Source: Chryseobacterium aquaeductus (lineage in GTDB: Bacteria; Bacteroidota; Bacteroidia; Flavobacteriales; Weeksellaceae). From it: a DNA stretch of 64,000 bases. The notes beneath the pieces were generated by a model. It made no database searches. It had not been told where the DNA came from and was given only the letters and a program-made list of their open reading frames with translations. The stretch is taken from contig NZ_CAJIMS010000001.1 of assembly GCF_905175375.1 (NCBI RefSeq), positions 1,612,001 through 1,676,000 of the forward strand, in the 5' to 3' direction. Made by a program: the position numbers and the translations under genes. Of this stretch, positions 1 to 64,000 are shown piece after piece. Position 1 is the first letter of the stretch; the number at the start of each line of letters is the position of its first letter.

Positions 1-818
1 TAGTCATACGTGCTGAAGCCATCTGTTCCCACCGGACTTGGGAAACCAATATCAAAATAATTCAATGTATTATCGTAAATATTAATATCCCGATAAAGAT
101 TTTTTGCAGTAATTGCAATCACCTGATTATCCTGAAATCCAGAAGTTTTTTGTGCAACCAGAAGCTTTTTGGTTTTCTTGGCGGGTTTGTTTTCGCCAAA
201 ATTTTTGTATAAAGATTCATTTAAAAAAACAGGCAGCGCCATTTTCCCTCTCGCCGTAGAATCTGCGTAATCAAAAATAAAATCAAGCTTATTGAATATT
301 TTTCTATTCATAAAAGCACTATCGAGATTATTGGCATCAAACTGAATTTTTTCGTACTCTTTATAAGTGTACGTATCAAATTTATCAAGTCCGTTATTTC
401 TCTTACGTTTCCAAACTTCCTGCATGATGCGGTAGGCAGGGTTTTCTTTTTTATTTTTAAATTTCGTTTTCTCGTTGTGGATTACAACCTCTTCAATTGA
501 TTTTATTTTTTCTGTAGAAAGCTTTACAATAATATTGGTATTCTTTTCAGGAGTAATTTCTATACTTTCTAAAGCATAGTTTTTTTTCTGAAATTTGAGT
601 TTGTAAATTACAATATCTGACTGAATATTGAAACTTCCTGAAGTCGTAGTAAGGAAAGGTGTATTATTATCGTTGATGAAAATATCAACAGCATTTATTT
701 CTTTATTGGTTTTGACGTCCAGAATTCTTCCGTTTGCTGTATTTTGAGCATAAAAAAAACTAGTGATAAAAAGAGAAATATATAGGAAACCGTATTTAAA
801 TTGATTGATTGGCATCAT
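1..818 (-). CDS. DUF5686/carboxypeptidase-like regulatory domain outer-membrane protein, N-terminal part
   Basis: The gene runs off the left edge, so only the N-terminal 272 residues are visible. It opens with two ATG codons (818 and 815). A signal peptide follows (GFLYISLFITSFFYAQN), then a short beta-sandwich region (NGRILDVKTNKEINAVDIFI) of the carboxypeptidase-regulatory-like type found at the N-terminus of Bacteroidota outer-membrane proteins. After it come an EEVVIH linker and the sequence NPAYRIMQEVWKRKRNNGLD, which is typical of the DUF5686 family. The family is predicted to sit in the outer membrane, and its function is not established. A -7 promoter box lies about 95 bases upstream. 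The family call is from recognition of the motifs and not from a search. Confidence 0.82.
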   Translation of the reverse strand, partial: MMPINQFKYGFLYISLFITSFFYAQNTANGRILDVKTNKEINAVDIFINDNNTPFLTTTSGSFNIQSDIVIYKLKFQKKNYALESIEITPEKNTNIIVKLSTEKIKSIEEVVIHNEKTKFKNKKENPAYRIMQEVWKRKRNNGLDKFDTYTYKEYEKIQFDANNLDSAFMNRKIFNKLDFIFDYADSTARGKMALPVFLNESLYKNFGENKPAKKTKKLLVAQKTSGFQDNQVIAITAKNLYRDINIYDNTLNYFDIGFPSPVGTDGFSTYD

Positions 819-913
819 TGGTATCTTCGAGCATTTAGCTAAACAAAAACTGTGCTGTTTTTTTATTAAATTTTAAAAATTTTTAGAGATTTGAGTGTTT
901 ATCTATAAAACTG

Positions 914-921
914 CAAATGTA
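914..921 (-). promoter_or_regulatory. -7 box upstream of the DUF5686-type gene
   Basis: On the minus strand this reads TACATTTG, matching the Bacteroidota -7 consensus TAnnTTTG. It implies a start of transcription near 905 and a leader of about 90 nt. No good -33 TTTG is visible 19 bases upstream. Confidence 0.5.
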
Positions 922-1206
922 ACGAAAATATACCTATGAATATTGTATTCAGATAAAGCTGATAAGAGATAATAAGCAAATATTAAAAATTTGCATCATA
1001 TCTGAATTGTCTGATACTATTTTTGAAATTATTTGTTTCAAAATGTTCAGCATTCCATTAATCTAATTAGAGTATTGGTTTGAAAGGATAGTGATGATGT
1101 TAAATAAATGATGATGAGGTTATATAATTAATAATCTTTCAGATTCGACTTTGTTTTTGATGATACATCAGGAAAAATAAAATTTTACAAAATTCTTCAG
1201 CAATTT
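922..1206. other. AT-rich intergenic stretch
   Basis: Together with 819-913 this makes a gene-free gap of about 390 bases between the DUF5686-type gene and the tRNA-Gln promoter. It is very AT-rich, with no reading frame or RNA structure that I can support. Confidence 0.5.
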
Positions 1207-1237
1207 TTTGCAAATAAAGAAAAAACATTTACATTTG
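1207..1237 (+). promoter_or_regulatory. tRNA-Gln promoter
   Basis: TTTG at 1207-1210 and TACATTTG at 1230-1237 are separated by exactly 19 bases, an exact match to the Bacteroidota housekeeping promoter TTTG-N19-TAnnTTTG. The tRNA begins 17 bases after the -7 box. Confidence 0.8.
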
Positions 1238-1253
1238 CACCACCAAAATAAAC

Positions 1254-1324
1254 AGACCCATGGTGTAACGGTAGCACTCTGGTTTTTGGTACCATCAGTT
1301 GGGGTTCGAATCCCTGTGGGTCTA
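1254..1324 (+). tRNA. tRNA-Gln (TTG)
   Basis: A 71-nt cloverleaf. The acceptor stem AGACCCA pairs perfectly with TGGGTCT, the T arm is GGGGTTCGAATCCC, and the anticodon loop TTTTGGT gives anticodon TTG. The CCA end is not encoded. A strong hairpin terminator follows directly. Confidence 0.95.
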
Positions 1325-1325
1325 C

Positions 1326-1354
1326 AAACCATCCTTAAAAAAGGATGGTTTTTT
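1326..1354 (+). terminator. Terminator of tRNA-Gln
   Basis: Stem AAACCATCCTT / AAGGATGGTTT with an AAAA loop (11 bp, perfect), ending in a T run. Confidence 0.85.
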
Positions 1355-1524
1355 ATTTGTCTGAATTTTGGTAATGTGTTTACGGATATATTTTAAGCCA
1401 TTGATTTTAGCCAAATATAAGGCTCGGATAGTCAAGATTGTTGTAAAGGTATCTATCGTTGTCGCCTTAAGAAATTACTGTTTGCTATATGTAGCGAAAG
1501 CGCAGAAAATTCAATTCCGAAAAC

Positions 1525-1555
1525 AAAAAAGACTTACATTTCTGTAAGTCTTTTT
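1525..1555 (-). terminator. Terminator downstream of tRNA-Asn copy 1
   Basis: Hairpin GACTTACA-TTTC-TGTAAGTC flanked by A and T runs, so it could work in both directions. A near-identical hairpin lies beside the second tRNA-Asn copy. Confidence 0.8.
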
Positions 1556-1556
1556 G

Positions 1557-1630
1557 CTCCTCCTCTTGGGCTCGAACCAAGGACCCTCTGATTAACAGTC
1601 AGATGCTCTAACCAACTGAGCTAAGGAGGA
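1557..1630 (-). tRNA. tRNA-Asn (GTT), copy 1
   Basis: A 74-nt tRNA read on the minus strand. The acceptor TCCTCCT pairs with AGGAGGA, and the anticodon loop CTGTTAA gives GTT. The gene, its upstream -7 box and its terminator are all repeated about 1.03 kb to the right, at 2586-2659. Confidence 0.95.
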
Positions 1631-1652
1631 ATGTTCCTCTTTTAAGGTGGTG

Positions 1653-1660
1653 CAAATATA
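1653..1660 (-). promoter_or_regulatory. -7 box of tRNA-Asn copy 1
   Basis: Minus strand TATATTTG (TAnnTTTG), 22 bases upstream of the tRNA. The second copy has the same box at 2682-2689. Confidence 0.65.
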
Positions 1661-1737
1661 ATATGAAAAATAACATCAAGCAAATATTTTTTAATCAAAA
1701 TAATACGAAATCTGCTATCAGATTATTTTTCAGTAAT

Positions 1738-1968
1738 TTAAATTTTATATATTTTAATTAAAATATCTTTTATTTTCTGATTGAAATTTTCATTGCTCAG
1801 TTCTGTAAAACCGTTTGATTTTAAAATGCTACTAACAACTTGTGCCATTGCATCTAATTTTTGTATTTCAAATGGAACTTTTGGCAACCCAGCTCCAACT
1901 TCGTCAATTGTATATGTCGTTCCTTGCTTAAGTTGTTTTTCTAATACGTTCTCATCTAATGATCCCAT
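1738..1968 (-). CDS. Small hypothetical protein between the two tRNA-Asn copies
   Basis: A 76-aa ORF with ATG start and TAA stop. The protein is acidic in its N-terminal half and lysine-rich at the C-terminus (NQKIKDILIKIYKI), with no signal peptide, membrane segment or recognised motif. A complementary frame is also open across part of it. Codon use fits the host, and it is the only candidate gene in the 1-kb segment between the duplicated tRNA genes. I do not recognise the family, so it may or may not be a real gene. Confidence 0.45.
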   Translation of the reverse strand: MGSLDENVLEKQLKQGTTYTIDEVGAGLPKVPFEIQKLDAMAQVVSSILKSNGFTELSNENFNQKIKDILIKIYKI

Positions 1969-2552
1969 TACAAATACCTTTTACACAAAACCAATGATGG
2001 ATATATTCTATAAACAGTTGAAAAAATCCTACAAAAACATCTGGTCGTAGAAATAATTTCATTTCAAATGTAAAAATATTTTTGATCCCGCAAAATTTTT
2101 TCAAAAAAATATTAATATTTTTGTCAAATATGCTTAAAAAGGTTTAAATTTTAAATATTATAGGCTTCAAAACATTTAAACATATCAAACTACTAATATT
2201 TGGAATTGAGACATATGCAATTATAATTATTAAATTTTAATTTGAAAGGAAAATACGTTGAGATTATAATTTTAATTATTGAATAGATAATTCCGTTTAT
2301 TAAAAGACTGAAAATCTGAAATTATTTTGATTTAGATGAAACCATAAGAAAGAGAAAAAGATGGCGGTACTAGATTATCTCTTAAAACTGTAAAATTGCA
2401 GACTCATGCGCGTCTTTAAGATAGAGAATCACTGTTTAATTAATGTCGACGGCTTGGTTGAATTTTAAACCAATGTTTTGGAAGTAGAGCAGGATTTGAA
2501 GAGATCGTTCTTAACCCCAAGAAAATTTAAAGAATAACATTGTGCTAAAATC
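1969..2552. other. AT-rich intergenic stretch between duplicated tRNA-Asn genes
   Basis: About 580 bases with no convincing reading frame on either strand and no clear RNA element. It makes up most of the DNA between the two tRNA-Asn units and may be decayed former coding sequence. Confidence 0.45.
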
Positions 2553-2585
2553 AAAAAAGACCTACATTTCTGTAAGTCTTTTTTG
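2553..2585 (-). terminator. Terminator downstream of tRNA-Asn copy 2
   Basis: GACCTACA-TTTC-TGTAAGTC between A and T runs. It is the same hairpin as at 1525-1555 with one changed base (CCTACA for CTTACA). Confidence 0.75.
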
Positions 2586-2659
2586 CTCCTCCTCTTGGGC
2601 TCGAACCAAGGACCCTCTGATTAACAGTCAGATGCTCTAACCAACTGAGCTAAGGAGGA
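2586..2659 (-). tRNA. tRNA-Asn (GTT), copy 2
   Basis: Identical in sequence to copy 1 over the 74-nt tRNA. Its upstream sequence (GGTGGTGCAAATATA) and downstream hairpin are also shared, so the duplicated unit is promoter plus tRNA plus terminator. Its -7 box (TATATTTG) is at 2682-2689 on the minus strand. Confidence 0.95.
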
Positions 2660-2739
2660 ATGTCCCTATTTTTAGGTGGTGCAAATATAGGACTGATATT
2701 TAAACCACACAAGTTTTTTATTTATTTTTTTAAATTTAA

Positions 2740-4086
2740 TTAAAATTTATTGGTAATGATTTTAAAAATATCAGCTCCAAAAATCAGTAACATCAAGCCT
2801 AACAGAAAGATAACGCCAACCATCTGCGCATTTTCCAAAACTTTTTGCGGTACAGGTTTTCCTACAATCATCTCGTACAAAGTGAAAATGACGTGTCCGC
2901 CATCTAATCCCGGGATAGGAATCAGATTTAAAAATGCCAACCAAACTGAAAACATTGCCGTAAAACTCCAAAATAACGTCCAATCAATCGAAACGCTTCC
3001 GTCGCTTGCTTTATCTACAGGCATATTTTTAATGATAGCCAACGGCCCGCCTACTTTTTTATAACCCTGAACCTTTCTGTTGAAGATAAGTTTAAATTGT
3101 TTTACCTGATACGTCAAACTTTCAATGCTTCTTGTGAAACCCCTGCCAATCGATTGTCCGAAGGTAAAATGTTTGGTTTCGTAGAATTTTTGCAGTTGCT
3201 TGTATGATGATATACCCAACGTACCTTCCTTTGAAACAGGAAGTGTTAAAGGCTGAATATTTCCGGCTCTTACGACTTGTACATCAAGGTTTTTCCCTGC
3301 ATTTTTAGAAATAATACTTTGTAGTTCATCATAATAACTGATTTTTTGATCATTAACGGAGATAACCTGATCACCAACTTTCAAACCTGCTTGTGCCGTT
3401 TTAGGGTTAATAATGGTGTCAATAACTGCCGAAAATCTTGGCGTAAGAAATGCTTTAGGATTTTCATCTTTAAAAGCCATTGCTTTACCATCGTCATTGG
3501 TAGGGAAGGTAACTTCTTTTCCGTTTCTTAAAACTGTAATTTCGTCGCTCAATAGAACGTCTAAAGCCAGTTTGTCTAGATTGTTTTGAGTTTTTCCGTC
3601 TACTTTCAAAATTTTATCTCCATCCTGAAAACCCATACCTTTAGCAACGTTGGTGTAATTCATTGGTGCATTTACCTTTGCCGTATCAAAAGAAGTTTCA
3701 CCATTAAAGAATGAGAGACATCCGTAAATAATCCATGCTAAGAAAAAGTTTACTGTAACTCCTCCCATCATGATGATCAGTCTCTGCCAAGCCGGTTTTG
3801 CTCTGAATTCCCACGGTTGAGCAGGTTGCTTCAGTTGCTCGGTATCCATACTTTCGTCGACCATTCCGGCAATTTTTACATAACCTCCGAAAGGAAGCCA
3901 GCCAATTCCGTATTCAGTTTCACCAATTTTTTTCTTAACTAAAGAAAAATAAGGATCGAAGAAAAGGTAAAATTTTTCTACTTTGGTTTTAAAGTATTTT
4001 GCGGGTAAGAAATGCCCAAGTTCGTGAAGAATTACTAAGATAGATATGCTTAATATAAATTGAAAGATCTTAATTGCTAATTCCAT
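2740..4086 (-). CDS. rseP: RIP (site-2) metalloprotease RseP
   Basis: An intramembrane zinc protease of 448 aa, the usual length. It has the HELGH motif (residues 21-25) in the first membrane segment and the second metal-ligand motif NLIPIPGLDGG (Asp395) near the C-terminus. One or two PDZ-type regions lie between them (around 130-310, including GLKVGDQVISVN). In other bacteria RseP cleaves anti-sigma factors and remnant signal peptides in the inner membrane. It is transcribed leftward after the small outer-membrane protein gene, with a terminator between them. ATG start and TAA stop. Confidence 0.93.
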   Translation of the reverse strand: MELAIKIFQFILSISILVILHELGHFLPAKYFKTKVEKFYLFFDPYFSLVKKKIGETEYGIGWLPFGGYVKIAGMVDESMDTEQLKQPAQPWEFRAKPAWQRLIIMMGGVTVNFFLAWIIYGCLSFFNGETSFDTAKVNAPMNYTNVAKGMGFQDGDKILKVDGKTQNNLDKLALDVLLSDEITVLRNGKEVTFPTNDDGKAMAFKDENPKAFLTPRFSAVIDTIINPKTAQAGLKVGDQVISVNDQKISYYDELQSIISKNAGKNLDVQVVRAGNIQPLTLPVSKEGTLGISSYKQLQKFYETKHFTFGQSIGRGFTRSIESLTYQVKQFKLIFNRKVQGYKKVGGPLAIIKNMPVDKASDGSVSIDWTLFWSFTAMFSVWLAFLNLIPIPGLDGGHVIFTLYEMIVGKPVPQKVLENAQMVGVIFLLGLMLLIFGADIFKIITNKF

Positions 4087-4141
4087 TAATTGTTTTTAGG
4101 TTTTAATTTGCAAAGGTAACAATTATCAAAAGTATGCCAAA

Positions 4142-4170
4142 TAAAAAAGCTCCTCTAAATGAGAAGCTTT
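4142..4170 (-). terminator. Terminator after the small outer-membrane protein gene
   Basis: On the minus strand, stem AAGCTTCTC / GAGGAGCTT with one mismatch, followed by a T run. It lies between the 4192-4629 gene and rseP, so rseP probably has its own promoter or depends on read-through. Confidence 0.6.
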
Positions 4171-4191
4171 GTCATATATTGTCTTGTTTTT

Positions 4192-4629
4192 TTAGAAATT
4201 GAATGAAACACCCAAACTTACGTTGTTTCCTACCTCGGCAAAAACGCCAACTTTCTCTGTGAAAAAATATCTTGCGCCGATGTGAGCGCCAATTCCGAAG
4301 TCTCTACCCAATACTCCCAAATCAACTCCTGGATAAATGTCCAATTTTTCGGGTAAGTCGAGAGCTTCTTTTAAATGAAAATTGATTCTTCCGAAAACAA
4401 AAACTCTGTTGTCTTTATTGTTGTCTTTGTATCCGTCAAAATATGCGTTCGCACCTGCGCCTACCGATAGAAACTGGTTTAGACCATAATCATAGGTTGC
4501 TGTAATTCCGGTTCCGTATCCCCAGGCATTGAGTCCCAGGTTGACTTTCTGATCTCCTTTTCCCGTCCAGGCTTGTGCGCTGATCATTGATCCTGTAAAA
4601 ATGACCATCATAAAAACCAATTTCTTCAT
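4192..4629 (-). CDS. Small outer-membrane beta-barrel-like protein
   Basis: A 145-aa protein from the ATG at 4629. An upstream in-frame start exists, but this one gives a proper signal peptide (MKKLVFMMVIFTGSMISAQA). The mature part is rich in glycine and alternating aromatic residues (YGTGITATYDYGL, ARYFFTEKVGVFAEVG) and ends in phenylalanine (VSLGVSFNF), as outer-membrane beta barrels do. Length suggests about eight strands. The function is unknown. It has its own terminator and does not seem to be in an operon with rseP. Confidence 0.75.
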   Translation of the reverse strand: MKKLVFMMVIFTGSMISAQAWTGKGDQKVNLGLNAWGYGTGITATYDYGLNQFLSVGAGANAYFDGYKDNNKDNRVFVFGRINFHLKEALDLPEKLDIYPGVDLGVLGRDFGIGAHIGARYFFTEKVGVFAEVGNNVSLGVSFNF

Positions 4630-4732
4630 AGATTTAAAAATTTTTAAAGGTTTGCTAAAGATTATCTGCATCAAAAACAAAACCGAAATCAATAAAAAAC
4701 CGTAATTTTATACAAGTATTGAATAAAAAAGT

Positions 4733-5485
4733 ATGAAAATTGTAGCACTCAATCAAGATATTTTCTGGAAAGATAAAAACAAAAACTTTAAACTCATTGA
4801 AGATCAGCTTCAAAAAGAGACCGCTGATCTTTTTCTGTTGCCCGAGATGTTTTCTACAGGTTTTTGTATGGATGCCGCAGAGGTTTCAGATAAAAATGAG
4901 GAATCCCTAGAGTTTTTAAAGAATATTTCAAAAGAAAAAAATGCTGCCTTTTGCGGAAGCGCTTCTGTGGAAGTTGAAGGAAAATTTTACAATAGAATGT
5001 ATTTCGTAAAGCCAAATTCTGAGGTTTCTTTTTATGATAAAAGGCATTTGTTTTCTTTTTCCGGCGAAGATGAAATTTATACAGCGGGAGAAGAAAGAGT
5101 AATTGTTAAATATCTCGGAATTCGTTTTCTGTTGCAGGTTTGCTATGATCTGAGGTTTCCGGTTTTTGCCAGAAATAATGGCGATTATGATGCTATTATA
5201 TATGTTGCCAACTGGCCACAAAAAAGAGTGGAAGCTTGGGAACATCTTCTGAAAGCGAGAGCAATCGAAAACTTGTCTTTCGTTTTTGGTTTGAATAGAA
5301 TCGGAACAGATGGTAATGATCTTTTTTATCAGGAAAGTTCGCATTGTTTTTTTGCTGATGGAAAAGAAATAGCTGACAAAAAAGGAAATCTGGTTTCCGC
5401 CGAATTGAATTTGGAAGAATTGAAAGATTTTAGAAATCATTTTCAGTTTTTGAATGACGGGGATGATTTTGAAATCAAATTGTAG
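4733..5485 (+). CDS. Nitrilase-superfamily amidohydrolase (omega-amidase-like)
   Basis: A carbon-nitrogen hydrolase of 250 aa with the full catalytic triad of the superfamily: Glu38 in LLPEMF, Lys103 in YDKRHLF and Cys137 in QVCYDLRFP. The CYDLRFP signature and the length match the YafV/omega-amidase branch. That branch hydrolyses alpha-ketoglutaramate or similar amides, as metabolite repair linked to transaminases. ATG start, TAG stop. It stands alone, with the neighbour to the left divergent. The exact substrate is inferred from the family. Confidence 0.85.
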   Translation: MKIVALNQDIFWKDKNKNFKLIEDQLQKETADLFLLPEMFSTGFCMDAAEVSDKNEESLEFLKNISKEKNAAFCGSASVEVEGKFYNRMYFVKPNSEVSFYDKRHLFSFSGEDEIYTAGEERVIVKYLGIRFLLQVCYDLRFPVFARNNGDYDAIIYVANWPQKRVEAWEHLLKARAIENLSFVFGLNRIGTDGNDLFYQESSHCFFADGKEIADKKGNLVSAELNLEELKDFRNHFQFLNDGDDFEIKL

Positions 5486-5496
5486 ACTAGGGATGT

Positions 5497-5658
5497 CCCA
5501 CGGATTTCACAGATTTTCACAGATTTTTTTTGCCATTAATTCACGAATGTTTAATCAATTTTATTAAAACTATCTTTAATCAAATTCGTGCATTTGTGGC
5601 AACTTCTATCTAAAGATTTTATCAGCATTTATCTGTGAAAATCCGTGTGATCTGTGGG
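5497..5658. repeat. Long imperfect inverted repeat
   Basis: The outer left arm (5497-5526, CCCACGGATTTCACAGATTT...) is mirrored by the right arm (5631-5658, ATCTGTGAAAATCCGTGTGATCTGTGGGA). An inner pair is GCCATTAATTCACGAAT versus ATTCGTGCATTTGTGGC. The unit fills the gap between two convergent genes. Sequences of this type recur in Flavobacteriia genomes, so it is probably a copy of a dispersed palindromic repeat. Confidence 0.75.
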
Positions 5659-5690
5659 AAATATTCACGTCCAAACTTAGCCTTAACCTA

Positions 5691-5990
5691 TTAAATATAC
5701 TGTTCCAAAAGCTGCGTCAAACGATTGACATCATGCACACCGCTTTCTTTATACAAAAGTTCTCCTTTCTTGAAAACTGCCAAAGTAGGAACGCCACGCA
5801 CTCCATACTGAGAAGCAATTGCAGGATATTGGTCTACATCAATTTTTACAATTCTTGCACCTTCACCTACCTTTTCTTTTACAGTTGTTAAAACCGATGA
5901 CTGTACTTTGCAAGGCTGACACCAAGTTGCGAAAAAATCAATCAAAACCGGTCTTTCGGAGTCTATAAGCTCTTGAAATTTTTGTGACAT
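5691..5990 (-). CDS. Thioredoxin
   Basis: A 99-aa protein, the full length of a thioredoxin domain. The active site is WCQPC (residues 23-27) in FFATWCQPCK, and the cis-proline loop GVRGVPTLAVF is present. There is no signal peptide, so it should be cytoplasmic. It lies 18 bases downstream of the rhodanese lipoprotein gene and follows the metallo-beta-lactamase/rhodanese gene in the same direction, so it probably supplies reductant in a sulfur or persulfide pathway. The proline in WCQPC differs from the classical WCGPC only at the first X. Confidence 0.88.
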   Translation of the reverse strand: MSQKFQELIDSERPVLIDFFATWCQPCKVQSSVLTTVKEKVGEGARIVKIDVDQYPAIASQYGVRGVPTLAVFKKGELLYKESGVHDVNRLTQLLEQYI

Positions 5991-6008
5991 ACTGTTTAAT
6001 TTTATCTA

Positions 6009-6374
6009 TTACTTTAAATTCTGAATGGCTTTTATATTATCTAAAGTTGAACCGTCATACATTTCAACGCCATTTTTTCTCAAGATTTCAACGGCTTGAT
6101 CTGCCTGAATTCCTTTGTTGCAAAAAACCACAACCTTTTTTCCTTTCAAAGATTCTGCTTTGTTCTGAATTTCCGCTAAAGGAATATTGATGGCGTCTTT
6201 TGCAGTTCCTTCTGCGTACTGCTCCGGAATTCTTACGTCAACCAAAATGGTTTCAGGATTTTTTACCAATTCTTTAATATCAGTTTTGGGTACGTTTTGC
6301 TGTACAGGTGTGGTTTTGCAGGCGTTCAGTGAGAAAAATGCAGTAAGAATAATTCCAAATAAAAATAATTTCAT
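6009..6374 (-). CDS. Rhodanese-like domain lipoprotein
   Basis: A 121-aa protein starting with a lipoprotein signal (FFSLNAC, lipidated Cys19), followed by a single rhodanese domain. The catalytic loop VVVFCNKGIQAD places the persulfide-forming cysteine at Cys85. The start codon directly follows the stop of the upstream gene (6375), so the two are probably translated together. It likely moves sulfane sulfur on the periplasmic side of a membrane. The other two products of the operon have no export signal, so the division of labour is an inference. Confidence 0.85.
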   Translation of the reverse strand: MKLFLFGIILTAFFSLNACKTTPVQQNVPKTDIKELVKNPETILVDVRIPEQYAEGTAKDAINIPLAEIQNKAESLKGKKVVVFCNKGIQADQAVEILRKNGVEMYDGSTLDNIKAIQNLK

Positions 6375-7784
6375 TTAAAGCGTTTTAGACTGACAAACAA
6401 AATCCGAAGTTGGCAATTTTTCTGTTTTCTTAATTCCGTTGAAACCACCTTCTATTTCTGTGAAATTTCTGATTCCGTGAGAGTTGAGAATGCTTGCGGC
6501 AATCATGCTTCTATAACCTCCGGCGCAATGCAGAAAGAAATGTTCAGAATCATCGATTGTAGTCACCCAGTCACTGATAGAGTCTAAAGGCTTATTGTAT
6601 GCATTCTCAATATGTTCGGCAGAATATTCTGAAAATTTTCTTACATCAATTATTTTTGAATCTTCATTAAATTGTTCAACAAATTCTGTTGGAGAAATCC
6701 TTTTTACTTCGTCAGTTTCTTTAGAAGAGCTTTTCCAAGAATTGAAACTTCCTTTCAAATATCCTAAAACATTATCAAAACCAACGCGGCTCAGTCTTGT
6801 AATTACTTCTTCTTCACTTCCTTCGTCTGCAACCAAAAGCAAAGGATGTTTTACGTCTACAATCAGACTTCCCACCCAAGGAGCAAAATCTCCTTTCAGC
6901 CCGATATTTATAGAGTTTGGAATAAATCCTTTATGGAAATCAGCAGGTCCACGAGTGTCTAAAATTAAAGCTCCGGTTTCTTCGGCAAAACTTTCAAAAT
7001 CTTCTACAGAAACAGGGTTCAATCCTTTGGTCATCACGTCGTCCAGACTGTCGTAACCACCTTTGTTCATCGCAACATTCATCCCGAAGTATTTTGGCGG
7101 AGCAGTCAATCCGTCTAGAACTTCTTTGATAAATGATGCTTTATCAGGCTGATTCAGAGCATAATTGGTTTTTCTCTGATTTCCCAAAATGTCTACCGTT
7201 TCTTTCTGCATATTTTTTCCGCAGGCAGAACCTGCGCCATGAGCCGGATAAACAGTAATGCTGTCGTCTAAAGGTAAGATTTTGCTGTGCAGACTTTCGT
7301 ATAAGATTCCTGCAAGATCTTCCTGCGTCATGGTTCCTGCTTTTTGAGCAAGATCGGGACGGCCAACATCACCCAGAAATAAAGTGTCACCTGTGAAAAT
7401 TGCGGTTTCAACTCCGTTTTCGTCGATCAGAAGGTAAGTCGTGCTTTCCATCGTGTGACCTGGAGTGTGAAGTGCTTTTATTTTTATATTTCCAACCTTA
7501 AAGATCTGGTTGTCTTCAGCAATTATTGCTTCAAAATCTGGTTCTGCAGTCGGACCGTAAACAATCGGGGCATTTGTTTTTTTGCTTAAATCTAAGTGAC
7601 CTGAGACGAAATCTGCATGAAAATGAGTTTCAAATATATATTTCAAAGTTACGTTGTCTTTTTCAAGGCGGTCAAGATAAGGTTTTACTTCTCTCAGCGG
7701 ATCTATGATTGCGGCTTCATTTTCTGAAACAATATAATATGCACCTTGTGCTAAACAGCCTGTATATATTTGTTCAATTTTCAT
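6375..7784 (-). CDS. Metallo-beta-lactamase fold protein with two rhodanese domains (persulfide dioxygenase-like)
   Basis: A 469-aa protein. The N-terminal metallo-beta-lactamase domain has the metal-binding HFHADF (His54, His56, Asp58) and GDTLFLGDVGRPD, typical of ETHE1/BlhA-type persulfide dioxygenases. Two rhodanese domains follow. The first has DEG where the active-site cysteine should be (LLLVADEGSEEE) and is probably inactive. The second has HCAGGYRS with Cys420. It is the first gene of a three-gene leftward operon with a rhodanese lipoprotein and a thioredoxin. The likely role is oxidation or detoxification of glutathione-like persulfides. Confidence 0.88.
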   Translation of the reverse strand: MKIEQIYTGCLAQGAYYIVSENEAAIIDPLREVKPYLDRLEKDNVTLKYIFETHFHADFVSGHLDLSKKTNAPIVYGPTAEPDFEAIIAEDNQIFKVGNIKIKALHTPGHTMESTTYLLIDENGVETAIFTGDTLFLGDVGRPDLAQKAGTMTQEDLAGILYESLHSKILPLDDSITVYPAHGAGSACGKNMQKETVDILGNQRKTNYALNQPDKASFIKEVLDGLTAPPKYFGMNVAMNKGGYDSLDDVMTKGLNPVSVEDFESFAEETGALILDTRGPADFHKGFIPNSINIGLKGDFAPWVGSLIVDVKHPLLLVADEGSEEEVITRLSRVGFDNVLGYLKGSFNSWKSSSKETDEVKRISPTEFVEQFNEDSKIIDVRKFSEYSAEHIENAYNKPLDSISDWVTTIDDSEHFFLHCAGGYRSMIAASILNSHGIRNFTEIEGGFNGIKKTEKLPTSDFVCQSKTL

Positions 7785-8073
7785 TGATTTTTATTTAAAT
7801 AATTATAAAGATACAAAGTAAGGCATTAATTAGAAAAAAATGATAAATCAAAATGATAGTTTCTGTCGATATTGGAAATTTTCTTATTGGAAAATACAGT
7901 AAAACTATTGAAAATCAAATTATAATATTTAAATCTTTACTAATTTTTCGAAATTTACTGTTATATATCATATCACAGATGGTTAACCTTAATGATTAAA
8001 TTTTAGTAAAATAATAATACCACAAGATTATATTTTACAAAAATATTTTACCTTTAAGAGTTAAAAATATCAA

Positions 8074-9600
8074 ATGACAGACAAAACAAAATTTATTGAT
8101 GATCTCAACAAAAGATATATTCCCAAAGGAGAACATATTATTTTAGGAAAAGGTATGCTTGCTGGTGATGTGGTCACAGAAGTCAATGTTACCATTCCAC
8201 TAAAAACCATCAACCGTCATGGTCTGATTGCCGGAGCCACAGGAACCGGAAAAACAAAAACACTTCAGGTTTTCGCCGAACAGCTTTCGCACGCCGGTAT
8301 TCCATCTTTAGTTTTAGATATAAAAGGAGATTTTTCCGGAATTGCAGAAGCTGGTCAAATGAATTCAATCATTGAAGAGCGGTATGCAAAAACACAACTT
8401 CCTTACAATCCACAGGCTTTTCCTGTCGAATTGATGAGCATTTCAAATGAAAAAGGTGTAAAATTACGTGCTACCGTCACAGAATTTGGTCCTGTTTTAC
8501 TAAGTAAAATTTTAGAATTGAATGATACACAGCAAAGTATCATGTCGATTGTTTTTAAATATTGTGATGACAAAGGCTTGCCTTTAATTGATTTAAATGA
8601 TCTTAAAAAAGTTCTGCAATATGTAACGGATAATCCGCAAGGAAAAGCCGAATTGTCTGCCAATTACGGATCAATTGCTTCAGCGTCTTTGGGTACAATT
8701 TTGAGATCCATCGTTGCTTTGGAGCAACAAGGTGCTGCAGATTTCTTTGGCGAATTAAGTTTTGATGTTCAGGATTTATTAGAAACCAGAGACGGAAAAG
8801 GAGTTGTCAATATTTTACGAGTTGCCGATATTCAGAGTAAACCTCAGTTGTTCTCAACATTTATGCTTTCGCTTTTTGCTGAAATTTACATGACTTTCCC
8901 TGAAGAAGGTGACAGCGGAAAACCAAAATTGGTTCTTTTCATCGACGAAGCGCATTTGATTTTTGATGAATCTTCCAAAGCTTTGGTTTCACAGATCGAA
9001 ACGATGGTGAAACTGATTCGTTCAAAAGGCGTCGGGATTTATTTCATTACCCAAATTCCGGGCGATGTTCCGGAAAATGTGCTTTCACAATTAGGTTTGA
9101 AAATTCAGCACGCATTGAGAGGTTTTACAGCAAAGGATAAAAAAGAAATTTCTAAAGCGGTTGAAAACTATCCGACAACAGAATTTTACAATGCTTCAGA
9201 ATTAATTCAAAATCTAGGAATTGGTGAAGCATTCATCACGGCATTGGATGAAAAAGGAATCCCTACACCGCTGGTTCACACCTACCTGATTTCTCCGGAA
9301 TCAAGAATGGATGTTTTAAATGATGCAGAAGTTTCTGAACTAACATCGAAATCTGCATTAGTTTCAAAATACGAAAAACCTGTCGACCGAGAATCTGCGT
9401 ACGAAATTTTGGTAAAAAGAATGGAGCAGGCGGTTGAAAATTCTGAGCCGACTCAAAAAACCAAACCTGTAAAAGAGGAACCGGGAATGTTTGAGCAGGT
9501 TTTGAAGAGCAGGGCGGGAAGAACTTTTGCCAATACCCTGATGAGAGAAGGCGCTAAAGCTATTTTGGGAATGTTTGGTCTGGGCGGAAGAAGGAGATAA
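8074..9600 (+). CDS. HerA/DUF853-type ATPase (YjgR-like)
   Basis: A 508-aa P-loop ATPase with Walker A GATGTGKT (residues 54-61) and Walker B LFIDEAH (Asp291, Glu292). The central region (GVGIYFITQIPGDVP) and the C-terminal basic tail (GMFGLGGRRR) match the DUF853/HerA C-terminal family, which includes E. coli YjgR. Such proteins form hexameric pumps related to FtsK and HerA, and the cellular role of this branch is not settled. Stand-alone gene, ATG start, TAA stop. The preceding 289-base gap is AT-rich and presumably holds its promoter. Confidence 0.85.
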   Translation: MTDKTKFIDDLNKRYIPKGEHIILGKGMLAGDVVTEVNVTIPLKTINRHGLIAGATGTGKTKTLQVFAEQLSHAGIPSLVLDIKGDFSGIAEAGQMNSIIEERYAKTQLPYNPQAFPVELMSISNEKGVKLRATVTEFGPVLLSKILELNDTQQSIMSIVFKYCDDKGLPLIDLNDLKKVLQYVTDNPQGKAELSANYGSIASASLGTILRSIVALEQQGAADFFGELSFDVQDLLETRDGKGVVNILRVADIQSKPQLFSTFMLSLFAEIYMTFPEEGDSGKPKLVLFIDEAHLIFDESSKALVSQIETMVKLIRSKGVGIYFITQIPGDVPENVLSQLGLKIQHALRGFTAKDKKEISKAVENYPTTEFYNASELIQNLGIGEAFITALDEKGIPTPLVHTYLISPESRMDVLNDAEVSELTSKSALVSKYEKPVDRESAYEILVKRMEQAVENSEPTQKTKPVKEEPGMFEQVLKSRAGRTFANTLMREGAKAILGMFGLGGRRR

Positions 9601-9714
9601 ACCTGATTCTTTTTGTACTTTTTAGCATAATTTGATTATTTTAGCAGAATTCTAAATTGCGCTCAAGTTTTAAAGTTCAGTTTTTGATAGAATTTCTAAG
9701 TAAGATAAAAATAA

Positions 9715-10938
9715 ATGTATTCAATTATAGATATAGAAAGCAATGGTGCAGGTTTCAGAAAAGAATGCATTATCGATATCGCCATTTTCAAATATGATGG
9801 TCATAAAATTGTAGATCAATTTATTTCTCTTGTCAACCCGGAAAGCGACATTACTCCTTTTGTGCAAAAATTGACGAATATCAGCCCAAAAATGGTGAAA
9901 ACTGCTCCGAAATTTCATGAATTAGCCAAAAGAGTCATAGAAATTACAGAAGGCACAACCTTGGTGGGGCATAATATAGAATTCGATTTCAGAATGCTTC
10001 GTCAGTCTTTTCAAAGGCTTGGTTATGATTTTAAAATCAATACTTTAGATACAATTCCTTTAGCAAAAAAACTGATTCCTGATGAGGTAAGTTATTCTTT
10101 GGGCAAGTTGGTAAGATCTTTGGGGATACCTTTGGTCAACGCACATAGAGCAGAAGGTGATGCAAGGGCAACTTTGGAATTGTTTAAACTTTTAGTCTCA
10201 AAAGATACCGAAAACGAGATTATTCAAAAACAGCACGATGAAACGAATGCAAAGTCTTATATCAATAAAATCAAATTGTTGACTCAAGATTTGCCTAGCG
10301 AAAAAGGATTTGTGTATTTCCAGAATGAATCTGGGAAAATTATTCTTTCAGATTACGTTCAGGACATCAATAAATTTTCTAAAAAACTTTTTAATTCTAA
10401 ATTGAAGAAATTTGAAGAAGTTCAGCGTGATGCAGAGCAGATTCATTTTGAATTGACCGGAACAGACATTATTGCCAAATTAATTTTAAATTCAAAAGGC
10501 ATAAAAAAAAGAGAAACATTTCCTTTTGGTTTGTATTTTAGAAATAATAAATATCTCGTTGAGAGAAATACTTTAAATAAAACTGAAAAACCTATTCTTA
10601 AATTCAAAGCATTTACCCAAGGTTCAAAAGCTGTACAATTTATCAATAAAATTGATGAATATAAAGATGTTGAAACCTTCAAAAAGAAAATAGATTTCAG
10701 AAAACGAAACGAGCTTTGGCTTGGAAGCGGAAGAAAATTGGGAGAAAAACTTTTCTTGATTATAGAAAATGGTAAAACTGTTTCTTATGGTTTTTACGAG
10801 TTGTTTACCCAAATTCAAACTTTAAGTAAAATATCTAAACTGAAAATAGATCTTCCGTTATCTGCTACCGATTTGAATAATGAGTTGCAATTGGCGCTAC
10901 TTCGTGGTGATTTTGAAACGCTTCCTTTACCTAAATAA
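9715..10938 (+). CDS. DnaQ-like DEDDh exonuclease fused to a degenerate GIY-YIG-like domain
   Basis: The N-terminal 165 residues form a complete DEDDh 3'-5' exonuclease, with Asp6 and Glu8 in DIES, Asp91 in GHNIEFD, and His144 and Asp149 in AHRAEGDA. The part after residue 190 begins LPSEKGFVYFQNESGKI, which aligns with the start of the UvrC GIY-YIG nuclease domain (LP..PGVY.F....G..IYVGK). The tyrosine-isoleucine-glycine core reads IILSDY and the later conserved glutamate region reads TDIIAKLILNSK. The nuclease site therefore seems lost. DnaQ plus GIY-YIG fusions are known in Bacteroidota. Role: probably DNA repair or editing. Confidence 0.85.
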   Translation: MYSIIDIESNGAGFRKECIIDIAIFKYDGHKIVDQFISLVNPESDITPFVQKLTNISPKMVKTAPKFHELAKRVIEITEGTTLVGHNIEFDFRMLRQSFQRLGYDFKINTLDTIPLAKKLIPDEVSYSLGKLVRSLGIPLVNAHRAEGDARATLELFKLLVSKDTENEIIQKQHDETNAKSYINKIKLLTQDLPSEKGFVYFQNESGKIILSDYVQDINKFSKKLFNSKLKKFEEVQRDAEQIHFELTGTDIIAKLILNSKGIKKRETFPFGLYFRNNKYLVERNTLNKTEKPILKFKAFTQGSKAVQFINKIDEYKDVETFKKKIDFRKRNELWLGSGRKLGEKLFLIIENGKTVSYGFYELFTQIQTLSKISKLKIDLPLSATDLNNELQLALLRGDFETLPLPK

Positions 10939-11014
10939 GTGACGTAATCAAGATTATAAATATTTTTATCAAGAAGAAAACAATATTCAGATTAAATATT
11001 CTCAAAATAAATAG

Positions 11015-11022
11015 TATTTTTG
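11015..11022 (+). promoter_or_regulatory. -7 box for the lysA leader transcript
   Basis: TATTTTTG fits TAnnTTTG. Transcription would begin near 11029, about 14 bases before the leader peptide start and about 160 bases before lysA. The -33 region (TTAA) is weak. Confidence 0.5.
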
Positions 11023-11042
11023 CAAAAGAATAAAAATAAGCA

Positions 11043-11114
11043 ATGCAAAATTTTAAACAAAAACAAACCGGAAAAAAGGGAGCTGTGAAGTTTTCAAAGG
11101 TTTGGAATACCTAA
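11043..11114 (+). CDS. Lysine-rich leader peptide upstream of lysA
   Basis: A 23-codon frame that starts with ATG just after the predicted transcription start and ends with TAA at 11112-11114. Six of the 23 codons are lysine (residues 5, 7, 11, 12, 16 and 19). The stop codon touches the first strand of an RNA hairpin that competes with a terminator in front of lysA. Position, size and content fit a leader peptide sensing charged lysine tRNA. Lysine is common in this genome, so the composition alone is not proof. Confidence 0.55.
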   Translation: MQNFKQKQTGKKGAVKFSKVWNT

Positions 11115-11175
11115 GAGTTGCCTTGCATAAAAATAATATTATGGCAGACTCTTCTCGAAGAATCTGTCTTTTTTT
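11114..11175 (+). promoter_or_regulatory. Candidate transcription attenuator of lysA
   Basis: Two mutually exclusive hairpins can be drawn. AGAGTTGCC (11114-11122) can pair with GGCAGACTCT (11143-11152) as an antiterminator. Alternatively 11143-11153 can pair with 11158-11168 (CUCG loop, one C-A mismatch), followed by seven T, as a terminator. A ribosome at the leader stop would cover 11114-11122 and favour the terminator. A ribosome stalled at Lys16 or Lys19 would leave it free. This is the classical attenuation arrangement. Confidence 0.6.
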
Positions 11176-11191
11176 ATGTTAAATTAAAATT

Positions 11192-12391
11192 ATGAATTCA
11201 AAAGAATTATTAAAGATTGCCCAAGAATTTGGCACGCCGGTGTATGTTTATGACGCTGAATCCATCAAAACTCAATACGAAAAACTTACATCTTCTTTTT
11301 TGAAACATACGAAGTTCTTCTATGCAGCGAAGGCTTTAACGAACATCAATATTTTAAAATACATAAAAAACCTGGGCGCTTCTTTGGATTGCGTATCGAT
11401 AAGCGAAGTGAAATTAGGTTTGAAGGCCGGCTTTACTAAAGAAAGAATATTATTTACTCCAAATTGTGTCGACTTAGCTGAAATTGAAGAAGCAATGCAA
11501 CACGGAGTTCACATAAACATCGACAATATCTCGATTCTTGAGCAGTTTGGGAACAAATACGGAAATACATATCCAATTTTTGTAAGAATCAATCCGCATA
11601 TTTACGCAGGAGGAAATCACAAAATTTCTACAGGACATATCGATTCAAAATTCGGAATTTCTATTCATCAGATGCGTCACATCGAACGTGTGATGAAAAG
11701 TACCAATCTTAATGTAGAAGGTCTTCACATGCACACAGGAAGCGAAATCAAAGATCCTGAAGTGTTTTTGCAGGCTCTTGAAATCATGCTTGAATTGTCT
11801 GAGCATTTTCCGAATTTGAAATATCTGGATATGGGAAGCGGTTTTAAAATTCCTTATCAGGACAGTGATATGGAAACAGATGTGAAAGCTTTGGGTAAAA
11901 AAGTTGAAAAAGCCATCGCAGAATTTTCAAAAGAAACAGGAAAGAAATTTGAACTTTGGTTCGAACCCGGAAAATTTTTGGTTGGAAAATGTGGTTATTT
12001 ATTGGTGAAAGCTAACGTGATTAAGCAAACTACAGCGACTGTTTTTGTAGGAGTCAACTCAGGATTTAATCATTTAATTCGTCCAATGTTTTATGATTCT
12101 TACCATACCATTGAAAATTTATCAAATCCAAAAGGTGCTGAAAGAATTTATACGGTAGTAGGAAATATCTGTGAAACAGACACTTTCGCTTGGGACAGAA
12201 AATTGAATGAAGTAAGAGAAGGCGATGTTTTGGCTTTCCATACAGCCGGAGCTTATGGTTTTGAAATGAGTACCAATTTTAACTCGAGATTAAAACCCGC
12301 AGAAGTACTTTTCTTAGACGGGAAAGCTCATCTGATCAGAAAAAGAGACGAATTTGAAGATTTGCTGAGAAATCAGATTGAAGTTCTTTAA
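11192..12391 (+). CDS. lysA: Diaminopimelate decarboxylase
   Basis: A PLP enzyme of 399 aa catalysing the last step of lysine synthesis, meso-diaminopimelate to lysine. The PLP lysine is Lys47 in FFYAAKALTN. The glycine-rich phosphate loop region (MHTGSEIKD, LDMGSGFKIP) is present. The active-site cysteine-containing motif GNICETDTF has Cys327, and the C-terminal GAYGFEMSTNFNSR is typical. The length is normal. It follows a lysine-rich leader ORF and terminator hairpin, which suggests end-product control. A bidirectional terminator separates it from the convergent exporter gene. Confidence 0.95.
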   Translation: MNSKELLKIAQEFGTPVYVYDAESIKTQYEKLTSSFLKHTKFFYAAKALTNINILKYIKNLGASLDCVSISEVKLGLKAGFTKERILFTPNCVDLAEIEEAMQHGVHINIDNISILEQFGNKYGNTYPIFVRINPHIYAGGNHKISTGHIDSKFGISIHQMRHIERVMKSTNLNVEGLHMHTGSEIKDPEVFLQALEIMLELSEHFPNLKYLDMGSGFKIPYQDSDMETDVKALGKKVEKAIAEFSKETGKKFELWFEPGKFLVGKCGYLLVKANVIKQTTATVFVGVNSGFNHLIRPMFYDSYHTIENLSNPKGAERIYTVVGNICETDTFAWDRKLNEVREGDVLAFHTAGAYGFEMSTNFNSRLKPAEVLFLDGKAHLIRKRDEFEDLLRNQIEVL

Positions 12392-12405
12392 AATATAAAA
12401 TAACG

Positions 12406-12437
12406 AAGCTCTGCAAGAAATTGCGGAGCTTATTTTT
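12406..12437. terminator. Bidirectional terminator between lysA and the EamA gene
   Basis: Stem AAGCTCTGCAA / TTGCGGAGCTT with a GAAA loop and one G-U pair, T run on the plus side. The two flanking genes converge here. Confidence 0.75.
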
Positions 12438-13314
12438 TAGCAATAATTTTAGTTCTCAAAAAGATTAAACCTGCAAGAATAACAATTGCTCCCACAAATT
12501 GCAGAGTAGTAAGCGTCTCACCATCCAAAATACCCCAAATAATGGCCACGATAGGCATGAGTAATGTAACCGTAGAAGCGAAAAGTGGAGTAGAGACTTT
12601 CAGCAGACGATAATTCATCATCATTGCCAAGCCGGTTCCAAACACAGATAGCAGACTCACAAAAAATAATCCGGTCATATTTTCTTTTGAAAAAGTGAAA
12701 GTTGCAGCAAAACCTGTGGATAATAATGAAAAAAGAGAGGGCAAAAACAGTACAAACGAAAATACAAATGCCGACAAAACTGTCGAAGAGACATTCATGA
12801 GTTTAGATTTTACCGTAGTGGTACTGATGGCATAGCACAATGTCGCCAAAAGTAAAAGTAAAATAGGAAATATCTTAAATTTAGCATCGTCTCCTCCACC
12901 AAATGCAAGCATACACACTCCTGTGAAGCTGATGAAAATTCCGGTCATTTGTCTTTTGGTGGTTTCAAATTTCCAGAATAAAGTTCCTACAATAATCACA
13001 AAAATCGGCATCATCGAATTGATAATCCCTGCAATACTGCTGCTGATTTCTGTTTCAGCAATTGGAAATAAAAACATGGGGATAAAGTTGCCCGTAAAAG
13101 CAGCTAAAATGAGCCATTTCAATTGATTTTTCGGGAAGAGTTTATATTTTGATATGGCGATTGGCATCAGAATAATTCCGGCAATCAAAACTCTCAGCGC
13201 TCCCACCTGATAAGGAGTAAAATGGTCTAAGGATTTTTTTATTAAGATAAATGAAGATCCCCAAATAATACTGAGGACGATCAATAGAACCCATTTCTCT
13301 TTATCTGCGTTCAT
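12430..13314 (-). CDS. EamA/DMT-family transporter
   Basis: A 294-aa inner-membrane protein with about ten hydrophobic segments in two repeats, the standard EamA (drug/metabolite transporter) layout. The N-terminal WGSSFILIKKSLDHFTPYQV and the central FETTKRQMTGIFISFTGV are characteristic of the family. Substrates of these exporters vary (amino acids, metabolites, drugs) and cannot be read from the sequence. Its start overlaps the stop of aat by 14 bases, so it is probably co-translated with aat. Confidence 0.85.
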   Translation of the reverse strand: MNADKEKWVLLIVLSIIWGSSFILIKKSLDHFTPYQVGALRVLIAGIILMPIAISKYKLFPKNQLKWLILAAFTGNFIPMFLFPIAETEISSSIAGIINSMMPIFVIIVGTLFWKFETTKRQMTGIFISFTGVCMLAFGGGDDAKFKIFPILLLLLATLCYAISTTTVKSKLMNVSSTVLSAFVFSFVLFLPSLFSLLSTGFAATFTFSKENMTGLFFVSLLSVFGTGLAMMMNYRLLKVSTPLFASTVTLLMPIVAIIWGILDGETLTTLQFVGAIVILAGLIFLRTKIIAKK

Positions 13315-13954
13315 TATTTTCTTGTAAAATTTTTAAAAATTCTCTCTTAGGAATCATGGTTGCACCCAAGCTTTCAAGATGCTCTGTATGAGATTGGCAG
13401 TCGATCAATGCAAGTTCTTTTTTGTGAGTTTCCACAAAATGTATGAATCCTGCTTTTGAAGCATTACTCACTTTTGCAAACATACTTTCTCCGCAGAAGA
13501 CTTTCCCAATCTGCAAACCGTAAAATCCGCCCACCAATTCGTTATTTTGCCATACTTCAATACTTTTTGCCAAGCCGTAATGGTGAAGTTTGGTAAATGA
13601 CTCTATTAATTCTTTTGAAATCCATGTTCCGTCCTGACCTTTTCTGCTTACTTCCTGACAGTTCTTGATGACCGCCGCAAAATCTTTATTTTCTGTAAAT
13701 GTGAAAAGATTATTATTGAGAATTTTCCTCATCGATTTTGAAATTTTCAAATCCTCAGGAAAAATAACAAATCTGGGGTCAGGACACCACCAAAGAATTT
13801 CTTCCCCGGGATTAAACCAAGGGAAAATACCGTTTTCGTAAGCAAACCAAATTCTTTCCATAGACAGATCGCCTCCGTAAGCAATAATGCCTTCGTGCCC
13901 GTCATAGTGTTGCGGGTTAGGAAATGAAATTTCGTTTTGATTTAATCGAATCAT
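13301..13954 (-). CDS. aat: Leucyl/phenylalanyl-tRNA-protein transferase
   Basis: Aat transfers Leu or Phe from aminoacyl-tRNA to N-terminal Arg or Lys of proteins, marking them for ClpAP under the N-end rule. Family motifs are FPNPQHYDGHEGIIAYGGDL, GIFPWFNPGEEILWWCPDPR and GGFYGLQIGKVFCGESMF. I chose the ATG at 13954 (217 aa) over the GTG at 13972, because the GTG lies within the upstream gene's terminator. Aat and the EamA gene overlap, so they form one unit. Confidence 0.92.
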   Translation of the reverse strand: MIRLNQNEISFPNPQHYDGHEGIIAYGGDLSMERIWFAYENGIFPWFNPGEEILWWCPDPRFVIFPEDLKISKSMRKILNNNLFTFTENKDFAAVIKNCQEVSRKGQDGTWISKELIESFTKLHHYGLAKSIEVWQNNELVGGFYGLQIGKVFCGESMFAKVSNASKAGFIHFVETHKKELALIDCQSHTEHLESLGATMIPKREFLKILQENNERR

Positions 13955-13959
13955 AGGTG

Positions 13960-13987
13960 AAAAAAATCCCACTTGAAAAGCGGGATT
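13960..13987 (-). terminator. Terminator after the DUF3127 gene
   Basis: On the minus strand, stem ATCCCGC / GTGGGAT with one mismatch, followed by seven T. The T run ends only six bases before the aat start, so aat may be expressed by read-through. Confidence 0.6.
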
Positions 13988-14008
13988 ATGTTTGATTGTA
14001 TGCTTTAG

Positions 14009-14392
14009 TTAAAAAGGTAAATCATCGTCATCATCTCCTGCAAAAGGATTTTCGTTAGAAACCGGTGATGCTGCTTGCTGAGAAGACGCCTGAGTAGGCT
14101 CTGCACCTGTACCGTTATCCATAACTTTTTCTATTCTCCATCCGGTAATAGAGTTGAAATATTTTGTTTCTCCTTGTGGCGAAACCCATTCTCTGCCTCT
14201 GATGTTGATTCCTACCTTCACATTTTCTCCTTCTTTCAAAGCATCCAATAAATTTATTTTATCTTGTAAAAACTCAATGTTTATTGGCTGTGGGTATTGT
14301 TCTTGTGTAAGAATAACCATTTCTCTCTTTTGGAAACCACTCGCAAATATTTGAACATCAGTGATTTTCTTTACCGTTCCTTGTAATTCCAT
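14009..14392 (-). CDS. DUF3127 (OB-fold, SSB-like) protein
   Basis: A 127-aa protein starting at the ATG at 14392 (MELQGTVKKITDVQIF). A longer in-frame extension to 14527 would cover the tRNA promoter and is unlikely. The N-terminal 90 residues match DUF3127, a Bacteroidota family with an oligonucleotide-binding fold (INIEFLQDKINLLDALKEG, GINIRGREW). The C-terminus is a disordered stretch ending in DDDDDLPF, the acidic tail with terminal Pro-Phe that single-stranded-DNA-binding proteins use to recruit partners. It is therefore probably a DNA-maintenance protein, not the main SSB. Confidence 0.85.
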   Translation of the reverse strand: MELQGTVKKITDVQIFASGFQKREMVILTQEQYPQPINIEFLQDKINLLDALKEGENVKVGINIRGREWVSPQGETKYFNSITGWRIEKVMDNGTGAEPTQASSQQAASPVSNENPFAGDDDDDLPF

Positions 14393-14489
14393 ATCGTAAT
14401 TATTAACTTTGTAAAAGTAGTAAATTGAAATGTAATAAAAAGAACCCGAAAACAAATTTTGCAAAAAAAATATTTTTTTTCTGAAAACT

Positions 14490-14520
14490 CTTGCAAATAA
14501 AAATAATTGCCCTATATTTG
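14490..14520 (+). promoter_or_regulatory. Promoter of the tRNA-Leu/Gly/Leu cluster
   Basis: TATATTTG at 14513-14520 as the -7 box, with CTTG 19 bases upstream as a near -33. The first tRNA starts 46 bases after the box. Confidence 0.6.
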
Positions 14521-14566
14521 CACTCACAAAAACGAAAGAAGTTCTTTAAAATAACTCAATAATAAT

Positions 14567-14648
14567 GCGGATGTGGTGTAATTGGTAGCCACGCCAGACT
14601 TAGGATCTGGTGCCGTGAGGCGTGGGGGTTCGAGTCCCTTCATCCGCA
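14567..14648 (+). tRNA. tRNA-Leu (TAG)
   Basis: An 82-nt class II tRNA. Acceptor GCGGATG pairs with CATCCGC, anticodon loop CTTAGGA gives TAG, and a variable arm and T arm (GGGGTTCGAGTCCCT) are present. Confidence 0.95.
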
Positions 14649-14656
14649 CAAATTAT

Positions 14657-14732
14657 GCGAAAATAGCTCAGCTGGTAGAGCACAACCTTGCCAAGGTTGG
14701 GGTCGCGGGTTCGAGTCCCGTTTTTCGCTCCA
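14657..14732 (+). tRNA. tRNA-Gly (GCC)
   Basis: 76 nt including an encoded CCA end. Acceptor GCGAAAA pairs with TTTTCGC, and the anticodon loop TTGCCAA gives GCC. It reads GGC/GGT, so it does not explain TGA decoding elsewhere in the window. Confidence 0.95.
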
Positions 14733-14738
14733 CACCAT

Positions 14739-14822
14739 GCCCTGGTGGTGGAATTGGTAGACACGCAGGACTTAAAATCCTGTATCCGCAAGGATGTACG
14801 GGTTCAAGTCCCGTCTGGGGTA
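14739..14822 (+). tRNA. tRNA-Leu (TAA)
   Basis: 84 nt with a long variable arm (TGTATCCGCAAGGATGTA). The anticodon loop CTTAAAA gives TAA. It is the last tRNA before the accessory region begins. Confidence 0.95.
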
Positions 14823-14842
14823 CTAGCTGATTATCAGCGATT

Positions 14843-14871
14843 TAGCTCTCTTTTTAAGAGGGCTTTTTTTA
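14843..14871 (+). terminator. Terminator of the tRNA cluster
   Basis: Stem AGCTCTCTT / AAGAGGGCT followed by a run of seven T. Confidence 0.8.
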
Positions 14872-15190
14872 TGCTAAAAAATCTCGGGTACAACATAGGT
14901 ACAACAAATCTCGGTTTACATTGTACCATAAAATTTTATCTTGGTTTCAAAGAGCAATTTCTCTTTTTTCCTTTATTGGTAGTGTTTTGCAATAATTTGA
15001 GCTTTCAAAAAAGGCTTACTTAAATACTAAATTGAAAGGTTTGAACAATTACCAAAAACTAAAAATGTTGTACTTTTTTAGTTTTTGAAAGAGAAACCTA
15101 TTTATTAAAGATACTTTGAAAGAGATTTTTGCTTTCAACAAAACAAAAAAGACCCTGTGGCTTCTAATAAAATTTGTGCAAAATTAATTA
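14872..15190. other. Gene-free junction between the tRNA cluster and the IS5-type element
   Basis: About 320 bases without a gene. Just after the tRNA-Leu terminator is GGGTACAACATAGGTACAAC (a repeat of GGTACAAC), with GTACC again near 14925. Such repeats next to a tRNA 3' end are what recombinase attachment sites look like, and accessory DNA starts here. No matching copy of the tRNA end was found further right, so an attachment site is only a possibility. Confidence 0.35.
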
Positions 15191-16658
15191 GTCATTCCTT
15201 AAAAAGCTAATTTTTCATTTTGAAAATTATATTTGGCTAAAAATATTTTGAAAACAAGTTCGAGCCAAAGAAGAATTTGTTTTTTAAGTTGGTTCAATCT
15301 CATTTTCAAATTGTATCCAATACCGGCTAATAATGCATTATGAATATCTCCAGCCACTCCTTTCAGAAAGTTTAATCCTAAGGAGTGGTTTCTTTTTAAA
15401 TGTGAGATACAAGGTTCTATTGCTGCTCTTGCTCGGAATCTTAATCTGGCTACTTGTTGCCCATATTTTGTTTTTCCTTTTTTTGTGGGAAGCAAAATTG
15501 CTGTTCCTTCTACTTCTTTGATTCCTCTAAATCCTCGGTCTGTAGTGGCTTTCGTAGGTCTTGTTCCGCCAACGGATTTTCTCACCCGTTCACTTTGTGC
15601 CAAGGATTCTTCTAATGTTTTACTATCGTGAGGATTGCCAAGAAATCTCTTTACCGAGGTGATGATGCCTGTTTTCCGACCTCTTACTACCGCTACTTTT
15701 GTCCCAAACTCGTAATTCTTTCCCGATTTTCCTTTCGCAATACAGGCGATTTGAGGCTCGTGAAGACTGTAAATTTTATCTTTCGTGTTACGTTCTTGAG
15801 TAAGTGCTTTGAGGTAAATTTTAAAAACGTCTTCGTGGTTTCTCAAAACATCTTTAGGAAGTTTTCTTTCCAATTCCCGAAGCAATCTTTTGCCGATAGT
15901 CCTGAGTTTTTTTCTTGCCATTCTAGCATTTTTCTGCCTTTTGGGATGGTGTCCAAAATAAGCATTCCTCAGCAGTTGTTTGCTTACTCTTCTGTAGCTT
16001 TGCCTTTGTATAACACCTTCTTTTTCGGCTATTCTTCCGCAATTATCAATTACTTTTTTTGCCAGTTTCGCATCCGTGGGAAAAGTAATATTCTTCTCCT
16101 GAACGGTGGTGTCTACCTGAACTTCATCTTCTGTTTTGGCTTTGGGATGAAGGGAAACGCTTTGTCCCAAAAGAAATTCCAATCCGTTCTCGCCAATTCT
16201 TTTTCTAAAGTGTACAAAATTGCTCGGATCGAAAGGCTGCTGGGTCTGAAAAAAGGTTTCTCCTGTGAAATACTGCCAATACGCATTCTCAATCCATCTT
16301 TCTACAACCGTCTCATCGCTTTCTTTAAACATCTCCTTGAGCAAAAGCATTCCTGCTATTTTGCGAATCGCAATAGAAGGTCTTCCGCCTTCCGAAAATA
16401 AATTTTCAAACTCTGACTCTATTTTATCCCAGGAAATCTCATGTGCCAATTTTACCAACGGATGCTCCATATTAATGAGTTCAGTAAGCCTAGTTTTGAA
16501 TAAATTTTGCTGTAAATCATCTTTTATTTTGCCTAACATTTTGCCACTTTTTATACCCTAAAAATACGATTTTCTGCAATTTTTCACAACATTTTTTTTA
16601 CGAATTCAGAACTCATAAAATTGAAAATCAAAATGTTATGGGAATTTTAAGGAATGAC
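15191..16658 (-). mobile_element. IS5/IS1182-type insertion sequence, complete
   Basis: A 1,468-bp element. The terminal inverted repeats are GTCATTCCTTAAAA at 15191-15204 and TTTTAAGGAATGAC at 16645-16658. TAATTA flanks both ends (15185-15190 and 16659-16664). Since TAATTA is itself a palindrome, it may be a target duplication or part of the repeat. The single transposase gene is intact and its stop codon lies inside the left terminal repeat. It sits between the tRNA cluster and the restriction-type operon. Confidence 0.85.
15199..16539 (-). CDS. IS5-family DDE transposase
   Basis: A 446-aa transposase of the IS5/IS1182 group (COG3039 type). The catalytic acidic residues can be placed at VQVDTTVQEK (first Asp), TDRGFRG (second Asp) and RAAIEPCISHLKRN (Glu), the last being the Y/R-x-E-region signature of the family. 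The N-terminal domain (HEISWDKIESEFENLFS, RPSIAIRKIAGMLLLKEMF) is typical. The frame is complete, so the element could still be active. The TAA stop is in the terminal inverted repeat. Confidence 0.88.
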   Translation of the reverse strand: MLGKIKDDLQQNLFKTRLTELINMEHPLVKLAHEISWDKIESEFENLFSEGGRPSIAIRKIAGMLLLKEMFKESDETVVERWIENAYWQYFTGETFFQTQQPFDPSNFVHFRKRIGENGLEFLLGQSVSLHPKAKTEDEVQVDTTVQEKNITFPTDAKLAKKVIDNCGRIAEKEGVIQRQSYRRVSKQLLRNAYFGHHPKRQKNARMARKKLRTIGKRLLRELERKLPKDVLRNHEDVFKIYLKALTQERNTKDKIYSLHEPQIACIAKGKSGKNYEFGTKVAVVRGRKTGIITSVKRFLGNPHDSKTLEESLAQSERVRKSVGGTRPTKATTDRGFRGIKEVEGTAILLPTKKGKTKYGQQVARLRFRARAAIEPCISHLKRNHSLGLNFLKGVAGDIHNALLAGIGYNLKMRLNQLKKQILLWLELVFKIFLAKYNFQNEKLAF

Positions 16659-16743
16659 TAATTACATTAAATGTCAACTCATTTTCTTTTTGATTTTCTT
16701 TAAAAGATGAGTTATATTTTATCATAAGTTATTCGAAACTCAT

Positions 16744-17883
16744 TTATATAATAGGACTTCCTTGATAAAATTGATTTATAAATTCTTCAGAAACTTTACC
16801 ATGGGTATTTATAGCATTTTCAAAACATTCATCAACCCATAAAGCACCAAATTCACTTAGTTGTACATCAGCTTGTTGGCGCAAAGAATTCCAAGGGTTA
16901 ATATTTCTCTCTCCTTGGGAATACCTACTTAATGTCTTATCAAAGCTTTCATAACCTAAATCCGATATTAATTGACCCATTTTGGGACAGTCAAACATTG
17001 TAGAATCAATGAATTGTACAGAATGTACTCTTATTAAAATAGGCCAATCTTCTCGCCATGAAATTTGACGAACATCTTCTTCAGATGCAACATCTCTTTC
17101 ATCATTATGGGCATAGGCAATTCCTTTTCCAAATATAGCATAATCGTTACCGTGTAACATCATTGCCATATAAACAACGTCTCCATCTCTATACTTTCTA
17201 GGGCGTTTGTCGTTAGACTTTCTTGAGAAAGAGAGTGCGTAATGGCAATGTGCTTCTTCAATTTCTGTTCTGGAATGATAATCTAGATTTACTCTATTCT
17301 CATCCTTTCCAAAAAATTTAATAAAATATCGTTTATTCGTGTCTATCGTTTTCTCTTGATATGACTTTCCTAAATCAGGAAGAGATTCAATCAAAATATT
17401 TGTGTCTTGATATTTTGTTAATAATACTTTCCATTCATCATTCAGCTTTTCTTCACTTAATAGTTCATTATCAATTTGCCAAAGTTCATGAAAGTAATTA
17501 GTAGCTTCTTCAATTGTATCTTTAGAATAAGATTTAATTCCAAACTCCTTATTCCGAAAAAATCCACCGTTAGTAAAATTAGCAGAAGTAACAATTACAC
17601 TTTTTTGATCAAATAAGTACATCTTACTATGTAAATCTTTAATTCCTTTTATTTCTGTTTTATTATTTAACAAAATTTCTAAAGCAGTTATGCTGGAAAC
17701 TCCAGATCGAAAATCATTCAAATTATACCTAGTGATAAATTGAATTTTAGAACCCGAAAAATTCTCCAATAAATGACGAACCATATTATCTGTGACAAAA
17801 GGTGATATAATTCGAATATGATCAGTTTCTTGAAGTTCAAATTTCAATTCATTTAACCAGCTATGTTTGATAATTTTTACCAT
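16744..17883 (-). CDS. PLD-fold nuclease, probable restriction endonuclease
   Basis: 379 aa from the ATG at 17883 (MVKIIKHSWLNELKF), with an upstream ATG at 17928 as the alternative. A phospholipase-D-type nuclease motif is clear: DLHSKMYLFDQKSVIVTSANFTNGGF, with His85, Lys87 and Asp92 (HxKx4D). Only one HxK motif is visible, as in the restriction enzyme BfiI and in Nuc, which act as dimers. The C-terminal half is unrecognised. It is the last gene of a five-gene operon, 85 bases after the adenine methyltransferase gene, so a role as the cleaving partner is likely. Confidence 0.78.
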   Translation of the reverse strand: MVKIIKHSWLNELKFELQETDHIRIISPFVTDNMVRHLLENFSGSKIQFITRYNLNDFRSGVSSITALEILLNNKTEIKGIKDLHSKMYLFDQKSVIVTSANFTNGGFFRNKEFGIKSYSKDTIEEATNYFHELWQIDNELLSEEKLNDEWKVLLTKYQDTNILIESLPDLGKSYQEKTIDTNKRYFIKFFGKDENRVNLDYHSRTEIEEAHCHYALSFSRKSNDKRPRKYRDGDVVYMAMMLHGNDYAIFGKGIAYAHNDERDVASEEDVRQISWREDWPILIRVHSVQFIDSTMFDCPKMGQLISDLGYESFDKTLSRYSQGERNINPWNSLRQQADVQLSEFGALWVDECFENAINTHGKVSEEFINQFYQGSPII

Positions 17884-17968
17884 TATACTGCAATTATAAT
17901 TTTTTATTTTGTATGCTTGATTGTGCAACAGATAAATTTTGAGATGTATTTAACTTTAGATAAAATGT

Positions 17969-19873
17969 TTACAACTCAATATCGGTAATATTATACTTAT
18001 CAAGTAGAAACTTATTGATGGATTCTTTATTTTGCAATCTCATAAAAGATTCCTTTTCCTTTTGTGTAAATGAAGGGATACTAAAATTTTTGATATAGTT
18101 TTTAGCCAAAGCGAAATAATCATTTGCATAAGGTTTGCTCGTACGTTTAATATAATACCAAAAGACATCAGTTTTTAGTAATTTCTGAACAAATTTTAAA
18201 TCATTTTCAGAGTCAGAGACCAGAGCGTAACCATTATAAAATAACAAATCTTTTTCATTTGTATAAACAAAATATGGAGCATCTGAAATATAAGGAAAAA
18301 GCAATTTGAGTCCTGATATATTTAGAGCTTGATTTCTACCATAAGCATACCAAATTTCGTAATCTCTTTTTCCTTTATCTCTTTTTGCTAACTCCTTTTT
18401 ATTGTAAACAAGATAATTATATGCATTAGGAAAGTTATTTTGAAATGTTTTTTCTTCAATAGTTTTTACTGAGCGTAGATCCTGATTTTGAAATAATTGA
18501 TTATTTTGATGCTCTATGATATTGTAAGGAAATATTATCTTCTCCATAAGAACTTCTAAATCTTTTTCAGATTTAAGTATATTGGGTTTAATTGCATCTC
18601 GACAAATTTCTCTTTCTACTTGAAATCTTTCTCCGTTTTTTTCGAAGTAATAAAACAACTCATCTTGCTCAATAGGTTTAAACAAGTAAATACTATTTCG
18701 TAAAGTTGCAAACCCATTTCTAATACTAAATAAATCTCCTAGTTTTTTTCCGGTATTCTCTAATTTAGATAAATTAAGTTGTGTTTTTGCATCATCTAGT
18801 TGCCAACCATCATAATCGTTTAATTGCTTATAGTCAAAGTGTATAAAATCTTTGTTTCTTAAGGCTTCAATTTTTTGTGGAGAGGTATTTGTATAAAACA
18901 AGTCCCCATGAGATTTTTTAATTTGACAAATACACGTATATGTTAACCTTGATTTAAAAACTTGCTCACTTCCAAAATCAATAAGTTTGAAATCAAAACT
19001 ATTTTCAGAAAAAAATTTTCTTAGAGCTCTTCCGTTTAAACTTCTATAAAAATTGTTTACAGTTATATATCCTAATATCCCATTATCACTTAGCCATTTT
19101 AGTCCAATTTGAAAAAAAGGAATATACAAATCCAGTTTTCCTGTAGAAGACACAGACCAGTTTTTCATAAGACTTTTAGTATTATCATCTAAATTTGATG
19201 AGCCAACATATGGCGGATTGCCTACTATTGCATCTAATCCATTGTTGTTCATTATGTTATCGTCTTCAAACCAATTGAAATCTAGAGAGTTTTTTTCATA
19301 CAAATTAAACCTAAATTCTTCACAGTCTTCACCATTAATAATAGCATAGAGTGACAGTAGAATCTGAGTTCTTGTAATGCTAAATTGTTGAATATCAACG
19401 CCAAAAATATTTTGATTATATATGTCAAAAAAAGTCTTATTTGTTTTCCGCTTATATTCTTCTGTTATAGTTTTAAAAAATCCACCACATCCACAAGCTA
19501 TATCTCCAAATTTAATATCATTTAAATCTCTTCTGGTCTTTTCGAACTCTTTAATAATAGAATTTACAATATATTCTCTAATATATTTAGGAGTATAAAC
19601 AGCACCATTAATTTCTTTATCTTCCGGAGAAATTACAAATTCGAAAAGTTCAAGTAAGTCTTCAATATCAAATTTTTCTTCGAAAAAAGGTATAAATTTA
19701 TCTAGTTGTTTTTTTTCAAGATCACTTTGATTATCAATAATAAAAGTCCTTATAAACCTATTATTTACAGCTTCAACTTTATTAATGTACAAAAAAGAAG
19801 AAACTAATAATCTGTTTATATCCTGTTCTTCATAAGAATATTCTTTAAGATAATTTAAAATATTTTGATTCAT
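17969..19873 (-). CDS. Eco57I-type N6-adenine DNA methyltransferase
   Basis: 634 aa. The SAM-binding motif I is FGDIACGCGGFF (residues 122-133) and the catalytic motif IV is GNPPY (Asn219-Tyr222). EINGAVYTPKYIREYIV upstream is the usual entry to this methylase family. The C-terminal 300 residues look like a target-recognition region (LGDLFSIRNGFATL, ALVSDSENDLKFVQKLLKT), as in type IIG and BREX PglX-like enzymes. No endonuclease motif is visible within it. The adjacent PLD nuclease could supply cleavage. Starts 2 bases after the preceding stop. Confidence 0.85.
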   Translation of the reverse strand: MNQNILNYLKEYSYEEQDINRLLVSSFLYINKVEAVNNRFIRTFIIDNQSDLEKKQLDKFIPFFEEKFDIEDLLELFEFVISPEDKEINGAVYTPKYIREYIVNSIIKEFEKTRRDLNDIKFGDIACGCGGFFKTITEEYKRKTNKTFFDIYNQNIFGVDIQQFSITRTQILLSLYAIINGEDCEEFRFNLYEKNSLDFNWFEDDNIMNNNGLDAIVGNPPYVGSSNLDDNTKSLMKNWSVSSTGKLDLYIPFFQIGLKWLSDNGILGYITVNNFYRSLNGRALRKFFSENSFDFKLIDFGSEQVFKSRLTYTCICQIKKSHGDLFYTNTSPQKIEALRNKDFIHFDYKQLNDYDGWQLDDAKTQLNLSKLENTGKKLGDLFSIRNGFATLRNSIYLFKPIEQDELFYYFEKNGERFQVEREICRDAIKPNILKSEKDLEVLMEKIIFPYNIIEHQNNQLFQNQDLRSVKTIEEKTFQNNFPNAYNYLVYNKKELAKRDKGKRDYEIWYAYGRNQALNISGLKLLFPYISDAPYFVYTNEKDLLFYNGYALVSDSENDLKFVQKLLKTDVFWYYIKRTSKPYANDYFALAKNYIKNFSIPSFTQKEKESFMRLQNKESINKFLLDKYNITDIEL

Positions 19874-19874
19874 G

Positions 19875-20591
19875 CTAGCTTATATACAAGGGGAATACTT
19901 TATTGATTGTAAAATCATTATGGGTATTTGCTATATCAAACGCTTTAAAATATGGTTGCCAAAGCCTTTCCTGTGCTCTTTTTATAATACAAGAATAATC
20001 ATAATCCAAACTCAGCTTATTTACAAAGTCATAATCATTCCTATTATAGAAATTGTTAATTATAAAATTAAATCCAAGAAAAATATCCATAGGAGGGTGT
20101 GGAATTCTTGGATTAGCAAGAATTCCTAAGTCCCCTTTTTCACAACTTTCGATGAAATTTCCCCCGAATTGAAAATGATAAGATGGATGTGTAAACTTTG
20201 GTATTCCGTCACTGCCTTCCTGAGACTCAATATGCTTGTCCAAATGCCAACAACTTTTTAATGAATTCATTCTATCTGAAATATGTCCTTCAATGTTTAT
20301 TTCAAATAAAAAATTAGAAATGCAGTCATAATTATCTTGTTTTTCTATAGACGTAGAAATAACATTATTAAAAAAAAGTTCATATTCTTCCATGTCTGGT
20401 TGACTCCCAGATATTTTTTTATCTATTTTAAAAACTATATTATATAAGCTGTACTCAAAATTATTTATTTCATAGAACTTCCCAATTAAATCATAAACTA
20501 CTTTTATTTCACAAGGAACTTTGTACTTTTCAATTAAATCAACTAAAAATTGTAAATCATTTTTGAATTCTCTAATTTCCCAACATTCCAT
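19875..20591 (-). CDS. Unknown protein of the methyltransferase/PLD operon
   Basis: 238 aa from the ATG at 20591, one base after the stop of the receiver gene. A TTG at 20609 would overlap that gene. I do not recognise the family. A conserved-looking core reads CWHLDKHIESQEGSDGIPKF, then HPSYHFQFGG and NPRIPHPPMD, with several histidines and a cysteine that could form a metal or catalytic site. There is no signal peptide or membrane segment. Its fixed place between a receiver protein and a DNA methylase suggests it belongs to the system, perhaps as an effector. Confidence 0.7.
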   Translation of the reverse strand: MECWEIREFKNDLQFLVDLIEKYKVPCEIKVVYDLIGKFYEINNFEYSLYNIVFKIDKKISGSQPDMEEYELFFNNVISTSIEKQDNYDCISNFLFEINIEGHISDRMNSLKSCWHLDKHIESQEGSDGIPKFTHPSYHFQFGGNFIESCEKGDLGILANPRIPHPPMDIFLGFNFIINNFYNRNDYDFVNKLSLDYDYSCIIKRAQERLWQPYFKAFDIANTHNDFTINKVFPLYIS

Positions 20592-20592
20592 T

Positions 20593-21651
20593 TTATAAAT
20601 TTTTAGCAAGATCTTTTAAATATTTCAAGTCAGTTTCATCAATGAATTTTTTTTCTTTTTCTATTTTTTCTAATGCATAATCTTTGGAAAAATATTCTTT
20701 TTCTTGCCAAGGTTTATAATCCTTTTTAATTATTTGTATTCCATCAAATGGATCTATAGGATTGTTAGTTCCTTTACAAATTGTCCAAAATTTTGTACTT
20801 TTAGATAATTTTGTTCTATTTACAACTTTTAAATTTAATTTAAACTTATCAACTAAAAGCGTTACTCTTTCATCCGCATTCAATCTTCTTAAATTATTAG
20901 TTCCAAAAACCAATATCCACCATTCTTCAAGCTTTTCAGACCACCACCTGTTATGGATATCACTAAAAATTCCTTTATATTTAAATGATGTGAATTCATT
21001 TAATAAGTTAGTCCAACCTTCAGAAAATTTATCTACACCCAGCCTTGCAGCCAAAACATCCTCACCGATTAGCGTTCCTATAGAATAAATTAGGTTATCG
21101 TTTATGAATCTACTATACTCATAAACCTGTTGCTGTTTTGGTTCAAGTTTTTTTATAATCAAAGAATTAAGCAACAGTGAATCTTTTTCATCTAGTCCTA
21201 AAATCTTTAAAATATCAAAAGCATACTCTTTTATTTTGATATATGAATTTATATATGATAAAACTTTGCCTTTAAAATACACTTGTTGATTATTTAATAC
21301 TTGTTTTTCTATTGCATAATCAAATAAATCTTGGTTTAAAAAATCCTTATAAAAATCTGCAATTTTTCCTTCATTGGAAATTAGTATTATAGGAATTTCC
21401 TTAAATTTTTCTCGGTGTTTATTTCTTAAAGTTGCCGCTATAGTAGGAGCGTCGTAATAGACATTTTCGCTACCATTATTAAGCCTATAATCCATAATTA
21501 CTATATCTGGATTATAACTGTCAATCTTATCAATAACATTGTTAATGTCTCTTTCGGGATCATATTGTTCAACTATAAATCCTAAGTTTTCTAAATCCGA
21601 TTTTCTACTTTCAGATTCTAAATCTTCGATATAGTATAATTTATAAGCCAT
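20593..21651 (-). CDS. Receiver-domain protein with long unknown C-terminus
   Basis: 352 aa. The first 130 residues form a response-regulator receiver domain, with the acidic pair Glu9/Asp10 in YYIEDLE and the phospho-acceptor Asp54 in DIVIMDYRL. ILISNEG supplies the Thr/Ser position, and a lysine lies near EKQVL. The remaining 220 residues are helical and end in a lysine-rich segment, without a recognisable DNA-binding or enzymatic domain. The gene overlaps the kinase-like gene by 11 bases. It is probably the direct partner of that protein, passing a signal within the operon. Confidence 0.8.
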   Translation of the reverse strand: MAYKLYYIEDLESESRKSDLENLGFIVEQYDPERDINNVIDKIDSYNPDIVIMDYRLNNGSENVYYDAPTIAATLRNKHREKFKEIPIILISNEGKIADFYKDFLNQDLFDYAIEKQVLNNQQVYFKGKVLSYINSYIKIKEYAFDILKILGLDEKDSLLLNSLIIKKLEPKQQQVYEYSRFINDNLIYSIGTLIGEDVLAARLGVDKFSEGWTNLLNEFTSFKYKGIFSDIHNRWWSEKLEEWWILVFGTNNLRRLNADERVTLLVDKFKLNLKVVNRTKLSKSTKFWTICKGTNNPIDPFDGIQIIKKDYKPWQEKEYFSKDYALEKIEKEKKFIDETDLKYLKDLAKNL

Positions 21652-23953
21652 ATTTGTCTAGTTCTTTGTCGTTTGCTTTTGGTATTTCTATATAAATTGT
21701 GGTTGAAAAACCATCTTTCGGTTCATCAACATATATTTTGCCTCTATAACTTGAGAGAATATCCTTTACTATTTTTAACCCTAATCCTGTTCCAGTTACT
21801 TCATTACTCGTGCTAATATTATCTAATGTATTAGGTGATGAAGTAGTGAAAAACTCTTCAAAAATACGATCTTTAATATCATCGTTAATTCCATCGCCAG
21901 TATCAGAAAATTTCATAAATATTCTATTATCAATTTTACCACATTCAAGATCTAAAACTCCTTGGTTTTTAGATCTTTTAATTGCCTTTTTAGCATTTGT
22001 ATACAAATTAAATAAAATAGATGACCATTCTGATGGATGCATTGGAGTGGTAAACAGATAATACCCATTTCTAATAGGTTTATCGAATATTATATTACTC
22101 TTTTTAGCATCATTTTGAGTATTTTCCCAAAATTCTTCAGCTCTATTTTGTGCTTCAATGGGAATTAAATTTCGAACTATATTTTGAGAAATAACAGTGT
22201 CAAAATAAGACGTGTACGACTTAAAAGTCTCAACATTAGATTGCAGAATTAGTAGGCGTTTAAAAACCTGTTCCTCTGCACGCAATTTTTCTAATAAGAA
22301 ATTTATATCAGAATCCATATTTAGGATGTAATCTTTTACTTCATGAATAAATAAAGCTATTGTTAATCCTACGCTACTTAGCACTCTTAGCATCGACCTT
22401 TCTTTTAGGTATTGATCCTTTTCTTCTTCTTGCGCTTTTTGTAATTCCTCAATTTCTTTTTGTACTTGTTGAATTTTTTTCTTTCTACGTCTTTTGACTT
22501 CTACACTACTTGAATCTTTTTCTAATTCTCTATCAAGTTCTTCTAATGTAAAAGCAATGTTTTTTATTCTTATTTCAACAGACTCATATATTCCATCAAT
22601 TTCTTTTTGTCCAGAAACAATTTTCACGTTTCTAACTTCCGCTATTTTAATAATAGCGGTCATTATTGTTCTATATATGAAATTTCTCAATTGAATTAAA
22701 GCTTCATTTTCTACCAATCCTTCTCTGCTTGAAGTTTCATTGAAATCATTATCACGATCTATTAGCTCTACAAAGCCAAAAAAATTGATATTTGCATGAA
22801 CGGGCAAAATTGAACGCTTAACTGTCGAAGCATCTAAACCTAACCAATCATTGTTGGGCTCCCCATAAGGCAATACCCTAAAACCATTTCTATATAGACG
22901 GATTCCTCCTTGAGTTCTTGCTAGCTTTCTAATAGTGGACTCTTGCATTTTAGGAATAAGATCAGAATTGTATATGAAATAATATGCTCGAAATTTTACA
23001 TTTCTTAATTCTGTAAAAGGAATATTTTCATTATCAGGATCACTGCTTACATATCCAATCTCATAAAGGTCTATTTTTTTACTTTCTACTGAATACATTC
23101 CTATTCCATCCAAATCAATTGTTCCTTCTATAATGGCGGTAGCATGATTATAGACCATTGTTTTTTCATCAGCAATATTTATTTGTCTATCATTAACAAT
23201 CTTAGAGAAATAAACTTTAAAACCGGGATCAATAATAACATCTTCTAATTCTGGGCTATCATCTATTTCTGACAAAGGAAAAGGTTGTAATATATCCCCT
23301 ACATAATTATATATTCTCTTGATAGATGCTTCTGACCATTTATCTTTTAATCCTTCTATTTTTAAAATAGTTCCTTTTTCTTTCGTTTTAGGTTTAATAA
23401 AAATTTTATTCGTTATTGAACTTAGGTCTAAATCATTTTCATATTCCTTCCAATTGATTGATAAAACCAAAGCCATATCATCTATTTCGGTTTGGGTTGT
23501 AATAGTAAGCTTTTCGCCCAATCGTTGAACTGCAAATCTGCCTATGCCTTTTTGCCCGGCTCTTTTCCTTTTATAAGTCTCTGATAGAGGATTATGAATT
23601 TTGGATGTTGAGGATATTCTCATGAATCCATTAATTAATTGCTCACGATTCATCCCCGTGCCATTGTCTTCAATATATAGAATGCCTCCAACACTGTCTG
23701 AATTTTCAAATTTTATTTTGACTTTTGTAGCATCAGCATCATAAGCGTTTTTTACTAATTCAGAAACTGCCGTTTCTTGTCTTGCCACAAGCTCGCTTCC
23801 TAATCGGTCGATTACTCCAGCATCAACACTAAAACGAACATTATTATTATCAAAGCTAGATAACTTAGTAGACAATTCTAAAATTCGCCCATAACTATTA
23901 GGTTCTTCTTTTAAAACTCTTTCTAGTTCTTCTCTTATTAATTTTTCATTCAT
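21641..23953 (-). CDS. Double-ATPase histidine-kinase-like protein of a defence-type operon
   Basis: 770 aa with two separate GHKL ATPase domains. The N-terminal one resembles Hsp90/MutL/MORC: N box ELVKNAYDAD (Glu65, Asn69), DNGTGM at 96-101, GQKGIGRFA at 133-141. The middle holds a charged coiled coil (about 460-530, RRKKKIQQVQKEIEELQK). The C-terminal part is a full histidine kinase: phospho-acceptor candidate His537 in ALFIHEVKD, N box NLYTNAKKA (Asn653), DTGDGI (684), FEEFFTT and GTGLGLKIV (721). No membrane segment is seen, so it should sense an internal signal. First gene of the operon. Confidence 0.82.
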   Translation of the reverse strand: MNEKLIREELERVLKEEPNSYGRILELSTKLSSFDNNNVRFSVDAGVIDRLGSELVARQETAVSELVKNAYDADATKVKIKFENSDSVGGILYIEDNGTGMNREQLINGFMRISSTSKIHNPLSETYKRKRAGQKGIGRFAVQRLGEKLTITTQTEIDDMALVLSINWKEYENDLDLSSITNKIFIKPKTKEKGTILKIEGLKDKWSEASIKRIYNYVGDILQPFPLSEIDDSPELEDVIIDPGFKVYFSKIVNDRQINIADEKTMVYNHATAIIEGTIDLDGIGMYSVESKKIDLYEIGYVSSDPDNENIPFTELRNVKFRAYYFIYNSDLIPKMQESTIRKLARTQGGIRLYRNGFRVLPYGEPNNDWLGLDASTVKRSILPVHANINFFGFVELIDRDNDFNETSSREGLVENEALIQLRNFIYRTIMTAIIKIAEVRNVKIVSGQKEIDGIYESVEIRIKNIAFTLEELDRELEKDSSSVEVKRRRKKKIQQVQKEIEELQKAQEEEKDQYLKERSMLRVLSSVGLTIALFIHEVKDYILNMDSDINFLLEKLRAEEQVFKRLLILQSNVETFKSYTSYFDTVISQNIVRNLIPIEAQNRAEEFWENTQNDAKKSNIIFDKPIRNGYYLFTTPMHPSEWSSILFNLYTNAKKAIKRSKNQGVLDLECGKIDNRIFMKFSDTGDGINDDIKDRIFEEFFTTSSPNTLDNISTSNEVTGTGLGLKIVKDILSSYRGKIYVDEPKDGFSTTIYIEIPKANDKELDKYGL

Positions 23954-24211
23954 ATTTAAAAGACTTTTATCGAAATAGTTTATTGTCGTTTATTTCCAAA
24001 AGACCTAGTTTCATTACATATTAGTTGAGTAGCGAATTAATTGAACAGGAAAAGTATTTTTTTTTAATATTCTAAAGGATATTAAAATTGTTAAAAATCC
24101 AAATATACAAAGATTTAAGCATGTAGAAATAATTTCAAATGAGTTATTATTCAATTGAAAACTTAAGTAAAATATAGACTTTTTCAACTATACCAAAAAT
24201 CAAAATCAGAA
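23954..24211. other. Upstream region of the defence-type operon
   Basis: Part of a gap of about 660 bases (23954-24614). It should hold the promoter of the leftward five-gene operon. I see no convincing -7/-33 pair and no gene. Confidence 0.4.
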
Positions 24212-24418
24212 ATGTTTTGTAAATCTCGCCAAAACCATTTAAATTCATTCAGAAATCTCCTAAGTTCTGGTTTATTGAAGAATCAATCAACGACTTCCTA
24301 TCAGATAAGCCTTCAACACTGATTACGGTATTTCAAATGTAACAATATCTTTGATTGTGTCAGATTAGCTGGTTTTGTTTTGGATGAACTTGCGAAATAT
24401 GTGAAAGAGGAGTTCTAG
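24212..24418 (+). pseudogene. Possible remnant or small TGA-containing ORF
   Basis: ATG at 24212 to TAG at 24416-24418 is open for 68 codons except for one TGA at 24320-24322. The C-terminal part (FDCVRLAGFVLDELAKYVKEEF) reads like real protein and is followed directly by a terminator hairpin. The N-terminal part reads better in another frame (SPKFWFIEESINDFLSDK). It may be a frameshifted 3' end of a lost gene, or a further member of the TGA-as-Gly set. I cannot decide which. Confidence 0.3.
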
Positions 24419-24430
24419 AAACTCTTCTTT
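24403..24430 (+). terminator. Terminator after the small plus-strand remnant
   Basis: Stem GAGGAGTT / AACTCTTC around the TAG stop, then TTTTC. It supports a real plus-strand transcript ending here. Confidence 0.55.
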
Positions 24431-24440
24431 TCAAAATACG

Positions 24441-24471
24441 AAAAAGAGGTGGACGAAAACCACCCCTTTTC
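24441..24471. terminator. Bidirectional terminator at the left end of the island
   Basis: GAGGTGG-ACGAAAA-CCACCCC between AAAAA and TTTT, with one mismatch. It lies downstream of the leftward island genes. Confidence 0.6.
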
Positions 24472-24614
24472 TAATCTTAAATACAAGATTTTGCTTATCG
24501 TACAAGTATAGCAACTACAAAAAACGCGTGTAATTTACGGAGTATATATCGCTAAAAATTGTAGATTTTCTGTAATTGTATTGTTTCTTTTTACTCAATA
24601 AGCAACACCAATTT

Positions 24615-24920
24615 CTAATCATCCAGTGACTGTTTATTCTCCCGAATAAAATTTTCGATGCTCGATTTTGAATATAGAATTTTCCGGGCATTGATTTTAT
24701 AAAATGTGATATAGGAAAAATCACGGTATTTTTGGAGGGTGCTTTTCGAAGAAATTCCGAGTAATTTCATCGCCTCTTTTTCTCCGATAAAGTCCGTTTC
24801 TTTTTCTGTTTTATTTTCATTTTTCAGGCGTTCCACCACCTGCTTAATCAGGCGGTAAAAACTCTCGCTTTCCATTGAAATAATGGATAATGTTTTTGGA
24901 TTTTGATCATCATTTTTCAT
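24615..24920 (-). CDS. Helix-turn-helix protein of excisionase/MerR type
   Basis: 101 aa. The C-terminal 55 residues (FIGEKEAMKLLGISSKSTLQKYRDFSYITFYKINARKILY) form the winged-helix fold used by excisionases and small plasmid regulators in Bacteroidota mobile elements. The N-terminal 40 residues are a helix with acidic and basic residues. There is no signal peptide. It is the last gene of a leftward run. It may be a transcription factor or recombination directionality factor for the island. ATG start, TAG stop. Confidence 0.7.
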   Translation of the reverse strand: MKNDDQNPKTLSIISMESESFYRLIKQVVERLKNENKTEKETDFIGEKEAMKLLGISSKSTLQKYRDFSYITFYKINARKILYSKSSIENFIRENKQSLDD

Positions 24921-24998
24921 AGCTTATCTTGTTGTAAAAATTAGAATCGTGTAACACACTTTATTTCAAATTAAATGATTTGAGGGTCTGGATATAGA

Positions 24999-25601
24999 TT
25001 ATTTGGCAACCTGTTTTCTGAATATAGCATCAGCTGGATTTTTCAAAAAGTCTATTATGAATTGGCGTTGATCTATAACATATTCCTTGTTATGGGCTCG
25101 GTGATAGAGATTTAAACCTACGATATCGGCCATAATCAATTGTTTTTCCAGCAACCAGTCTGATGGAATAAGAGAGGCTTGGACTAAAGCCGTAAAAGAC
25201 TCTCCAGCGAAATCAAAACCTGCTTTTTGGGTTATATGAACATAGTCGTGGAAACAACGATATAAAACATTGACTGCTTCATTTCCGAACATCGAATTAT
25301 CTGCCGATCCGGTCCAAATTCTGATAACCCGTTCCTTCTCAAAACGTTCTATGTATCGATTTAAAGTACCTTTAATATCTTTCGGGTTGAAATCGTCTTC
25401 AGTAACGAATTCAAAGTGTGCATGATCCTTCTGATCATTATACCACGAGACAAGCCAATCATTGAGCCTTTGTGAGAATGGTTCATCAGAAGGCATGGTA
25501 GAAAAATTTCTAATCAATTCTTCTTTTCTCTGCTTATTATATTTTGCAAACTCAAGGTCTAAAAATATGTTTATGTCATTTTTATTTAATAAATTTTCCA
25601 T
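24999..25601 (-). CDS. Hypothetical protein of the mobile island
   Basis: 200 aa, soluble, acidic N-terminus. I do not recognise the family. A histidine-rich core reads VNVLYRCFHDYVHITQ, then AGESFTALVQASLIP and LLEKQLIMADIVGLNLYHRAHN, and could bind metal. It lies between the vWA-like lipoprotein gene and the HTH gene on the same strand. A hairpin sits just upstream of its start. ATG start, TAA stop, codon use like its neighbours. Confidence 0.65.
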   Translation of the reverse strand: MENLLNKNDINIFLDLEFAKYNKQRKEELIRNFSTMPSDEPFSQRLNDWLVSWYNDQKDHAHFEFVTEDDFNPKDIKGTLNRYIERFEKERVIRIWTGSADNSMFGNEAVNVLYRCFHDYVHITQKAGFDFAGESFTALVQASLIPSDWLLEKQLIMADIVGLNLYHRAHNKEYVIDQRQFIIDFLKNPADAIFRKQVAK

Positions 25602-25637
25602 GATGTTTTTATTTTATGATTGTAGATTTTTTAAAAT

Positions 25638-25664
25638 AGAGGCAGTAATATTTCAACCGCCTCT
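25638..25664 (-). terminator. Intergenic hairpin after the vWA-like lipoprotein gene
   Basis: AGAGGC and GCCTCT pair across a 15-base loop. On the minus strand it is followed by ATTTTAAAAAATC. A terminator-like element in the 80-base gap before the next gene. Confidence 0.45.
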
Positions 25665-25681
25665 GTGAAAGTTGAATTAGG

Positions 25682-26500
25682 CTATAAGGAGTGCCACTCA
25701 ATCGGTTTACGATAGCTAAAATTTTCAAAAAGTTTTTGGTAATAATACTGTGGTGTAATCGTTTTTTCTTTGTCCACCGAAGCCGGAATCAGAACGGAAA
25801 TTTGGGAGACCTTACTCAATGCCGAGTCAGAAAGACCAAACACCTTTTTCAACTTTTCAGTATCAATTTGTGCTTTACTCTCCGCATCTTTTTTATCTTT
25901 CGGGAAATCGGAATCCCAATTAGACAGATTGCTAGACTGCACCATATCGCTGATAAAAAGCACCTTAACATTAGAATAATGAGCGTTCTGTTTTTCAAAC
26001 TCCGCCAAAAGTTCAATGATCTCCGTTTGTGATGATTTCTGTTTCGGCATTTCATCAAACAGCTTTTTACACAGCTTACCGATCATTGCCGATTTTTGAT
26101 CTTCATTTTCGGATTCCATTACAGACTCCTCAAGCATTTTAGCACTTTTACTTTGATAACCAGAAGAAACCTTCTCTGATGCTTGCCACTCGATTTTAAA
26201 ATTATTGGTGACCGAATTTGAAGTCGAATTAGAATACAGTACCATCAAATCGAAGTTAGAACTCATTTCTTTCTCTAAAAATCGGGATACAAACTTCCGT
26301 TCCTGAGTAATTTCCGTCGAAGAAGGATTCAGGGACATTGAAAGATCCTGGACGACAACGATGACAGATTCTTCCTGTTGGGAATTGCTTTCCAGTTTTT
26401 TGTTGCAGGATAAAAGCAGCAAACTGAATACTGCAACTAAAAATTTAGTTTTTGCTAAGTTGGTTTTAATTCTGATGAAGAATTGATTGATTTTTTTCAT
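25682..26500 (-). CDS. Lipoprotein with a von Willebrand factor A-like domain
   Basis: 272 aa. A lipoprotein signal (VFSLLLLSC, lipidated Cys32) is followed by a vWA-like fold. The first strand and metal-binding loop are VIVVVQDLSMSLN (Asp51-x-Ser-x-Ser, the MIDAS pattern), and a later strand is VKVLFISDMVQSS. Such domains bind protein partners through a divalent metal. The gene follows two genes for large membrane proteins, so the three may form a cell-envelope complex of the mobile island. The precise role is unknown. Confidence 0.72.
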   Translation of the reverse strand: MKKINQFFIRIKTNLAKTKFLVAVFSLLLLSCNKKLESNSQQEESVIVVVQDLSMSLNPSSTEITQERKFVSRFLEKEMSSNFDLMVLYSNSTSNSVTNNFKIEWQASEKVSSGYQSKSAKMLEESVMESENEDQKSAMIGKLCKKLFDEMPKQKSSQTEIIELLAEFEKQNAHYSNVKVLFISDMVQSSNLSNWDSDFPKDKKDAESKAQIDTEKLKKVFGLSDSALSKVSQISVLIPASVDKEKTITPQYYYQKLFENFSYRKPIEWHSL

Positions 26501-26525
26501 TGTGATACATTTTAAAAATTAGATA

Positions 26526-28355
26526 TTAAGAAGTATGATTTTGATAATTGTTTGAAGAGCGGTTTTTACCATTAAGCGGTAAGAAAGTTTCCTCGAAATT
26601 TTTTGACTGATGAATAGTGGTATGCGGAGACAGGTTATTATCTGTCAAGCGGTGTAGATACTCCAATTCAAAATACAGTCTTATAATACGGTGGCTTTTA
26701 GCACGGAATAATCCCAGTTCTGTTCTAGTGGTATCAAAAAGTGCCTGTAAATGTGTGATGCTATTGGTTGTTTTCTCTAGTTTTCTTCTTAAGAAAAGCG
26801 AAGTACCCAAGATGAATCCGATGGCATTCAATAAACTGGAACATAAAAGCGTAATCGCCATAGTACAACAAATTGTAATGATCTGTAGAAGCGTAGGTTC
26901 ATCATTTGCGACAAATAGTTTGTCTTTTAAACGTTTCAACTGTTGCTCATTATCTTTCATTTCCTGTGCTGAAACGATGGAAGCATCATCTTGCAGAACG
27001 GTATTTTTTGTAGCACTTACATATTCCTTTTTAAGCAAAACATACTTTTGGGTCAGTTGCTCGTTGTAGGACATTTCAAGGAATAAGTTCGATACCGAAA
27101 TACAATACAAAAACGAGAGCACGAAAACCGTAAACATCAGCCTGTTGACTGCCATTTTCTTTATTCGGAATAATTGACCGTTACTTTTAAAGTATTTCAA
27201 AACCGGATTGATAAACAGAATGGAAATAATCTTAGAGAATAAAAGGAAAGCCATACCCATTAGGTAAAACTCCCAACTCTCATGATCTACATGGAAGATA
27301 AAACTTACCGCAGTAGCCATAATAATGGTTTCAGGAATTACCGCCAGCAAATTAATTCCATTGATGATATAGACCTCCTTTTTTTCCACCGTAGCCAACA
27401 CCGAATTTTCTTTTATGGGCGGAATATGAATCGATTGAGAAGTGTTGTTTTCAAGCACAATATCCTCTTCAGGCGTTTCCTCTTCATTGTAAATTTCTCC
27501 GAATCGATAACCATACGTCATTTGTTTTTCTAAATGATTTGATAGTAAAGTAAATTCATCAACAGGTTTGGTAAATTCTATTTTACGAGCGAAATTGGCT
27601 AACTTATCGGCAATTTTTTCAGTTTTCTTTTGAGCAGTTGCCGCATCTTTTGGGGTACTTTTTACGTCAAAAGAAGAAGTGGCGTTAGTGTTACTTTCAT
27701 TACTCACACCCACGTTCACATTCAAATCAAATTCAGGAGCATCAGGATAGTGAGGTGCTTCAAGTTCTTTCGGTAAAGAAACAAATTGCTCTAGTGCCTT
27801 TTTAGGATTTTCAATACTTAAGTCCTTTAATCGTTCGTGTTCTGCGTGTGCTAGATGAATAGCTGTCCCTTTCATCTTCACTATTTTCAAGTGATCGGTA
27901 GCTTTTAAAGCTTCTGAGTGTAATTTTTTTGAAGCAATATCCGATTGGGTGGTATGAATATCACTTGCTAAAAGGTCAGAATGATTTTGATGAAGTTGGT
28001 GTAATCTCAATTTTTCCTCTGCCAGCTCTTTCTGTTCCACAACTGCCATTATTTCATTGCTTTTATCTTCGAGTAAAACAAAATTCAAATAACGTCTGAG
28101 ATCAGTTTTAAAGTTTTTGCATTGAGCCAGATGTTTATTTTTAATGGCATTCAGTTCAGAGATAAACCTTGCGATAGAGCTATCTTTAAATTCAAAAATT
28201 GAAATTTTTTGAGGAATTTTAGTCAAGGCTAACTTCCGTAAATCTTCTGTTTCTGAATTTATTAAGCGCTGTAGGAAATCTTTAGAACGAGCCAGTTCGT
28301 CTCTTTTTCTGAAAGTGGGAAGAAGCGAAGCTAAGAATTGTTTAAACTTTTGCAT
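26526..28355 (-). CDS. Large membrane protein with N-terminal coiled coil
   Basis: 609 aa. The first 330 residues are charged and helical, with long coiled-coil stretches (KELAEEKLRLHQLHQNHSDL) and a low-complexity linker (NESNTNATSSFDVKS). Hydrophobic segments follow at about 340-365, 370-390 and 405-425, then a second coiled coil and another pair of membrane segments at about 495-530. The protein is not recognised. It sits between another membrane protein and the vWA-like lipoprotein, which suggests a joint envelope function, possibly in DNA transfer. Confidence 0.7.
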   Translation of the reverse strand: MQKFKQFLASLLPTFRKRDELARSKDFLQRLINSETEDLRKLALTKIPQKISIFEFKDSSIARFISELNAIKNKHLAQCKNFKTDLRRYLNFVLLEDKSNEIMAVVEQKELAEEKLRLHQLHQNHSDLLASDIHTTQSDIASKKLHSEALKATDHLKIVKMKGTAIHLAHAEHERLKDLSIENPKKALEQFVSLPKELEAPHYPDAPEFDLNVNVGVSNESNTNATSSFDVKSTPKDAATAQKKTEKIADKLANFARKIEFTKPVDEFTLLSNHLEKQMTYGYRFGEIYNEEETPEEDIVLENNTSQSIHIPPIKENSVLATVEKKEVYIINGINLLAVIPETIIMATAVSFIFHVDHESWEFYLMGMAFLLFSKIISILFINPVLKYFKSNGQLFRIKKMAVNRLMFTVFVLSFLYCISVSNLFLEMSYNEQLTQKYVLLKKEYVSATKNTVLQDDASIVSAQEMKDNEQQLKRLKDKLFVANDEPTLLQIITICCTMAITLLCSSLLNAIGFILGTSLFLRRKLEKTTNSITHLQALFDTTRTELGLFRAKSHRIIRLYFELEYLHRLTDNNLSPHTTIHQSKNFEETFLPLNGKNRSSNNYQNHTS

Positions 28356-28417
28356 GATGTATAATTTTTATGTTAATTTCTGGTGACAATGGATTTTTTG
28401 ATAAAAGGGTGTTGTTT

Positions 28418-29197
28418 TTACAAAATATCCTGTAAACTGTGTTTTAAATGGTTAATTTGATTGAGGAGTTCTTCAGCTTTCTTTTTACGATCTTCGCCGG
28501 ATAGGAAATCTTCTTGGAATACTCCGTCAGATTCTACAGCATTAAAAAGTTGGGTGTATTCCAATTTTTTGCCTTCTAATTCTGCTACAATCTGTTGTCT
28601 TAATTCATCGGATTTCATTTCCGGGCTGTTAAATGCGTCTTGTTGGATGAGTAAAGACTGTATTAGCAGTGGAATAAGCGAAATAATAAACACTATTGCT
28701 AAAACGCTGAACTGATACTGGCGATAGGCTTTTTGCTCATTGGGTTGAAGAGCTTCCGTAACGGTTTGCATAGCAGAGAAGCGCTCCAAAGGAGAATCTA
28801 TATTCTGTAACAAAACCATTTTTTCCTCTAAAAGGTAAAAGCAGAATACATCACAAACGATGAGATAAGCTGAAATGGAATACAGAATAATATAGACCAT
28901 AATAAACTTGAATTTTCCTTTTTGGTGGGTTACAGATGAGAATAAGAAGTAAGCGCGGTTGACCATTAAGTAGACTATTAGTGAAAAAATCCACGTACAT
29001 ACCGCTAAAAATGAATTATTGGAATGGAGGTAAACCCAAACTGAAGCAGATGTAGCAAAGAGCAATGAAACTAAAACTGAAGCGGTGGCAAGCATTACCA
29101 AATGACGTTGCTGTTTGGTACTTATAAACGAACTATTTTCTTTAGCCGTTAAAAATAAAATGATTTCGCTGGGTTGAGAGGTAGTTATTTCTGTCAT
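28418..29197 (-). CDS. Membrane protein of unknown function
   Basis: 259 aa with about five hydrophobic segments: two near residues 30-75, two near 95-125 and one near 165-190. A soluble helical C-terminus follows (ELEGKKLEYTQLFNAVES, KKAEELLNQINHLKHSL). It precedes the 609-aa membrane protein gene by 62 bases on the same strand. No known family is apparent. The hydrophobic layout and coiled-coil tail resemble the larger neighbour, so the two proteins may interact. Confidence 0.68.
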   Translation of the reverse strand: MTEITTSQPSEIILFLTAKENSSFISTKQQRHLVMLATASVLVSLLFATSASVWVYLHSNNSFLAVCTWIFSLIVYLMVNRAYFLFSSVTHQKGKFKFIMVYIILYSISAYLIVCDVFCFYLLEEKMVLLQNIDSPLERFSAMQTVTEALQPNEQKAYRQYQFSVLAIVFIISLIPLLIQSLLIQQDAFNSPEMKSDELRQQIVAELEGKKLEYTQLFNAVESDGVFQEDFLSGEDRKKKAEELLNQINHLKHSLQDIL

Positions 29198-29235
29198 GAT
29201 GTGATATTTTGATTTTTTAGTAATTTTTTAAAGAA

Positions 29236-29280
29236 AGCCTCTTCGGAGTTGGAGAATCCTCATAGAACTAGGAAGAGGCT
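29236..29280 (-). terminator. Intergenic hairpin with a large loop
   Basis: AGCCTCTTC and GAAGAGGCT form a 9-bp stem around a 27-base loop. On the minus strand a T-rich run follows. It sits between the 140-aa and 259-aa genes and could be a terminator or processing site. Confidence 0.4.
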
Positions 29281-29333
29281 GTTGCAATAGACCTAAGGAT
29301 GCGGTCAGAAATTGCAGGAATATAGAAAATGGA

Positions 29334-29756
29334 TTATTCTATTTGAATGTCGAATTGTAATTCCTTACCATCAATAGAAACAGTTACATGTTCCAATGCA
29401 TTTTGTCTCTTGAACTCTCTAAGAAGGATTAACCACTTACTTAATTTATAATTGAGACTTGCTAGATCCGATTCACAGATTTCGCATGAAACAATAGTTC
29501 CCCCAACGGCATCGGGATTAGAATCGACAATTTTACAGGCAGTAACACCCTCGCAATGATTATTCTTGAAAAATGAAATAAATGCTTTGATCCAGTAAGC
29601 ATTGTGAAAGTTCTCTCCTGCAATTGTAGTGGGAGGGATTGTAACCCCAATAGTTAAGCAGAAGCTATTAAGTACTGGAAGTTTAAAAATGTCATCCGTT
29701 GTTAAAGAAATTTTAGATTCGTTCGGGAGGCCTAAAATAAATGCTTGTGTTTTCAT
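29334..29756 (-). CDS. Hypothetical protein
   Basis: 140 aa, soluble, with several cysteines (SFCLTIG, NNHCEGVTACKIVDS, VSCEICESD), including a CxxC pair. The C-terminal part ends in beta-like sequence (HVTVSIDGKELQFDIQIE). It is the first gene of the leftward run that continues into the membrane-protein genes. I recognise no family. ATG start and TAA stop. Confidence 0.6.
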   Translation of the reverse strand: MKTQAFILGLPNESKISLTTDDIFKLPVLNSFCLTIGVTIPPTTIAGENFHNAYWIKAFISFFKNNHCEGVTACKIVDSNPDAVGGTIVSCEICESDLASLNYKLSKWLILLREFKRQNALEHVTVSIDGKELQFDIQIE

Positions 29757-30060
29757 TTTGATATAATTTTGGGTTTATTTATAGGACAAAAATATCAGCT
29801 GCTGCAATTGAGTCTAGCCATCTGGAAAATTGTAACTTTTGATAACAATCGCTAACAATCGATTGTGTTTTGAAAAAACGAACTAAGTAGAGAGTCGTAT
29901 TGTCTTTGATTAGCAGATGTTTAACATAGAAAAGCCGGGATTGTTTGTTGGTGCTAACTATAGTATGGCACAAAAAGGTGTTTATTTTTGACAAAACATG
30001 AAAAATGATTATGCTGTAGAGGTATCGGTTATGATATTTTTTATTACTACAACAACAAAA
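29757..30060. other. Divergent upstream region
   Basis: About 300 bases between the leftward 140-aa gene and the rightward TGA-containing gene. It should hold promoters for both. TATTTTTG just before the rightward gene (near 29983) fits a -7 box. I see no tRNA-like or other RNA structure here. Confidence 0.4.
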
Positions 30061-30831
30061 ATGAATACCCCTAACAGTAAAGCGGATAAACCTCATGAAT
30101 GAGGAGCTAAAAATTCTTCCCAAGACAATAAAAAGAACCTCTTTACTGCATTGAAAGAAGCGACAAACGATGGGAAAAAGGAGTGAGTGAAGAAAGTTGA
30201 ATATGAAGAATCGTTAGAGAACAACGAATGATGAGCCACCGAAAAAATGAAGAAAATGATACTGGCGGAGTTTGAAGGTATGTATGAAAACAACCAACCC
30301 CATGCCTCAGCTATAGAAAGATTACAGGCACGAGATGGGCTGGATTATAGAGAAGAAGCAGGTGTGAAGATCGTCAGTATTCCGTGATTTGGAGAGATTT
30401 GCAGTGCAGAAAATGCAAACATTAAACTTACGGATATGGATAAAAATGGGATAAGATCTATAGATAACCTCAAGGATTCAGAAACTTTTCAGGCTTTTGC
30501 CTCCACCATCAAAGGATGTGAAATGATGGAAGCTTCGGATACGTATCAACTTTTAAATACAATAGCCTTACAGCTGGGTTTTGACACTACTATTGATAAA
30601 AATAAAATCAGGGAATTTTATCACCATGCAGGTGAAAATATCGGAACGAACAACACGTTTTGAAACACTTTAAGAACCCTGTACATCCTTATGGGGGAAT
30701 CGTTTAAAATCCCTGTTTCTGTGGAAGATAACATCGTGCGGTCTGTTGATTGCAGCAGTTACCGTGCATGAATCACGAAGGATTATAGTAACAATACCAA
30801 CTATATCGCTCCCATTGCAAAGATTTTATAA
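30061..30831 (+). CDS. Unknown 256-aa protein, open only with TGA read as Gly
   Basis: From ATG at 30061 to TAA at 30829 the frame is open for 257 codons, apart from seven in-frame TGA codons (30100, 30184, 30229, 30232, 30385, 30661, 30769). There is no in-frame TAA or TAG. Reading TGA as Gly gives a well-behaved acidic protein, for example VSIP-G-FGEICSAENANIK and NNTF-G-NTLRTLYILMGES. TGA accounts for about 7 of 19 glycines. The family is unknown. In the standard code only fragments such as 30436-30663 would be made. A terminator follows 30 bases later. Confidence 0.72.
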
Positions 30832-30862
30832 AAGATGAATGCAGGAATTTCTATAAAAAAAC

Positions 30863-30893
30863 AAAAATTACGGCAAAGAAGCCGTAATTTTTT
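30863..30893. terminator. Bidirectional terminator between convergent genes
   Basis: AAAAATTACGGC-AAAGAA-GCCGTAATTTTT, a perfect 12-bp stem with A and T flanks. It serves the TGA-containing gene on the plus strand and the receiver gene ending at 30939 on the minus strand. It resembles, but is not the same as, the operator palindromes further right. Confidence 0.75.
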
Positions 30894-30938
30894 AAGTTAA
30901 GCAAACACGTTTTGCTTTTCCAAAATAATCCGAAGGGT

Positions 30939-32258
30939 TTAACTGTTTTTAACCGCCTGTTTGAGGAGTGCACACAATTCATGATACTTTGGGGAGTTCA
31001 GCCACTCGGTTTCAAAATCATAATGGGTATAATCATCAATTTTGACTTCTTCTCTTTTTTTAGACTTTCCTCGGGGACGGTTAAACCCTATATTGAAACT
31101 AATTCCCGCAGTAGTATAGTCCCTAGTCATTAAATCTTGATCAATTTTTCTAAAAGATATTAAAATTTCTGTGGGCATGGCATTAAAAAAACTCTGCCAA
31201 TGATCATCTTCGAGAGCTAGTAAATCCGTATCGATATTTTCACGAATAAAATATTCAAAAAACATCAATACTCTTCTAATAGCCAAGGCATTAATAAATT
31301 TTTTGGTAAAGTGCCCATTAAAAGAAGTAGCCTTATCCTTTATATAGGTTATCAGACGGTATTCAATGACGCTGTTCAATCTTTGATGGGGTTTCTTCGT
31401 AATATTATCAATCAGGGATGTAATGATATATTCTGCAATATGACTAATTTTTGGATAAAGCATTTCTTTATTTGTCCGCAAATACAGCATCATGTTTTGC
31501 ATCGTATCAGTATTCCATTCGCTTCGGTTATGTACAGGAGCTAAAAATTCAGCCTGCCTTTGAATCAAGTTCAAGAGTTCTATTTCTGGATTCCGGAATA
31601 CGAGTTGTGGGGTTTTATTTTTGAGTACCGGATAACTGTCGAAAATGCATAAATCTTGAAAACGAAGAGAAGTATGATTTATTTTGAATGTCTTTAAGGT
31701 TTCCCAGTCTTGAGTTTGTAATAAACGCACGCATTCTTGTTTGGTTTCAGTACCCATCTTCGATACTAAATAAAGGGAAACTTCTTTTAAATATCCGGAA
31801 ATTCTGGCTGCCAATATTTCATAACCTCCCACTCCCACTCCTTCAGCTTTACTGATAAAATGTTTTCGTATTTCTTCTTCTTTGGCGAACTGATTCATAT
31901 AGACGTGTGTAGCTCCGTGATTTGAAAATAATACTTTCACAACAGGATTATGCTTACCCAAAGCATCGATATACCGATAGAGATCGATTCCATTTCGAAG
32001 CTCCCGTCCCTCAATAATAACAGGATTATCGTCTTTTAAATTGATATCAATAATCGCCAGGTCAGGCTTAAAGGATTTAATTTGTTGTATGGCTGATTGT
32101 ATATCTTCCACGCGTTCAATTTCAAATACAGAATCTGCTAATTTTTGCCGGTATTGAATATCTAAATCTTTATTCGGATGATCAGGCAGTGGAATCAATC
32201 CTGCCTTGGCTGACTGTATTCCACTGGGTTCATCATCAATTAGTAAAACTTTAATCAT
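30939..32258 (-). CDS. Receiver-domain protein with long unknown C-terminus
   Basis: 439 aa. The N-terminal receiver domain has the acidic pair Asp8/Asp9 in LLIDDEPSG, the phospho-acceptor Asp71 in DLAIIDINL and VLFSNHGAT further on. After about residue 150 comes a 290-residue region without a recognised output domain, ending in basic sequence (NRPRGKSKKREEVK). The start overlaps the kinase gene stop by one base, so the pair is co-translated. The layout (receiver plus long unknown tail) is like that of the receiver protein at 20593-21651. Confidence 0.8.
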   Translation of the reverse strand: MIKVLLIDDEPSGIQSAKAGLIPLPDHPNKDLDIQYRQKLADSVFEIERVEDIQSAIQQIKSFKPDLAIIDINLKDDNPVIIEGRELRNGIDLYRYIDALGKHNPVVKVLFSNHGATHVYMNQFAKEEEIRKHFISKAEGVGVGGYEILAARISGYLKEVSLYLVSKMGTETKQECVRLLQTQDWETLKTFKINHTSLRFQDLCIFDSYPVLKNKTPQLVFRNPEIELLNLIQRQAEFLAPVHNRSEWNTDTMQNMMLYLRTNKEMLYPKISHIAEYIITSLIDNITKKPHQRLNSVIEYRLITYIKDKATSFNGHFTKKFINALAIRRVLMFFEYFIRENIDTDLLALEDDHWQSFFNAMPTEILISFRKIDQDLMTRDYTTAGISFNIGFNRPRGKSKKREEVKIDDYTHYDFETEWLNSPKYHELCALLKQAVKNS

Positions 32259-33742
32259 TATTCTTTCATTTTAGGAATCGTTAAACAAATGGCGGTCAGT
32301 TTTTTACTAAGATTTTTTCGGGTGTCAAGTCCCCATTTTTGAGTACTGAATAGTGCACAATCGATAATTCTTTTAATCATTCTTATTCCGCCCTTGCGTT
32401 TAAAATTCTGGTTACTTTGCCCCGTTTTAATATACTCTATCATATCTTTTGGCATCTCCCCGTCATTTACAATGTCTAAAAAATAATGGGTCGATTCTGA
32501 ATGCAGTTCAATTCTCACACCTCCGTCTTTATCCATGTGTTCCACTGCGTTTTTTAGTAAATCCAGAAAAATAATATACACACCGATAGGGATAGCTTCA
32601 ATAAGTACATTTTCTATTTTGTCTATATTTTTATAGAGGGTATTAATCGCTATTTCTTTTTTTTGGTAATGAGAAATCGTTTCTTTATGGCTCTCGAAAA
32701 TTAAGGCAACGGTATCTAATGCTTTTTTCAAAACATCCTGAATGGGTATCACCGCCATTCTGTTTGATTTAATCAAGAGATCATGAGAATCAGAAAAGTT
32801 CTGCCTATCCACTTCATCCCAATCCGCATAGCCCTGTGTTTTCATTAAGAATAAGTTAAACGAAACAATCTTTCGGAGAATATCTGTTTTATGTACCGCA
32901 AAATCAATATGATAGCGTATGGAATGCGTGTCCATTTTTTCAATATCGGTAATAAACCGCTTGTTAATAACATCTAAATGTTGAGAAATGGAAGTGATTT
33001 CATTATTCCATGTATGAGTGTGTTCATCAAAAATAGAATTCTGCTCGATATTTTTAGCTTCTATTTTCACTTCAATTATTACGGTATCGGAAAGAATTTT
33101 AGTCCATATGAGCCCCAGTTCAGTAAGCTCGGCCTCGTTCAGTTGTTTCTTCAGAATAATGCTGAATACCCCGTTATAGTTCTTAAAATGGGTAAAAGGA
33201 CGAATAAAATAGATATAACAATTAGGTACTGTACCTGCAACCAGCCTGTAGGTGTCGATCAAAGGCTGTATATTCAATGTATGCTCATTAAAAAACCTTG
33301 AAATAGATGATATGGCCGTTTTTGACAGGATGTCCTGCTGAAAATAGGTTTCCCCCAATGCTAAATCCCGGTGAAACAAATTAACCTTACTTCTTTTGAA
33401 CAGGCAAAATACCTGTTTATGGGCTTTACACATCAGTTCTGTAAAGGTATCCTGCTGTTTGCCAAAGAAAATCAGTTGGGCTCCGCTATGGATATAGTTT
33501 TTAATTCTTATCGTCTCTTCCTGATTGGGAAGATCGGTAAATTCGATCTGATGAAATTTTCTCCCTTCCTCCAGATAGTAAGCCGTATGAAATAAATAAT
33601 CCGTCCCAAAATATTGGAATAGCCGTCTATTGAGAACTTTGGCGTAACAATTCTGAATATGGGATACTTTACCCGAATGGTCATGAAGTTGGTGTTCATA
33701 TTCCATAATGGCATTCATATCCTGTAAACTGAAAATAGACAT
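32258..33742 (-). CDS. Histidine-kinase-like ATPase, cytoplasmic
   Basis: 494 aa with no membrane segment. The C-terminal 120 residues form a GHKL ATPase: N box FLDLLKNAVEHMDKDGG, then DIVNDGEMP (the D-x-G region) and KRKGGIRMIKRII in place of the usual G2 box, so it is divergent. A histidine in HTHTWNNEITSISQHL (around 240-255) could be the phosphorylation site. It lies directly upstream of its receiver partner and downstream of a thioesterase gene. It probably reads an internal signal of the operon that starts at 37000. Confidence 0.75.
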   Translation of the reverse strand: MSIFSLQDMNAIMEYEHQLHDHSGKVSHIQNCYAKVLNRRLFQYFGTDYLFHTAYYLEEGRKFHQIEFTDLPNQEETIRIKNYIHSGAQLIFFGKQQDTFTELMCKAHKQVFCLFKRSKVNLFHRDLALGETYFQQDILSKTAISSISRFFNEHTLNIQPLIDTYRLVAGTVPNCYIYFIRPFTHFKNYNGVFSIILKKQLNEAELTELGLIWTKILSDTVIIEVKIEAKNIEQNSIFDEHTHTWNNEITSISQHLDVINKRFITDIEKMDTHSIRYHIDFAVHKTDILRKIVSFNLFLMKTQGYADWDEVDRQNFSDSHDLLIKSNRMAVIPIQDVLKKALDTVALIFESHKETISHYQKKEIAINTLYKNIDKIENVLIEAIPIGVYIIFLDLLKNAVEHMDKDGGVRIELHSESTHYFLDIVNDGEMPKDMIEYIKTGQSNQNFKRKGGIRMIKRIIDCALFSTQKWGLDTRKNLSKKLTAICLTIPKMKE

Positions 33743-33746
33743 GGTA

Positions 33747-34151
33747 TTATATTTTAAATAGGTTTAAATTTTCTTTTATCATCTCATCAAGAGAAACAGG
33801 TCGTTTGGTTTCAAAATCAATGTTGACAATCACTCTTTCCGCTGTGGCGTACGTTTTAGCCGAGTCTTCATCCATGACAGCAATAAGCAATGTAAAACTT
33901 GACCTTCTTACTTCACTTACCTGAACTCTGCATACAGGTTTGGAGTCGCCTGTAATCGGAATTAAAAATTCTGTAATTTCTTTTCTGAGTACCAAAGGAA
34001 TAGACTCGTAGTTCCAATCAGGATTGATTTCTTCTTTAAAAAAGTCCACATAAGCCGTTTCTATATATTCGCATATTTTAGTGTGGTTGACAATTTTTTG
34101 TGAGTCAAAATCGTTAAACCGGACTTGAATTTTACAATTGAAACTATTCAT
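33747..34151 (-). CDS. Acyl-CoA thioesterase (4HBT hot-dog fold)
   Basis: 134 aa from the ATG at 34151 (MNSFNCKIQVRFNDFDSQK). An in-frame ATG at 34187 would overlap the MFS gene. The signature VRFNDFDSQKIVNHTKICEYIETAYVDFF is that of single-domain 4-hydroxybenzoyl-CoA-type thioesterases, with the active-site Asp followed by the ..VNH..Y..Y. pattern. It would cleave an acyl-CoA or acyl carrier thioester. The gene begins 4 bases after the stop of the MFS gene and is followed by the kinase and receiver genes, so it belongs to the same operon. Confidence 0.82.
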   Translation of the reverse strand: MNSFNCKIQVRFNDFDSQKIVNHTKICEYIETAYVDFFKEEINPDWNYESIPLVLRKEITEFLIPITGDSKPVCRVQVSEVRRSSFTLLIAVMDEDSAKTYATAERVIVNIDFETKRPVSLDEMIKENLNLFKI

Positions 34152-34155
34152 CCTG

Positions 34156-35397
34156 TTAATTTTCCTGAAATGATAAATCGGTTTCAAATTTGTCTCTCAA
34201 TTGAGATACGGCAAATAAGGCAACAGCAATGGAAAAAAACGCAACAACAGCACCACTCAGTACCAGTCCCACATGGGGTTTTATGGGATCAAAAAAGCAG
34301 ATGCTTAAAGGAATTAACGCTCCTCTAATAAGGTTGGGAACGGTAGTGGCAACCGTAGAACGTAAGTTCGTACCAAACTGTTCCACACTGTTTAATATTA
34401 GCACTCCCCAATAGCCTGTTCCGCATCCTAAAAATGCTATTTTTATATAGAATATGGTATCAGTTGGGGTGGGCAAAAATAAGAATACAGCCACCGAAAC
34501 TATTTGTATCACCAAAAACAGATACAATACTTTTTTTCTGCTTTTCCATTTTTTACTGAGCCATGTACCCAATATATCGAAAATAGAAACACTCAAATAG
34601 CAGAATAATACACATAATGCAGGATTGATATCACTTAGCCCCTTCGCATTACCATATTCGGGAGATAGGGTAATGAAATTACCAATGATAAAAAATACAG
34701 GAAGTCCTACCAATACGCAATACAGGAATTTAAGCATCCGCTTTTTATCGCTGAATAATAAGGTAAGAGAACCTCTGTTGGTATTCTCATTATTTAAAAA
34801 CAAAGAAGATTCTTTAATGCTTACTCTGAAAACAAGCAGTAATATTCCGAAAATAGCTCCCAAAATAAACAGGAATCTCCAGCTTGAAACACCCCAGATC
34901 ATCTGTCCTTTTAAAAAATAAGCCAAAGCTCCTGCGGTGACAGCTCCGAGCATTCCGGAAGAAGTAATAATAAGTCCCGCTTTGGTTCTTTGTTCTTTCG
35001 ACATAAGCTCACTTACTAAAGTAATTCCCACTCCCAGTTCTCCTGCCAAGCCCAAGCCCGCAACAAATCTGCAGATCTGATAGGAAAGAATATCGGTTAC
35101 AAAAGCATTGAATAAATTCGCCAGTGTATAGGTACCTATTGACAGGAATAATACGGATAATCTGCCTTTTTTATCGGCTAATATTCCCCATAAAAAACCA
35201 CCTACCAGCATACCCAAAACAGTAAGATTCATTAAGTTTTTAGTGTAAGCAGTGGCAGTGTCTCCCGTGATACCCAATTCTTTTAAACTGGCAGTTCTTA
35301 CGGAACTGAACAGTAACAGGTCATATAAATCTACAAAATATCCCAATGCTACAGCGATAGCAGGAATCCATACTTTCATTTCATTTTTTGATTTCAT
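34156..35397 (-). CDS. MFS transporter (metabolite:H+ symporter type)
   Basis: 413 aa with twelve predicted membrane segments. The loop 2-3 motif of the superfamily is GGFLWGILADKKGRLSVL, and the second signature is QICRFVAGLGLAGELGVG with LVSELMSKEQR, as in the metabolite:H+ symporter branch. It sits between the GHKL-protease gene and the thioesterase gene on one leftward transcript, with small gaps. Import or export of a small acid is possible, and the substrate cannot be read from the sequence. Confidence 0.85.
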   Translation of the reverse strand: MKSKNEMKVWIPAIAVALGYFVDLYDLLLFSSVRTASLKELGITGDTATAYTKNLMNLTVLGMLVGGFLWGILADKKGRLSVLFLSIGTYTLANLFNAFVTDILSYQICRFVAGLGLAGELGVGITLVSELMSKEQRTKAGLIITSSGMLGAVTAGALAYFLKGQMIWGVSSWRFLFILGAIFGILLLVFRVSIKESSLFLNNENTNRGSLTLLFSDKKRMLKFLYCVLVGLPVFFIIGNFITLSPEYGNAKGLSDINPALCVLFCYLSVSIFDILGTWLSKKWKSRKKVLYLFLVIQIVSVAVFLFLPTPTDTIFYIKIAFLGCGTGYWGVLILNSVEQFGTNLRSTVATTVPNLIRGALIPLSICFFDPIKPHVGLVLSGAVVAFFSIAVALFAVSQLRDKFETDLSFQEN

Positions 35398-35413
35398 ATT
35401 TTTTTATAAACGG

Positions 35414-37000
35414 TTATGATTGATTATACAATAGAAAGAAATCCTCATCGGGGATTTTTTCAATAATGAGTTTCATTTGAGTGGGTGTCAAACTGTTTTT
35501 TACCGATTGAAGCGATTCTTTAGAAGAATTTCTATCCGATTCGCTTTCAATAAGCTGTATAGATTGAGTCCATTTTTGCTCCCATTGTTTTAGGTTTTGA
35601 ATGATCGATTCATTTTTAAGGATGAGTGCAATAAAATAGGTCAACGCATCCGAAAAGGTACGGCTTCCGTCACTTCCATAAATATGAGCCCACTCGTGCA
35701 GGAGTACTGCTAAAGCATCACTGAATGAGAAAGTAAAAAATACTTTATTCAAAAAAATATGTTGCTCACGGTAGTTGCGTTTTTGTTTTAATTCTCCGAT
35801 TACTTCATCGTTTTGTCCAACAGTATATTTGGCATTTTCAAAATTTTTATATAAGTCATGGGATAATTCCTTTATAAATTCCGATAAAATATTTATACTC
35901 AATTTTTCATAGGAGGTAAGTCCCCGCGTATAGGTTTTATTGAGCACTTCTTTTCTTTTTTTAATCATTTCCTCAGCTACCGTACGAATTGATTTCATTT
36001 TAAATTTGCTCATATAAGATGGGCAAGAATGATAATTAAGATGATCAAATTCTGCTTGTACTTTGCTCATTTCCAATCTGAGTTCCATATCCTCTTTTTC
36101 CTCTTTACCTTTAGCATAGTAGTGATCAGGAAATGAAACCTTCCAATCATTATATGCTCTTGTTTCTGCAATCAATGCTAACAGCCAATGTCCTTTTTCC
36201 CAAAAAGGCTGGAACTCCGGCAAAATGGATTTCATGTAATGATTATTAAAATTTTTAAATATGTATTTCAGCAATCGATCCAGGACGTCTTTCTTAAAAG
36301 CTTTTCGGTCTCTATCGTGTGCGATTTCTTTATCTACATTAACATAGGATCGGTTGCATACAATGACCAAGGGCACATCTATTTTAGAACGCATCAATTT
36401 TTTATAAAAGACATAGCCTTCTGAAGTTGAGGATTTATAAATAAAAATATCATTGGTGGCATCATTGGAATACGTTTTCTCTAAAAGAGAAGCAAACAGA
36501 GGATTTTTTTCATGATAAAAATATTTCAAACCAAAAGTAAATTCTGCAAGCAGTTTCTTTGTACAGTTTTTTACAATTAATTTAGAGCCTTCAAAAGCTG
36601 TATTTAATTCAGATACTTCGCATTTGAGAATCTGCATTTCTCCCTTTCCGATGGTTGCTTTTTCAAAAAAGTAATGCAATTGTCTATTTCCTACGATAAA
36701 AGTAATATCACAGTTCCAGTTTCGCATGGCATTTAACAATGCGGCTTTCCAACCTTCACCATATTGTCCAATGCTGCTTTCATCGTCTTTCTTATGACTT
36801 CCTAAATAGATTAATTGCTGATAATCGAATATTTCGGGAGCCGTTATCTCTGCTGTGGTATCAGTAATGGTAATCTGAATAGCATCAATGGGATTAGCAT
36901 CATAAAAATTTTGCAGAAAATCCCGCACGACTTCCATTTCATCCCACGTTACACCCCATTTATCCGTAATCTTGGTGTCAATTATTTCTTTCATATACAT
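35414..37000 (-). CDS. GHKL ATPase fused to an HExxH metalloprotease-like domain
   Basis: 528 aa. The N-terminus resembles Hsp90/MutL-type ATPases: N box VRDFLQNFYDAN (Asn31, Asp34), and GQYGEGWKAALL at 78-88 in place of the G2 box. The middle is charged and helical. Near the C-terminus AVLLHEWAHIYGSDG gives a zinc-protease HExxH motif (His435, Glu436, His439), with a possible third ligand in the following SRTFSDAL. There is no signal peptide, so it is cytoplasmic. First gene of the operon, with a shared palindromic operator 50-66 bases upstream. I know no characterised protein of this layout. Confidence 0.75.
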   Translation of the reverse strand: MYMKEIIDTKITDKWGVTWDEMEVVRDFLQNFYDANPIDAIQITITDTTAEITAPEIFDYQQLIYLGSHKKDDESSIGQYGEGWKAALLNAMRNWNCDITFIVGNRQLHYFFEKATIGKGEMQILKCEVSELNTAFEGSKLIVKNCTKKLLAEFTFGLKYFYHEKNPLFASLLEKTYSNDATNDIFIYKSSTSEGYVFYKKLMRSKIDVPLVIVCNRSYVNVDKEIAHDRDRKAFKKDVLDRLLKYIFKNFNNHYMKSILPEFQPFWEKGHWLLALIAETRAYNDWKVSFPDHYYAKGKEEKEDMELRLEMSKVQAEFDHLNYHSCPSYMSKFKMKSIRTVAEEMIKKRKEVLNKTYTRGLTSYEKLSINILSEFIKELSHDLYKNFENAKYTVGQNDEVIGELKQKRNYREQHIFLNKVFFTFSFSDALAVLLHEWAHIYGSDGSRTFSDALTYFIALILKNESIIQNLKQWEQKWTQSIQLIESESDRNSSKESLQSVKNSLTPTQMKLIIEKIPDEDFFLLYNQS

Positions 37001-37020
37001 GATATTTTGAATTCTGACAA

Positions 37021-37066
37021 CAAACCTATTTATTTCAAAAAAAAGATTGTTACGGTTTTGCCGTAA
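37021..37066 (-). promoter_or_regulatory. Operator palindrome and -7 box of the GHKL-protease operon
   Basis: On the minus strand TTACGGCAAAACCGTAA (37050-37066) is followed after 21 bases by TAGGTTTG (37021-37028, TAnnTTTG). The palindrome takes the place of the -33 box. The same arrangement occurs at 37598-37642 and 41683-41728. Confidence 0.75.
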
Positions 37067-37099
37067 CGAGTATATTTTTATACTTCTTTTTCATAGAAA

Positions 37100-37333
37100 A
37101 TGCTAAAAATAGCCATTCACCATTTAAAAGAGATCAACCACTCACGAACGGCATACATTCACATAAACCCTTGTTTTTGAGAGTGTTTTTCCGGCGACGG
37201 TATTTTAATTTTGTCCACAGGAAATTCGAATTTCTACTCGAGCTGAAAAGAAAATGAAACAGTAAATCAGGAGAAAATTTACGTTTTGTCTTCTTTGTTT
37301 TTTCTCCACGATTATTTCACGAAAGAAGCTTAA
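37100..37333 (+). CDS. Small protein open only with TGA read as Gly
   Basis: ATG at 37100 to TAA at 37331, 77 aa, with two in-frame TGA codons, in INPCF-G-ECFSGDG and NFYSS-G-KENETV. There is no other stop in the frame. The sequence looks protein-like with host-like codon use, but the family is not known. It begins 34 bases to the right of the operator palindrome at 37050-37066, on the opposite strand to the GHKL-protease operon. It could be a divergent target of the same regulator. Confidence 0.5.
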
Positions 37334-37380
37334 AAACTACAAGCTCACCTTTTCTATGTCTAATTTTTAACATTTAACTT

Positions 37381-37530
37381 ATGAAAGCACATTATTTATG
37401 GTATGCTGTGTTGCTGTTATTTTCTTTAAGTCTTGTATCATGTTATGAAGATATCCCTGTGACACCTTCTACGTCTCAACAAACAGCACAGGATCATGCA
37501 GATAAAGGAGATGATTTTCCAAAAAAATAA
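37381..37530 (+). CDS. Small lipoprotein
   Basis: 49 aa: a signal sequence MKAHYLWYAVLLLFSLSLVS, lipid-acceptor Cys21, and a short hydrophilic tail rich in Thr, Gln and Asp. ATG start, TAA stop, no TGA. It lies between the divergent operon and the TPR-kinase gene. Many small lipoproteins of this size accompany sensor genes. No function can be assigned. Confidence 0.6.
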   Translation: MKAHYLWYAVLLLFSLSLVSCYEDIPVTPSTSQQTAQDHADKGDDFPKK

Positions 37531-37597
37531 ATCATTTTTTTATAACATAATCATGGCAATGCTTTTATCCATAAGAGCATTGCCATTTATTTTGATT

Positions 37598-37642
37598 TTA
37601 CGGCAAAACCGTAATTTTTTAGTTTCAATACACTTACTTTTG
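37598..37642 (+). promoter_or_regulatory. Operator palindrome and -7 box of the TPR-kinase operon
   Basis: TTACGGCAAAACCGTAA (37598-37614) followed after 20 bases by TACTTTTG (37635-37642, TAnnTTTG). The gene starts 22 bases further on. Same layout as at 37021-37066 and 41683-41728. Confidence 0.8.
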
Positions 37643-37664
37643 TGATATAATTTATTGAATTCAA

Positions 37665-39677
37665 ATGTATAGGTCTTGCTTATTTTTTTGTATTGTATTG
37701 ATTACAAACACGCTTCTTTTTTCTCAGCAGAGAAATTCGGGAGCGAAAATTTTATTGGAACAATCAAAAAACGACAGTACTTATTCCTTGGAAGAGCGGA
37801 TTATCCATGCACAAAAAGCATTTCGGATTTTGTCTGTTGGATCCAATTTAGAAACTCAAGATTGCAGCGAACAGCTCGCTTCTTTATATCAGGAAGCAGA
37901 AAATTACGATTCCTTAAACAAATATGCCAGGATTTCTTTACAGATTGCCAATCAAAGAAATGACAAATTAGGAGTAGGGAGAGTTCACAGTATTTTAGGA
38001 AGTTATTTTTATGAAAAGAATGAAAGCGATACCCTTGCTTATTATCATTTTCAGCAGGCGCAAAAGGTGCTTTCTCTTACCAAAGATTCAGCAGCCATCA
38101 TTAAGAATTTATTGCGTATTGCTATTTTAGAAAAGAACAGCCGTGATTTTCTCCACAGCAAAGAAAGTTCATTTCGTGCTTTAGAGTATGAACCCAAAGA
38201 TAAAAGGCTGTTGTCTTCTATTTACAATAATTTGGGCATTGTATATGATGAATTGGGAGATTTGAAGCATGCTGTTATGTATCATCACCAAGCTTATGAA
38301 TTAAGAAAAGAGTTACAGCTTGTCAATTTAGAAATCCAGTCCTTAAACAATATAGCCACAGCTTATAAAGACCATCATCAGTATCCGAAAGCCCATTTGT
38401 ATTACAAAAAGGCATTCGATTATGGAAGGTCTTTACTAAAAAAATATCCCAGAGAATATGCCCGGATTATCGATAACCAAGCTCATTTGGCGTTGTTGGA
38501 AGGAAAAAAAGAGGTGTTGAATGATTTTCTGCAATCATTACAAATCAGGCAGAAAGAAGAAGATCAGGCGGGTATTGTTATCAGTGAGCTGCATTTGGGA
38601 GAATATTATTTACAATTTGGCTCAATAGAAAAAGCGGTACAAATGGCTGAAAATGTGTATTCCACAGCTCTTGACACCCATAACTACAGAGATGCTTTAA
38701 GCGGTTTGAAATTATTACAACAATGTTATCAGAAACAAGGATTATCAGCTAAAGCATTGTTGTATGCCCAAAAGTACGCTGCATTACTGGAACAAATTCA
38801 TGATCATGAATTGAAAATAAATGAGAAATATGCAGATATCCGATACAATTCAAAACAATTGAAAAAAAACAATGCGTTGTTGGCGCAAAGAAATATTCTG
38901 CAAATTCAATATAAATGGGCAGGCATTGGGACTGCCGTCGTATTGTTTCTGTTACTTATGTTCAGTTTTCTATGGATGAAGCAAAAAATCAAGAATAAAA
39001 AATTAGAGTATCAGCAAAAAGAACAACGGTACAATCAGGATATTTTTACTTTAATGTCCGATAACCAGCAAAAATTAAAGGAAGGGCAGGAAAGAGAACG
39101 AAACCGTATTCAGAAAGAGTTGCACGATGGCATTATTAATGAGTTGTATGGGATTCGTATTGCGTTGGAGGGACTGAATAATGATGAGAATCCTGAAACA
39201 AACCGATTGCGGAGAAAGTATATTCAAAGAATAAATGATATTGAAAATCAGATCAAAGATATGGTTAATGATCTGGATCTTTCTTTGGATACATCCAATG
39301 CTTTTTTAACCATGCTCAACACTTTTTTCAAAGAAAAGGAGATTTTTCCCATCCGGAGTATTCACAATTCAGAGTCGGTACAATGGGAGAAAATTTCTTC
39401 AGCCGTTAAGATCAATATATACCGGATTATTCAGGAAACGTTCCACAATACCGTTAAATATTCCAAAGCTCAGGCGTATCAGTTACAATTTACATATGAT
39501 GAAAAAATGTTGAAAATAGAAATTTCAGATGATGGAATAGGAAGTACCCATTTGTATTCCTTATCAGGAATGGGAATTAAAAATATCAGGCAGCGGGTTT
39601 CTGACATCAACGGAACGGTTACCATACGTAATGTCCATAATACAGCAGTATCCTATGAAATACACATCCCTATATAA
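37665..39677 (+). CDS. TPR-containing sensor histidine kinase (HisKA_3/NarL type)
   Basis: 670 aa. A signal peptide (FFCIVLITNTLLFSQQ) leads into a periplasmic region of tetratricopeptide repeats (about 60-390, for example SSIYNNLGIVYDELGDLKHAV). Next come one membrane segment (about 416-436, GIGTAVVLFLLLMFSFLWM), a coiled coil and a HisKA_3 domain with phospho-acceptor His487 in QKELHDGIINELYGIR. The C-terminal ATPase has IIQETFHNTVKYSKA and SDDGIGS...GMGIKNIRQRV. It is followed directly by its response-regulator gene. An operator palindrome controls the operon. Confidence 0.88.
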   Translation: MYRSCLFFCIVLITNTLLFSQQRNSGAKILLEQSKNDSTYSLEERIIHAQKAFRILSVGSNLETQDCSEQLASLYQEAENYDSLNKYARISLQIANQRNDKLGVGRVHSILGSYFYEKNESDTLAYYHFQQAQKVLSLTKDSAAIIKNLLRIAILEKNSRDFLHSKESSFRALEYEPKDKRLLSSIYNNLGIVYDELGDLKHAVMYHHQAYELRKELQLVNLEIQSLNNIATAYKDHHQYPKAHLYYKKAFDYGRSLLKKYPREYARIIDNQAHLALLEGKKEVLNDFLQSLQIRQKEEDQAGIVISELHLGEYYLQFGSIEKAVQMAENVYSTALDTHNYRDALSGLKLLQQCYQKQGLSAKALLYAQKYAALLEQIHDHELKINEKYADIRYNSKQLKKNNALLAQRNILQIQYKWAGIGTAVVLFLLLMFSFLWMKQKIKNKKLEYQQKEQRYNQDIFTLMSDNQQKLKEGQERERNRIQKELHDGIINELYGIRIALEGLNNDENPETNRLRRKYIQRINDIENQIKDMVNDLDLSLDTSNAFLTMLNTFFKEKEIFPIRSIHNSESVQWEKISSAVKINIYRIIQETFHNTVKYSKAQAYQLQFTYDEKMLKIEISDDGIGSTHLYSLSGMGIKNIRQRVSDINGTVTIRNVHNTAVSYEIHIPI

Positions 39678-40007
39678 ATGAAAGAAGCACTAAAATTATT
39701 GATGATAGACGACTCCCGAACCATTCGGGACAGTTATGAAATTGTAATTCATCGGTTACAGCAAACGTTTACCGTAGAATATGCCATTGTGGGGACTGCG
39801 GATGAAGCGTTGAACCGGGTAAACTTTGCGGCTCAATCTCCTTACCATATTGTCTGTGTGGATATTGAACTCTTGCACACTTCACGAGATCCGTCTATTA
39901 TTTCAGGAGAAGACTTGGCGTTGCGTATCAAAGAAGTGTAAGTCTCCCCAAAAACTGGACATTTTATAACCCTAAAGTTATTAAGAAAAAACGATTAATT
40001 TTAGGTT

Positions 40008-40277
40008 ATGAGAACGAGCAAATTTACAGACAGCCAAATTTTGGCTATTTTAAAGGAGTATGAGACGGGGCAAACTGCCAAAGAATTGTCTCGGAAATAT
40101 GGATTCCATTATCAGACTTTGCACGATTGGAAAAAGAAATTCAGCGGGATTAATTCTACCAAAGAATTGGCAAAAATTAAAGAACTGGAATCAGAGAATA
40201 ATCGCTTGAAAAAGATGTTTGCCAATCTTAGTCTGGAACATGAAGCACTGAAAGACGTACTCTCAAAAAAGTGGTAA
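40008..40277 (+). CDS. IS3-family transposase OrfA
   Basis: 89 aa. An N-terminal helix-turn-helix (RTSKFTDSQILAILKEYETG, LSRKYGFHYQTLHDWKKKF) that binds the IS ends, then a leucine-zipper-like coiled coil (IKELESENNRLKKMFANLSL). Typical size and layout for OrfA. It ends just after an A6G run at 40265-40271, the usual place for a programmed -1 frameshift into OrfB. Confidence 0.92.
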   Translation: MRTSKFTDSQILAILKEYETGQTAKELSRKYGFHYQTLHDWKKKFSGINSTKELAKIKELESENNRLKKMFANLSLEHEALKDVLSKKW

Positions 40278-41164
40278 AGCCTGCCACAAAACGGGAAGTG
40301 GTCACTTATCTAGTTTCGGAATATCCGATGAACATTCGGCAGGCGTGTAAATCTTTGAATTTGGAGCGAAGCAGCTATTACTATCATCCCAAAAGAAAAG
40401 ATGATACGGACGTAATTGATTGCCTGAATCATCTTTCTGAAAAGCATCCCAGCTATGGATTCAAGAAAATGTTTCACAGTCTTCGTAATGAGGGTTTTGG
40501 TTGGAATCATAAGAAAGTATATAGAGTTTACAAGAAACTGGGACTGAATATTTTGAGAAAAAGCAGGAGAAGACTTGCTTCAAGAGAAAGACAAAACTTG
40601 GAAGTTCCTGAAAAATACAATGAAGTTTGGAGTATGGACTTTATGAGTGATTCTTTGTTTAACTCAAGACGATTCAGAACGTTGAACATTATTGATGATT
40701 ATAACAGAGAATCGATTTGGATTGAAGTTGGGCTTTCCATTGGAGCAATGCATATGACCGATCTATTGGAATGGATTGTAAAGGAAAGAGGAAAACCGAA
40801 AGCAATACGAACAGATAATGGTCCCGAGTTTACGAGTTCTGTTTTCACGAGTTGGTGTCATAAACACAGAATTGAAATCCGGTACATTCAACCGGGAAAA
40901 CCTGTTCAGAATGCTTTTATTGAAAGGTTCAACAGAAGCTATAGGACGGAGGTTCTGGATGCAAGAATCTTCAATAATTTGGTAGAAGTACGGGAAATAA
41001 CTTCTGATTGGATGGAGCATTACAATAATAACAGACCTCATGAAAGCTTGGGAAACCTATCTCCAATGCAGTATTTGTTGAAAAAGGAAAACTCGTCAGA
41101 CGGTAATCCCAACACCGAGTTTTCTCCTTTTCAACAAATTTTGCCAACATCAACAACAGAATGA
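40271..41164 (+). CDS. IS3-family transposase OrfB (DDE integrase)
   Basis: 297 aa in the -1 frame relative to OrfA. The first codon in frame is GTG, and expression is probably as an OrfAB fusion by -1 slippage on A-AAA-AAG. The DDE core is visible: VWSMDFMSDSL (Asp), IRTDNGPEFTS (Asp) and NAFIERFNRSYRTEVL (Glu), with the N-terminal HTH_21 region (SYYYHPKR, HPSYGFKKMFHSLR). The frame is complete. Confidence 0.92.
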   Translation: MVKPATKREVVTYLVSEYPMNIRQACKSLNLERSSYYYHPKRKDDTDVIDCLNHLSEKHPSYGFKKMFHSLRNEGFGWNHKKVYRVYKKLGLNILRKSRRRLASRERQNLEVPEKYNEVWSMDFMSDSLFNSRRFRTLNIIDDYNRESIWIEVGLSIGAMHMTDLLEWIVKERGKPKAIRTDNGPEFTSSVFTSWCHKHRIEIRYIQPGKPVQNAFIERFNRSYRTEVLDARIFNNLVEVREITSDWMEHYNNNRPHESLGNLSPMQYLLKKENSSDGNPNTEFSPFQQILPTSTTE

Positions 41165-41682
41165 AATATTTTATAGTTTTGCAAAACAAAATGAGGGTAT
41201 AATTCTGTCCAACGTTCGGGGAGACTTACAGAAGTACAGCCAAAAACAAAAATCATCGTCATTACCAATCACGAAAAGAAGGAACGTATCCGTTATATTT
41301 ATAACACTTTACAACCTGAATCACTATTGATAAAATTACAGGCAGGTTTTGATGATATTTGTCGTGCGATTACAGAAGTAAAGAATGGATTTACTTTTTA
41401 CAGCCCTTTAGCAGAAAAGATCATAAAGGATATTGAAAAATACAAAACGGAGCAGCAGGATATTTTAGACACCGTAGATAAGCACATTATATTTTACCTC
41501 AATAAGCATTTTACCCATGCAGAAATAAGTAAGAAAATAGGAAAATCAGAAAGTACCATAGAAAAGAGGAAACGAAAAATGAAAAGTATTTTTGGTTTGG
41601 AGGAGGATTCCGATGCCAATTTATTGAGTCATGCCAAAGATATTGGATTTTTAGATGGATTTCGGGAGTAATTTTTTCTTCA

Positions 41683-41728
41683 TTACGGCAAAACCGTAAT
41701 AAATTGTTTTTTACAGTCTGTACTTTTG
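41683..41728 (+). promoter_or_regulatory. Operator palindrome and -7 box upstream of the 87-aa TGA-containing gene
   Basis: TTACGGCAAAACCGTAA (41683-41699) followed after 21 bases by TACTTTTG (41721-41728). It lies just after the response-regulator stop and 120 bases before the ATG at 41848, so that small gene is the likely target. Confidence 0.75.
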
Positions 41729-41847
41729 ATATATAAATTAGTAGAGTATTACAGATTTTTTCAAATAATGATACCTATTGATTTTGGCTTGACTTTTTAT
41801 CCTAAGTCTTTATAGTGGATTTATTTATCCTTTTAATTACCATTAAT

Positions 41848-42111
41848 ATGAAAAATTCGACCAATCCAACCCATGGCAGACAGGAAGTTCGGAATGCTTA
41901 TTCTGAAGGATGTCAAATCTTAAAGAGTATGTGAGTAAAAGCAGTTCAGGAAGCACAGGAAATTAGAGACCTTCTAATAGAGACCTTTTCTAATAAATCC
42001 GATGCTGCAGAAGTGTGAGAACTATTGGTAGATAATGTCAAAAAAAATAACTCAAAAATTCTTCAAGAGTTCATTGAAGAAAGTAAACCCTCCGATTATC
42101 TTTTAGATTAA
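41848..42111 (+). CDS. Small helical protein, open only with TGA read as Gly
   Basis: ATG at 41848 to TAA at 42109, 87 aa. Two in-frame TGA codons (41932 and 42016) interrupt a frame with no other stop: QILKSM-G-VKAVQEAQEIRD and DAAEV-G-ELLVDNVKKN. The predicted protein is amphipathic and helical throughout, acidic, ending PSDYLLD. I do not know the family. It is preceded by the third copy of the operator palindrome, so it probably belongs to the same regulon as the TPR-kinase operon. Confidence 0.65.
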
Positions 42112-42241
42112 GGAGAGAAAAACTTGTAACAAAACTTTTCCTTTCTTCCACCGAGAGGAATTTTTTTTCAAATTTGTATTTTTATGAATATTCAGATTTG
42201 ATTTATATCTTATTATTAACCAGCAAATTTTAAAATTAATC

Positions 42242-44260
42242 ATGAAGCAAATTATATATGTATTATTTTTTATTTCAACTATTGGATTGGCACAGAATAA
42301 GAAAATTGATAGTTTGAAATTTGAAGCAAAGAAAATAAATTCAAGCAAATTTGATACTTATAATTCCTTAGCTTGGAAGTTTGCACGAACTTTCAATAAA
42401 GATTCTTTGCTTTACTATAATAATCAATCTACAAAGTTTATTGAAGATGAAAAACAAAAAGGAATGTTTCATGTTTTGAATTCAAAATACTATTTAATGA
42501 TACAGGATTTTGACAAGGCAATTGAAGAAGCTAATCTTTCAATTAAATTGGCAACCAAAGAAAATGACTTCAGTACTCTAGGTTCAGCATACAATACTTT
42601 CACAAATATTGAACATTTTAAGGGTAACATTCAAAACGCATATAATTATTCCAAAAAAAACTTAGAGTATACATTAATGAGTAAAAATAAGAGTAAAATT
42701 TTAAACTCCTATGTTAACTTAAATGCACTTGCTTTAAGTTTAACCAATTACAATGATGCGAAAAAATACTACAGCCAAGCAAGCAGATATTTTACAAATG
42801 AAAATCTACAGGAACAAGCTGTAATGAAAAAAAATACTGGAATGGCATTACTCAAATTGCAAGACAGTAAAAGGAGTATACAATATCTTTATGAAAGTGA
42901 AAAAATATTTTTAAAGCTGAATATAAGTAAACCTTTATCAAGTATCTATAGTATGTTGTGTCAGAACTATACTGATTCAAAAAATATAAAAAAAGCCATT
43001 TATTATGGTAAAAAAAGTTTAGCAACTGCTTTGAATAAAATTGATTCAACTAATTCTTATTTTGCGGTATCGAAATATTATTTGACAATAAAAGAATATG
43101 ATATAGCAAAAAAATATATTTTAAAATCTATAGAGATTGACAAATCACTTAGAAATGATTTAAAAATAGGAGAAGATTATGCTATTCTAGCTACTATTAA
43201 TCTTGAAAGTGGAAAAATAAATGAAGTCGATCCATTATTAATTAAATCTCTAAAGAAAAATGCAATAAATCACGATAAAAATTACACTTCCATATTATAT
43301 AGAGATCTAATAATCAATCATTTTAAAAAAGAAAATAATTTAGAGTATTTAAATTATTTTGAAAAATATATAACTGATTTAAACAATAGTTTAGGTAAAG
43401 AAAAAGTTAAGTCTCTTGCGGAATTAGATAAAAAATACAGAACAGCAGAAAATGAATCCAAAATCAAAACCCAACAACTTCAAATAGAAAAAGAAAAAAA
43501 CAATCGCAATCTGGCATTGGGAGGAGTTGGTTTTTTAATTTTCCTGTTGGGCGGTGGTTATTATTGGAATAAAAACCGTCAAAAGCAAAAAGATTTTCAA
43601 AGCAGATACAAATTATTAGAATTACAGAATAATATCAGTGCGTTAAAAGTGTCGGTACTCAATAAACAGCTCAACCCCCATTTCATAAATAATACGCTTA
43701 CCTCAATGAGTCCCAAACTGCAAAAAGAAGCACCCGAAACCTATCAAAGTATTGTGAAATTATCCCGTTTGATAGGATCTACTTTTGGCAATGACTCTTT
43801 GACAGATAGTTTGGATACACAGTTGGAAGGTGTGCAGGGTTATTTGGATTTACAAAAACTGATCCTTCATGACAAACTCAGCAGTGTAATACACAATGAT
43901 GTTCAAAACAATTCTATCGAAATTCCAAGACTGCTTCTACAAAATTTAGTGGAAAATGCAGTGGAACATGGTGTGGTAAAGAAAGGGGAAGGGCTTGTCC
44001 GGTTACAGCTTACAGAGGATGCCGATTTTATCAATATTATAGTGGAAGACGATGGCTTTGGCAGAGAAGTGACTGAAAATACAGGAATAGGAACGAGTAC
44101 CTATCAGGATTTTTTTCATACTTTTAACAAGTCCAATTCCCAACATGCCACTTTTGAATTTGAAGATAAAAAGAATAATTCAGGTACAGCAAGGGGAACG
44201 ATTGCAAAAGTCCGTATTCCTAAAAACTATCAATATACTCTTACTCAAAATCATTTCTGA
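42242..44260 (+). CDS. TPR-containing sensor histidine kinase (LytS type)
   Basis: 672 aa. After a signal peptide (IYVLFFISTIGLAQN) come tetratricopeptide-like repeats (about 40-390), one membrane segment (about 422-440, LGGVGFLIFLLGGGYYW) and the His_kinase domain of the LytS/YehU type. The phospho-acceptor is His480 in LNKQLNPHFINNTLTSM. The C-terminal ATPase has LLQNLVENAVEHGVVKKGEG and VEDDGFG. The TGA stop overlaps the ATG of the next gene (TGATG), a coupled start. It is one of only two ordinary genes in the island ending in TGA. Confidence 0.88.
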   Translation: MKQIIYVLFFISTIGLAQNKKIDSLKFEAKKINSSKFDTYNSLAWKFARTFNKDSLLYYNNQSTKFIEDEKQKGMFHVLNSKYYLMIQDFDKAIEEANLSIKLATKENDFSTLGSAYNTFTNIEHFKGNIQNAYNYSKKNLEYTLMSKNKSKILNSYVNLNALALSLTNYNDAKKYYSQASRYFTNENLQEQAVMKKNTGMALLKLQDSKRSIQYLYESEKIFLKLNISKPLSSIYSMLCQNYTDSKNIKKAIYYGKKSLATALNKIDSTNSYFAVSKYYLTIKEYDIAKKYILKSIEIDKSLRNDLKIGEDYAILATINLESGKINEVDPLLIKSLKKNAINHDKNYTSILYRDLIINHFKKENNLEYLNYFEKYITDLNNSLGKEKVKSLAELDKKYRTAENESKIKTQQLQIEKEKNNRNLALGGVGFLIFLLGGGYYWNKNRQKQKDFQSRYKLLELQNNISALKVSVLNKQLNPHFINNTLTSMSPKLQKEAPETYQSIVKLSRLIGSTFGNDSLTDSLDTQLEGVQGYLDLQKLILHDKLSSVIHNDVQNNSIEIPRLLLQNLVENAVEHGVVKKGEGLVRLQLTEDADFINIIVEDDGFGREVTENTGIGTSTYQDFFHTFNKSNSQHATFEFEDKKNNSGTARGTIAKVRIPKNYQYTLTQNHF

Positions 44261-44997
44261 TGCAGTATTCTTATATAGCCATAGATGACAGTCCGCTTGC
44301 TTTGGAAAATATCAAAAATACCATGGAGCATTTTCCAAATTATGTTTGTGTAGGGACAGCAGGAAATGTAAATGATGCTTTGCTTTGCATTTTAGATAAT
44401 CCCGCCCAACTGGTGTTTTTAGATGTTGAAATTCCCGGAAATACGGCAAATGACAATTCATTTTCTGTTATCAGAGAACTTCGACAGTATTTAAAACAAT
44501 TACCTTATTTTATTATGGTAACCTCGTATGAAAAATATGCGCTGGATGCTATTAAAAATGAAGCATTAGATTATATTCTCAAGCCTTGTGACGTTTTGGA
44601 AGTTCGCAAAGCATTAGTGAAATTTGAACAACGGCAATGGGAAATGCCCGCCACTATTTGTATAAAATCCCATGGTGATTACAGGTTTATTTCTCTGGTT
44701 GATATTGTTTATCTCCAAGCCGATAACAACACAACAGATTTTTATTTGAATTCGGGAGCAAAAATAAGCGGATATAAACCTTTAAAGTTTTATGCTTCAC
44801 AGTTACCTGACGGTTTTGTCCGTATTCATAATAGTTTTATTATAAACACAAATTATGTAACCCGTATTCATTTTGGAAATTCTAAATGTTATTTGAATCA
44901 TACACAGCAAGTGATTCCCTTTTCAAAATCCTATAAAAATGAAATAGAGAAAATGAAGAATATCTTAATCCAAAATAATTCTGAAAATATTTTTTAA
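44260..44997 (+). CDS. LytTR-family response regulator
   Basis: 245 aa. The receiver domain has Asp9/Asp10 in IAIDDSPLAL, phospho-acceptor Asp55 in LVFLDVEIPG and the conserved Lys in DYILKPCDVLEV. The C-terminal LytTR DNA-binding domain is complete (ICIKSHGDYRFISLVDIVYL, FVRIHNSFIINTNYVTRI). It is the partner of the LytS-type kinase with which it overlaps. LytTR proteins bind direct repeats, and I did not find an obvious site. Confidence 0.92.
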   Translation: MQYSYIAIDDSPLALENIKNTMEHFPNYVCVGTAGNVNDALLCILDNPAQLVFLDVEIPGNTANDNSFSVIRELRQYLKQLPYFIMVTSYEKYALDAIKNEALDYILKPCDVLEVRKALVKFEQRQWEMPATICIKSHGDYRFISLVDIVYLQADNNTTDFYLNSGAKISGYKPLKFYASQLPDGFVRIHNSFIINTNYVTRIHFGNSKCYLNHTQQVIPFSKSYKNEIEKMKNILIQNNSENIF

Positions 44998-45357
44998 AAA
45001 ATCTGCTGTAATAACAGAGAAACTTTAGGTTCGGCGTAGCCTATTTTAAATTTGCATTTTACAATAGAAATATTTCCCAAAATTTCCGACAAAATTTTAC
45101 AATTAAAAATCTATAAAAACCGCTCCTCCAACATGAAAAATCCTTTTACCTTGCACAAGTTGCATTGTGCAAAGGAGTGAAACGTGGCTTTCAAATTGGA
45201 TAATCTCGTAATTTATAGAAATTGTGTAAGTCAAAATGATTGAAAAAAATAACAAATTATCAGATTTTGATTAACAATAAAAAGCAGGAAACTTTCTCTT
45301 GCAATTGTCTTACAAAATAGTACAATAAGTTGATTTTATCTTGTAAACACGATACTT
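44998..45357. other. Intergenic stretch with a perfect hairpin
   Basis: About 360 bases without a gene. At 45151-45172 TTGCACAA and TTGTGCAA form an 8-bp palindrome around GTTGCA, without a T run, so it may be an operator or RNA structure. Close to the antitoxin start, TTACAA (around 45311) and TTGTAA (around 45342) form a loose inverted pair that could be the toxin-antitoxin operator. There is no tRNA-like element here. Confidence 0.4.
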
Positions 45358-45606
45358 ATGGCTAATATTACTACAAGAATAGATGATGAAACGAAAAGAG
45401 ATCTTAAAAAATTCAGCAATGAAATTGGGATCTCTGTAGGATCTCTTTTTAATGCTCGGGTAAAAAACCTGCTCCGTACGAAAGAAGTAACATTCAAACT
45501 TGATGAAGATTTTTTGGAAGACCAAGAGATGTACGCTAATGCAGAATCACTTAAGGAGCAGGGAGTACGTTCTGTTGCATCAGGTCGTTCTTCTTTAGTA
45601 ATATAA
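45358..45606 (+). CDS. RelB/DinJ-type antitoxin
   Basis: 82 aa. The N-terminal ANITTRIDDETKRDLKKFSNEIGISVGSLFNARVKNLL is a ribbon-helix-helix of the RelB/DinJ type, for DNA binding and autoregulation. The C-terminal half (FKLDEDFLEDQEMYANAES) would bind the toxin. It has no in-frame TGA and ends in TAA, 9 bases before the toxin start. So the antitoxin can be made under the standard code while the toxin downstream has two TGA codons. Confidence 0.78.
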   Translation: MANITTRIDDETKRDLKKFSNEIGISVGSLFNARVKNLLRTKEVTFKLDEDFLEDQEMYANAESLKEQGVRSVASGRSSLVI

Positions 45607-45615
45607 GCTGATGTG

Positions 45616-45861
45616 ATGATATTTATTTTTACCAAACAATCAGAAAAAGAATTTTTAGCTTTGGAAAAAAAAGAGCAGGTTGTGATTCACAATAAACTTC
45701 TTAAGATCAAGCAGTGAGAAGGCTTTTTGATAAAACCTCTCATCAACCTTCCACCTTATACTCACAGGCTGAGAATCAGCCACTATAGACTTATGCTCAA
45801 GATATGTGATGAATGATACGAGATATTGAGAATCGGGCACAGATCAACTATTTATAAATAA
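45616..45861 (+). CDS. RelE/ParE-type toxin, open only with TGA read as Gly
   Basis: ATG at 45616 to TAA at 45859, 81 aa, with two in-frame TGA codons (45715 and 45814). The C-terminal half follows the RelE/ParE pattern: THRLRISHYRLMLKICDE-G-YEILRIGHRSTIYK, compared with the family's YRLRVGDYRVIY....LRIGHR..VY. It would act as an mRNA interferase or gyrase poison, and the sequence does not tell which. In the standard code the product would stop at residue 33 and be inactive. It directly follows its antitoxin gene. Confidence 0.75.
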
Positions 45862-46003
45862 GGATTCCAGCAACTGTTTACAAAAGATAATACATGAGTT
45901 TCCGCAAATTATCAACCTTATAATAATCATTACCAATGAAAATGAATTTTACATTTTAAGAATTGTTGGATTTAGTAATACAATTTCTATTTTGAACTAT
46001 AAA

Positions 46004-46039
46004 ATTTTAAAAACTCCGATGGAAATACCCATCGGAGTT
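46004..46039 (-). terminator. Terminator of the 132-aa gene
   Basis: AACTCCGATGG-(AAATAC)-CCATCGGAGTT, an 11-bp perfect stem. On the minus strand it is followed by TTTTTAAAATTTT. Confidence 0.75.
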
Positions 46040-46044
46040 CATTT

Positions 46045-46443
46045 TTAATCTTTCTTACAGAATTCAGTAAGATAATTTTCAACAGTTGACCAAGAAATAC
46101 CTTCGTCACGGCTGTGGTCTTTGATCATTTCATAAAGGGCTGTTATGAACTTACTCCTGTCAAACAAGGAATGTCCTGTTCTACTTTCAAGCTCTTTGGC
46201 TTTCTGTTCAAAGTGTTCTTCCTTCCAAATGAGAACCGTTTCCAGATGCGAAAGTCTTTCAACAATCTCCTGATGTCCCATATTCGGAAATACGGGAGTT
46301 CCCATCTTTTGGGATACAATGATCAAAACCTCGCTTTTTTTTGGAGCTAAAGGATGTGCTGACATTTGTCCGGCCAGTTGCCCATCATCTGCTTCTACTG
46401 TTCCGAATTCATACTTCACGAAATGAAAGTTTTTGCTTTCCAT
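46045..46443 (-). CDS. Hypothetical protein
   Basis: 132 aa, soluble. The middle contains GHQEIVERLSHLETVLIWKEEHFEQKAKELESR, an amphipathic coiled coil. The C-terminus ends in a short helical region (WSTVENYLTEFCKKD). I recognise no family. It stands alone on the minus strand between two toxin-antitoxin loci, with its own terminator. ATG start and TAA stop. Confidence 0.6.
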   Translation of the reverse strand: MESKNFHFVKYEFGTVEADDGQLAGQMSAHPLAPKKSEVLIIVSQKMGTPVFPNMGHQEIVERLSHLETVLIWKEEHFEQKAKELESRTGHSLFDRSKFITALYEMIKDHSRDEGISWSTVENYLTEFCKKD

Positions 46444-46676
46444 AAATTTTCTTGTTTTAAGTTAGGGCTGTACCATATCTAAAAAAACAAAAAAAGCAAG
46501 GAATTTTTTAATTTAAGCGATGTAGAAGCAATGAAATCAACAATATTGTCCTTTATTTACTGACAAACTAAGATGTTAAAAACAATTTCAAACGGTATTT
46601 ATTGGATTAAAAAACCTTGCAATCCATCAAAATTTGATTATAAATACCATCATTATTTATCTTTTACAAATTACAA

Positions 46677-46931
46677 ATGCTCGCAGACCAAATGATTTCG
46701 GTAAGTGATTTAAGATATAAAACCAAGTCGGTTATTGACTCTCTAAATACATGAGCCAAATATGTCCTGCTCAATAATAAACTTGAGGCGGTCATTCTTA
46801 CCCCGACAGAATATGAATATTTTAAGCAATTGCAAAAAGCAGAAGAATGGCGCTCAGATATTGAAGAGGCTAAGAAAAACAGTCCTGTATTTAATAATGC
46901 AGAAGATTTATTGTCCGAACTTTTAGCCTAA
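46677..46931 (+). CDS. Phd-type antitoxin, open only with TGA read as Gly
   Basis: ATG at 46677 to TAA at 46929, 84 aa, with one TGA at 46752. The sequence VSDLRYKTKSVIDSLNT-G-AKYVLLNNKLEAVILTPTEYE follows Phd/YefM antitoxins, whose pattern here is ..G.kYVLLNNKPVAVL.... The TGA falls on the usual glycine. The C-terminus (AEDLLSELLA) is the toxin-binding tail. TAA is directly followed by the ATG of the toxin gene. In the standard code the antitoxin stops at residue 25. Confidence 0.75.
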
Positions 46932-47195
46932 ATGAAATTTCAAAGGACTTCCAAATTCAAGAGACAGTTTAAAAAGTATCAAACACAGCCAAAGGTTTTG
47001 GAAAAATTTTCAGAATGTATCTCACAATTATTGTCTTGAAATCTTTCTCCTAAACGAAAGAACCACAAGCTTCAATGAGCTCTTAAAAATTTTCGAGAAC
47101 TTCATCTTTCTCCGGATATCCTATTAATCTATTATATAGAAGGCGATATTTGCTTTTTATCACAAATTGGGAGTCACTCCGATTTGTTTGGATAA
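46932..47195 (+). CDS. YafQ-type mRNA interferase toxin, open only with TGA read as Gly
   Basis: ATG at 46932 to TAA at 47193, 87 aa. Two TGA codons at 47037 and 47076. The C-terminal half follows the YafQ family closely: LLS-G-NLSPKRKNHKLQ-G-ALKNFRELHLSPDILLIYY and GSHSDLFG, against the family's G.pLP...rDHkL.G...g.RecHi.pDwLLiY....GsHs.LF. Both TGA positions are glycines in the family, the second (HxLxG) nearly invariant. This is one of the clearest cases for Gly over Trp. YafQ toxins cut mRNA in the ribosome. Confidence 0.82.
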
Positions 47196-47233
47196 TACAT
47201 TAAAAGCGTTTATTCTTTTGTTGAGATTGTATT

Positions 47234-47995
47234 TTATTCAAAATAAGTAATCCTCCTAGTACTTTCTGAATATTTTTTTCCGTTTTCATACACAATTTTT
47301 CGTATCCAATTACCGAATGAATCATAAGTATATTCGTAAGTAAATTCATTATATGCTTTTTTTAGTCCATTCGGAAAAAATTCGATGGTGGTGTTTTCGT
47401 TAACATCTGTTTGTCTAAGTATACTTCCGTTTTCATCGTAGTGATATGCAAATTCATACCTTTTGCTTTTTTCTCCGTTTTTATAATTGGTCTGCGAAAG
47501 CACATTGTTATGATCATCATACACAAACTCGGTTACCCTGCTTTCACCCTTTTTTTCTCCGAAATATTTCATAAGAAGATCATCTTTCAGAATAGCTGTA
47601 AAAGATTTATTGGATTTTTTACTATTATCAGTAATGTCCGTACTTACAAAAACGGAATCGTTCCTGTATCTGAATGTCATTATGCTTTCGGTAACGAGTT
47701 TATTTTTATCAAAATTCCGAAACCATACTTTTTCATGTTTGTTCTGTGAATCGTACGAAAAAATAGTGCTGGATTTTCTGTCTTTACTAATTTCTTCTTT
47801 CTTCAAAATTTTACCTTTCGGACTGAACTCCAAGGTATAGGTTTCTCTATTTTTTTTCTTTTTGGCAACATAGTTTTCCTCAATTAATTTTACCTTTCCC
47901 TTCAAGACAAAGTCTTTCCAAGCTTGCGGTTGGTTGAGTTGGGCGTTAGAAAATGTAAATATTACAATAGAAAATGCGGTGAGAAATGATTTCAT
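47234..47995 (-). CDS. Secreted YD-repeat-like protein
   Basis: 253 aa. A signal peptide (FLTAFSIVIFTFSNAQ) precedes a series of YD/RHS-like beta-repeats: FSYDSQNKHEKVWF, FVYDDHNNVLSQTNYKNG, YHYDENGSILRQTDVNEN, YTYDSFGNWIRKIVYENG. Such proteins are common as small exported factors in Bacteroidota. Function unknown. ATG start and TAA stop. Not obviously part of an operon. Confidence 0.7.
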   Translation of the reverse strand: MKSFLTAFSIVIFTFSNAQLNQPQAWKDFVLKGKVKLIEENYVAKKKKNRETYTLEFSPKGKILKKEEISKDRKSSTIFSYDSQNKHEKVWFRNFDKNKLVTESIMTFRYRNDSVFVSTDITDNSKKSNKSFTAILKDDLLMKYFGEKKGESRVTEFVYDDHNNVLSQTNYKNGEKSKRYEFAYHYDENGSILRQTDVNENTTIEFFPNGLKKAYNEFTYEYTYDSFGNWIRKIVYENGKKYSESTRRITYFE

Positions 47996-48035
47996 AGATG
48001 TTGGTATTTTTTAATTGTAAGAATTGCTGATGCTA

Positions 48036-48911
48036 TTAAGACTGTTTTGCATTCGTTTGTAACTTTGAGATGATGAAACAATATAGCAAGGCTGTCCAGA
48101 ATGAAAACATAGCATAAACCAATGAAACCTTCCCAAATTGTTCGTCGTGAAGTAATGTTCCGGAGATTAAGAAAGCCATAGTGGTATTGTGGACTGCACT
48201 TTCTACGGAAAGACTAATTTCATTTTTATATCCAAGTCTGAACAATTTTGCCATTAAAAATCCCGTTGAAAAGCAAACGATATTTAAAAGTAAAGCAGAC
48301 GGAAGTATTTCGATAATTTCCGCATGGGTTATTCCTGCTCTACCCTGTCCACCGAAAAATTTTAGTAGAAAAACAAATCCTAAAAGAATGATTAGAACAG
48401 GTTTGGCATATTTTCCTATTTTTTCAGCAAGATTTTGATTTCTTGTTCGTAACAGAATCCCTAAAGATGCAGGAATAGCAGTCAATACAAAGATTTCAAT
48501 CATGGTATCTTTAAAGGGAAGATGAAATTCTGTGGTACTTCCGTAATAGAGTTTCAGTGCAAAATTGACAAGTACAGGAATCGTAAAAATGGTAAGGATA
48601 GCATTTATAGTGGTAAGAATGATGGAAAGTGCCGTATTGCCTTTGAAAAGATAAGTAATAAAACCGGCTGTTGTTCCACCTGGACTTGCTGCCAAAATTA
48701 CAATTCCAACTTTGATATAATTAGGAATATCAATAATGCTACACAATGCAAAAGCTATTGCAGGCAACAAAATCATCTGTGATATTAATGCAACAATTAA
48801 AGGTTTGGATGATGACAGTACGTTTGACGTGTCTTTCCAGTTTAGAGAAACACCAATACCAAACATAATCAGTATTAATACCGATGCGACCAAAATATCT
48901 ATTAATTCCAT
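48036..48911 (-). CDS. Bile acid:sodium symporter (BASS) family transporter
   Basis: 291 aa with nine or ten membrane segments. SPGGTTAGFITYLFKGNTALSI and VESAVHNTTMAFLISG are the two sodium-site regions of the BASS/SBF family (PF01758). Family members import bile acids, pyruvate, pantoate or other organic acids with sodium. The substrate here is unknown. The next gene on the left (47234) is a separate secreted protein. Confidence 0.85.
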   Translation of the reverse strand: MELIDILVASVLILIMFGIGVSLNWKDTSNVLSSSKPLIVALISQMILLPAIAFALCSIIDIPNYIKVGIVILAASPGGTTAGFITYLFKGNTALSIILTTINAILTIFTIPVLVNFALKLYYGSTTEFHLPFKDTMIEIFVLTAIPASLGILLRTRNQNLAEKIGKYAKPVLIILLGFVFLLKFFGGQGRAGITHAEIIEILPSALLLNIVCFSTGFLMAKLFRLGYKNEISLSVESAVHNTTMAFLISGTLLHDEQFGKVSLVYAMFSFWTALLYCFIISKLQTNAKQS

Positions 48912-48967
48912 GGTAAATGATTAAAAAAGGATTGAACATTGTCTAACCCTTATTTGTGTCTTGAAAA

Positions 48968-49405
48968 TTAGAATGAGCAATCTCTCGAACATCCGGATTT
49001 GAATCCTCCACTATCATTGATCTTCAACCATTCTTTACTTCCATTAGAATTGATAACCAATTTACCTTGTATCCAATAATGAGTTCCAGTCATTGATCCA
49101 TACCATCCGATAACCATGGGTACTATAAAAGAACCCGTTGTGGTATTCTGTCTTACATCCGAATAATCCACTTGGGAATACACATTTTTACCGCCCCAAG
49201 TTGAGCAACAGTTCATCAATCTGTTGGCTACAGTAAGTCCAACATCATCAATATCTTTTTTAAGCTGAACTTCTTTGTTGAGATTTACAACAGAGCCTTC
49301 GCCACCGCCACTTCCTCCTGAAGCTCCGGGAAGTCTGGTTTGTGAATACAATGACATTGAGGTCAGTAAAAAGATTACCAATAGATTTTTTGTTTTGAAC
49401 ATCAT
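48968..49405 (-). CDS. Secreted cysteine-containing hypothetical protein
   Basis: 145 aa. Signal peptide (NLLVIFLLTSMSLYSQ), then a glycine-rich segment (GASGGSGGGEGSVVNLNK) and a compact domain with four cysteines (MNCCSTWGG, and SGCSRDCSF at the end) that probably form disulfides. Unknown family. ATG start, TAA stop. It lies 57 bases upstream of the BASS gene on the same strand. Confidence 0.65.
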   Translation of the reverse strand: MMFKTKNLLVIFLLTSMSLYSQTRLPGASGGSGGGEGSVVNLNKEVQLKKDIDDVGLTVANRLMNCCSTWGGKNVYSQVDYSDVRQNTTTGSFIVPMVIGWYGSMTGTHYWIQGKLVINSNGSKEWLKINDSGGFKSGCSRDCSF

Positions 49406-49524
49406 ATATAGTTTTTAAAGTTAGTTTGAAAAATTATAAGTACAAAAATGGCTACATCATTTTGATTTTGTAAGTTTGTATAGTTTTAATATATAACCTG
49501 CCATGTTATAATTTATAACCTGCT

Positions 49525-49905
49525 ATGATTGGAAACAAAATAAAAAACATAAGAGAACTTAAAAATCTAACACAAGAATATGTGGCAGAAAAGCTTGACA
49601 TCAGCCAAGCTGCCTATTCCAAAATAGAAAAAAGTTCAAAGTTACCAGATGAAAAATTACAGCAGATTGCTGAAGTTTTGGAAGTGAAACCTGAAGATAT
49701 TAAAGAGTTTGACAGCCAGAAATATTTTAATAGTGTAGGCGATGTAGAAGGGAATTATAGCGGAAGTATTATTGTGGGATTAGGAAGAGAAGATGTGGAT
49801 TTGATAAAAAAACTTTATGAAGATAAGATAGTACTGTTGGAAGAACTATTAAACCAACAGAAAAAGATAGTACAGAAATACGAATCAAAATACGGAGAGC
49901 TTTAA
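49525..49905 (+). CDS. XRE-family helix-turn-helix regulator
   Basis: 126 aa. The first 60 residues (IKNIRELKNLTQEYVAEKLDISQAAYSKIEKSSKLPDEKLQQIAEVL) form an XRE/Cro-type HTH. The C-terminal half carries a coiled coil (DLIKKLYEDKIVLLEELLNQQKKIVQKY) for dimerisation. It faces the secreted protein genes divergently and could control them or plasmid functions. The terminator includes its stop codon. Confidence 0.88.
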   Translation: MIGNKIKNIRELKNLTQEYVAEKLDISQAAYSKIEKSSKLPDEKLQQIAEVLEVKPEDIKEFDSQKYFNSVGDVEGNYSGSIIVGLGREDVDLIKKLYEDKIVLLEELLNQQKKIVQKYESKYGEL

Positions 49906-49918
49906 CAGCTCTCTTTTT
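49895..49918 (+). terminator. Terminator of the XRE gene
   Basis: GAGAGCT-TTAAC-AGCTCTC then five T. The stop codon TAA is in the loop. Confidence 0.8.
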
Positions 49919-49920
49919 GT

Positions 49921-50778
49921 TTAAAATAGTTTGACCTGAGTTCTGTCAAACAACCACCAATCCCCTACCGCATTTTGTTTAATTTCCTCTAAGGATTTGA
50001 ATAAGAAGTGAAATTTTGCTTCCGCAAAGGTTTTGTTTTCATCTTCAAACAACCTCTTCATCGCCATTTGTTTATAAACCTCCAGTTCGAAGATACAGAG
50101 AATACGGCTTCCATAATCCAACCCAAACATTCTGCTCGGTTGGCCGACTGACAATGCCCTCAAATGATGAAACAGCGATTTGTGAACACGGCTCGTGTCA
50201 TCTCCGTTATACATTTCAATGGCATACAACTCTTTTCTATTAGGTGTTTGAAGCATACAAAGTGCATCAGCAATCAGATAATCATTTTCAGAAACGGGAA
50301 TAGATGATTCCGCTCTGTAACCTTTCTTTCTTCCTGTAGAAACCTTATCAAAATAGGTCAAGAATAGGAGCATTTCACAATCGTCAATTTTGGAAATTCC
50401 TTCATGCAAAGCGATTTGAACATTAATCGTGTTCATTCTATGGAAGTAATCCTTTTGATAAAATTGACCTTCATTTTTCGGAAACCTGACAACATCTTCT
50501 CTCAAATAATCTTTAACAATTTCAGCACCATGAGCCTTGAGAAAATGTACATTTTCGAGTTTCCCTATTGCAGGATGAACTCCGAATGCAATAGAACCAA
50601 CCAACGGATCTTTCCGAAGTCTGAGTTCTGCAATTTGCTTGTTGAGATTAGCTCTTTCAGACATAATTCCAAGACCGAGCAACTGCCCTGCTGTTAAATA
50701 TTTGTAACGAGCCAAAGCTAAAAGAATTTTTTCCTGTGAAGGAGAAAGTGTTTGAAAGAATAATCTTTTGGTAACCAT
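49921..50778 (-). CDS. Replication-relaxation family protein
   Basis: 285 aa. The N-terminal winged helix (LSPSQEKILLALARYKYLTAGQLLGLGI, LRKDPLVGSI) and the following ENVHFLKAHGAEIV segment are those of the replication-relaxation family (PF13814), plasmid proteins usually beside a conjugation ATPase. Later it shows SIPVSENDYLIADALCML and ELYAIEMYNGDDTSRVHKSL, a restriction-endonuclease-like core pattern (D..E.K-like) that may support DNA nicking or binding. It lies 65 bases after the conjugation-type ATPase gene on the same strand. Confidence 0.75.
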   Translation of the reverse strand: MVTKRLFFQTLSPSQEKILLALARYKYLTAGQLLGLGIMSERANLNKQIAELRLRKDPLVGSIAFGVHPAIGKLENVHFLKAHGAEIVKDYLREDVVRFPKNEGQFYQKDYFHRMNTINVQIALHEGISKIDDCEMLLFLTYFDKVSTGRKKGYRAESSIPVSENDYLIADALCMLQTPNRKELYAIEMYNGDDTSRVHKSLFHHLRALSVGQPSRMFGLDYGSRILCIFELEVYKQMAMKRLFEDENKTFAEAKFHFLFKSLEEIKQNAVGDWWLFDRTQVKLF

Positions 50779-50843
50779 TTTTTTGAGTTTTAAAAAATTA
50801 AAAATTCGGCTGAAAAGCCTTGTATTCTTATAAGAACTTGTGT

Positions 50844-52769
50844 TTATAAATGAAACTTAGGTTTAATACTTCCGCTGGACTCTGTGGAATTTTGAGGTAC
50901 GGTTTCAGAATTCTCTGTTGTCAGAGAATCCGATGTTGGAGAAGTTGTAGTTTCGGAATCTGATGCCGGATTTATCGTTTCATGAGTTGTATTTTCTGAA
51001 TCCGATTGGGTTTTTGAAGGAATCAAAGTTGGGGAATGAACCGGATTGAGTATAGATTGGTTCGGTTGATTCTGACTTTTATTTTGAAACTGCGTTTGTG
51101 TTTGAATTGGATTGACATTCATGATGTCTCTGTAAATTCCCGATTCGGACAACAAATAAGCTTTCAATTTCTTAAGTTCTTCCTTGTTGCAAAAATATCT
51201 TTTCGGCTGTTTAATCAGAAAATCGGGGCTTTTAATTTTTACCGCAGGAAAATGATCGTGCTTTAAATAGAATTCGTAGGGTAAAAGACTCTGCATTGCT
51301 GAATAAGAAACTCCAAAATCCCCTGCCAATTCTTTAAGAGCAGGCAAACCATTGATTCCCGCCAATTTAACAGCCGAGTTATTCAAAACTGAATTCTTTA
51401 ATGATAATGGTATCTGACCGACACTTTGTGTTCCAACGATCAAACGGAGTTTGTACTTCCTAGCCTCTGAAAATATCGTTTGGATGCTTCCACTTTCTGT
51501 CGTGAAATTGTGAAATTCATCAATAAACAGATAACAGGGTTTTCTTGAATGTTCGGATTCGAATGCTCTTTGAAAGACAATGCTCAGAATTGTTGCCGAA
51601 ATAAATCTTCCGAGTGCTCTGCTCGCATCTTCTCCCAATTTTCCTTTGGATAAATTAAACAGGATTATCCTGCCTTCCTGCATTCCTTTCTTTAGGTCAA
51701 TATTGCTTTTTCCGTTCATCATGTGGTAAAACATCATATTGTTCTGGAGATGTTGTAATCTTGTATAGATTGCCAGTTTGGTGGGAGCATACTTCTTACT
51801 GAGGAATGCTGTTTCAAAAAACTTACGGTAGACCTGAAATGCCGATTTCTTTCCCAATTCCACCCATTTTGCATTTTGGGTATCATCCATAAAGACCTGT
51901 AGGTCGGATAATCCGCATCCTCCTCTTTCAAGCAAAACAGAAAGGCAAGGTTTAAGCAAAGCCTCCATTTGGAGAGACATTCCGGCTTCGGGAATTAATT
52001 CTGAAAATGCTTTGGCAAATTGTTGGGACATTACGTCAATTAAGAAGGGTTCAGCGACACGCTGCCAAAATGGATTAATGCAGGGAATTTTTCCATTTTC
52101 TAACTGCGGATCAATATACCAAACACGGTCGGGCTTTTGAAGATTGATACGGAAACCTAATAAGCTTTCAGATAGATCTCCGTGTGGGTCGAGGAGAATT
52201 AATGAGAATTGCTGTTTCAATTGGGATTGATGCTGGATCTGGTAGGCAATCGTTTTCATAAATTCCGTTTTCCCACTACCTGTCCTACCGCTAAGGAAAC
52301 AATGCCTGTCTAAAGCGGAAACGGGAAATGGGACAGGCTTTGGCGCAAAAAATAATGCGTGTAGCGAAGGAAGACAAAGTGAAAGAAGTTTTTGATAGTC
52401 GTGTTCATCATCGCCGGTAAAAGGAGGTAAAAATTTCGGGTGTTTTAACAGGAGATTCCAATAATCGAAAGCCGGTGAAACGGATACTGTTCTTTCCAAT
52501 TTTTCTTTGTTTACCGTTTTCTTGGTTCTCATTTCTTCAAATTCCTTGAAGGTCAGAAATCTTTTTTGAAGTTCTTTACGGTAATGAATCGAGCTTTTAT
52601 CCAGTCGGGCAAGATTTTTATCGATTGTTTTTATTCGTTCTGAAAGTAAAGCATCCCGACCCGAAGGATGTCCTCCGAGCAAATAGTTTCCAGCAAGTAG
52701 ATAAGGTTCTTGGATTCTAATTTTCCATAGAAAAGAAGTTTTGTTCCAGAATTGAATTGTTGAATTCAT
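50844..52769 (-). CDS. Conjugation-type (T4CP/VirD4-like) ATPase
   Basis: 641 aa. Walker A is GRTGSGKT (residues 161-168) in CFLSGRTGSGKTEFMKTI, followed by LILLDPHGDL and YIDPQ. Walker B is CYLFIDEFHNF, and RLIVGTQSVGQIP carries the sensor motif. These are the marks of DUF87/TraG-type DNA pumps and of conjugative coupling ATPases. There are no clear membrane segments, so it is a soluble type. The C-terminal 100 residues are a low-complexity Gln/Asn/Ser/Thr-rich tail. It would drive DNA transfer with the adjacent replication-relaxation protein. No relaxase was recognised in the window. Confidence 0.82.
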   Translation of the reverse strand: MNSTIQFWNKTSFLWKIRIQEPYLLAGNYLLGGHPSGRDALLSERIKTIDKNLARLDKSSIHYRKELQKRFLTFKEFEEMRTKKTVNKEKLERTVSVSPAFDYWNLLLKHPKFLPPFTGDDEHDYQKLLSLCLPSLHALFFAPKPVPFPVSALDRHCFLSGRTGSGKTEFMKTIAYQIQHQSQLKQQFSLILLDPHGDLSESLLGFRINLQKPDRVWYIDPQLENGKIPCINPFWQRVAEPFLIDVMSQQFAKAFSELIPEAGMSLQMEALLKPCLSVLLERGGCGLSDLQVFMDDTQNAKWVELGKKSAFQVYRKFFETAFLSKKYAPTKLAIYTRLQHLQNNMMFYHMMNGKSNIDLKKGMQEGRIILFNLSKGKLGEDASRALGRFISATILSIVFQRAFESEHSRKPCYLFIDEFHNFTTESGSIQTIFSEARKYKLRLIVGTQSVGQIPLSLKNSVLNNSAVKLAGINGLPALKELAGDFGVSYSAMQSLLPYEFYLKHDHFPAVKIKSPDFLIKQPKRYFCNKEELKKLKAYLLSESGIYRDIMNVNPIQTQTQFQNKSQNQPNQSILNPVHSPTLIPSKTQSDSENTTHETINPASDSETTTSPTSDSLTTENSETVPQNSTESSGSIKPKFHL

Positions 52770-53380
52770 GATAAAATAATTTTGGGTTTGAGTTTCGGTT
52801 TGAATTTTCAGATTAAATTTTTAAAGAATTCAGGTTTGAATTTTAAAAAATTAAGTTGTATCGCTTAACAAATTGCCTGATCCGGAAGAAGAAATAAAAC
52901 AGAATACGGATGCATTTGTTTTTTTGGAATTAAAACTTGGCTTAAAAAAGCATGGGTCTGTAAAGGAAATAAAGAGCAGAATTATTGGCTTTTGATTGAA
53001 TTTCCGAGAATGGGTTGTTAAAATGTATCGGAATTGTTTCTCACAAAAGTGATGGTGCTACTTATGGATTTTTTATGTAAAGTCAAGTTCTTTCGATTAA
53101 GGTGTGTCGACAACTAATAAAATGTCAATATACTTTAGAATACCTTATTGAGAACCTTTTAGACTACCTTTTTGGCAACCTCCAAAGGAAAGCGGAAATC
53201 GCCCTGTTTATCGAGCTTTCAACTGCAATTTCTATGCCATAATATCTCCCTTTTTCCACTTTCCATTATTACCATCTTCCTATCTCTAAAAAGTAAAAAT
53301 GTAAAGTCAAACTGCATCAACTTCTCTTGCAAGTCAACCAAAAATCCATACAAGCACCATCGCCGGCAAAACATACCAAA
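52770..53380. other. Gene-poor stretch upstream of the conjugation ATPase
   Basis: The left part of a 1-kb gap. One plus-strand frame from TTG at 52873 to TAA at 53100 is open for 75 codons if two TGA codons are read through (FVFLELKLGLKKHGSV, IIGF-G-LNFREWVVK). It reads like protein but lacks an ATG and is given only as a possible remnant. The ATPase promoter should be here. Nothing else is supported. Confidence 0.3.
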
Positions 53381-53811
53381 TCAATTAAAACAAAAATGTA
53401 AAGTCTAAATAAAAACAAAATCTAAAACAAAAAAAATGTAACACCTATCAATCTACAAAACTTCAAAATCCTAAAACTAAACGAAAAACAAACAACCGAA
53501 AATCTAAAACAATGTAAAACAAACAATCAAAAAAAAATCAATTCAAAATCTATCAAAACACAAAAAATTAACAAAACCTATTCAAAATCAAAACTCAAAA
53601 ACAGTCAACTGAAAAAAAATCTTAACACAAAAAATCTCTAAAACAAAATGAAACAATCCAAATCAACAAACTATTAATCATTAACAAATTAAAACCCCTT
53701 ATAACAAAAAATGAAAAATCAACAACGTAACAATCAACGAGTGACACAAAAATTAAAAACAATCAAGAAAAACAAAATCTAAAAATTTAAAAATCTTAAA
53801 ACAAAAACAAA
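53381..53811 (+). other. G-depleted A/C-rich leader before the small-gene operon
   Basis: For about 430 bases the plus strand is almost free of G and very rich in A, with spaced C, as in TCTAAAACAAAAAAAATG and CAATCAAAAAAAAATC. It ends at the ATG of 53812. Short versions (CTAAAACAAAATGG) precede several downstream starts and seem to replace Shine-Dalgarno sequences. The strong strand bias suggests an unstructured leader or replication-linked composition. Confidence 0.55.
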
Positions 53812-54417
53812 ATGGGAACAAGAAACTTAACTGTTGTATTTCACAACCAAGAAGCGAAAATTGCCAGTTATGGACAATTTGATGGGCAACCTGATTCACT
53901 TGGAATAAAATTATTAAAATTCATCAGTAATCCAAGAAACACCGAAAACCTGAAAGAAATCCTTCCGAAAGTACGCCTTTGGAATGATAAAGACCAAAAG
54001 CAACAGGACGAATTTCTGGAATCTATCGACTGTATCAACGGAATTCTTAACGACAAGCAGAAAGAAGCATTCAAAAAACGTTACCCTTTCCGCTACCGTG
54101 AACGCTACGGAAAATTAACCGAAGGACAAATCTTAGAGGTCTTGCTGGAGTTTGCTCATCTGGACGAGATTGCAACCACTGACGCTTATGATTTTGCTTC
54201 CGACAGCTTATTCTGCGAATGGGCATATGTGATTGACTACGATAAAAATACTTTTGAAGTTTACAAAGGTCTCAACACCTCTGGGATTTCAGAAGAAGAC
54301 CGCTTCTACAGTCTGTATGACGGAGAAAACGATTATTATCCTGTCAAAATCATTGCCTCATTTCCTTTGGATGATCTTCCTGATGAAAACGAATTTTTAC
54401 TCGATTGTCAAAGCTAA
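53812..54417 (+). CDS. Unknown plasmid-operon protein
   Basis: 201 aa, acidic, soluble. The start MGTRNLTVVFHNQEAKIASYGQFDGQPDSLG resembles proteins found on phages and plasmids that begin GTRNLT, but no function is established. The C-terminus is a DDLPDENEF acidic tail. First gene of a rightward run of small genes (53.8-57.1 kb) that share A-rich start regions. Confidence 0.65.
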   Translation: MGTRNLTVVFHNQEAKIASYGQFDGQPDSLGIKLLKFISNPRNTENLKEILPKVRLWNDKDQKQQDEFLESIDCINGILNDKQKEAFKKRYPFRYRERYGKLTEGQILEVLLEFAHLDEIATTDAYDFASDSLFCEWAYVIDYDKNTFEVYKGLNTSGISEEDRFYSLYDGENDYYPVKIIASFPLDDLPDENEFLLDCQS

Positions 54418-54422
54418 AATGA

Positions 54423-54508
54423 GGTTGCAGGTTGCAGGTATAAGGTTTTAAGTAGCAGTTTATTCTGCCGCCTTACATTCCGGTATACTCACTATAACCT
54501 GCAACCTA
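54423..54508. repeat. Inverted repeat of GGTTGCAGGTT type
   Basis: AGGTTGCAGGTTGCAGGTAT on the left is mirrored by TATAACCTGCAACCT at 54494-54508, within a 125-base gap between two genes. A copy of this short dispersed repeat type is common in related genomes. Confidence 0.6.
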
Positions 54509-54544
54509 TTATCTAATAATCCCTATAACCTAAATCCTATAACA

Positions 54545-55129
54545 ATGAACAAAAACAAAAACCGTCTTTTGGTGCAGTGCTTTATGAAAATGCTACAGCA
54601 GAGAATCGAAAAAGACAAAGTGGAAAACATCAGTCCCGTATTCGGAAGTATCTTGAGTAAAGATGATCTTCAAAAAATCTTTAAATGGCTATACCCGGAT
54701 AGAGCACCTGAATCGTATGACTTTGAAACGATGGACAAACAAGATTTACTTGAAGCCATTGCTGATGATATTCATATTCTGTCGTATTCCATCGAAAAAT
54801 GGAACAAAGAACTGGAAGAAAAAGTCACTCCACAGAAAGTCTACGATGTACTTTGCCAGCTACAAATCGAAACTCATTATTTAATGACCAAGATTTTGGC
54901 TGATTGGGATGAATATGACCACAGTAACTTTAAGGCATTGTGCCGAAAGGCGGGAACTCCTCAACCCTTGTATGCCGTATTTGAATCTTCTGTAAAGGAA
55001 GAACACAAATACATTACGCTTCCGCTTTCCCAATATTACCCAACCCATTGGGAAGCTCAGGAAAAAGTAGCATTATTGATGAGCGAAGAAGGTTTTCCTG
55101 AAACTCAGCTCCAAATCCTAAGCCTGTAA
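54545..55129 (+). CDS. Unknown plasmid-operon protein, paralogue of 56494-57096
   Basis: 194 aa. The N-terminal 95 residues match the gene at 56494 in layout: LLVQCFMKMLQQRIEKDKVENISPVFGSILSKDDLQKIF against LLKIFSTVLKDRVKSEPQYQSISTEMVKHFSRKELIEII, with LLEAIADDIHILSYSIEKWNKEL against LLQLIGDDFKIISYVMSRWSKEV. The C-terminal half differs. Soluble, no known motif. Confidence 0.65.
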   Translation: MNKNKNRLLVQCFMKMLQQRIEKDKVENISPVFGSILSKDDLQKIFKWLYPDRAPESYDFETMDKQDLLEAIADDIHILSYSIEKWNKELEEKVTPQKVYDVLCQLQIETHYLMTKILADWDEYDHSNFKALCRKAGTPQPLYAVFESSVKEEHKYITLPLSQYYPTHWEAQEKVALLMSEEGFPETQLQILSL

Positions 55130-55159
55130 CTTTTTATCCAATTATTTTATAAAACAAAA

Positions 55160-55594
55160 ATGAAACAATCAATCTTAGAATTTTATTCTACTCTGGATAA
55201 AGCCAGAGACAGGGCGTTATGGCTGGAATTTGAGCATAGGAATGTTCCTAAGCAATTTGTGGTGTTTGATGGACCGGAGGAAGGCAACTATGCCGTTGCA
55301 GACAAGCAAACCGCCGAAGAAATGGAAATCACACATCAGTACTATTCACTTCCCGAAAATTACCAACATTGGACGTATGGTGATTTGAAAGGAATTGCAG
55401 GCGACCCTGAAATGTTATCTCATTTCGAGGAGCTATTGGGCAAATTTCAAGTGATGGAAGGCAATCTACTCAAATTCATTTTGAAGTACCAACTGCCATT
55501 GGAGAAAATCATTCGCCATGAGCTTGGTTGCAGAGGTTTTGACGATAATAATTGGGTTGGATTTCAAGAATCCGAAAAATACTGGATGAAGTAG
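55160..55594 (+). CDS. Unknown plasmid-operon protein
   Basis: 144 aa, acidic (many Glu), soluble. Motifs seen are RDRALWLEFEHRNVPKQFVVFDGPEEGNYAVADKQ and FEELLGKFQVMEGNLLKFIL. No family recognised. It follows the previous gene by 30 bases. TAG stop. Confidence 0.6.
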   Translation: MKQSILEFYSTLDKARDRALWLEFEHRNVPKQFVVFDGPEEGNYAVADKQTAEEMEITHQYYSLPENYQHWTYGDLKGIAGDPEMLSHFEELLGKFQVMEGNLLKFILKYQLPLEKIIRHELGCRGFDDNNWVGFQESEKYWMK

Positions 55595-55717
55595 AAACTT
55601 TTATCAATTGTCATTCATTATTAATCAATCTTATGAAATCGCCATGATTTGCAAACGCAAACGCCGATGAAGATTGAGCGATACCATATGACCATTAAAA
55701 AACAATAAAATCTACAT

Positions 55718-55972
55718 ATGAAAATAGACCCTAAAAAAGTTCCCGTAATGAAAAATCATTGCAAAACCTGTCCATTTAAACCAAATAAAAAGGGAGAATG
55801 GCAGGATGTAAAATTAGCCAATGATGTCATTGCAAGAACTTTACTTCAAGCCCATCAGATCTGCCACGGAACGGAAGGTGAAAACAGAAAGCCAACCCAC
55901 CGTTGCAAAGGAGCTTTCGAGCATAATCTCGAAATCTACAAAAGAATGGGACTTGATGATTTAGTAGAATAA
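55718..55972 (+). CDS. Small cysteine/histidine metal-binding-like protein
   Basis: 84 aa. The N-terminal NHCKTCPFKPNKKGEW, with a Cx2C pair before PF, and the later QICHGTEGENRKPTHRCKGAF form a four-cysteine, two-histidine pattern. This resembles the CxxCPF family of small zinc or iron-sulfur binding proteins (DUF6283-like) on phages and plasmids. Function unknown. ATG start, TAA stop. Confidence 0.65.
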   Translation: MKIDPKKVPVMKNHCKTCPFKPNKKGEWQDVKLANDVIARTLLQAHQICHGTEGENRKPTHRCKGAFEHNLEIYKRMGLDDLVE

Positions 55973-56001
55973 AAATCTAAAAAAACACTACCTAAAACAA
56001 A

Positions 56002-56214
56002 ATGGAAAACAAAAAATCAGTAAAACAGATTATGATTATTAATGCTGAAATGCATCAAAATTATCTTGAATCTTTTGTAGAAGAACCTATGGAATTTGTA
56101 GACTTTGTGAATTTCGGGCTTGGAACGCTCTTCAATGAAGAGAAAAAAATTGAACAAATCATTCCGAATGAAAATGCCTCTCGGTTTGTCATCATTTATA
56201 CGATAGCAATATGA
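56002..56214 (+). CDS. Small unknown protein with TGA stop
   Basis: 70 aa. Ends with TGA overlapping the next ATG (ATGA, 56211-56214). Reading this TGA as Gly would extend it by about 46 residues across another gene, which looks less likely than a normal stop. It is therefore an argument that at least part of the operon uses TGA as stop. No motif recognised. Confidence 0.55.
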   Translation: MENKKSVKQIMIINAEMHQNYLESFVEEPMEFVDFVNFGLGTLFNEEKKIEQIIPNENASRFVIIYTIAI

Positions 56215-56426
56215 ACAGGCAGGATCATGGTGTGTTTGTCCTTACCGTTTTTATCATCGTACACAAAACCAGCGGTATGGATATCGTTTATTTTCAGCCG
56301 AAATCCTTTTATCAAAGTTACCGAAAGGCTGATCAAGTAAGACAATCTCTTATCCGAAGCGGAAAGCTATCTGAAAACAATTCCTTTGTTGAAGGAGAAC
56401 GCTTTATGGTGGTTTGCGCAAATTAA
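56211..56426 (+). CDS. Small unknown protein
   Basis: 71 aa, basic C-terminal half (SFYQSYRKADQVRQSLIRSGKL). ATG overlaps the stop of the preceding gene by four bases, typical of coupled translation. No family recognised, but the sequence is protein-like. TAA stop. Confidence 0.55.
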   Translation: MNRQDHGVFVLTVFIIVHKTSGMDIVYFQPKSFYQSYRKADQVRQSLIRSGKLSENNSFVEGERFMVVCAN

Positions 56427-56493
56427 CACGAAAAAAAAACTCCAAAACAAAATCCTTAAACAAAATGTCTAACAATTAAAAAAATCCAACAGT

Positions 56494-57096
56494 ATGAACG
56501 AAAACAAAACGGCGCTCTTGAAAATATTTTCAACGGTGTTAAAAGACAGAGTAAAATCTGAACCTCAGTATCAATCCATAAGTACGGAAATGGTCAAACA
56601 TTTTTCCCGAAAAGAATTAATTGAAATTATTACCCACAACTTCGAGGGCGAAGTTCCATCGGAATTCAACCTCGTGGAAATGGAGAATAATGAACTTTTA
56701 CAGCTTATCGGAGATGATTTCAAAATTATCTCGTATGTGATGAGCAGGTGGAGCAAAGAAGTATCACAGCTTCCGACTCTACAGGAATGGATGCATTCTA
56801 AAGTACATTCTGCTCCTGAAAAGGAAACGGAAGAAAACTTGGAATCAAAATCAGAAGAAACCCAATTAGAAATTTCGGAGCATACTCCAACAACTGAATT
56901 TGTTTCTGAAAAACAAGATTCTGCTTCAGAAAATTCTGATAAACCCAATTCGGAATCTCCGAAACCTTCGGATGCATCATCTGAAGTTAAAAAATTGGAA
57001 GAGAAACAGAATTTCAATCCTGATTCTAAACCTGCTTCAGAAAAACCGTATTTCGGTAGGAAGCAGGAAGACAAGAAAACTGAAAAAAGCAAGTAA
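56494..57096 (+). CDS. Unknown plasmid-operon protein with low-complexity tail
   Basis: 200 aa. The N-terminal 95 residues are paralogous to the gene at 54545. Residues 100-200 are low-complexity acidic and Ser/Pro-rich (ESKSEETQLEISEHTPTTEF, KPNSESPKPSDASSE), probably disordered. TAA stop, followed by a terminator. Last gene of the ordinary run before the TGA-containing genes. Confidence 0.62.
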   Translation: MNENKTALLKIFSTVLKDRVKSEPQYQSISTEMVKHFSRKELIEIITHNFEGEVPSEFNLVEMENNELLQLIGDDFKIISYVMSRWSKEVSQLPTLQEWMHSKVHSAPEKETEENLESKSEETQLEISEHTPTTEFVSEKQDSASENSDKPNSESPKPSDASSEVKKLEEKQNFNPDSKPASEKPYFGRKQEDKKTEKSK

Positions 57097-57152
57097 CGCC
57101 TTTGGTATTCAAAGGCTGGGAATGGTTTCCGTTCCAACAATGAATTTATGGA

Positions 57153-57190
57153 AATAGCCCAAGTTTTTTACTCGGGCTATTTTATTTTCT
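57153..57190 (+). terminator. Terminator of the small-gene operon
   Basis: AATAGCCC and GGGCTATT around a T-rich loop, then TTATTTTC. It ends the run 53.8-57.1 kb and separates it from the TGA-containing genes. Confidence 0.7.
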
Positions 57191-57245
57191 TAAGCAACAC
57201 ACTCCCCTGCAATAGATACATTTACTTTATTTACAAAAAGTGAAA

Positions 57246-58100
57246 ATGAACAATTTCTCTGAAAATAAAATAACAATAAAAAATAAAACTCCCCTGCTTA
57301 AAGCAAAAATGAAAACCCCGATTACGTATTACGGTGGGAAACAGAATTTAGTCAAAGAACTTCTTTGATTAATTCCGCCTCATAAAATCTATGTAGAACC
57401 TTACTTTTGAGGTGGCGCACTGTTCCGAGCTAAAGAGCCTTCTAAATCAGAAATTATCAATGACACCAACATGAATGTCGTTAATTTCTACGAAGTTTTG
57501 AAGAAAAACTACAAAGCGCTACACGAAAAAATCGAAGCTACTCTTCATAGCAGAGAAACCTATAAAAAAGCGCTTTTCATTTATGAAACTCCCCGGCTTT
57601 TTGCAGACAACCCTGTCATAAGAGCACGATCATTTTATATATCGTGTAACCAATGATTCTGCAGTCGTATAGGTAGCTTTTGATATTCGAAGGACAACAA
57701 ATGCCCGACAACATTTCAGAATAAAATAGAAAATTTTAAAGAAGAAATGAGCTTACGTCTTTCTCTTACACAAATCGAGCAAAATCAGGCGGATAAGGTC
57801 ATTCAGTCGAGGGATCATGAAGAAGCCTTCTTTTACTGCGACCCTCCTTATATCGGAACGAACCAATGACATTACGGAGGTTATCACGAAGATGATTTTA
57901 TAAGAGATCTGACGGTATTATCTCAAATCAAGTGAAAATTTTTACTGAGCAATTTTCCATCTAAAATACTCGATAGGTTTGTAAAGGAGCATCAACGGTA
58001 TGTAAAAACCTTTGACCAACCTTTGTCAGCCTCTCACAACAGCAAGAAAGCTCTGAACAAAAGGAAAACGGAAGTGTTGGTGGCGAATTATCCGATATAA
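57246..58100 (+). CDS. Dam-type (D12) adenine methyltransferase, open only with TGA read as Gly
   Basis: 284 aa from ATG at 57246, or 263 aa from ATG at 57309 (MKTPITYYGGKQNL). Six TGA codons at 57366, 57408, 57654, 57681, 57867 and 57933, and no other stop. The D12 motifs are exact only if TGA is Gly: IYVEPYF-G-GGALF (SAM-binding FxGGG motif), CDPPYIGTNQ-G-HYGGY (motif DPPY with GHY.GY) and LSQIK-G-KFLLS. Dam-type enzymes methylate adenine, usually in GATC. TGA accounts for 6 of about 14 glycines. Trp cannot replace Gly in FxGGG. Confidence 0.85.
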
Positions 58101-58211
58101 AATGTAACAATATATCAATGTAACAGTTTAACAATATAGCGAATGTATTAATTATCTAATCACTAAATCTCTTAATTTCTAAATCTTTTAGTTGCTTAAA
58201 ACAAAAATGAA

Positions 58212-58394
58212 ATGAACACTTCAAAACCAAAATACAACCATCAAAGAAAAAATGTCGTGATGCGCAAAATCAAACCAAGAATGAAACAAAGGGTCTTCAA
58301 AAATGAAGAAATTCCTATCTATAAAATCAGAAAAGATTACGAAAAATTTAAAATATGACCGAAGCTTAAAGCATGATTACCCACCTCCAAATAA
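58212..58394 (+). CDS. Small basic ORF overlapping the Dcm gene
   Basis: ATG at 58212. In the standard code it stops at TGA 58356 (48 aa). With TGA as Gly it runs to TAA at 58392 (60 aa). The sequence is rich in Lys/Arg (NVVMRKIKPRMKQRVFKN). Its 3' half overlaps the Dcm frame. It may be a small regulator or a chance frame. The evidence is only the open frame and composition. Confidence 0.35.
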
Positions 58395-59379
58395 TCTGAA
58401 AGTATTCTGAACTTTTGTTGGAGGTGGCGGTTCTACGATGGGATATAAGCTCGCAGGATTTCAACATTTGGGTGGTGTAGAAATAGATGGAAGAATGGCA
58501 AAAATCTACCAAGCCAATCACTCCCCTAAGTATTTTTACCACGAGGACATCAGGGATTTTAACCAAAGAAACGATTTACATAAAGAACTTTATAATCTAG
58601 ATATTCTGGATGGTTCTCCACCTTGCAGTACCTTTTCGATGTCCTGAAAACGTGAAGAATATCGGGGAAAGGAAAAAGTATTTAAAGAATGACAGAAAAA
58701 ACAGATTTTGGATGAACTCGTGTTTGTATTCTGTGATACGGTGGAAAAGCTTATGCCTAAAGTCGTTGTGATGGAAAACGTTCCGTGATTGATTGCTGGA
58801 AGAGCAAAGAAATATGCCATTGAAATCTACGAGAGGTTGGAGAGTTTAGGATATGAAGTGCAAATATTCAGAATGAATTCTGCCACAATGAGAGTGCCAC
58901 AGGCTCGTGAGCGTATTTTCTTTATTGCAAGGAAGAAGAATTTAGAATTTCCAGATTTACAATTGGATTTTAAGGAATCCCCTGTTTATTTTGGAGAAAT
59001 TGTTGATAGAAACTCAACTTCTCATCCTCATCTCCGACCTTCTATTGTCGAAAGACGGCCGTATGTAGAGTTTGGAGACCAAAATCTGAAATTTGCTGAT
59101 GCCAAATACAGAAACCTCAACACCTACAATGCATTTTTCAGCACCTATATATTATACGATAACATTGTTGCTCCTACTTTAACTTCGAGTTGAACTGCTG
59201 TTTATTACAATGAAGTCCGTAATCTCAATGATACAGAATACATCCGCATGAGTAGTTTTCCAAGTGATTTTGATTTCTGTGGAACTTCCGTCCGTTATGT
59301 TTGTGGGATGAGTGTTCCTCCGCTGATGACTGCGAGAATTGCTCTTGAAATCAAGAAACAATGGTTTGATATTTTGTAA
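58303..59379 (+). CDS. Dcm-type cytosine-C5 methyltransferase, open only with TGA read as Gly
   Basis: 358 aa. ATG at 58303 to TAA at 59377. Five TGA codons at 58408, 58645, 58690, 58786 and 59191. The catalytic motif IV is LDGSPPCSTFSMS-G-KREEYRGKEKVFKE-G-QKKQ, with the nucleophile Cys in PPC. Relatives have GKR and EGQ here. Motif VI is VVVMENVP-G-LIAGRAKKY. Later VPQARERIFFIA and NVFCGTSVRYVCGMSVPPLM-type sequence (motif X) are intact. A start further upstream at 58207 is in frame but would add three TGA codons. Single gene, no endonuclease visible nearby. Confidence 0.85.
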
Positions 59380-59918
59380 AATGCATTAATGCAAAATGAT
59401 TTTTAAAATCACAAATAATATTTTAACCCCAGCACTACTCTCCTCTGCTTTAATAAGGGTTTGTGAAGCTTCGTACATCCTTTGTAAATACTTAGTTCAT
59501 CAAGATAAGCTGTTGATTCCTCGCATTTGGAAAATGATAAACAATGTATTTATAAAGGTTGACACACTGCTCTGCCACGCATTTACAATGCATTGTCAAA
59601 GCAAACTTCAAGTTTGTTAAAGCGTGAACAAACCTTTTGCAATGAATGTCAAGGGATTGTTAAGGTAAAGACCTTGAAAAAGTGTTTTCAATGCTTATAA
59701 ATCCGTAAGGGTTTGAAAAATGTCTTTAAAACCTTTGACAATCCATCTTCCAACGTTTTATAAAGTTTTGCAAATCCCGTAACAAAGGCTTTACAAGCAT
59801 TGATGCCGTTGTAATAAAGCATCAGAAAAACAAGTATTGCACTGACTTTATACTGCGTGATAACCAAAAGTTATCGGTCACTTATCAATACTAAATCATT
59901 TATCATTAATAACATCTA
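59380..59918. other. Gene-free stretch with degenerate repeats
   Basis: About 540 bases between the Dcm gene and the HTH/membrane-protein gene. It holds several imperfect repeats around TTTACAAT/GCATTG, TTGACA and AAACCTTTG (for example TTTACAATGCATTGTCAAAG and CTTTACAAGCATTGATGCC). It may be part of the replication or partition region. No gene is supported. Confidence 0.4.
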
Positions 59919-60455
59919 ATGGAAATTTCAAAAGCAGAGGCAGAGAGAATGCTGGGTGTGAGTTCAACTACATTGTACAACCGGGCAAACAAGTTGAATA
60001 TCAAATTCATTAACAAAGTAGATTCCAAAGGAAAGAGCAGTTATCTGAACCGGGATGATCTGAAAAAAATGGCAGATGCAATGGGCAAACCGTTAGAATC
60101 TGCCACCGAATCGGTAACGAACGACTGACAACCATCAACTGACAACCATCAACCAAACAGAGCAGAGGAGTGAGCGACGACAGAAATCAAACAGGAAAAT
60201 TTCATGCTCCAGCTCAAAGTAAAAGAGCAGGAAGAAGTAATCAAATCAAACTATGAAGTCATAAATATCTACAAAGAGAACAATCTCCAACTGCAAAACA
60301 ACCAGCAGGAAGCCAAAAATCAGATCCAAGAGATGTACGGTCAATTATTGGGAGTCTCCAACAAAGCAACGACTTACTTTATTATAGCCATTGCGGTAAC
60401 TATTATTTTAGTTTTGTTTGTGGTTCTTGTTGCAACAGGAAATCTGAAATTTTAG
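59919..60455 (+). CDS. HTH, coiled-coil and membrane protein, joined only with TGA read as Gly
   Basis: 178 aa from ATG at 59919 to TAA at 60453. Two in-frame TGA codons (60126 and 60171) separate an N-terminal helix-turn-helix (ISKAEAERMLGVSSTTLYNRANKLNI, 1-65) from a coiled coil (EQEEVIKSNYEVINIYKENN, 95-145). A C-terminal membrane helix follows (YFIIAIAVTIILVLFVVLVA, 150-170). The two halves are in one frame and there is no TAA or TAG between. In the standard code they would be two separate ORFs. A membrane-tethered DNA-binding protein beside the origin could act in plasmid placement or control. Confidence 0.7.
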
Positions 60456-60471
60456 AGCAGAGGAGCCTGCA

Positions 60472-61049
60472 ACCCTGAAAATGTAGCCCCCCGAAATTAT
60501 AAATTATAGATTTTAAATGGAAAAACTCTAGTTACCCTAAAAATGTAGCTATTCATGAAATTTAAAACTAAAGATTATCAATAGACCTTGGATACTGAAT
60601 CTCTTTATCAAAGCCAATTCAAACACCAAAACAAACCTTTGTTAAACCTGAAACAATCTTTTGAATCTGCCCTGAAAATGTAGCCTTTCACTAAATTATA
60701 AATTTTAGATTATAGATTTTAAATGATAATAGTAAGAGGTTTTCAATTGTCTTTACTCTATATTCTTTCCTCACTATCTCTAAAAATAACAACAACTAAG
60801 CTTTTATTTTATCTCTGTTTAAGATGTTATATCACTTACGTTCTTATATTGTTTATAGGCTTTGAGATTGGCTACTGCAAAGGTTTTACGAAACATTGAG
60901 TATCAAATTTAGGGTAAAGGATACCAAAAACAGGGCGGAATGTTACAAATTCAGGGTAAAAAGTAACGGAATTAAGGCACTACAGCTACATAAACAAGGC
61001 GGAATGGCTGCTTATTCAAGGATTCTGTGAAGTATAACAAATTTAGGGT
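60472..61049. repeat. Iteron origin of replication (oriV)
   Basis: Six 16-base iterons. Three read ACCCTGAAAATGTAGC or close (60472-60487, 60534-60549, 60669-60684). Three read the opposite way as GTTACAAATTCAGGGT or close (60900-60915, 60942-60957, 61034-61049). Consensus in the second orientation is GYTACAWWTTYAGGGT. Between the halves lie AT-rich repeats (near 60500 and 60700, AAATTATAAATTATAGATTT). The Rep_3 initiator gene starts 157 bases after the last iteron. This is a standard iteron replicon with the two half-sets facing each other. Confidence 0.82.
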
Positions 61050-61206
61050 TTAATGAAAAATATATTGAAATATAACATTTAAAATTACAGTAGCTTGTGA
61101 ACGTAGCTGTGAAGAATGTAACAATGGAGCAGTTTACCAATGTACCAATGCAATAAATTAATTTCAATTTGAACATCTATAATCTAAAATTTATCATTTA
61201 AAGTCT

Positions 61207-62439
61207 ATGATAATGACCCAACTTACCGTCAAGAAATCCCATGAGCTCGTCACTGCAAGATATTCTTTTAATCTGATGGAAATGAGACTCTTTACCTTGA
61301 TCATCAGCATGATTCAGGACAAGGACGAAGATTTTAAAACCTACAATATTCCGATTAAAAATATTATCCAAACTTTCGGAATCAAAAACAAGAATATTTA
61401 TGCGGAAATTAATTCGCTGACCACTTCGATGCTCAAAAAAATCATTACCATTCCTGTAAAAGAGGAAGGTAAAGACAAAGAAATTAAAACGGCTCTGGTT
61501 TCGTCATTTAAATATTCCGTTGACGGCAGAGGAGTCTTGGAGGCAAGTTTTCATCCTGTTCTTAAACCGTACTTGTTGCAATTGAAATCTAAATTTCTAT
61601 TGTATGATCTTAAAAATATTCTGAAAATTTCTTCCGGTCACAGCATACGTTTCTATGAATTATTGAAAAGTTACGAGGGGATTTGAAAAAGAATTTTTGA
61701 AGTTCAGGAACTGAAAGAAATTCTTTGTGTAGAAGATAAATATGCAAAGTATGCCAACTTCAAAAAGAGGGTTTTGCTTAAGGCTCAGGAAGATATTGAA
61801 AAACATACCGACATTCGTTTTACCTTCGAGGAAATATCCGAATTTTCCAGAAGTGTGGAAAAGCTGGTTTTCACGATACATAAAAATAAAAAAACGGTTA
61901 TTGAAAGTAACAATACCAATAATGACCCGGAAAATGAGAATGAAAACGCTCACGAAAATAAATGGCACGATGAAATCAAGTCTTTCGGCGTATCTCAATC
62001 CGTTTTGGAAAATCAAATTTTGGAAGCATTTGAAGAGGAGTTTATCAAACAAACTTTGAAATTCTGTAAAGATTATTTTAAAACAACATCCGTAAAACAG
62101 AAAAGTGGATTTTTCCTCAAAGCGCTGCAAAACGGATATTACAAACAGGAAATTGAAAACCAGTCGAAAAAAATACAAAAGAAAAAAAATATTGGACAGC
62201 AAGAATCTGAACAAACCGAACTGGAAAAACAAAAAAATATTGCAAAAAAACAGAGGGCAGAGGAGTTAAGGGCTCAGTTTTTAACGCCCGAACTCATCGA
62301 AGAAATCATACAGAAACAGAAAGAAACCAATCTTTTCATGTATAATGTTATCAATAAATCTTATCAGCAGGGGATTGTAAATCCTTTTCTGGAAGGGTTG
62401 ATTGATAAAAAATTGTTGGAGGAGTTTGGGAGTAAGTAG
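61207..62439 (+). CDS. Rep_3-family replication initiator, joined only with TGA read as Gly
   Basis: 410 aa from ATG at 61207 to TAA at 62437. The initiator domain (TVKKSHELVTARYSFNLMEMRLFTLIISMIQ, then PVLKPYLLQLKSKFLLYDL) is typical of the plasmid RepB/Rep_3 family. One TGA at 61684 falls in YELLKSYEGI-G-KRIFEVQELKEIL, where family members have GKR or GER. The second winged helix and a long charged coiled-coil tail follow in the same frame. In the standard code the protein would stop at 159 residues, without the second winged-helix domain. Confidence 0.85.
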
Positions 62440-62579
62440 ATAATTTAGTGACTACTAATTCCTGCTGTATATACACGTATTGCTTTCAATGGGAAGAAAA
62501 CGAAAGTAATGATTTGTAATGTTTCATCGCCATTAAACCTGCAAGATATACGATATATTCTGTTTTTGTGATATACGAA

Positions 62580-62608
62580 AGCAGGTACGTCATACCTGCT
62601 TTTTTTTG
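62580..62608 (+). terminator. Terminator after rep
   Basis: AGCAGGTA-CGTCA-TACCTGCT followed by eight T, in the 347-base gap (62440-62786) between rep and the NUMOD gene. The rest of that gap is AT-rich and holds no supported gene. Confidence 0.8.
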
Positions 62609-62786
62609 ATGTTTTACATGTATTATGGACTGAAGGTATTGATCGGTTGGACGTTGTTTTCCATAAAATCCAATAGGTATTATCTGTTGAAGAGTTAACA
62701 TTAATTATTGAAAATCATCACTTTTCGTGTCCGGAATTTTCATTTAATAAAAATAGATTTAATTTGTAAGCAGATTTTTTTCACTT

Positions 62787-64000
62787 ATGAAGTTACCTGC
62801 CGGATTAGAAGACCGATATTTAAAAGAAATACTCTTTAATGATTCTTTACATGATCTTCCTGATGAAGCGTGGAAGTTGATCGAAGGTTTTGAAAACTAT
62901 GCCATTTCTACGCATGGAAGGGTCAAAAGTCTTGAACGCTGGGTTGCAAGTTCCCGCGGAGGAGAGCAGAAGATATCGGAAAAGATCATGAAGCTTCAGA
63001 CTTTCAGATATTTCAATAAACATCTGAAGGCTCATTTTTATAATATAAAATGTAACCTCAGTTACGAAGGGAAAGTATATGGTAAATCGGTAGCCCGTCT
63101 GGTGTATAATCATTTTGTTGAAAAGTTTGACATGGATGACCAGTCGCTTCGTGTGTCTTTTAAAGATGATAACCGTTTTCATGTTCATTTCAATAATTTA
63201 GAGCTCATGACCCGCCATGAGATACGGAGCAAAGCACTGAATAGCGGCAGGGGAAAGAAAGGAAATTACCGACAGTCCGTAAGCCAATACACCGTTGAAG
63301 GCGACTTTGTCGCTTCCTATAAAGATATTTATGAAGCAAGTAAAACTCTGGGAATTGCTGCCACCTCCATTCTGCCTGTCATCAATAAAAAGAAGACAAC
63401 TGCGGGAAAATTTCGTTGGTTTGCAAAAGGCTATACCCCGACAAAAGAAGATTTCATTCCCGAAGGTAACGATGAACCGGAGAACATACTCAATACGAGT
63501 CTTTGGATAAATTTGGGTAAACCGTCGATCGACAAAAAGAATCCGCCTGCCTGTATGAATTTATCGTTAAAGGATCTTCCGGGTGAAATCTGGAAGCCTA
63601 TTCCGGGCCTCGAGCAGTATTTTACGATTTCCAATAAAGGAAGAATAAAGCGGCTCAATACCTGGACACAAAATAAGAACAAAACCTTTTGGAAAGAGCA
63701 TATCATTTCGCTCTTTGTATTACATTCTGATAATAAAGTGTACTACTTGTACACTAAATTGAGCTGTAAAGGAATTGGTTATCCTATAAAAGTTAACCGG
63801 ATGCTTTATTATTGCTTCATAGAGAATTTTGATCTTAATAACAAAAAACTGGTGGTTGTCAACGAAAATCTGCCGCATTGGGATATAGATCTCTCGAAAC
63901 TTAGGCTGCAATCCGTTACCGATATCCTTAGTGAAAGGAATAAGAAGTATGCTTCCATGGTGAGAACGGTACGTAATTCAAAGAAAACATTCAATGATCT
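62787..64000 (+). CDS. NUMOD4-containing protein, C-terminus beyond the window
   Basis: At least 404 residues, no in-frame TGA, runs off the right edge. The N-terminal LPDEAWKLIEGFENYAISTHGRVKSLER is a NUMOD4 motif (W-K-x-I-x-G-x-x-x-Y-x-I-S-x-x-G-R-V). A second copy is GEIWKPIPGLEQYFTISNKGRIKRL at about 270. Between them YTVEGDFVASYKDIYEASKTLGI resembles NUMOD1. These modules occur in homing endonucleases (HNH or GIY-YIG) and phage nucleases, where they bind DNA. The catalytic domain may lie beyond 64000. Confidence 0.78.
   Translation, partial: MKLPAGLEDRYLKEILFNDSLHDLPDEAWKLIEGFENYAISTHGRVKSLERWVASSRGGEQKISEKIMKLQTFRYFNKHLKAHFYNIKCNLSYEGKVYGKSVARLVYNHFVEKFDMDDQSLRVSFKDDNRFHVHFNNLELMTRHEIRSKALNSGRGKKGNYRQSVSQYTVEGDFVASYKDIYEASKTLGIAATSILPVINKKKTTAGKFRWFAKGYTPTKEDFIPEGNDEPENILNTSLWINLGKPSIDKKNPPACMNLSLKDLPGEIWKPIPGLEQYFTISNKGRIKRLNTWTQNKNKTFWKEHIISLFVLHSDNKVYYLYTKLSCKGIGYPIKVNRMLYYCFIENFDLNNKKLVVVNENLPHWDIDLSKLRLQSVTDILSERNKKYASMVRTVRNSKKTFND

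Follow-up and report, generated by a model that had tools for sequence, protein, structure and literature searches.

The window, a stretch of 64,000 nucleotides from the chromosome of Chryseobacterium aquaeductus, raises the question of how ORFs interrupted by TGA are to be read within a standard-code genome, and by which cell. The earlier note had proposed that at least ten ORFs are open only if TGA is a sense codon, and the recount agrees: the 1,902 codons of the ten listed contain 30 internal TGA and no internal TAA or TAG, and each ORF ends at TAA or TAG. Random single-base change in these codons is expected to give TGA in 16% of the stops, and because of this its occurrence in 30 out of 30 has a probability of about 3e-24. 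Decay does not explain the pattern, as the note had argued. TGG is also rare in these ORFs (3 in 1,902 codons). The ten ORFs are the following:

30061-30831, plus strand: altered-code gene with seven TGA and two CGR; four metagenomic homologues
37100-37333, plus strand: candidate ORF with two TGA; no homologue found
41848-42111, plus strand: candidate ORF with two TGA and one CGG; no homologue found
45616-45861, plus strand: altered-code ParE-like toxin of a toxin-antitoxin pair, by a weak Pfam match; two TGA
46677-46931, plus strand: altered-code Phd/YefM-like antitoxin with one TGA; Pfam score of 22.9 bits, below the cut-off of 29.8
46932-47195, plus strand: altered-code YafQ-family toxin, by a match to YafQ; two TGA and two CGA
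57246-58100, plus strand: altered-code D12-class adenine methyltransferase with six TGA, and CGA/CGG at four Trp columns
58303-59379, plus strand: altered-code C5 cytosine methyltransferase with five TGA and four CGR
59919-60455, plus strand: altered-code HTH-like protein, recognized by eye (no Pfam match), with two TGA and two CGG
61207-62439, plus strand: altered-code Rep_3 plasmid replication initiator with one TGA

For eight of the ten, there is some evidence besides the open frame itself. For instance, other elements contain homologues, likewise with TGA, of the four ORFs at 57246-62439, and the homologue of 45616 in Chryseobacterium sp. PS-8 (G050) also holds two TGA. The ORFs 37100 and 41848, for which no supporting homologue was found, are candidate altered-code genes.

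TGA and CGA/CGG in the altered-code genes

The alignments bear out the claim that TGA stands at conserved glycines. Within the window, this applies to five of the six TGA of D12, to four of the five of C5 and to the single TGA of Rep, whose column holds Gly in 91 of 106 residues. The sixth TGA of D12 (residue 41) is aligned with Pro, in 93 of 96 homologues. Among eight elements, 34 of the 40 TGA of D12 placed at columns with a majority residue are at Gly (41 aligned), and the Trp columns hold all nine CGA and all 19 CGG, with AGA, AGG and CGT placed mainly at Arg columns. Similarly, in C5 from seven elements TGA is at Gly in 33 of 35 majority columns (40 aligned), and Trp columns hold CGA in 12 of 17 cases and CGG in 11 of 13. 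As a control, the standard-code C5 relatives G249 and G246 were aligned, and none of their nine aligned CGA is at a Trp-majority column.

The two features travel together. Among the 120 D12 matches listed, all 24 homologues with W at the Gly columns, as code-4 translation gives, have R at the Trp columns, and the same R is found in one of the remaining 96. The reading of TGA as Trp was rejected, as the W of homologues translated in this way is located at Gly columns. In pairwise comparisons between elements, TGA is opposite GGN 336 times and opposite non-Gly codons 107 times; the respective counts for CGR are 70 opposite TGG, one opposite other Arg codons and 41 opposite other residues.

The second codon change is less uniform. 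In gene 30061, the four homologues show W opposite several of its TGA, again as code-4 translation gives; its CGA at residue 91 corresponds to W in all four, and its CGG at residue 227 to R in all four, which disagrees with a Trp reading. A protein of element E3 was tried as a relative of 30061 and rejected. In the coupling ATPase of E3, two of six CGR are at Trp-majority columns, and the three CGR of the E3 homologue of 49921 fall at Arg, Gln and Gly columns. For these two genes TGA as Gly alone is thus supported. With CGR read as Trp, the Pfam score of C5 showed no gain (151.3 to 150.1) and that of D12 a slight one (92.1 to 98.0).

By these columns, TGA stands for Gly in the module and CGA/CGG for Trp. 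Both changes are those of the Absconditabacteria (SR1), as described in an excerpt of PMC8629427. The proposal of translation table 25 therefore stands for TGA as Gly, and falls short as plain table 25, since CGA and CGG are Trp too; this points to Absconditabacteria and not to "SR1 or Gracilibacteria" at large.

An integrated element and its standard-code genes

The altered-code genes lie in an element of about 89 kb in the C. aquaeductus chromosome, which extends from about position 14767 of the window to about 39.8 kb beyond its end and is far larger than the block of 30061 to 62439 that had been delimited before. Direct repeats are found at both ends, one of them in a tRNA gene, and a tyrosine integrase adjoins one end, as in an integrative mobile element. 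The integrase (402 aa, Arm/SAM_5/phage integrase domains) is readable in the standard code. The tRNA-Leu(UAA) gene is located at 14739-14823, and the second, exact copy of its 58-bp repeat, at G000:C1:1715730-1715787 of the host genome (G000), bounds the element. An additional exact 24-bp repeat has one copy at 14886-14909. A chimeric contig, the main alternative of the earlier note, was rejected on the grounds that the tRNA attachment repeats bracket the element and that the same mixed module is present in other genome records. Altered-code and standard-code modules are combined in one mobile element, a mixture of codes that the note had envisaged. The further features are:

14767-14824, plus strand: attL, the 3' part of tRNA-Leu(UAA), within a 58-bp exact repeat
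24615-29756, minus strand: cluster of six standard-code ORFs (24615, 24999, 25682, 26526, 28418 and 29334) with no TGA
49921-50778, minus strand: standard-code gene whose family shows weak matches to Replication-relaxation (PF13814) in other elements
50844-52769, minus strand: standard-code TrwB/VirD4-like coupling ATPase
53812-57096, plus strand: four standard-code core genes (53812, 54545, 55160 and 56494) with no TGA
60456-61206, plus strand: repeat-rich stretch upstream of Rep, iteron-like by eye, predicted to be the origin

In the neighboring standard-code ORFs tallied, Gly is encoded by GGN, in accordance with what had been noted. Across the elements, the CGR of standard-code genes are placed mainly at Arg columns, in 6/6 cases for 56494, 4/4 for 55160, 4/6 for 54545 and 9/16 for 53812; the Arg signal is weak in the coupling ATPase (6 of 20 CGR), in 49921 (4 of 10, both counts including E3) and in 46045 (2 of 6). 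Five of the six ORFs of the 24615-29756 cluster are also matched in element E2 of C. limigenitum. The PF13814 matches are below the cut-off, with E under 1e-3 in three of five homologues of 49921. As for conjugation, the coupling-type ATPase is present, and a full type IV secretion set was not recognized in the genes scanned.

Relatives of the element, with in-frame TGA in the same genes, come from three other Chryseobacterium genomes, from two MAGs and from a genome belonging to another family. In a single scan of genome contigs, Rep matched four loci; their records bear the labels Bacteroidetes, Chryseobacterium or Flavobacterium, and no Absconditabacteria genome with the element was among them. 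Wherever the module of Rep_3, HTH-like protein, C5 and D12 was found in these elements it contains in-frame TGA, and the recurring module next to it is written in the ordinary code. Purifying selection acts on both gene classes: between E1 and E2, dN/dS is 0.052-0.105 for four altered-code genes and 0.097-0.158 for six ordinary-code genes. A tree places the altered-code C5 in one clade (support 100/100), next to relatives in the standard code. The coupling ATPase is in the standard code in six elements, bears eight TGA in E3, and has one TGA-bearing and one TGA-free copy in E10; its tree, which has long branches, suggests that it changed code at least twice. The E3 homologue of 49921 has three TGA. 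The serine recombinase of E10 was rejected as an altered-code gene, both of its TGA being at the end of the gene. Some copies of the module decay, since a C5 fragment in contig 24 of G074 contains TAG. In viral contigs no relatives of Rep were found, and TGA is absent from all of the best 80 C5 relatives and from 77 of the best 80 D12 relatives.

Decoding capacity of the host and the element

A search for prfB and for a tRNA-Gly(UCA), suggested in the earlier note, had a divided outcome: prfB is present in the host genome and tRNA-Gly(UCA) was not found in it. All 55 tRNAs found in the host (150 of 315 first-look candidates scored) have ordinary anticodons and include tRNA-Arg(UCG) and tRNA-Arg(ACG); the chromosome is standard-code, as the note had held. 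Four further low-score hits, down to an E of 10, comprise an attR fragment of tRNA-Leu and three others, none of them a tRNA with a UCA anticodon. A pattern search for UCA tRNAs in four genomes gave 12 hits, none of which is a tRNA by ARAGORN. As tRNA-Gly(UCA) was not found, the host cell is probably not the decoder.

A suppressor tRNA on the element was likewise rejected for the stretches examined. ARAGORN detected no tRNA in those of E1 (taken past attL), E2, E4, E5, E6, E7 and E9, and no UCA tRNA was found by cmscan (Rfam, E up to 5, 40 kb) or by a relaxed cloverleaf scan. Past the attachment site of E1, the sole tRNA in the element stretches, a tRNA-Leu(CAA), adjoins Rep in E10 and is probably an insertion site. 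The conserved region before Rep was rejected as a tRNA and looks like plasmid iterons. UCA tRNAs occur in 73 viral contigs, and no link of these to the element was made.

Two proposed hosts, rival explanations and known systems

Because genes in the ordinary and in the Absconditabacterial code sit side by side, the element likely lives in both kinds of cell. Absconditabacteria are very small bacteria that live on others. We consider it probable that it is an integrated element with two codes, shuttling between two cells, a Bacteroidota host with the standard code and an Absconditabacteria-like partner; this second host is one that we infer. With somewhat less confidence, though still as the favored reading, the element would be bilingual, with two gene sets in two codes, each expressed in one of two hosts of different phyla; the code would then serve as an address label for proteins, and the coupling protein would have been re-coded at least twice according to the donor cell. 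In the Bacteroidota cell, the element would be parked in the chromosome by its standard-code integrase, and the altered-code genes, with TGA read as a stop, would be silent. Inside the Absconditabacteria-like partner, it would replicate as a plasmid by means of its altered-code Rep, and would be shielded from restriction by the methyltransferases and retained through the apparent toxin-antitoxin genes. Since coupling ATPases work in the donor cell, the code of this one would tell which cell donates. Chryseobacterium as a prey of Absconditabacteria was not met in the literature searched.

An unlikely explanation is that Bacteroidota elements captured an Absconditabacterial plasmid module in one direction, and that it is now silent cargo with no return. 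The module should indeed be unreadable in Chryseobacterium, given prfB and the lack of a suppressor found, and the decayed C5 fragment of G074 fits such cargo. On the contrary, the module keeps the same standard-code core genes as neighbors across elements with proteins 36-98% alike, the element's own initiator is in the altered code, and the coupling ATPase exists with and without TGA. The low and similar dN/dS of both classes also argues against capture, but selection could predate recent captures. Even less credible is a code switch within the Bacteroidota host, in which tRNA-Gly(UCA) and a CGR-reading tRNA-Trp come from a helper phage or plasmid, TGA locking the module until then. Stop-recoded phages with suppressor tRNAs are known (excerpt of PMC10746230) and viral contigs with UCA tRNAs exist; however, the element stretches examined hold no UCA tRNA, a single cell would have to decode CGR as Trp in one gene and as Arg in its neighbor, and the host has both tRNA-Arg species. 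Pseudogene decay or a sequencing or assembly artefact, for which nothing speaks except that stops are present and that one fragment is decayed, is counted as already refuted: every stop is TGA, the Gly and Trp columns recur across several genome records, and dN/dS is about 0.1.

Compared with known systems, the proposed two-host element is distinct in several respects. Elements of Bacteroidota that integrate at tRNA genes with a tyrosine integrase are a known class, and the tRNA-Leu attachment repeat, the Arm/SAM_5/phage integrase and the coupling-type ATPase are shared with it; the altered-code replication and methylation module is the difference. In Absconditabacteria the code is that of the whole cell, whereas here it is that of some genes of a mobile element in a standard-code chromosome with prfB. 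The crAss-like phages are also stop-recoded, with suppressor tRNAs. Among phages of this kind, the Lak phages are mentioned in PMC10746230. Like the element, stop-recoded phages are mobile genomes with genes unreadable in the normal code of the host; their recoding concerns a stop in one host, often with a suppressor tRNA of their own, whereas no such tRNA was found here and the sense pair CGR is changed too. Phages compatible with codes 11 and 25 are proposed, in the same excerpt of PMC10746230, to move between CPR and standard-code bacteria; their genes lack in-frame TGA and can therefore each function in either host. The element differs in having different genes in different codes and 30 in-frame TGA.

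Annotation with one code per genome truncates deposited genes; for instance, the Rep of Chryseobacterium sp. PS-8 has 227 aa in the deposited record and 407 aa with TGA as Gly. Alternative codes are usually viewed as barriers to gene transfer. If the two-host reading is true, a parasite crosses this barrier by carrying genes in both codes, and the elements would provide genomic evidence on the free-living bacteria contacted by an uncultured Absconditabacterial lineage, as well as a candidate for a natural two-host vector for CPR bacteria.

Ten open frames and the decoding of the host

The earlier note's ten plus-strand frames that are open only with TGA as a sense codon (starting at 30061, 37100, 41848, 45616, 46677, 46932, 57246, 58303, 59919 and 61207) were confirmed, with 1,902 codons, 30 in-frame TGA and no internal TAA or TAG. 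Random decay is, as had been argued, a poor explanation, because TGA makes up 16% of random stops (from the single-base neighbours of the codons of these frames), so that 30 out of 30 has p ~3e-24. Homology support of some kind exists for eight of the ten, and 37100 and 41848 have none.

The window occupies positions 1612001-1676000 of contig 1 in the host genome. This genome (two contigs, 3,490,499 bases, completeness 99.94%) follows the standard code, as proposed. The chromosome stretches sampled, among them the window, contain 196 ORFs of at least 100 aa, and 25 of these terminate with TGA, which is therefore a stop in this genome. The gene prfB was found with a score above the cut-off. A tRNA-Gly with anticodon UCA, which the earlier note suggested seeking, is not among the 55 tRNAs found, all with ordinary anticodons (for Gly, GCC once and UCC twice); none of four further low-score matches (E 0.4-10) is a UCA tRNA. 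A pattern search for such tRNAs in four genomes gave 12 matches, none a tRNA according to ARAGORN. On the second contig (27.8 kb), which has no demonstrated altered-code gene, 0 of 28 ORFs of at least 100 aa terminate with TGA, versus the chromosomal proportion.

Boundaries and relatives of the element

A weak tRNA match 40 kb beyond the window is the 3′ part of a tRNA-Leu(UAA), 58 bp of which are identical to window positions 14767-14824. An additional 24-bp repeat lies just inside each end, and a tyrosine integrase of 402 aa (Arm, SAM_5 and phage integrase domains) is located immediately inside the far repeat. From the end repeats and the integrase, the element spans window position 14767 to contig position 1715787, ~89 kb. 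At its far end (contig positions 1676001-1716000) the element carries two copies of one module, whose proteins are identical or nearly so between the copies (a primase-like protein of 807 aa, recombinases of 267 and 294 aa, an HTH regulator and Rhs-type genes). At window 40276-40418, the Rfam family isrN scores 42.3 bits, under its gathering threshold of 44, on the strand opposite to the beginning of an IS transposase gene.

Among 173 genomes of the genus, 20 have matches to the window's Rep (61207..62439), at 25 places in all. Five places in four genomes are full-length, with 53-100% identity and 1 to 4 TGA; 19 are without internal stop, one being a short 78% C-terminal piece and the others, 25-35% identical, being other Rep_3 proteins; the remaining place is a short match of 29% identity with one TGA. 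TGA-bearing relatives are also present in MAG SZAS-80 and Flavobacterium MAG STD2_84, and in a genome of another family of the order (G331; 46%, 4 TGA), one of two out of 395 genomes above the cut-off, the window's own included. Of 320 genomes in the family, nine contain the C5 methylase (58303..59379), at 12 places in total: seven full-length copies with 4 to 8 TGA each, one of them from a second element in C. limigenitum, a fragment in C. oryctis (contig 24; 3 TGA, 1 TAG), three copies without stops (G249, G246, G026) and an edge piece with one TAA (G244). The elements are:

Elements of the family and their genomes
E1: the window element, C. aquaeductus
E2, E3: C. limigenitum SUR2, contigs C17 and C34
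E4: MAG SZAS-80
E5, E6: Chryseobacterium sp. PS-8
E7, E8: C. oryctis WLa1L2M3, E8 being a fragment
E9: Flavobacterium MAG STD2_84
E10: G331

The D12 methylase (57246..58100) is present in E1-E7 and E9, C5 in E1-E7, and the HTH-like gene (59919..60455) together with Rep in E1, E2, E4-E7, E9 and E10; every copy carries one TGA or more. The TAA counted in E6 C5 and E7 D12 precedes the start of the open frame, and that in E2 C5 is at the gene's end, with none in residues 1-355. The PS-8 Rep sits on an 866,193-bp contig. Public records hold Rep as pieces of 227 aa (PS-8) and 241 aa (EO14); the full PS-8 frame contains in-frame TGA, and that of EO14 likely does too. In E10, a tRNA-Leu(CAA) gene directly follows Rep (26414-26496 of the joined stretch), which suggests that E10, too, was inserted at a tRNA-Leu gene; within the 50 kb examined, the 3′ part of this tRNA gene is not repeated.

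Meaning of TGA, CGA and CGG

For D12, 96 homologues served as reference; another 24, which show W at Gly columns, were excluded from the 120 listed. The claim that TGA stands at conserved glycines holds for five of six TGA in the window's gene (columns 95-96/96 Gly) and fails for residue 41, a Pro column. Four conserved Trp columns hold CGA, CGG, CGA and CGG, the entire CGA/CGG (CGR) complement of the gene, and a fifth holds TTT. Across eight elements, CGA (9/9), CGG (19/19) and TGG (10/10) are at Trp columns, and AGA, AGG and CGT mainly at Arg columns. Among the 120 homologues listed from the public protein set, W at Gly columns combines with R at Trp columns in 24/24 versus 1/96 of the others (Fisher p 2e-24), and this is how genes of this code would appear after translation with TGA as Trp.

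C5 of seven elements, compared with the best 80 viral homologues, has TGA at Gly in 33/35 majority columns, CGA at Trp in 12/17 and CGG in 11/13; six of the seven CGR exceptions fall in a single column with a Thr majority, at which E3 carries TGG. The control C5 genes (G249 and G246) have no TGA in aligned columns and nine CGA, none at a Trp-majority column. In the HTH-like gene CGR is opposite Tyr in 5/7, compatible with an aromatic residue. For Absconditabacteria, passages of PMC8629427 give UGA as Gly and predict CGA and CGG as Trp, with perhaps CGG alone affected in some Gracilibacteria.

Pairwise between elements, TGA faces GGN 336 times, TGA 248 and non-Gly codons 107 times; CGR faces CGR 324, TGG 70, other residues 41 and other Arg codons once (non-independent counts, like-with-like tallied from both sides). 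As read from these alignments, the exchange agrees with the proposed code. Between E1 and E2, the four altered-code genes have a dN/dS of 0.052-0.105, and six genes in the standard code have 0.097-0.158; remaining pairs agree where dS is estimable (maximum 0.25).

The viral contig IMGVR_UViG_3300028588_000819 (184,871 bp) has at 2474-2549 a tRNA with anticodon UCA and an acceptor stem in keeping with the Gly rule given in PMC8629427; over 10.9 kb, coding density gives table 25 no clear advantage.

A two-code element and its proposed life in two hosts

The mixing of two codes in one mobile element was borne out. The core genes 53812, 54545, 55160 and 56494 lack TGA in every element containing them and have CGR mainly at Arg columns (9/16, 4/6, 4/4 and 6/6, respectively). 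The signal is weaker in the coupling ATPase (50844..52769, minus strand; 6/20) and 49921 (4/10), both including E3, and in 46045 (2/6). By eye, the E3 and E7 integrases have CGR at expected Arg positions. The coupling ATPase is TGA-free in E1, E2 and E4-E7; that of E3 has eight TGA, five at Gly columns, with CGR at Trp-majority columns in 2/6, and E10 has one copy with five TGA (three at all-Gly columns) and another with none. Its tree, with long E10 branches, requires at least two changes of code label. Altered-code C5 forms a single clade (100/100) adjoining standard-code relatives. E3 also includes a serine recombinase with six TGA. Another E3 gene (L276:7972-11586), containing 28 TGA, encodes a predicted secreted protein of 1,204 aa that has a thrombospondin-type match and is possibly a surface protein of the putative second host.

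Among the titles and abstracts that searches of open PMC brought up, none reports a two-code element serving two hosts. The closest work, PMC10746230, concerns phages whose genes differ in having no in-frame TGA, which should leave them readable in either host.

Rep, masking methylases and toxin-antitoxin genes serve plasmid upkeep. Here such genes are in the altered code and the integrase follows the ordinary one, from which we infer that the element would be a plasmid inside a putative altered-code cell and an integrated passenger inside the Bacteroidota cell. Vampirococcus, an Absconditabacterium, is described in PMC8080830 as living on and eating other bacteria, and such a way of life may provide the contact route between the hosts.
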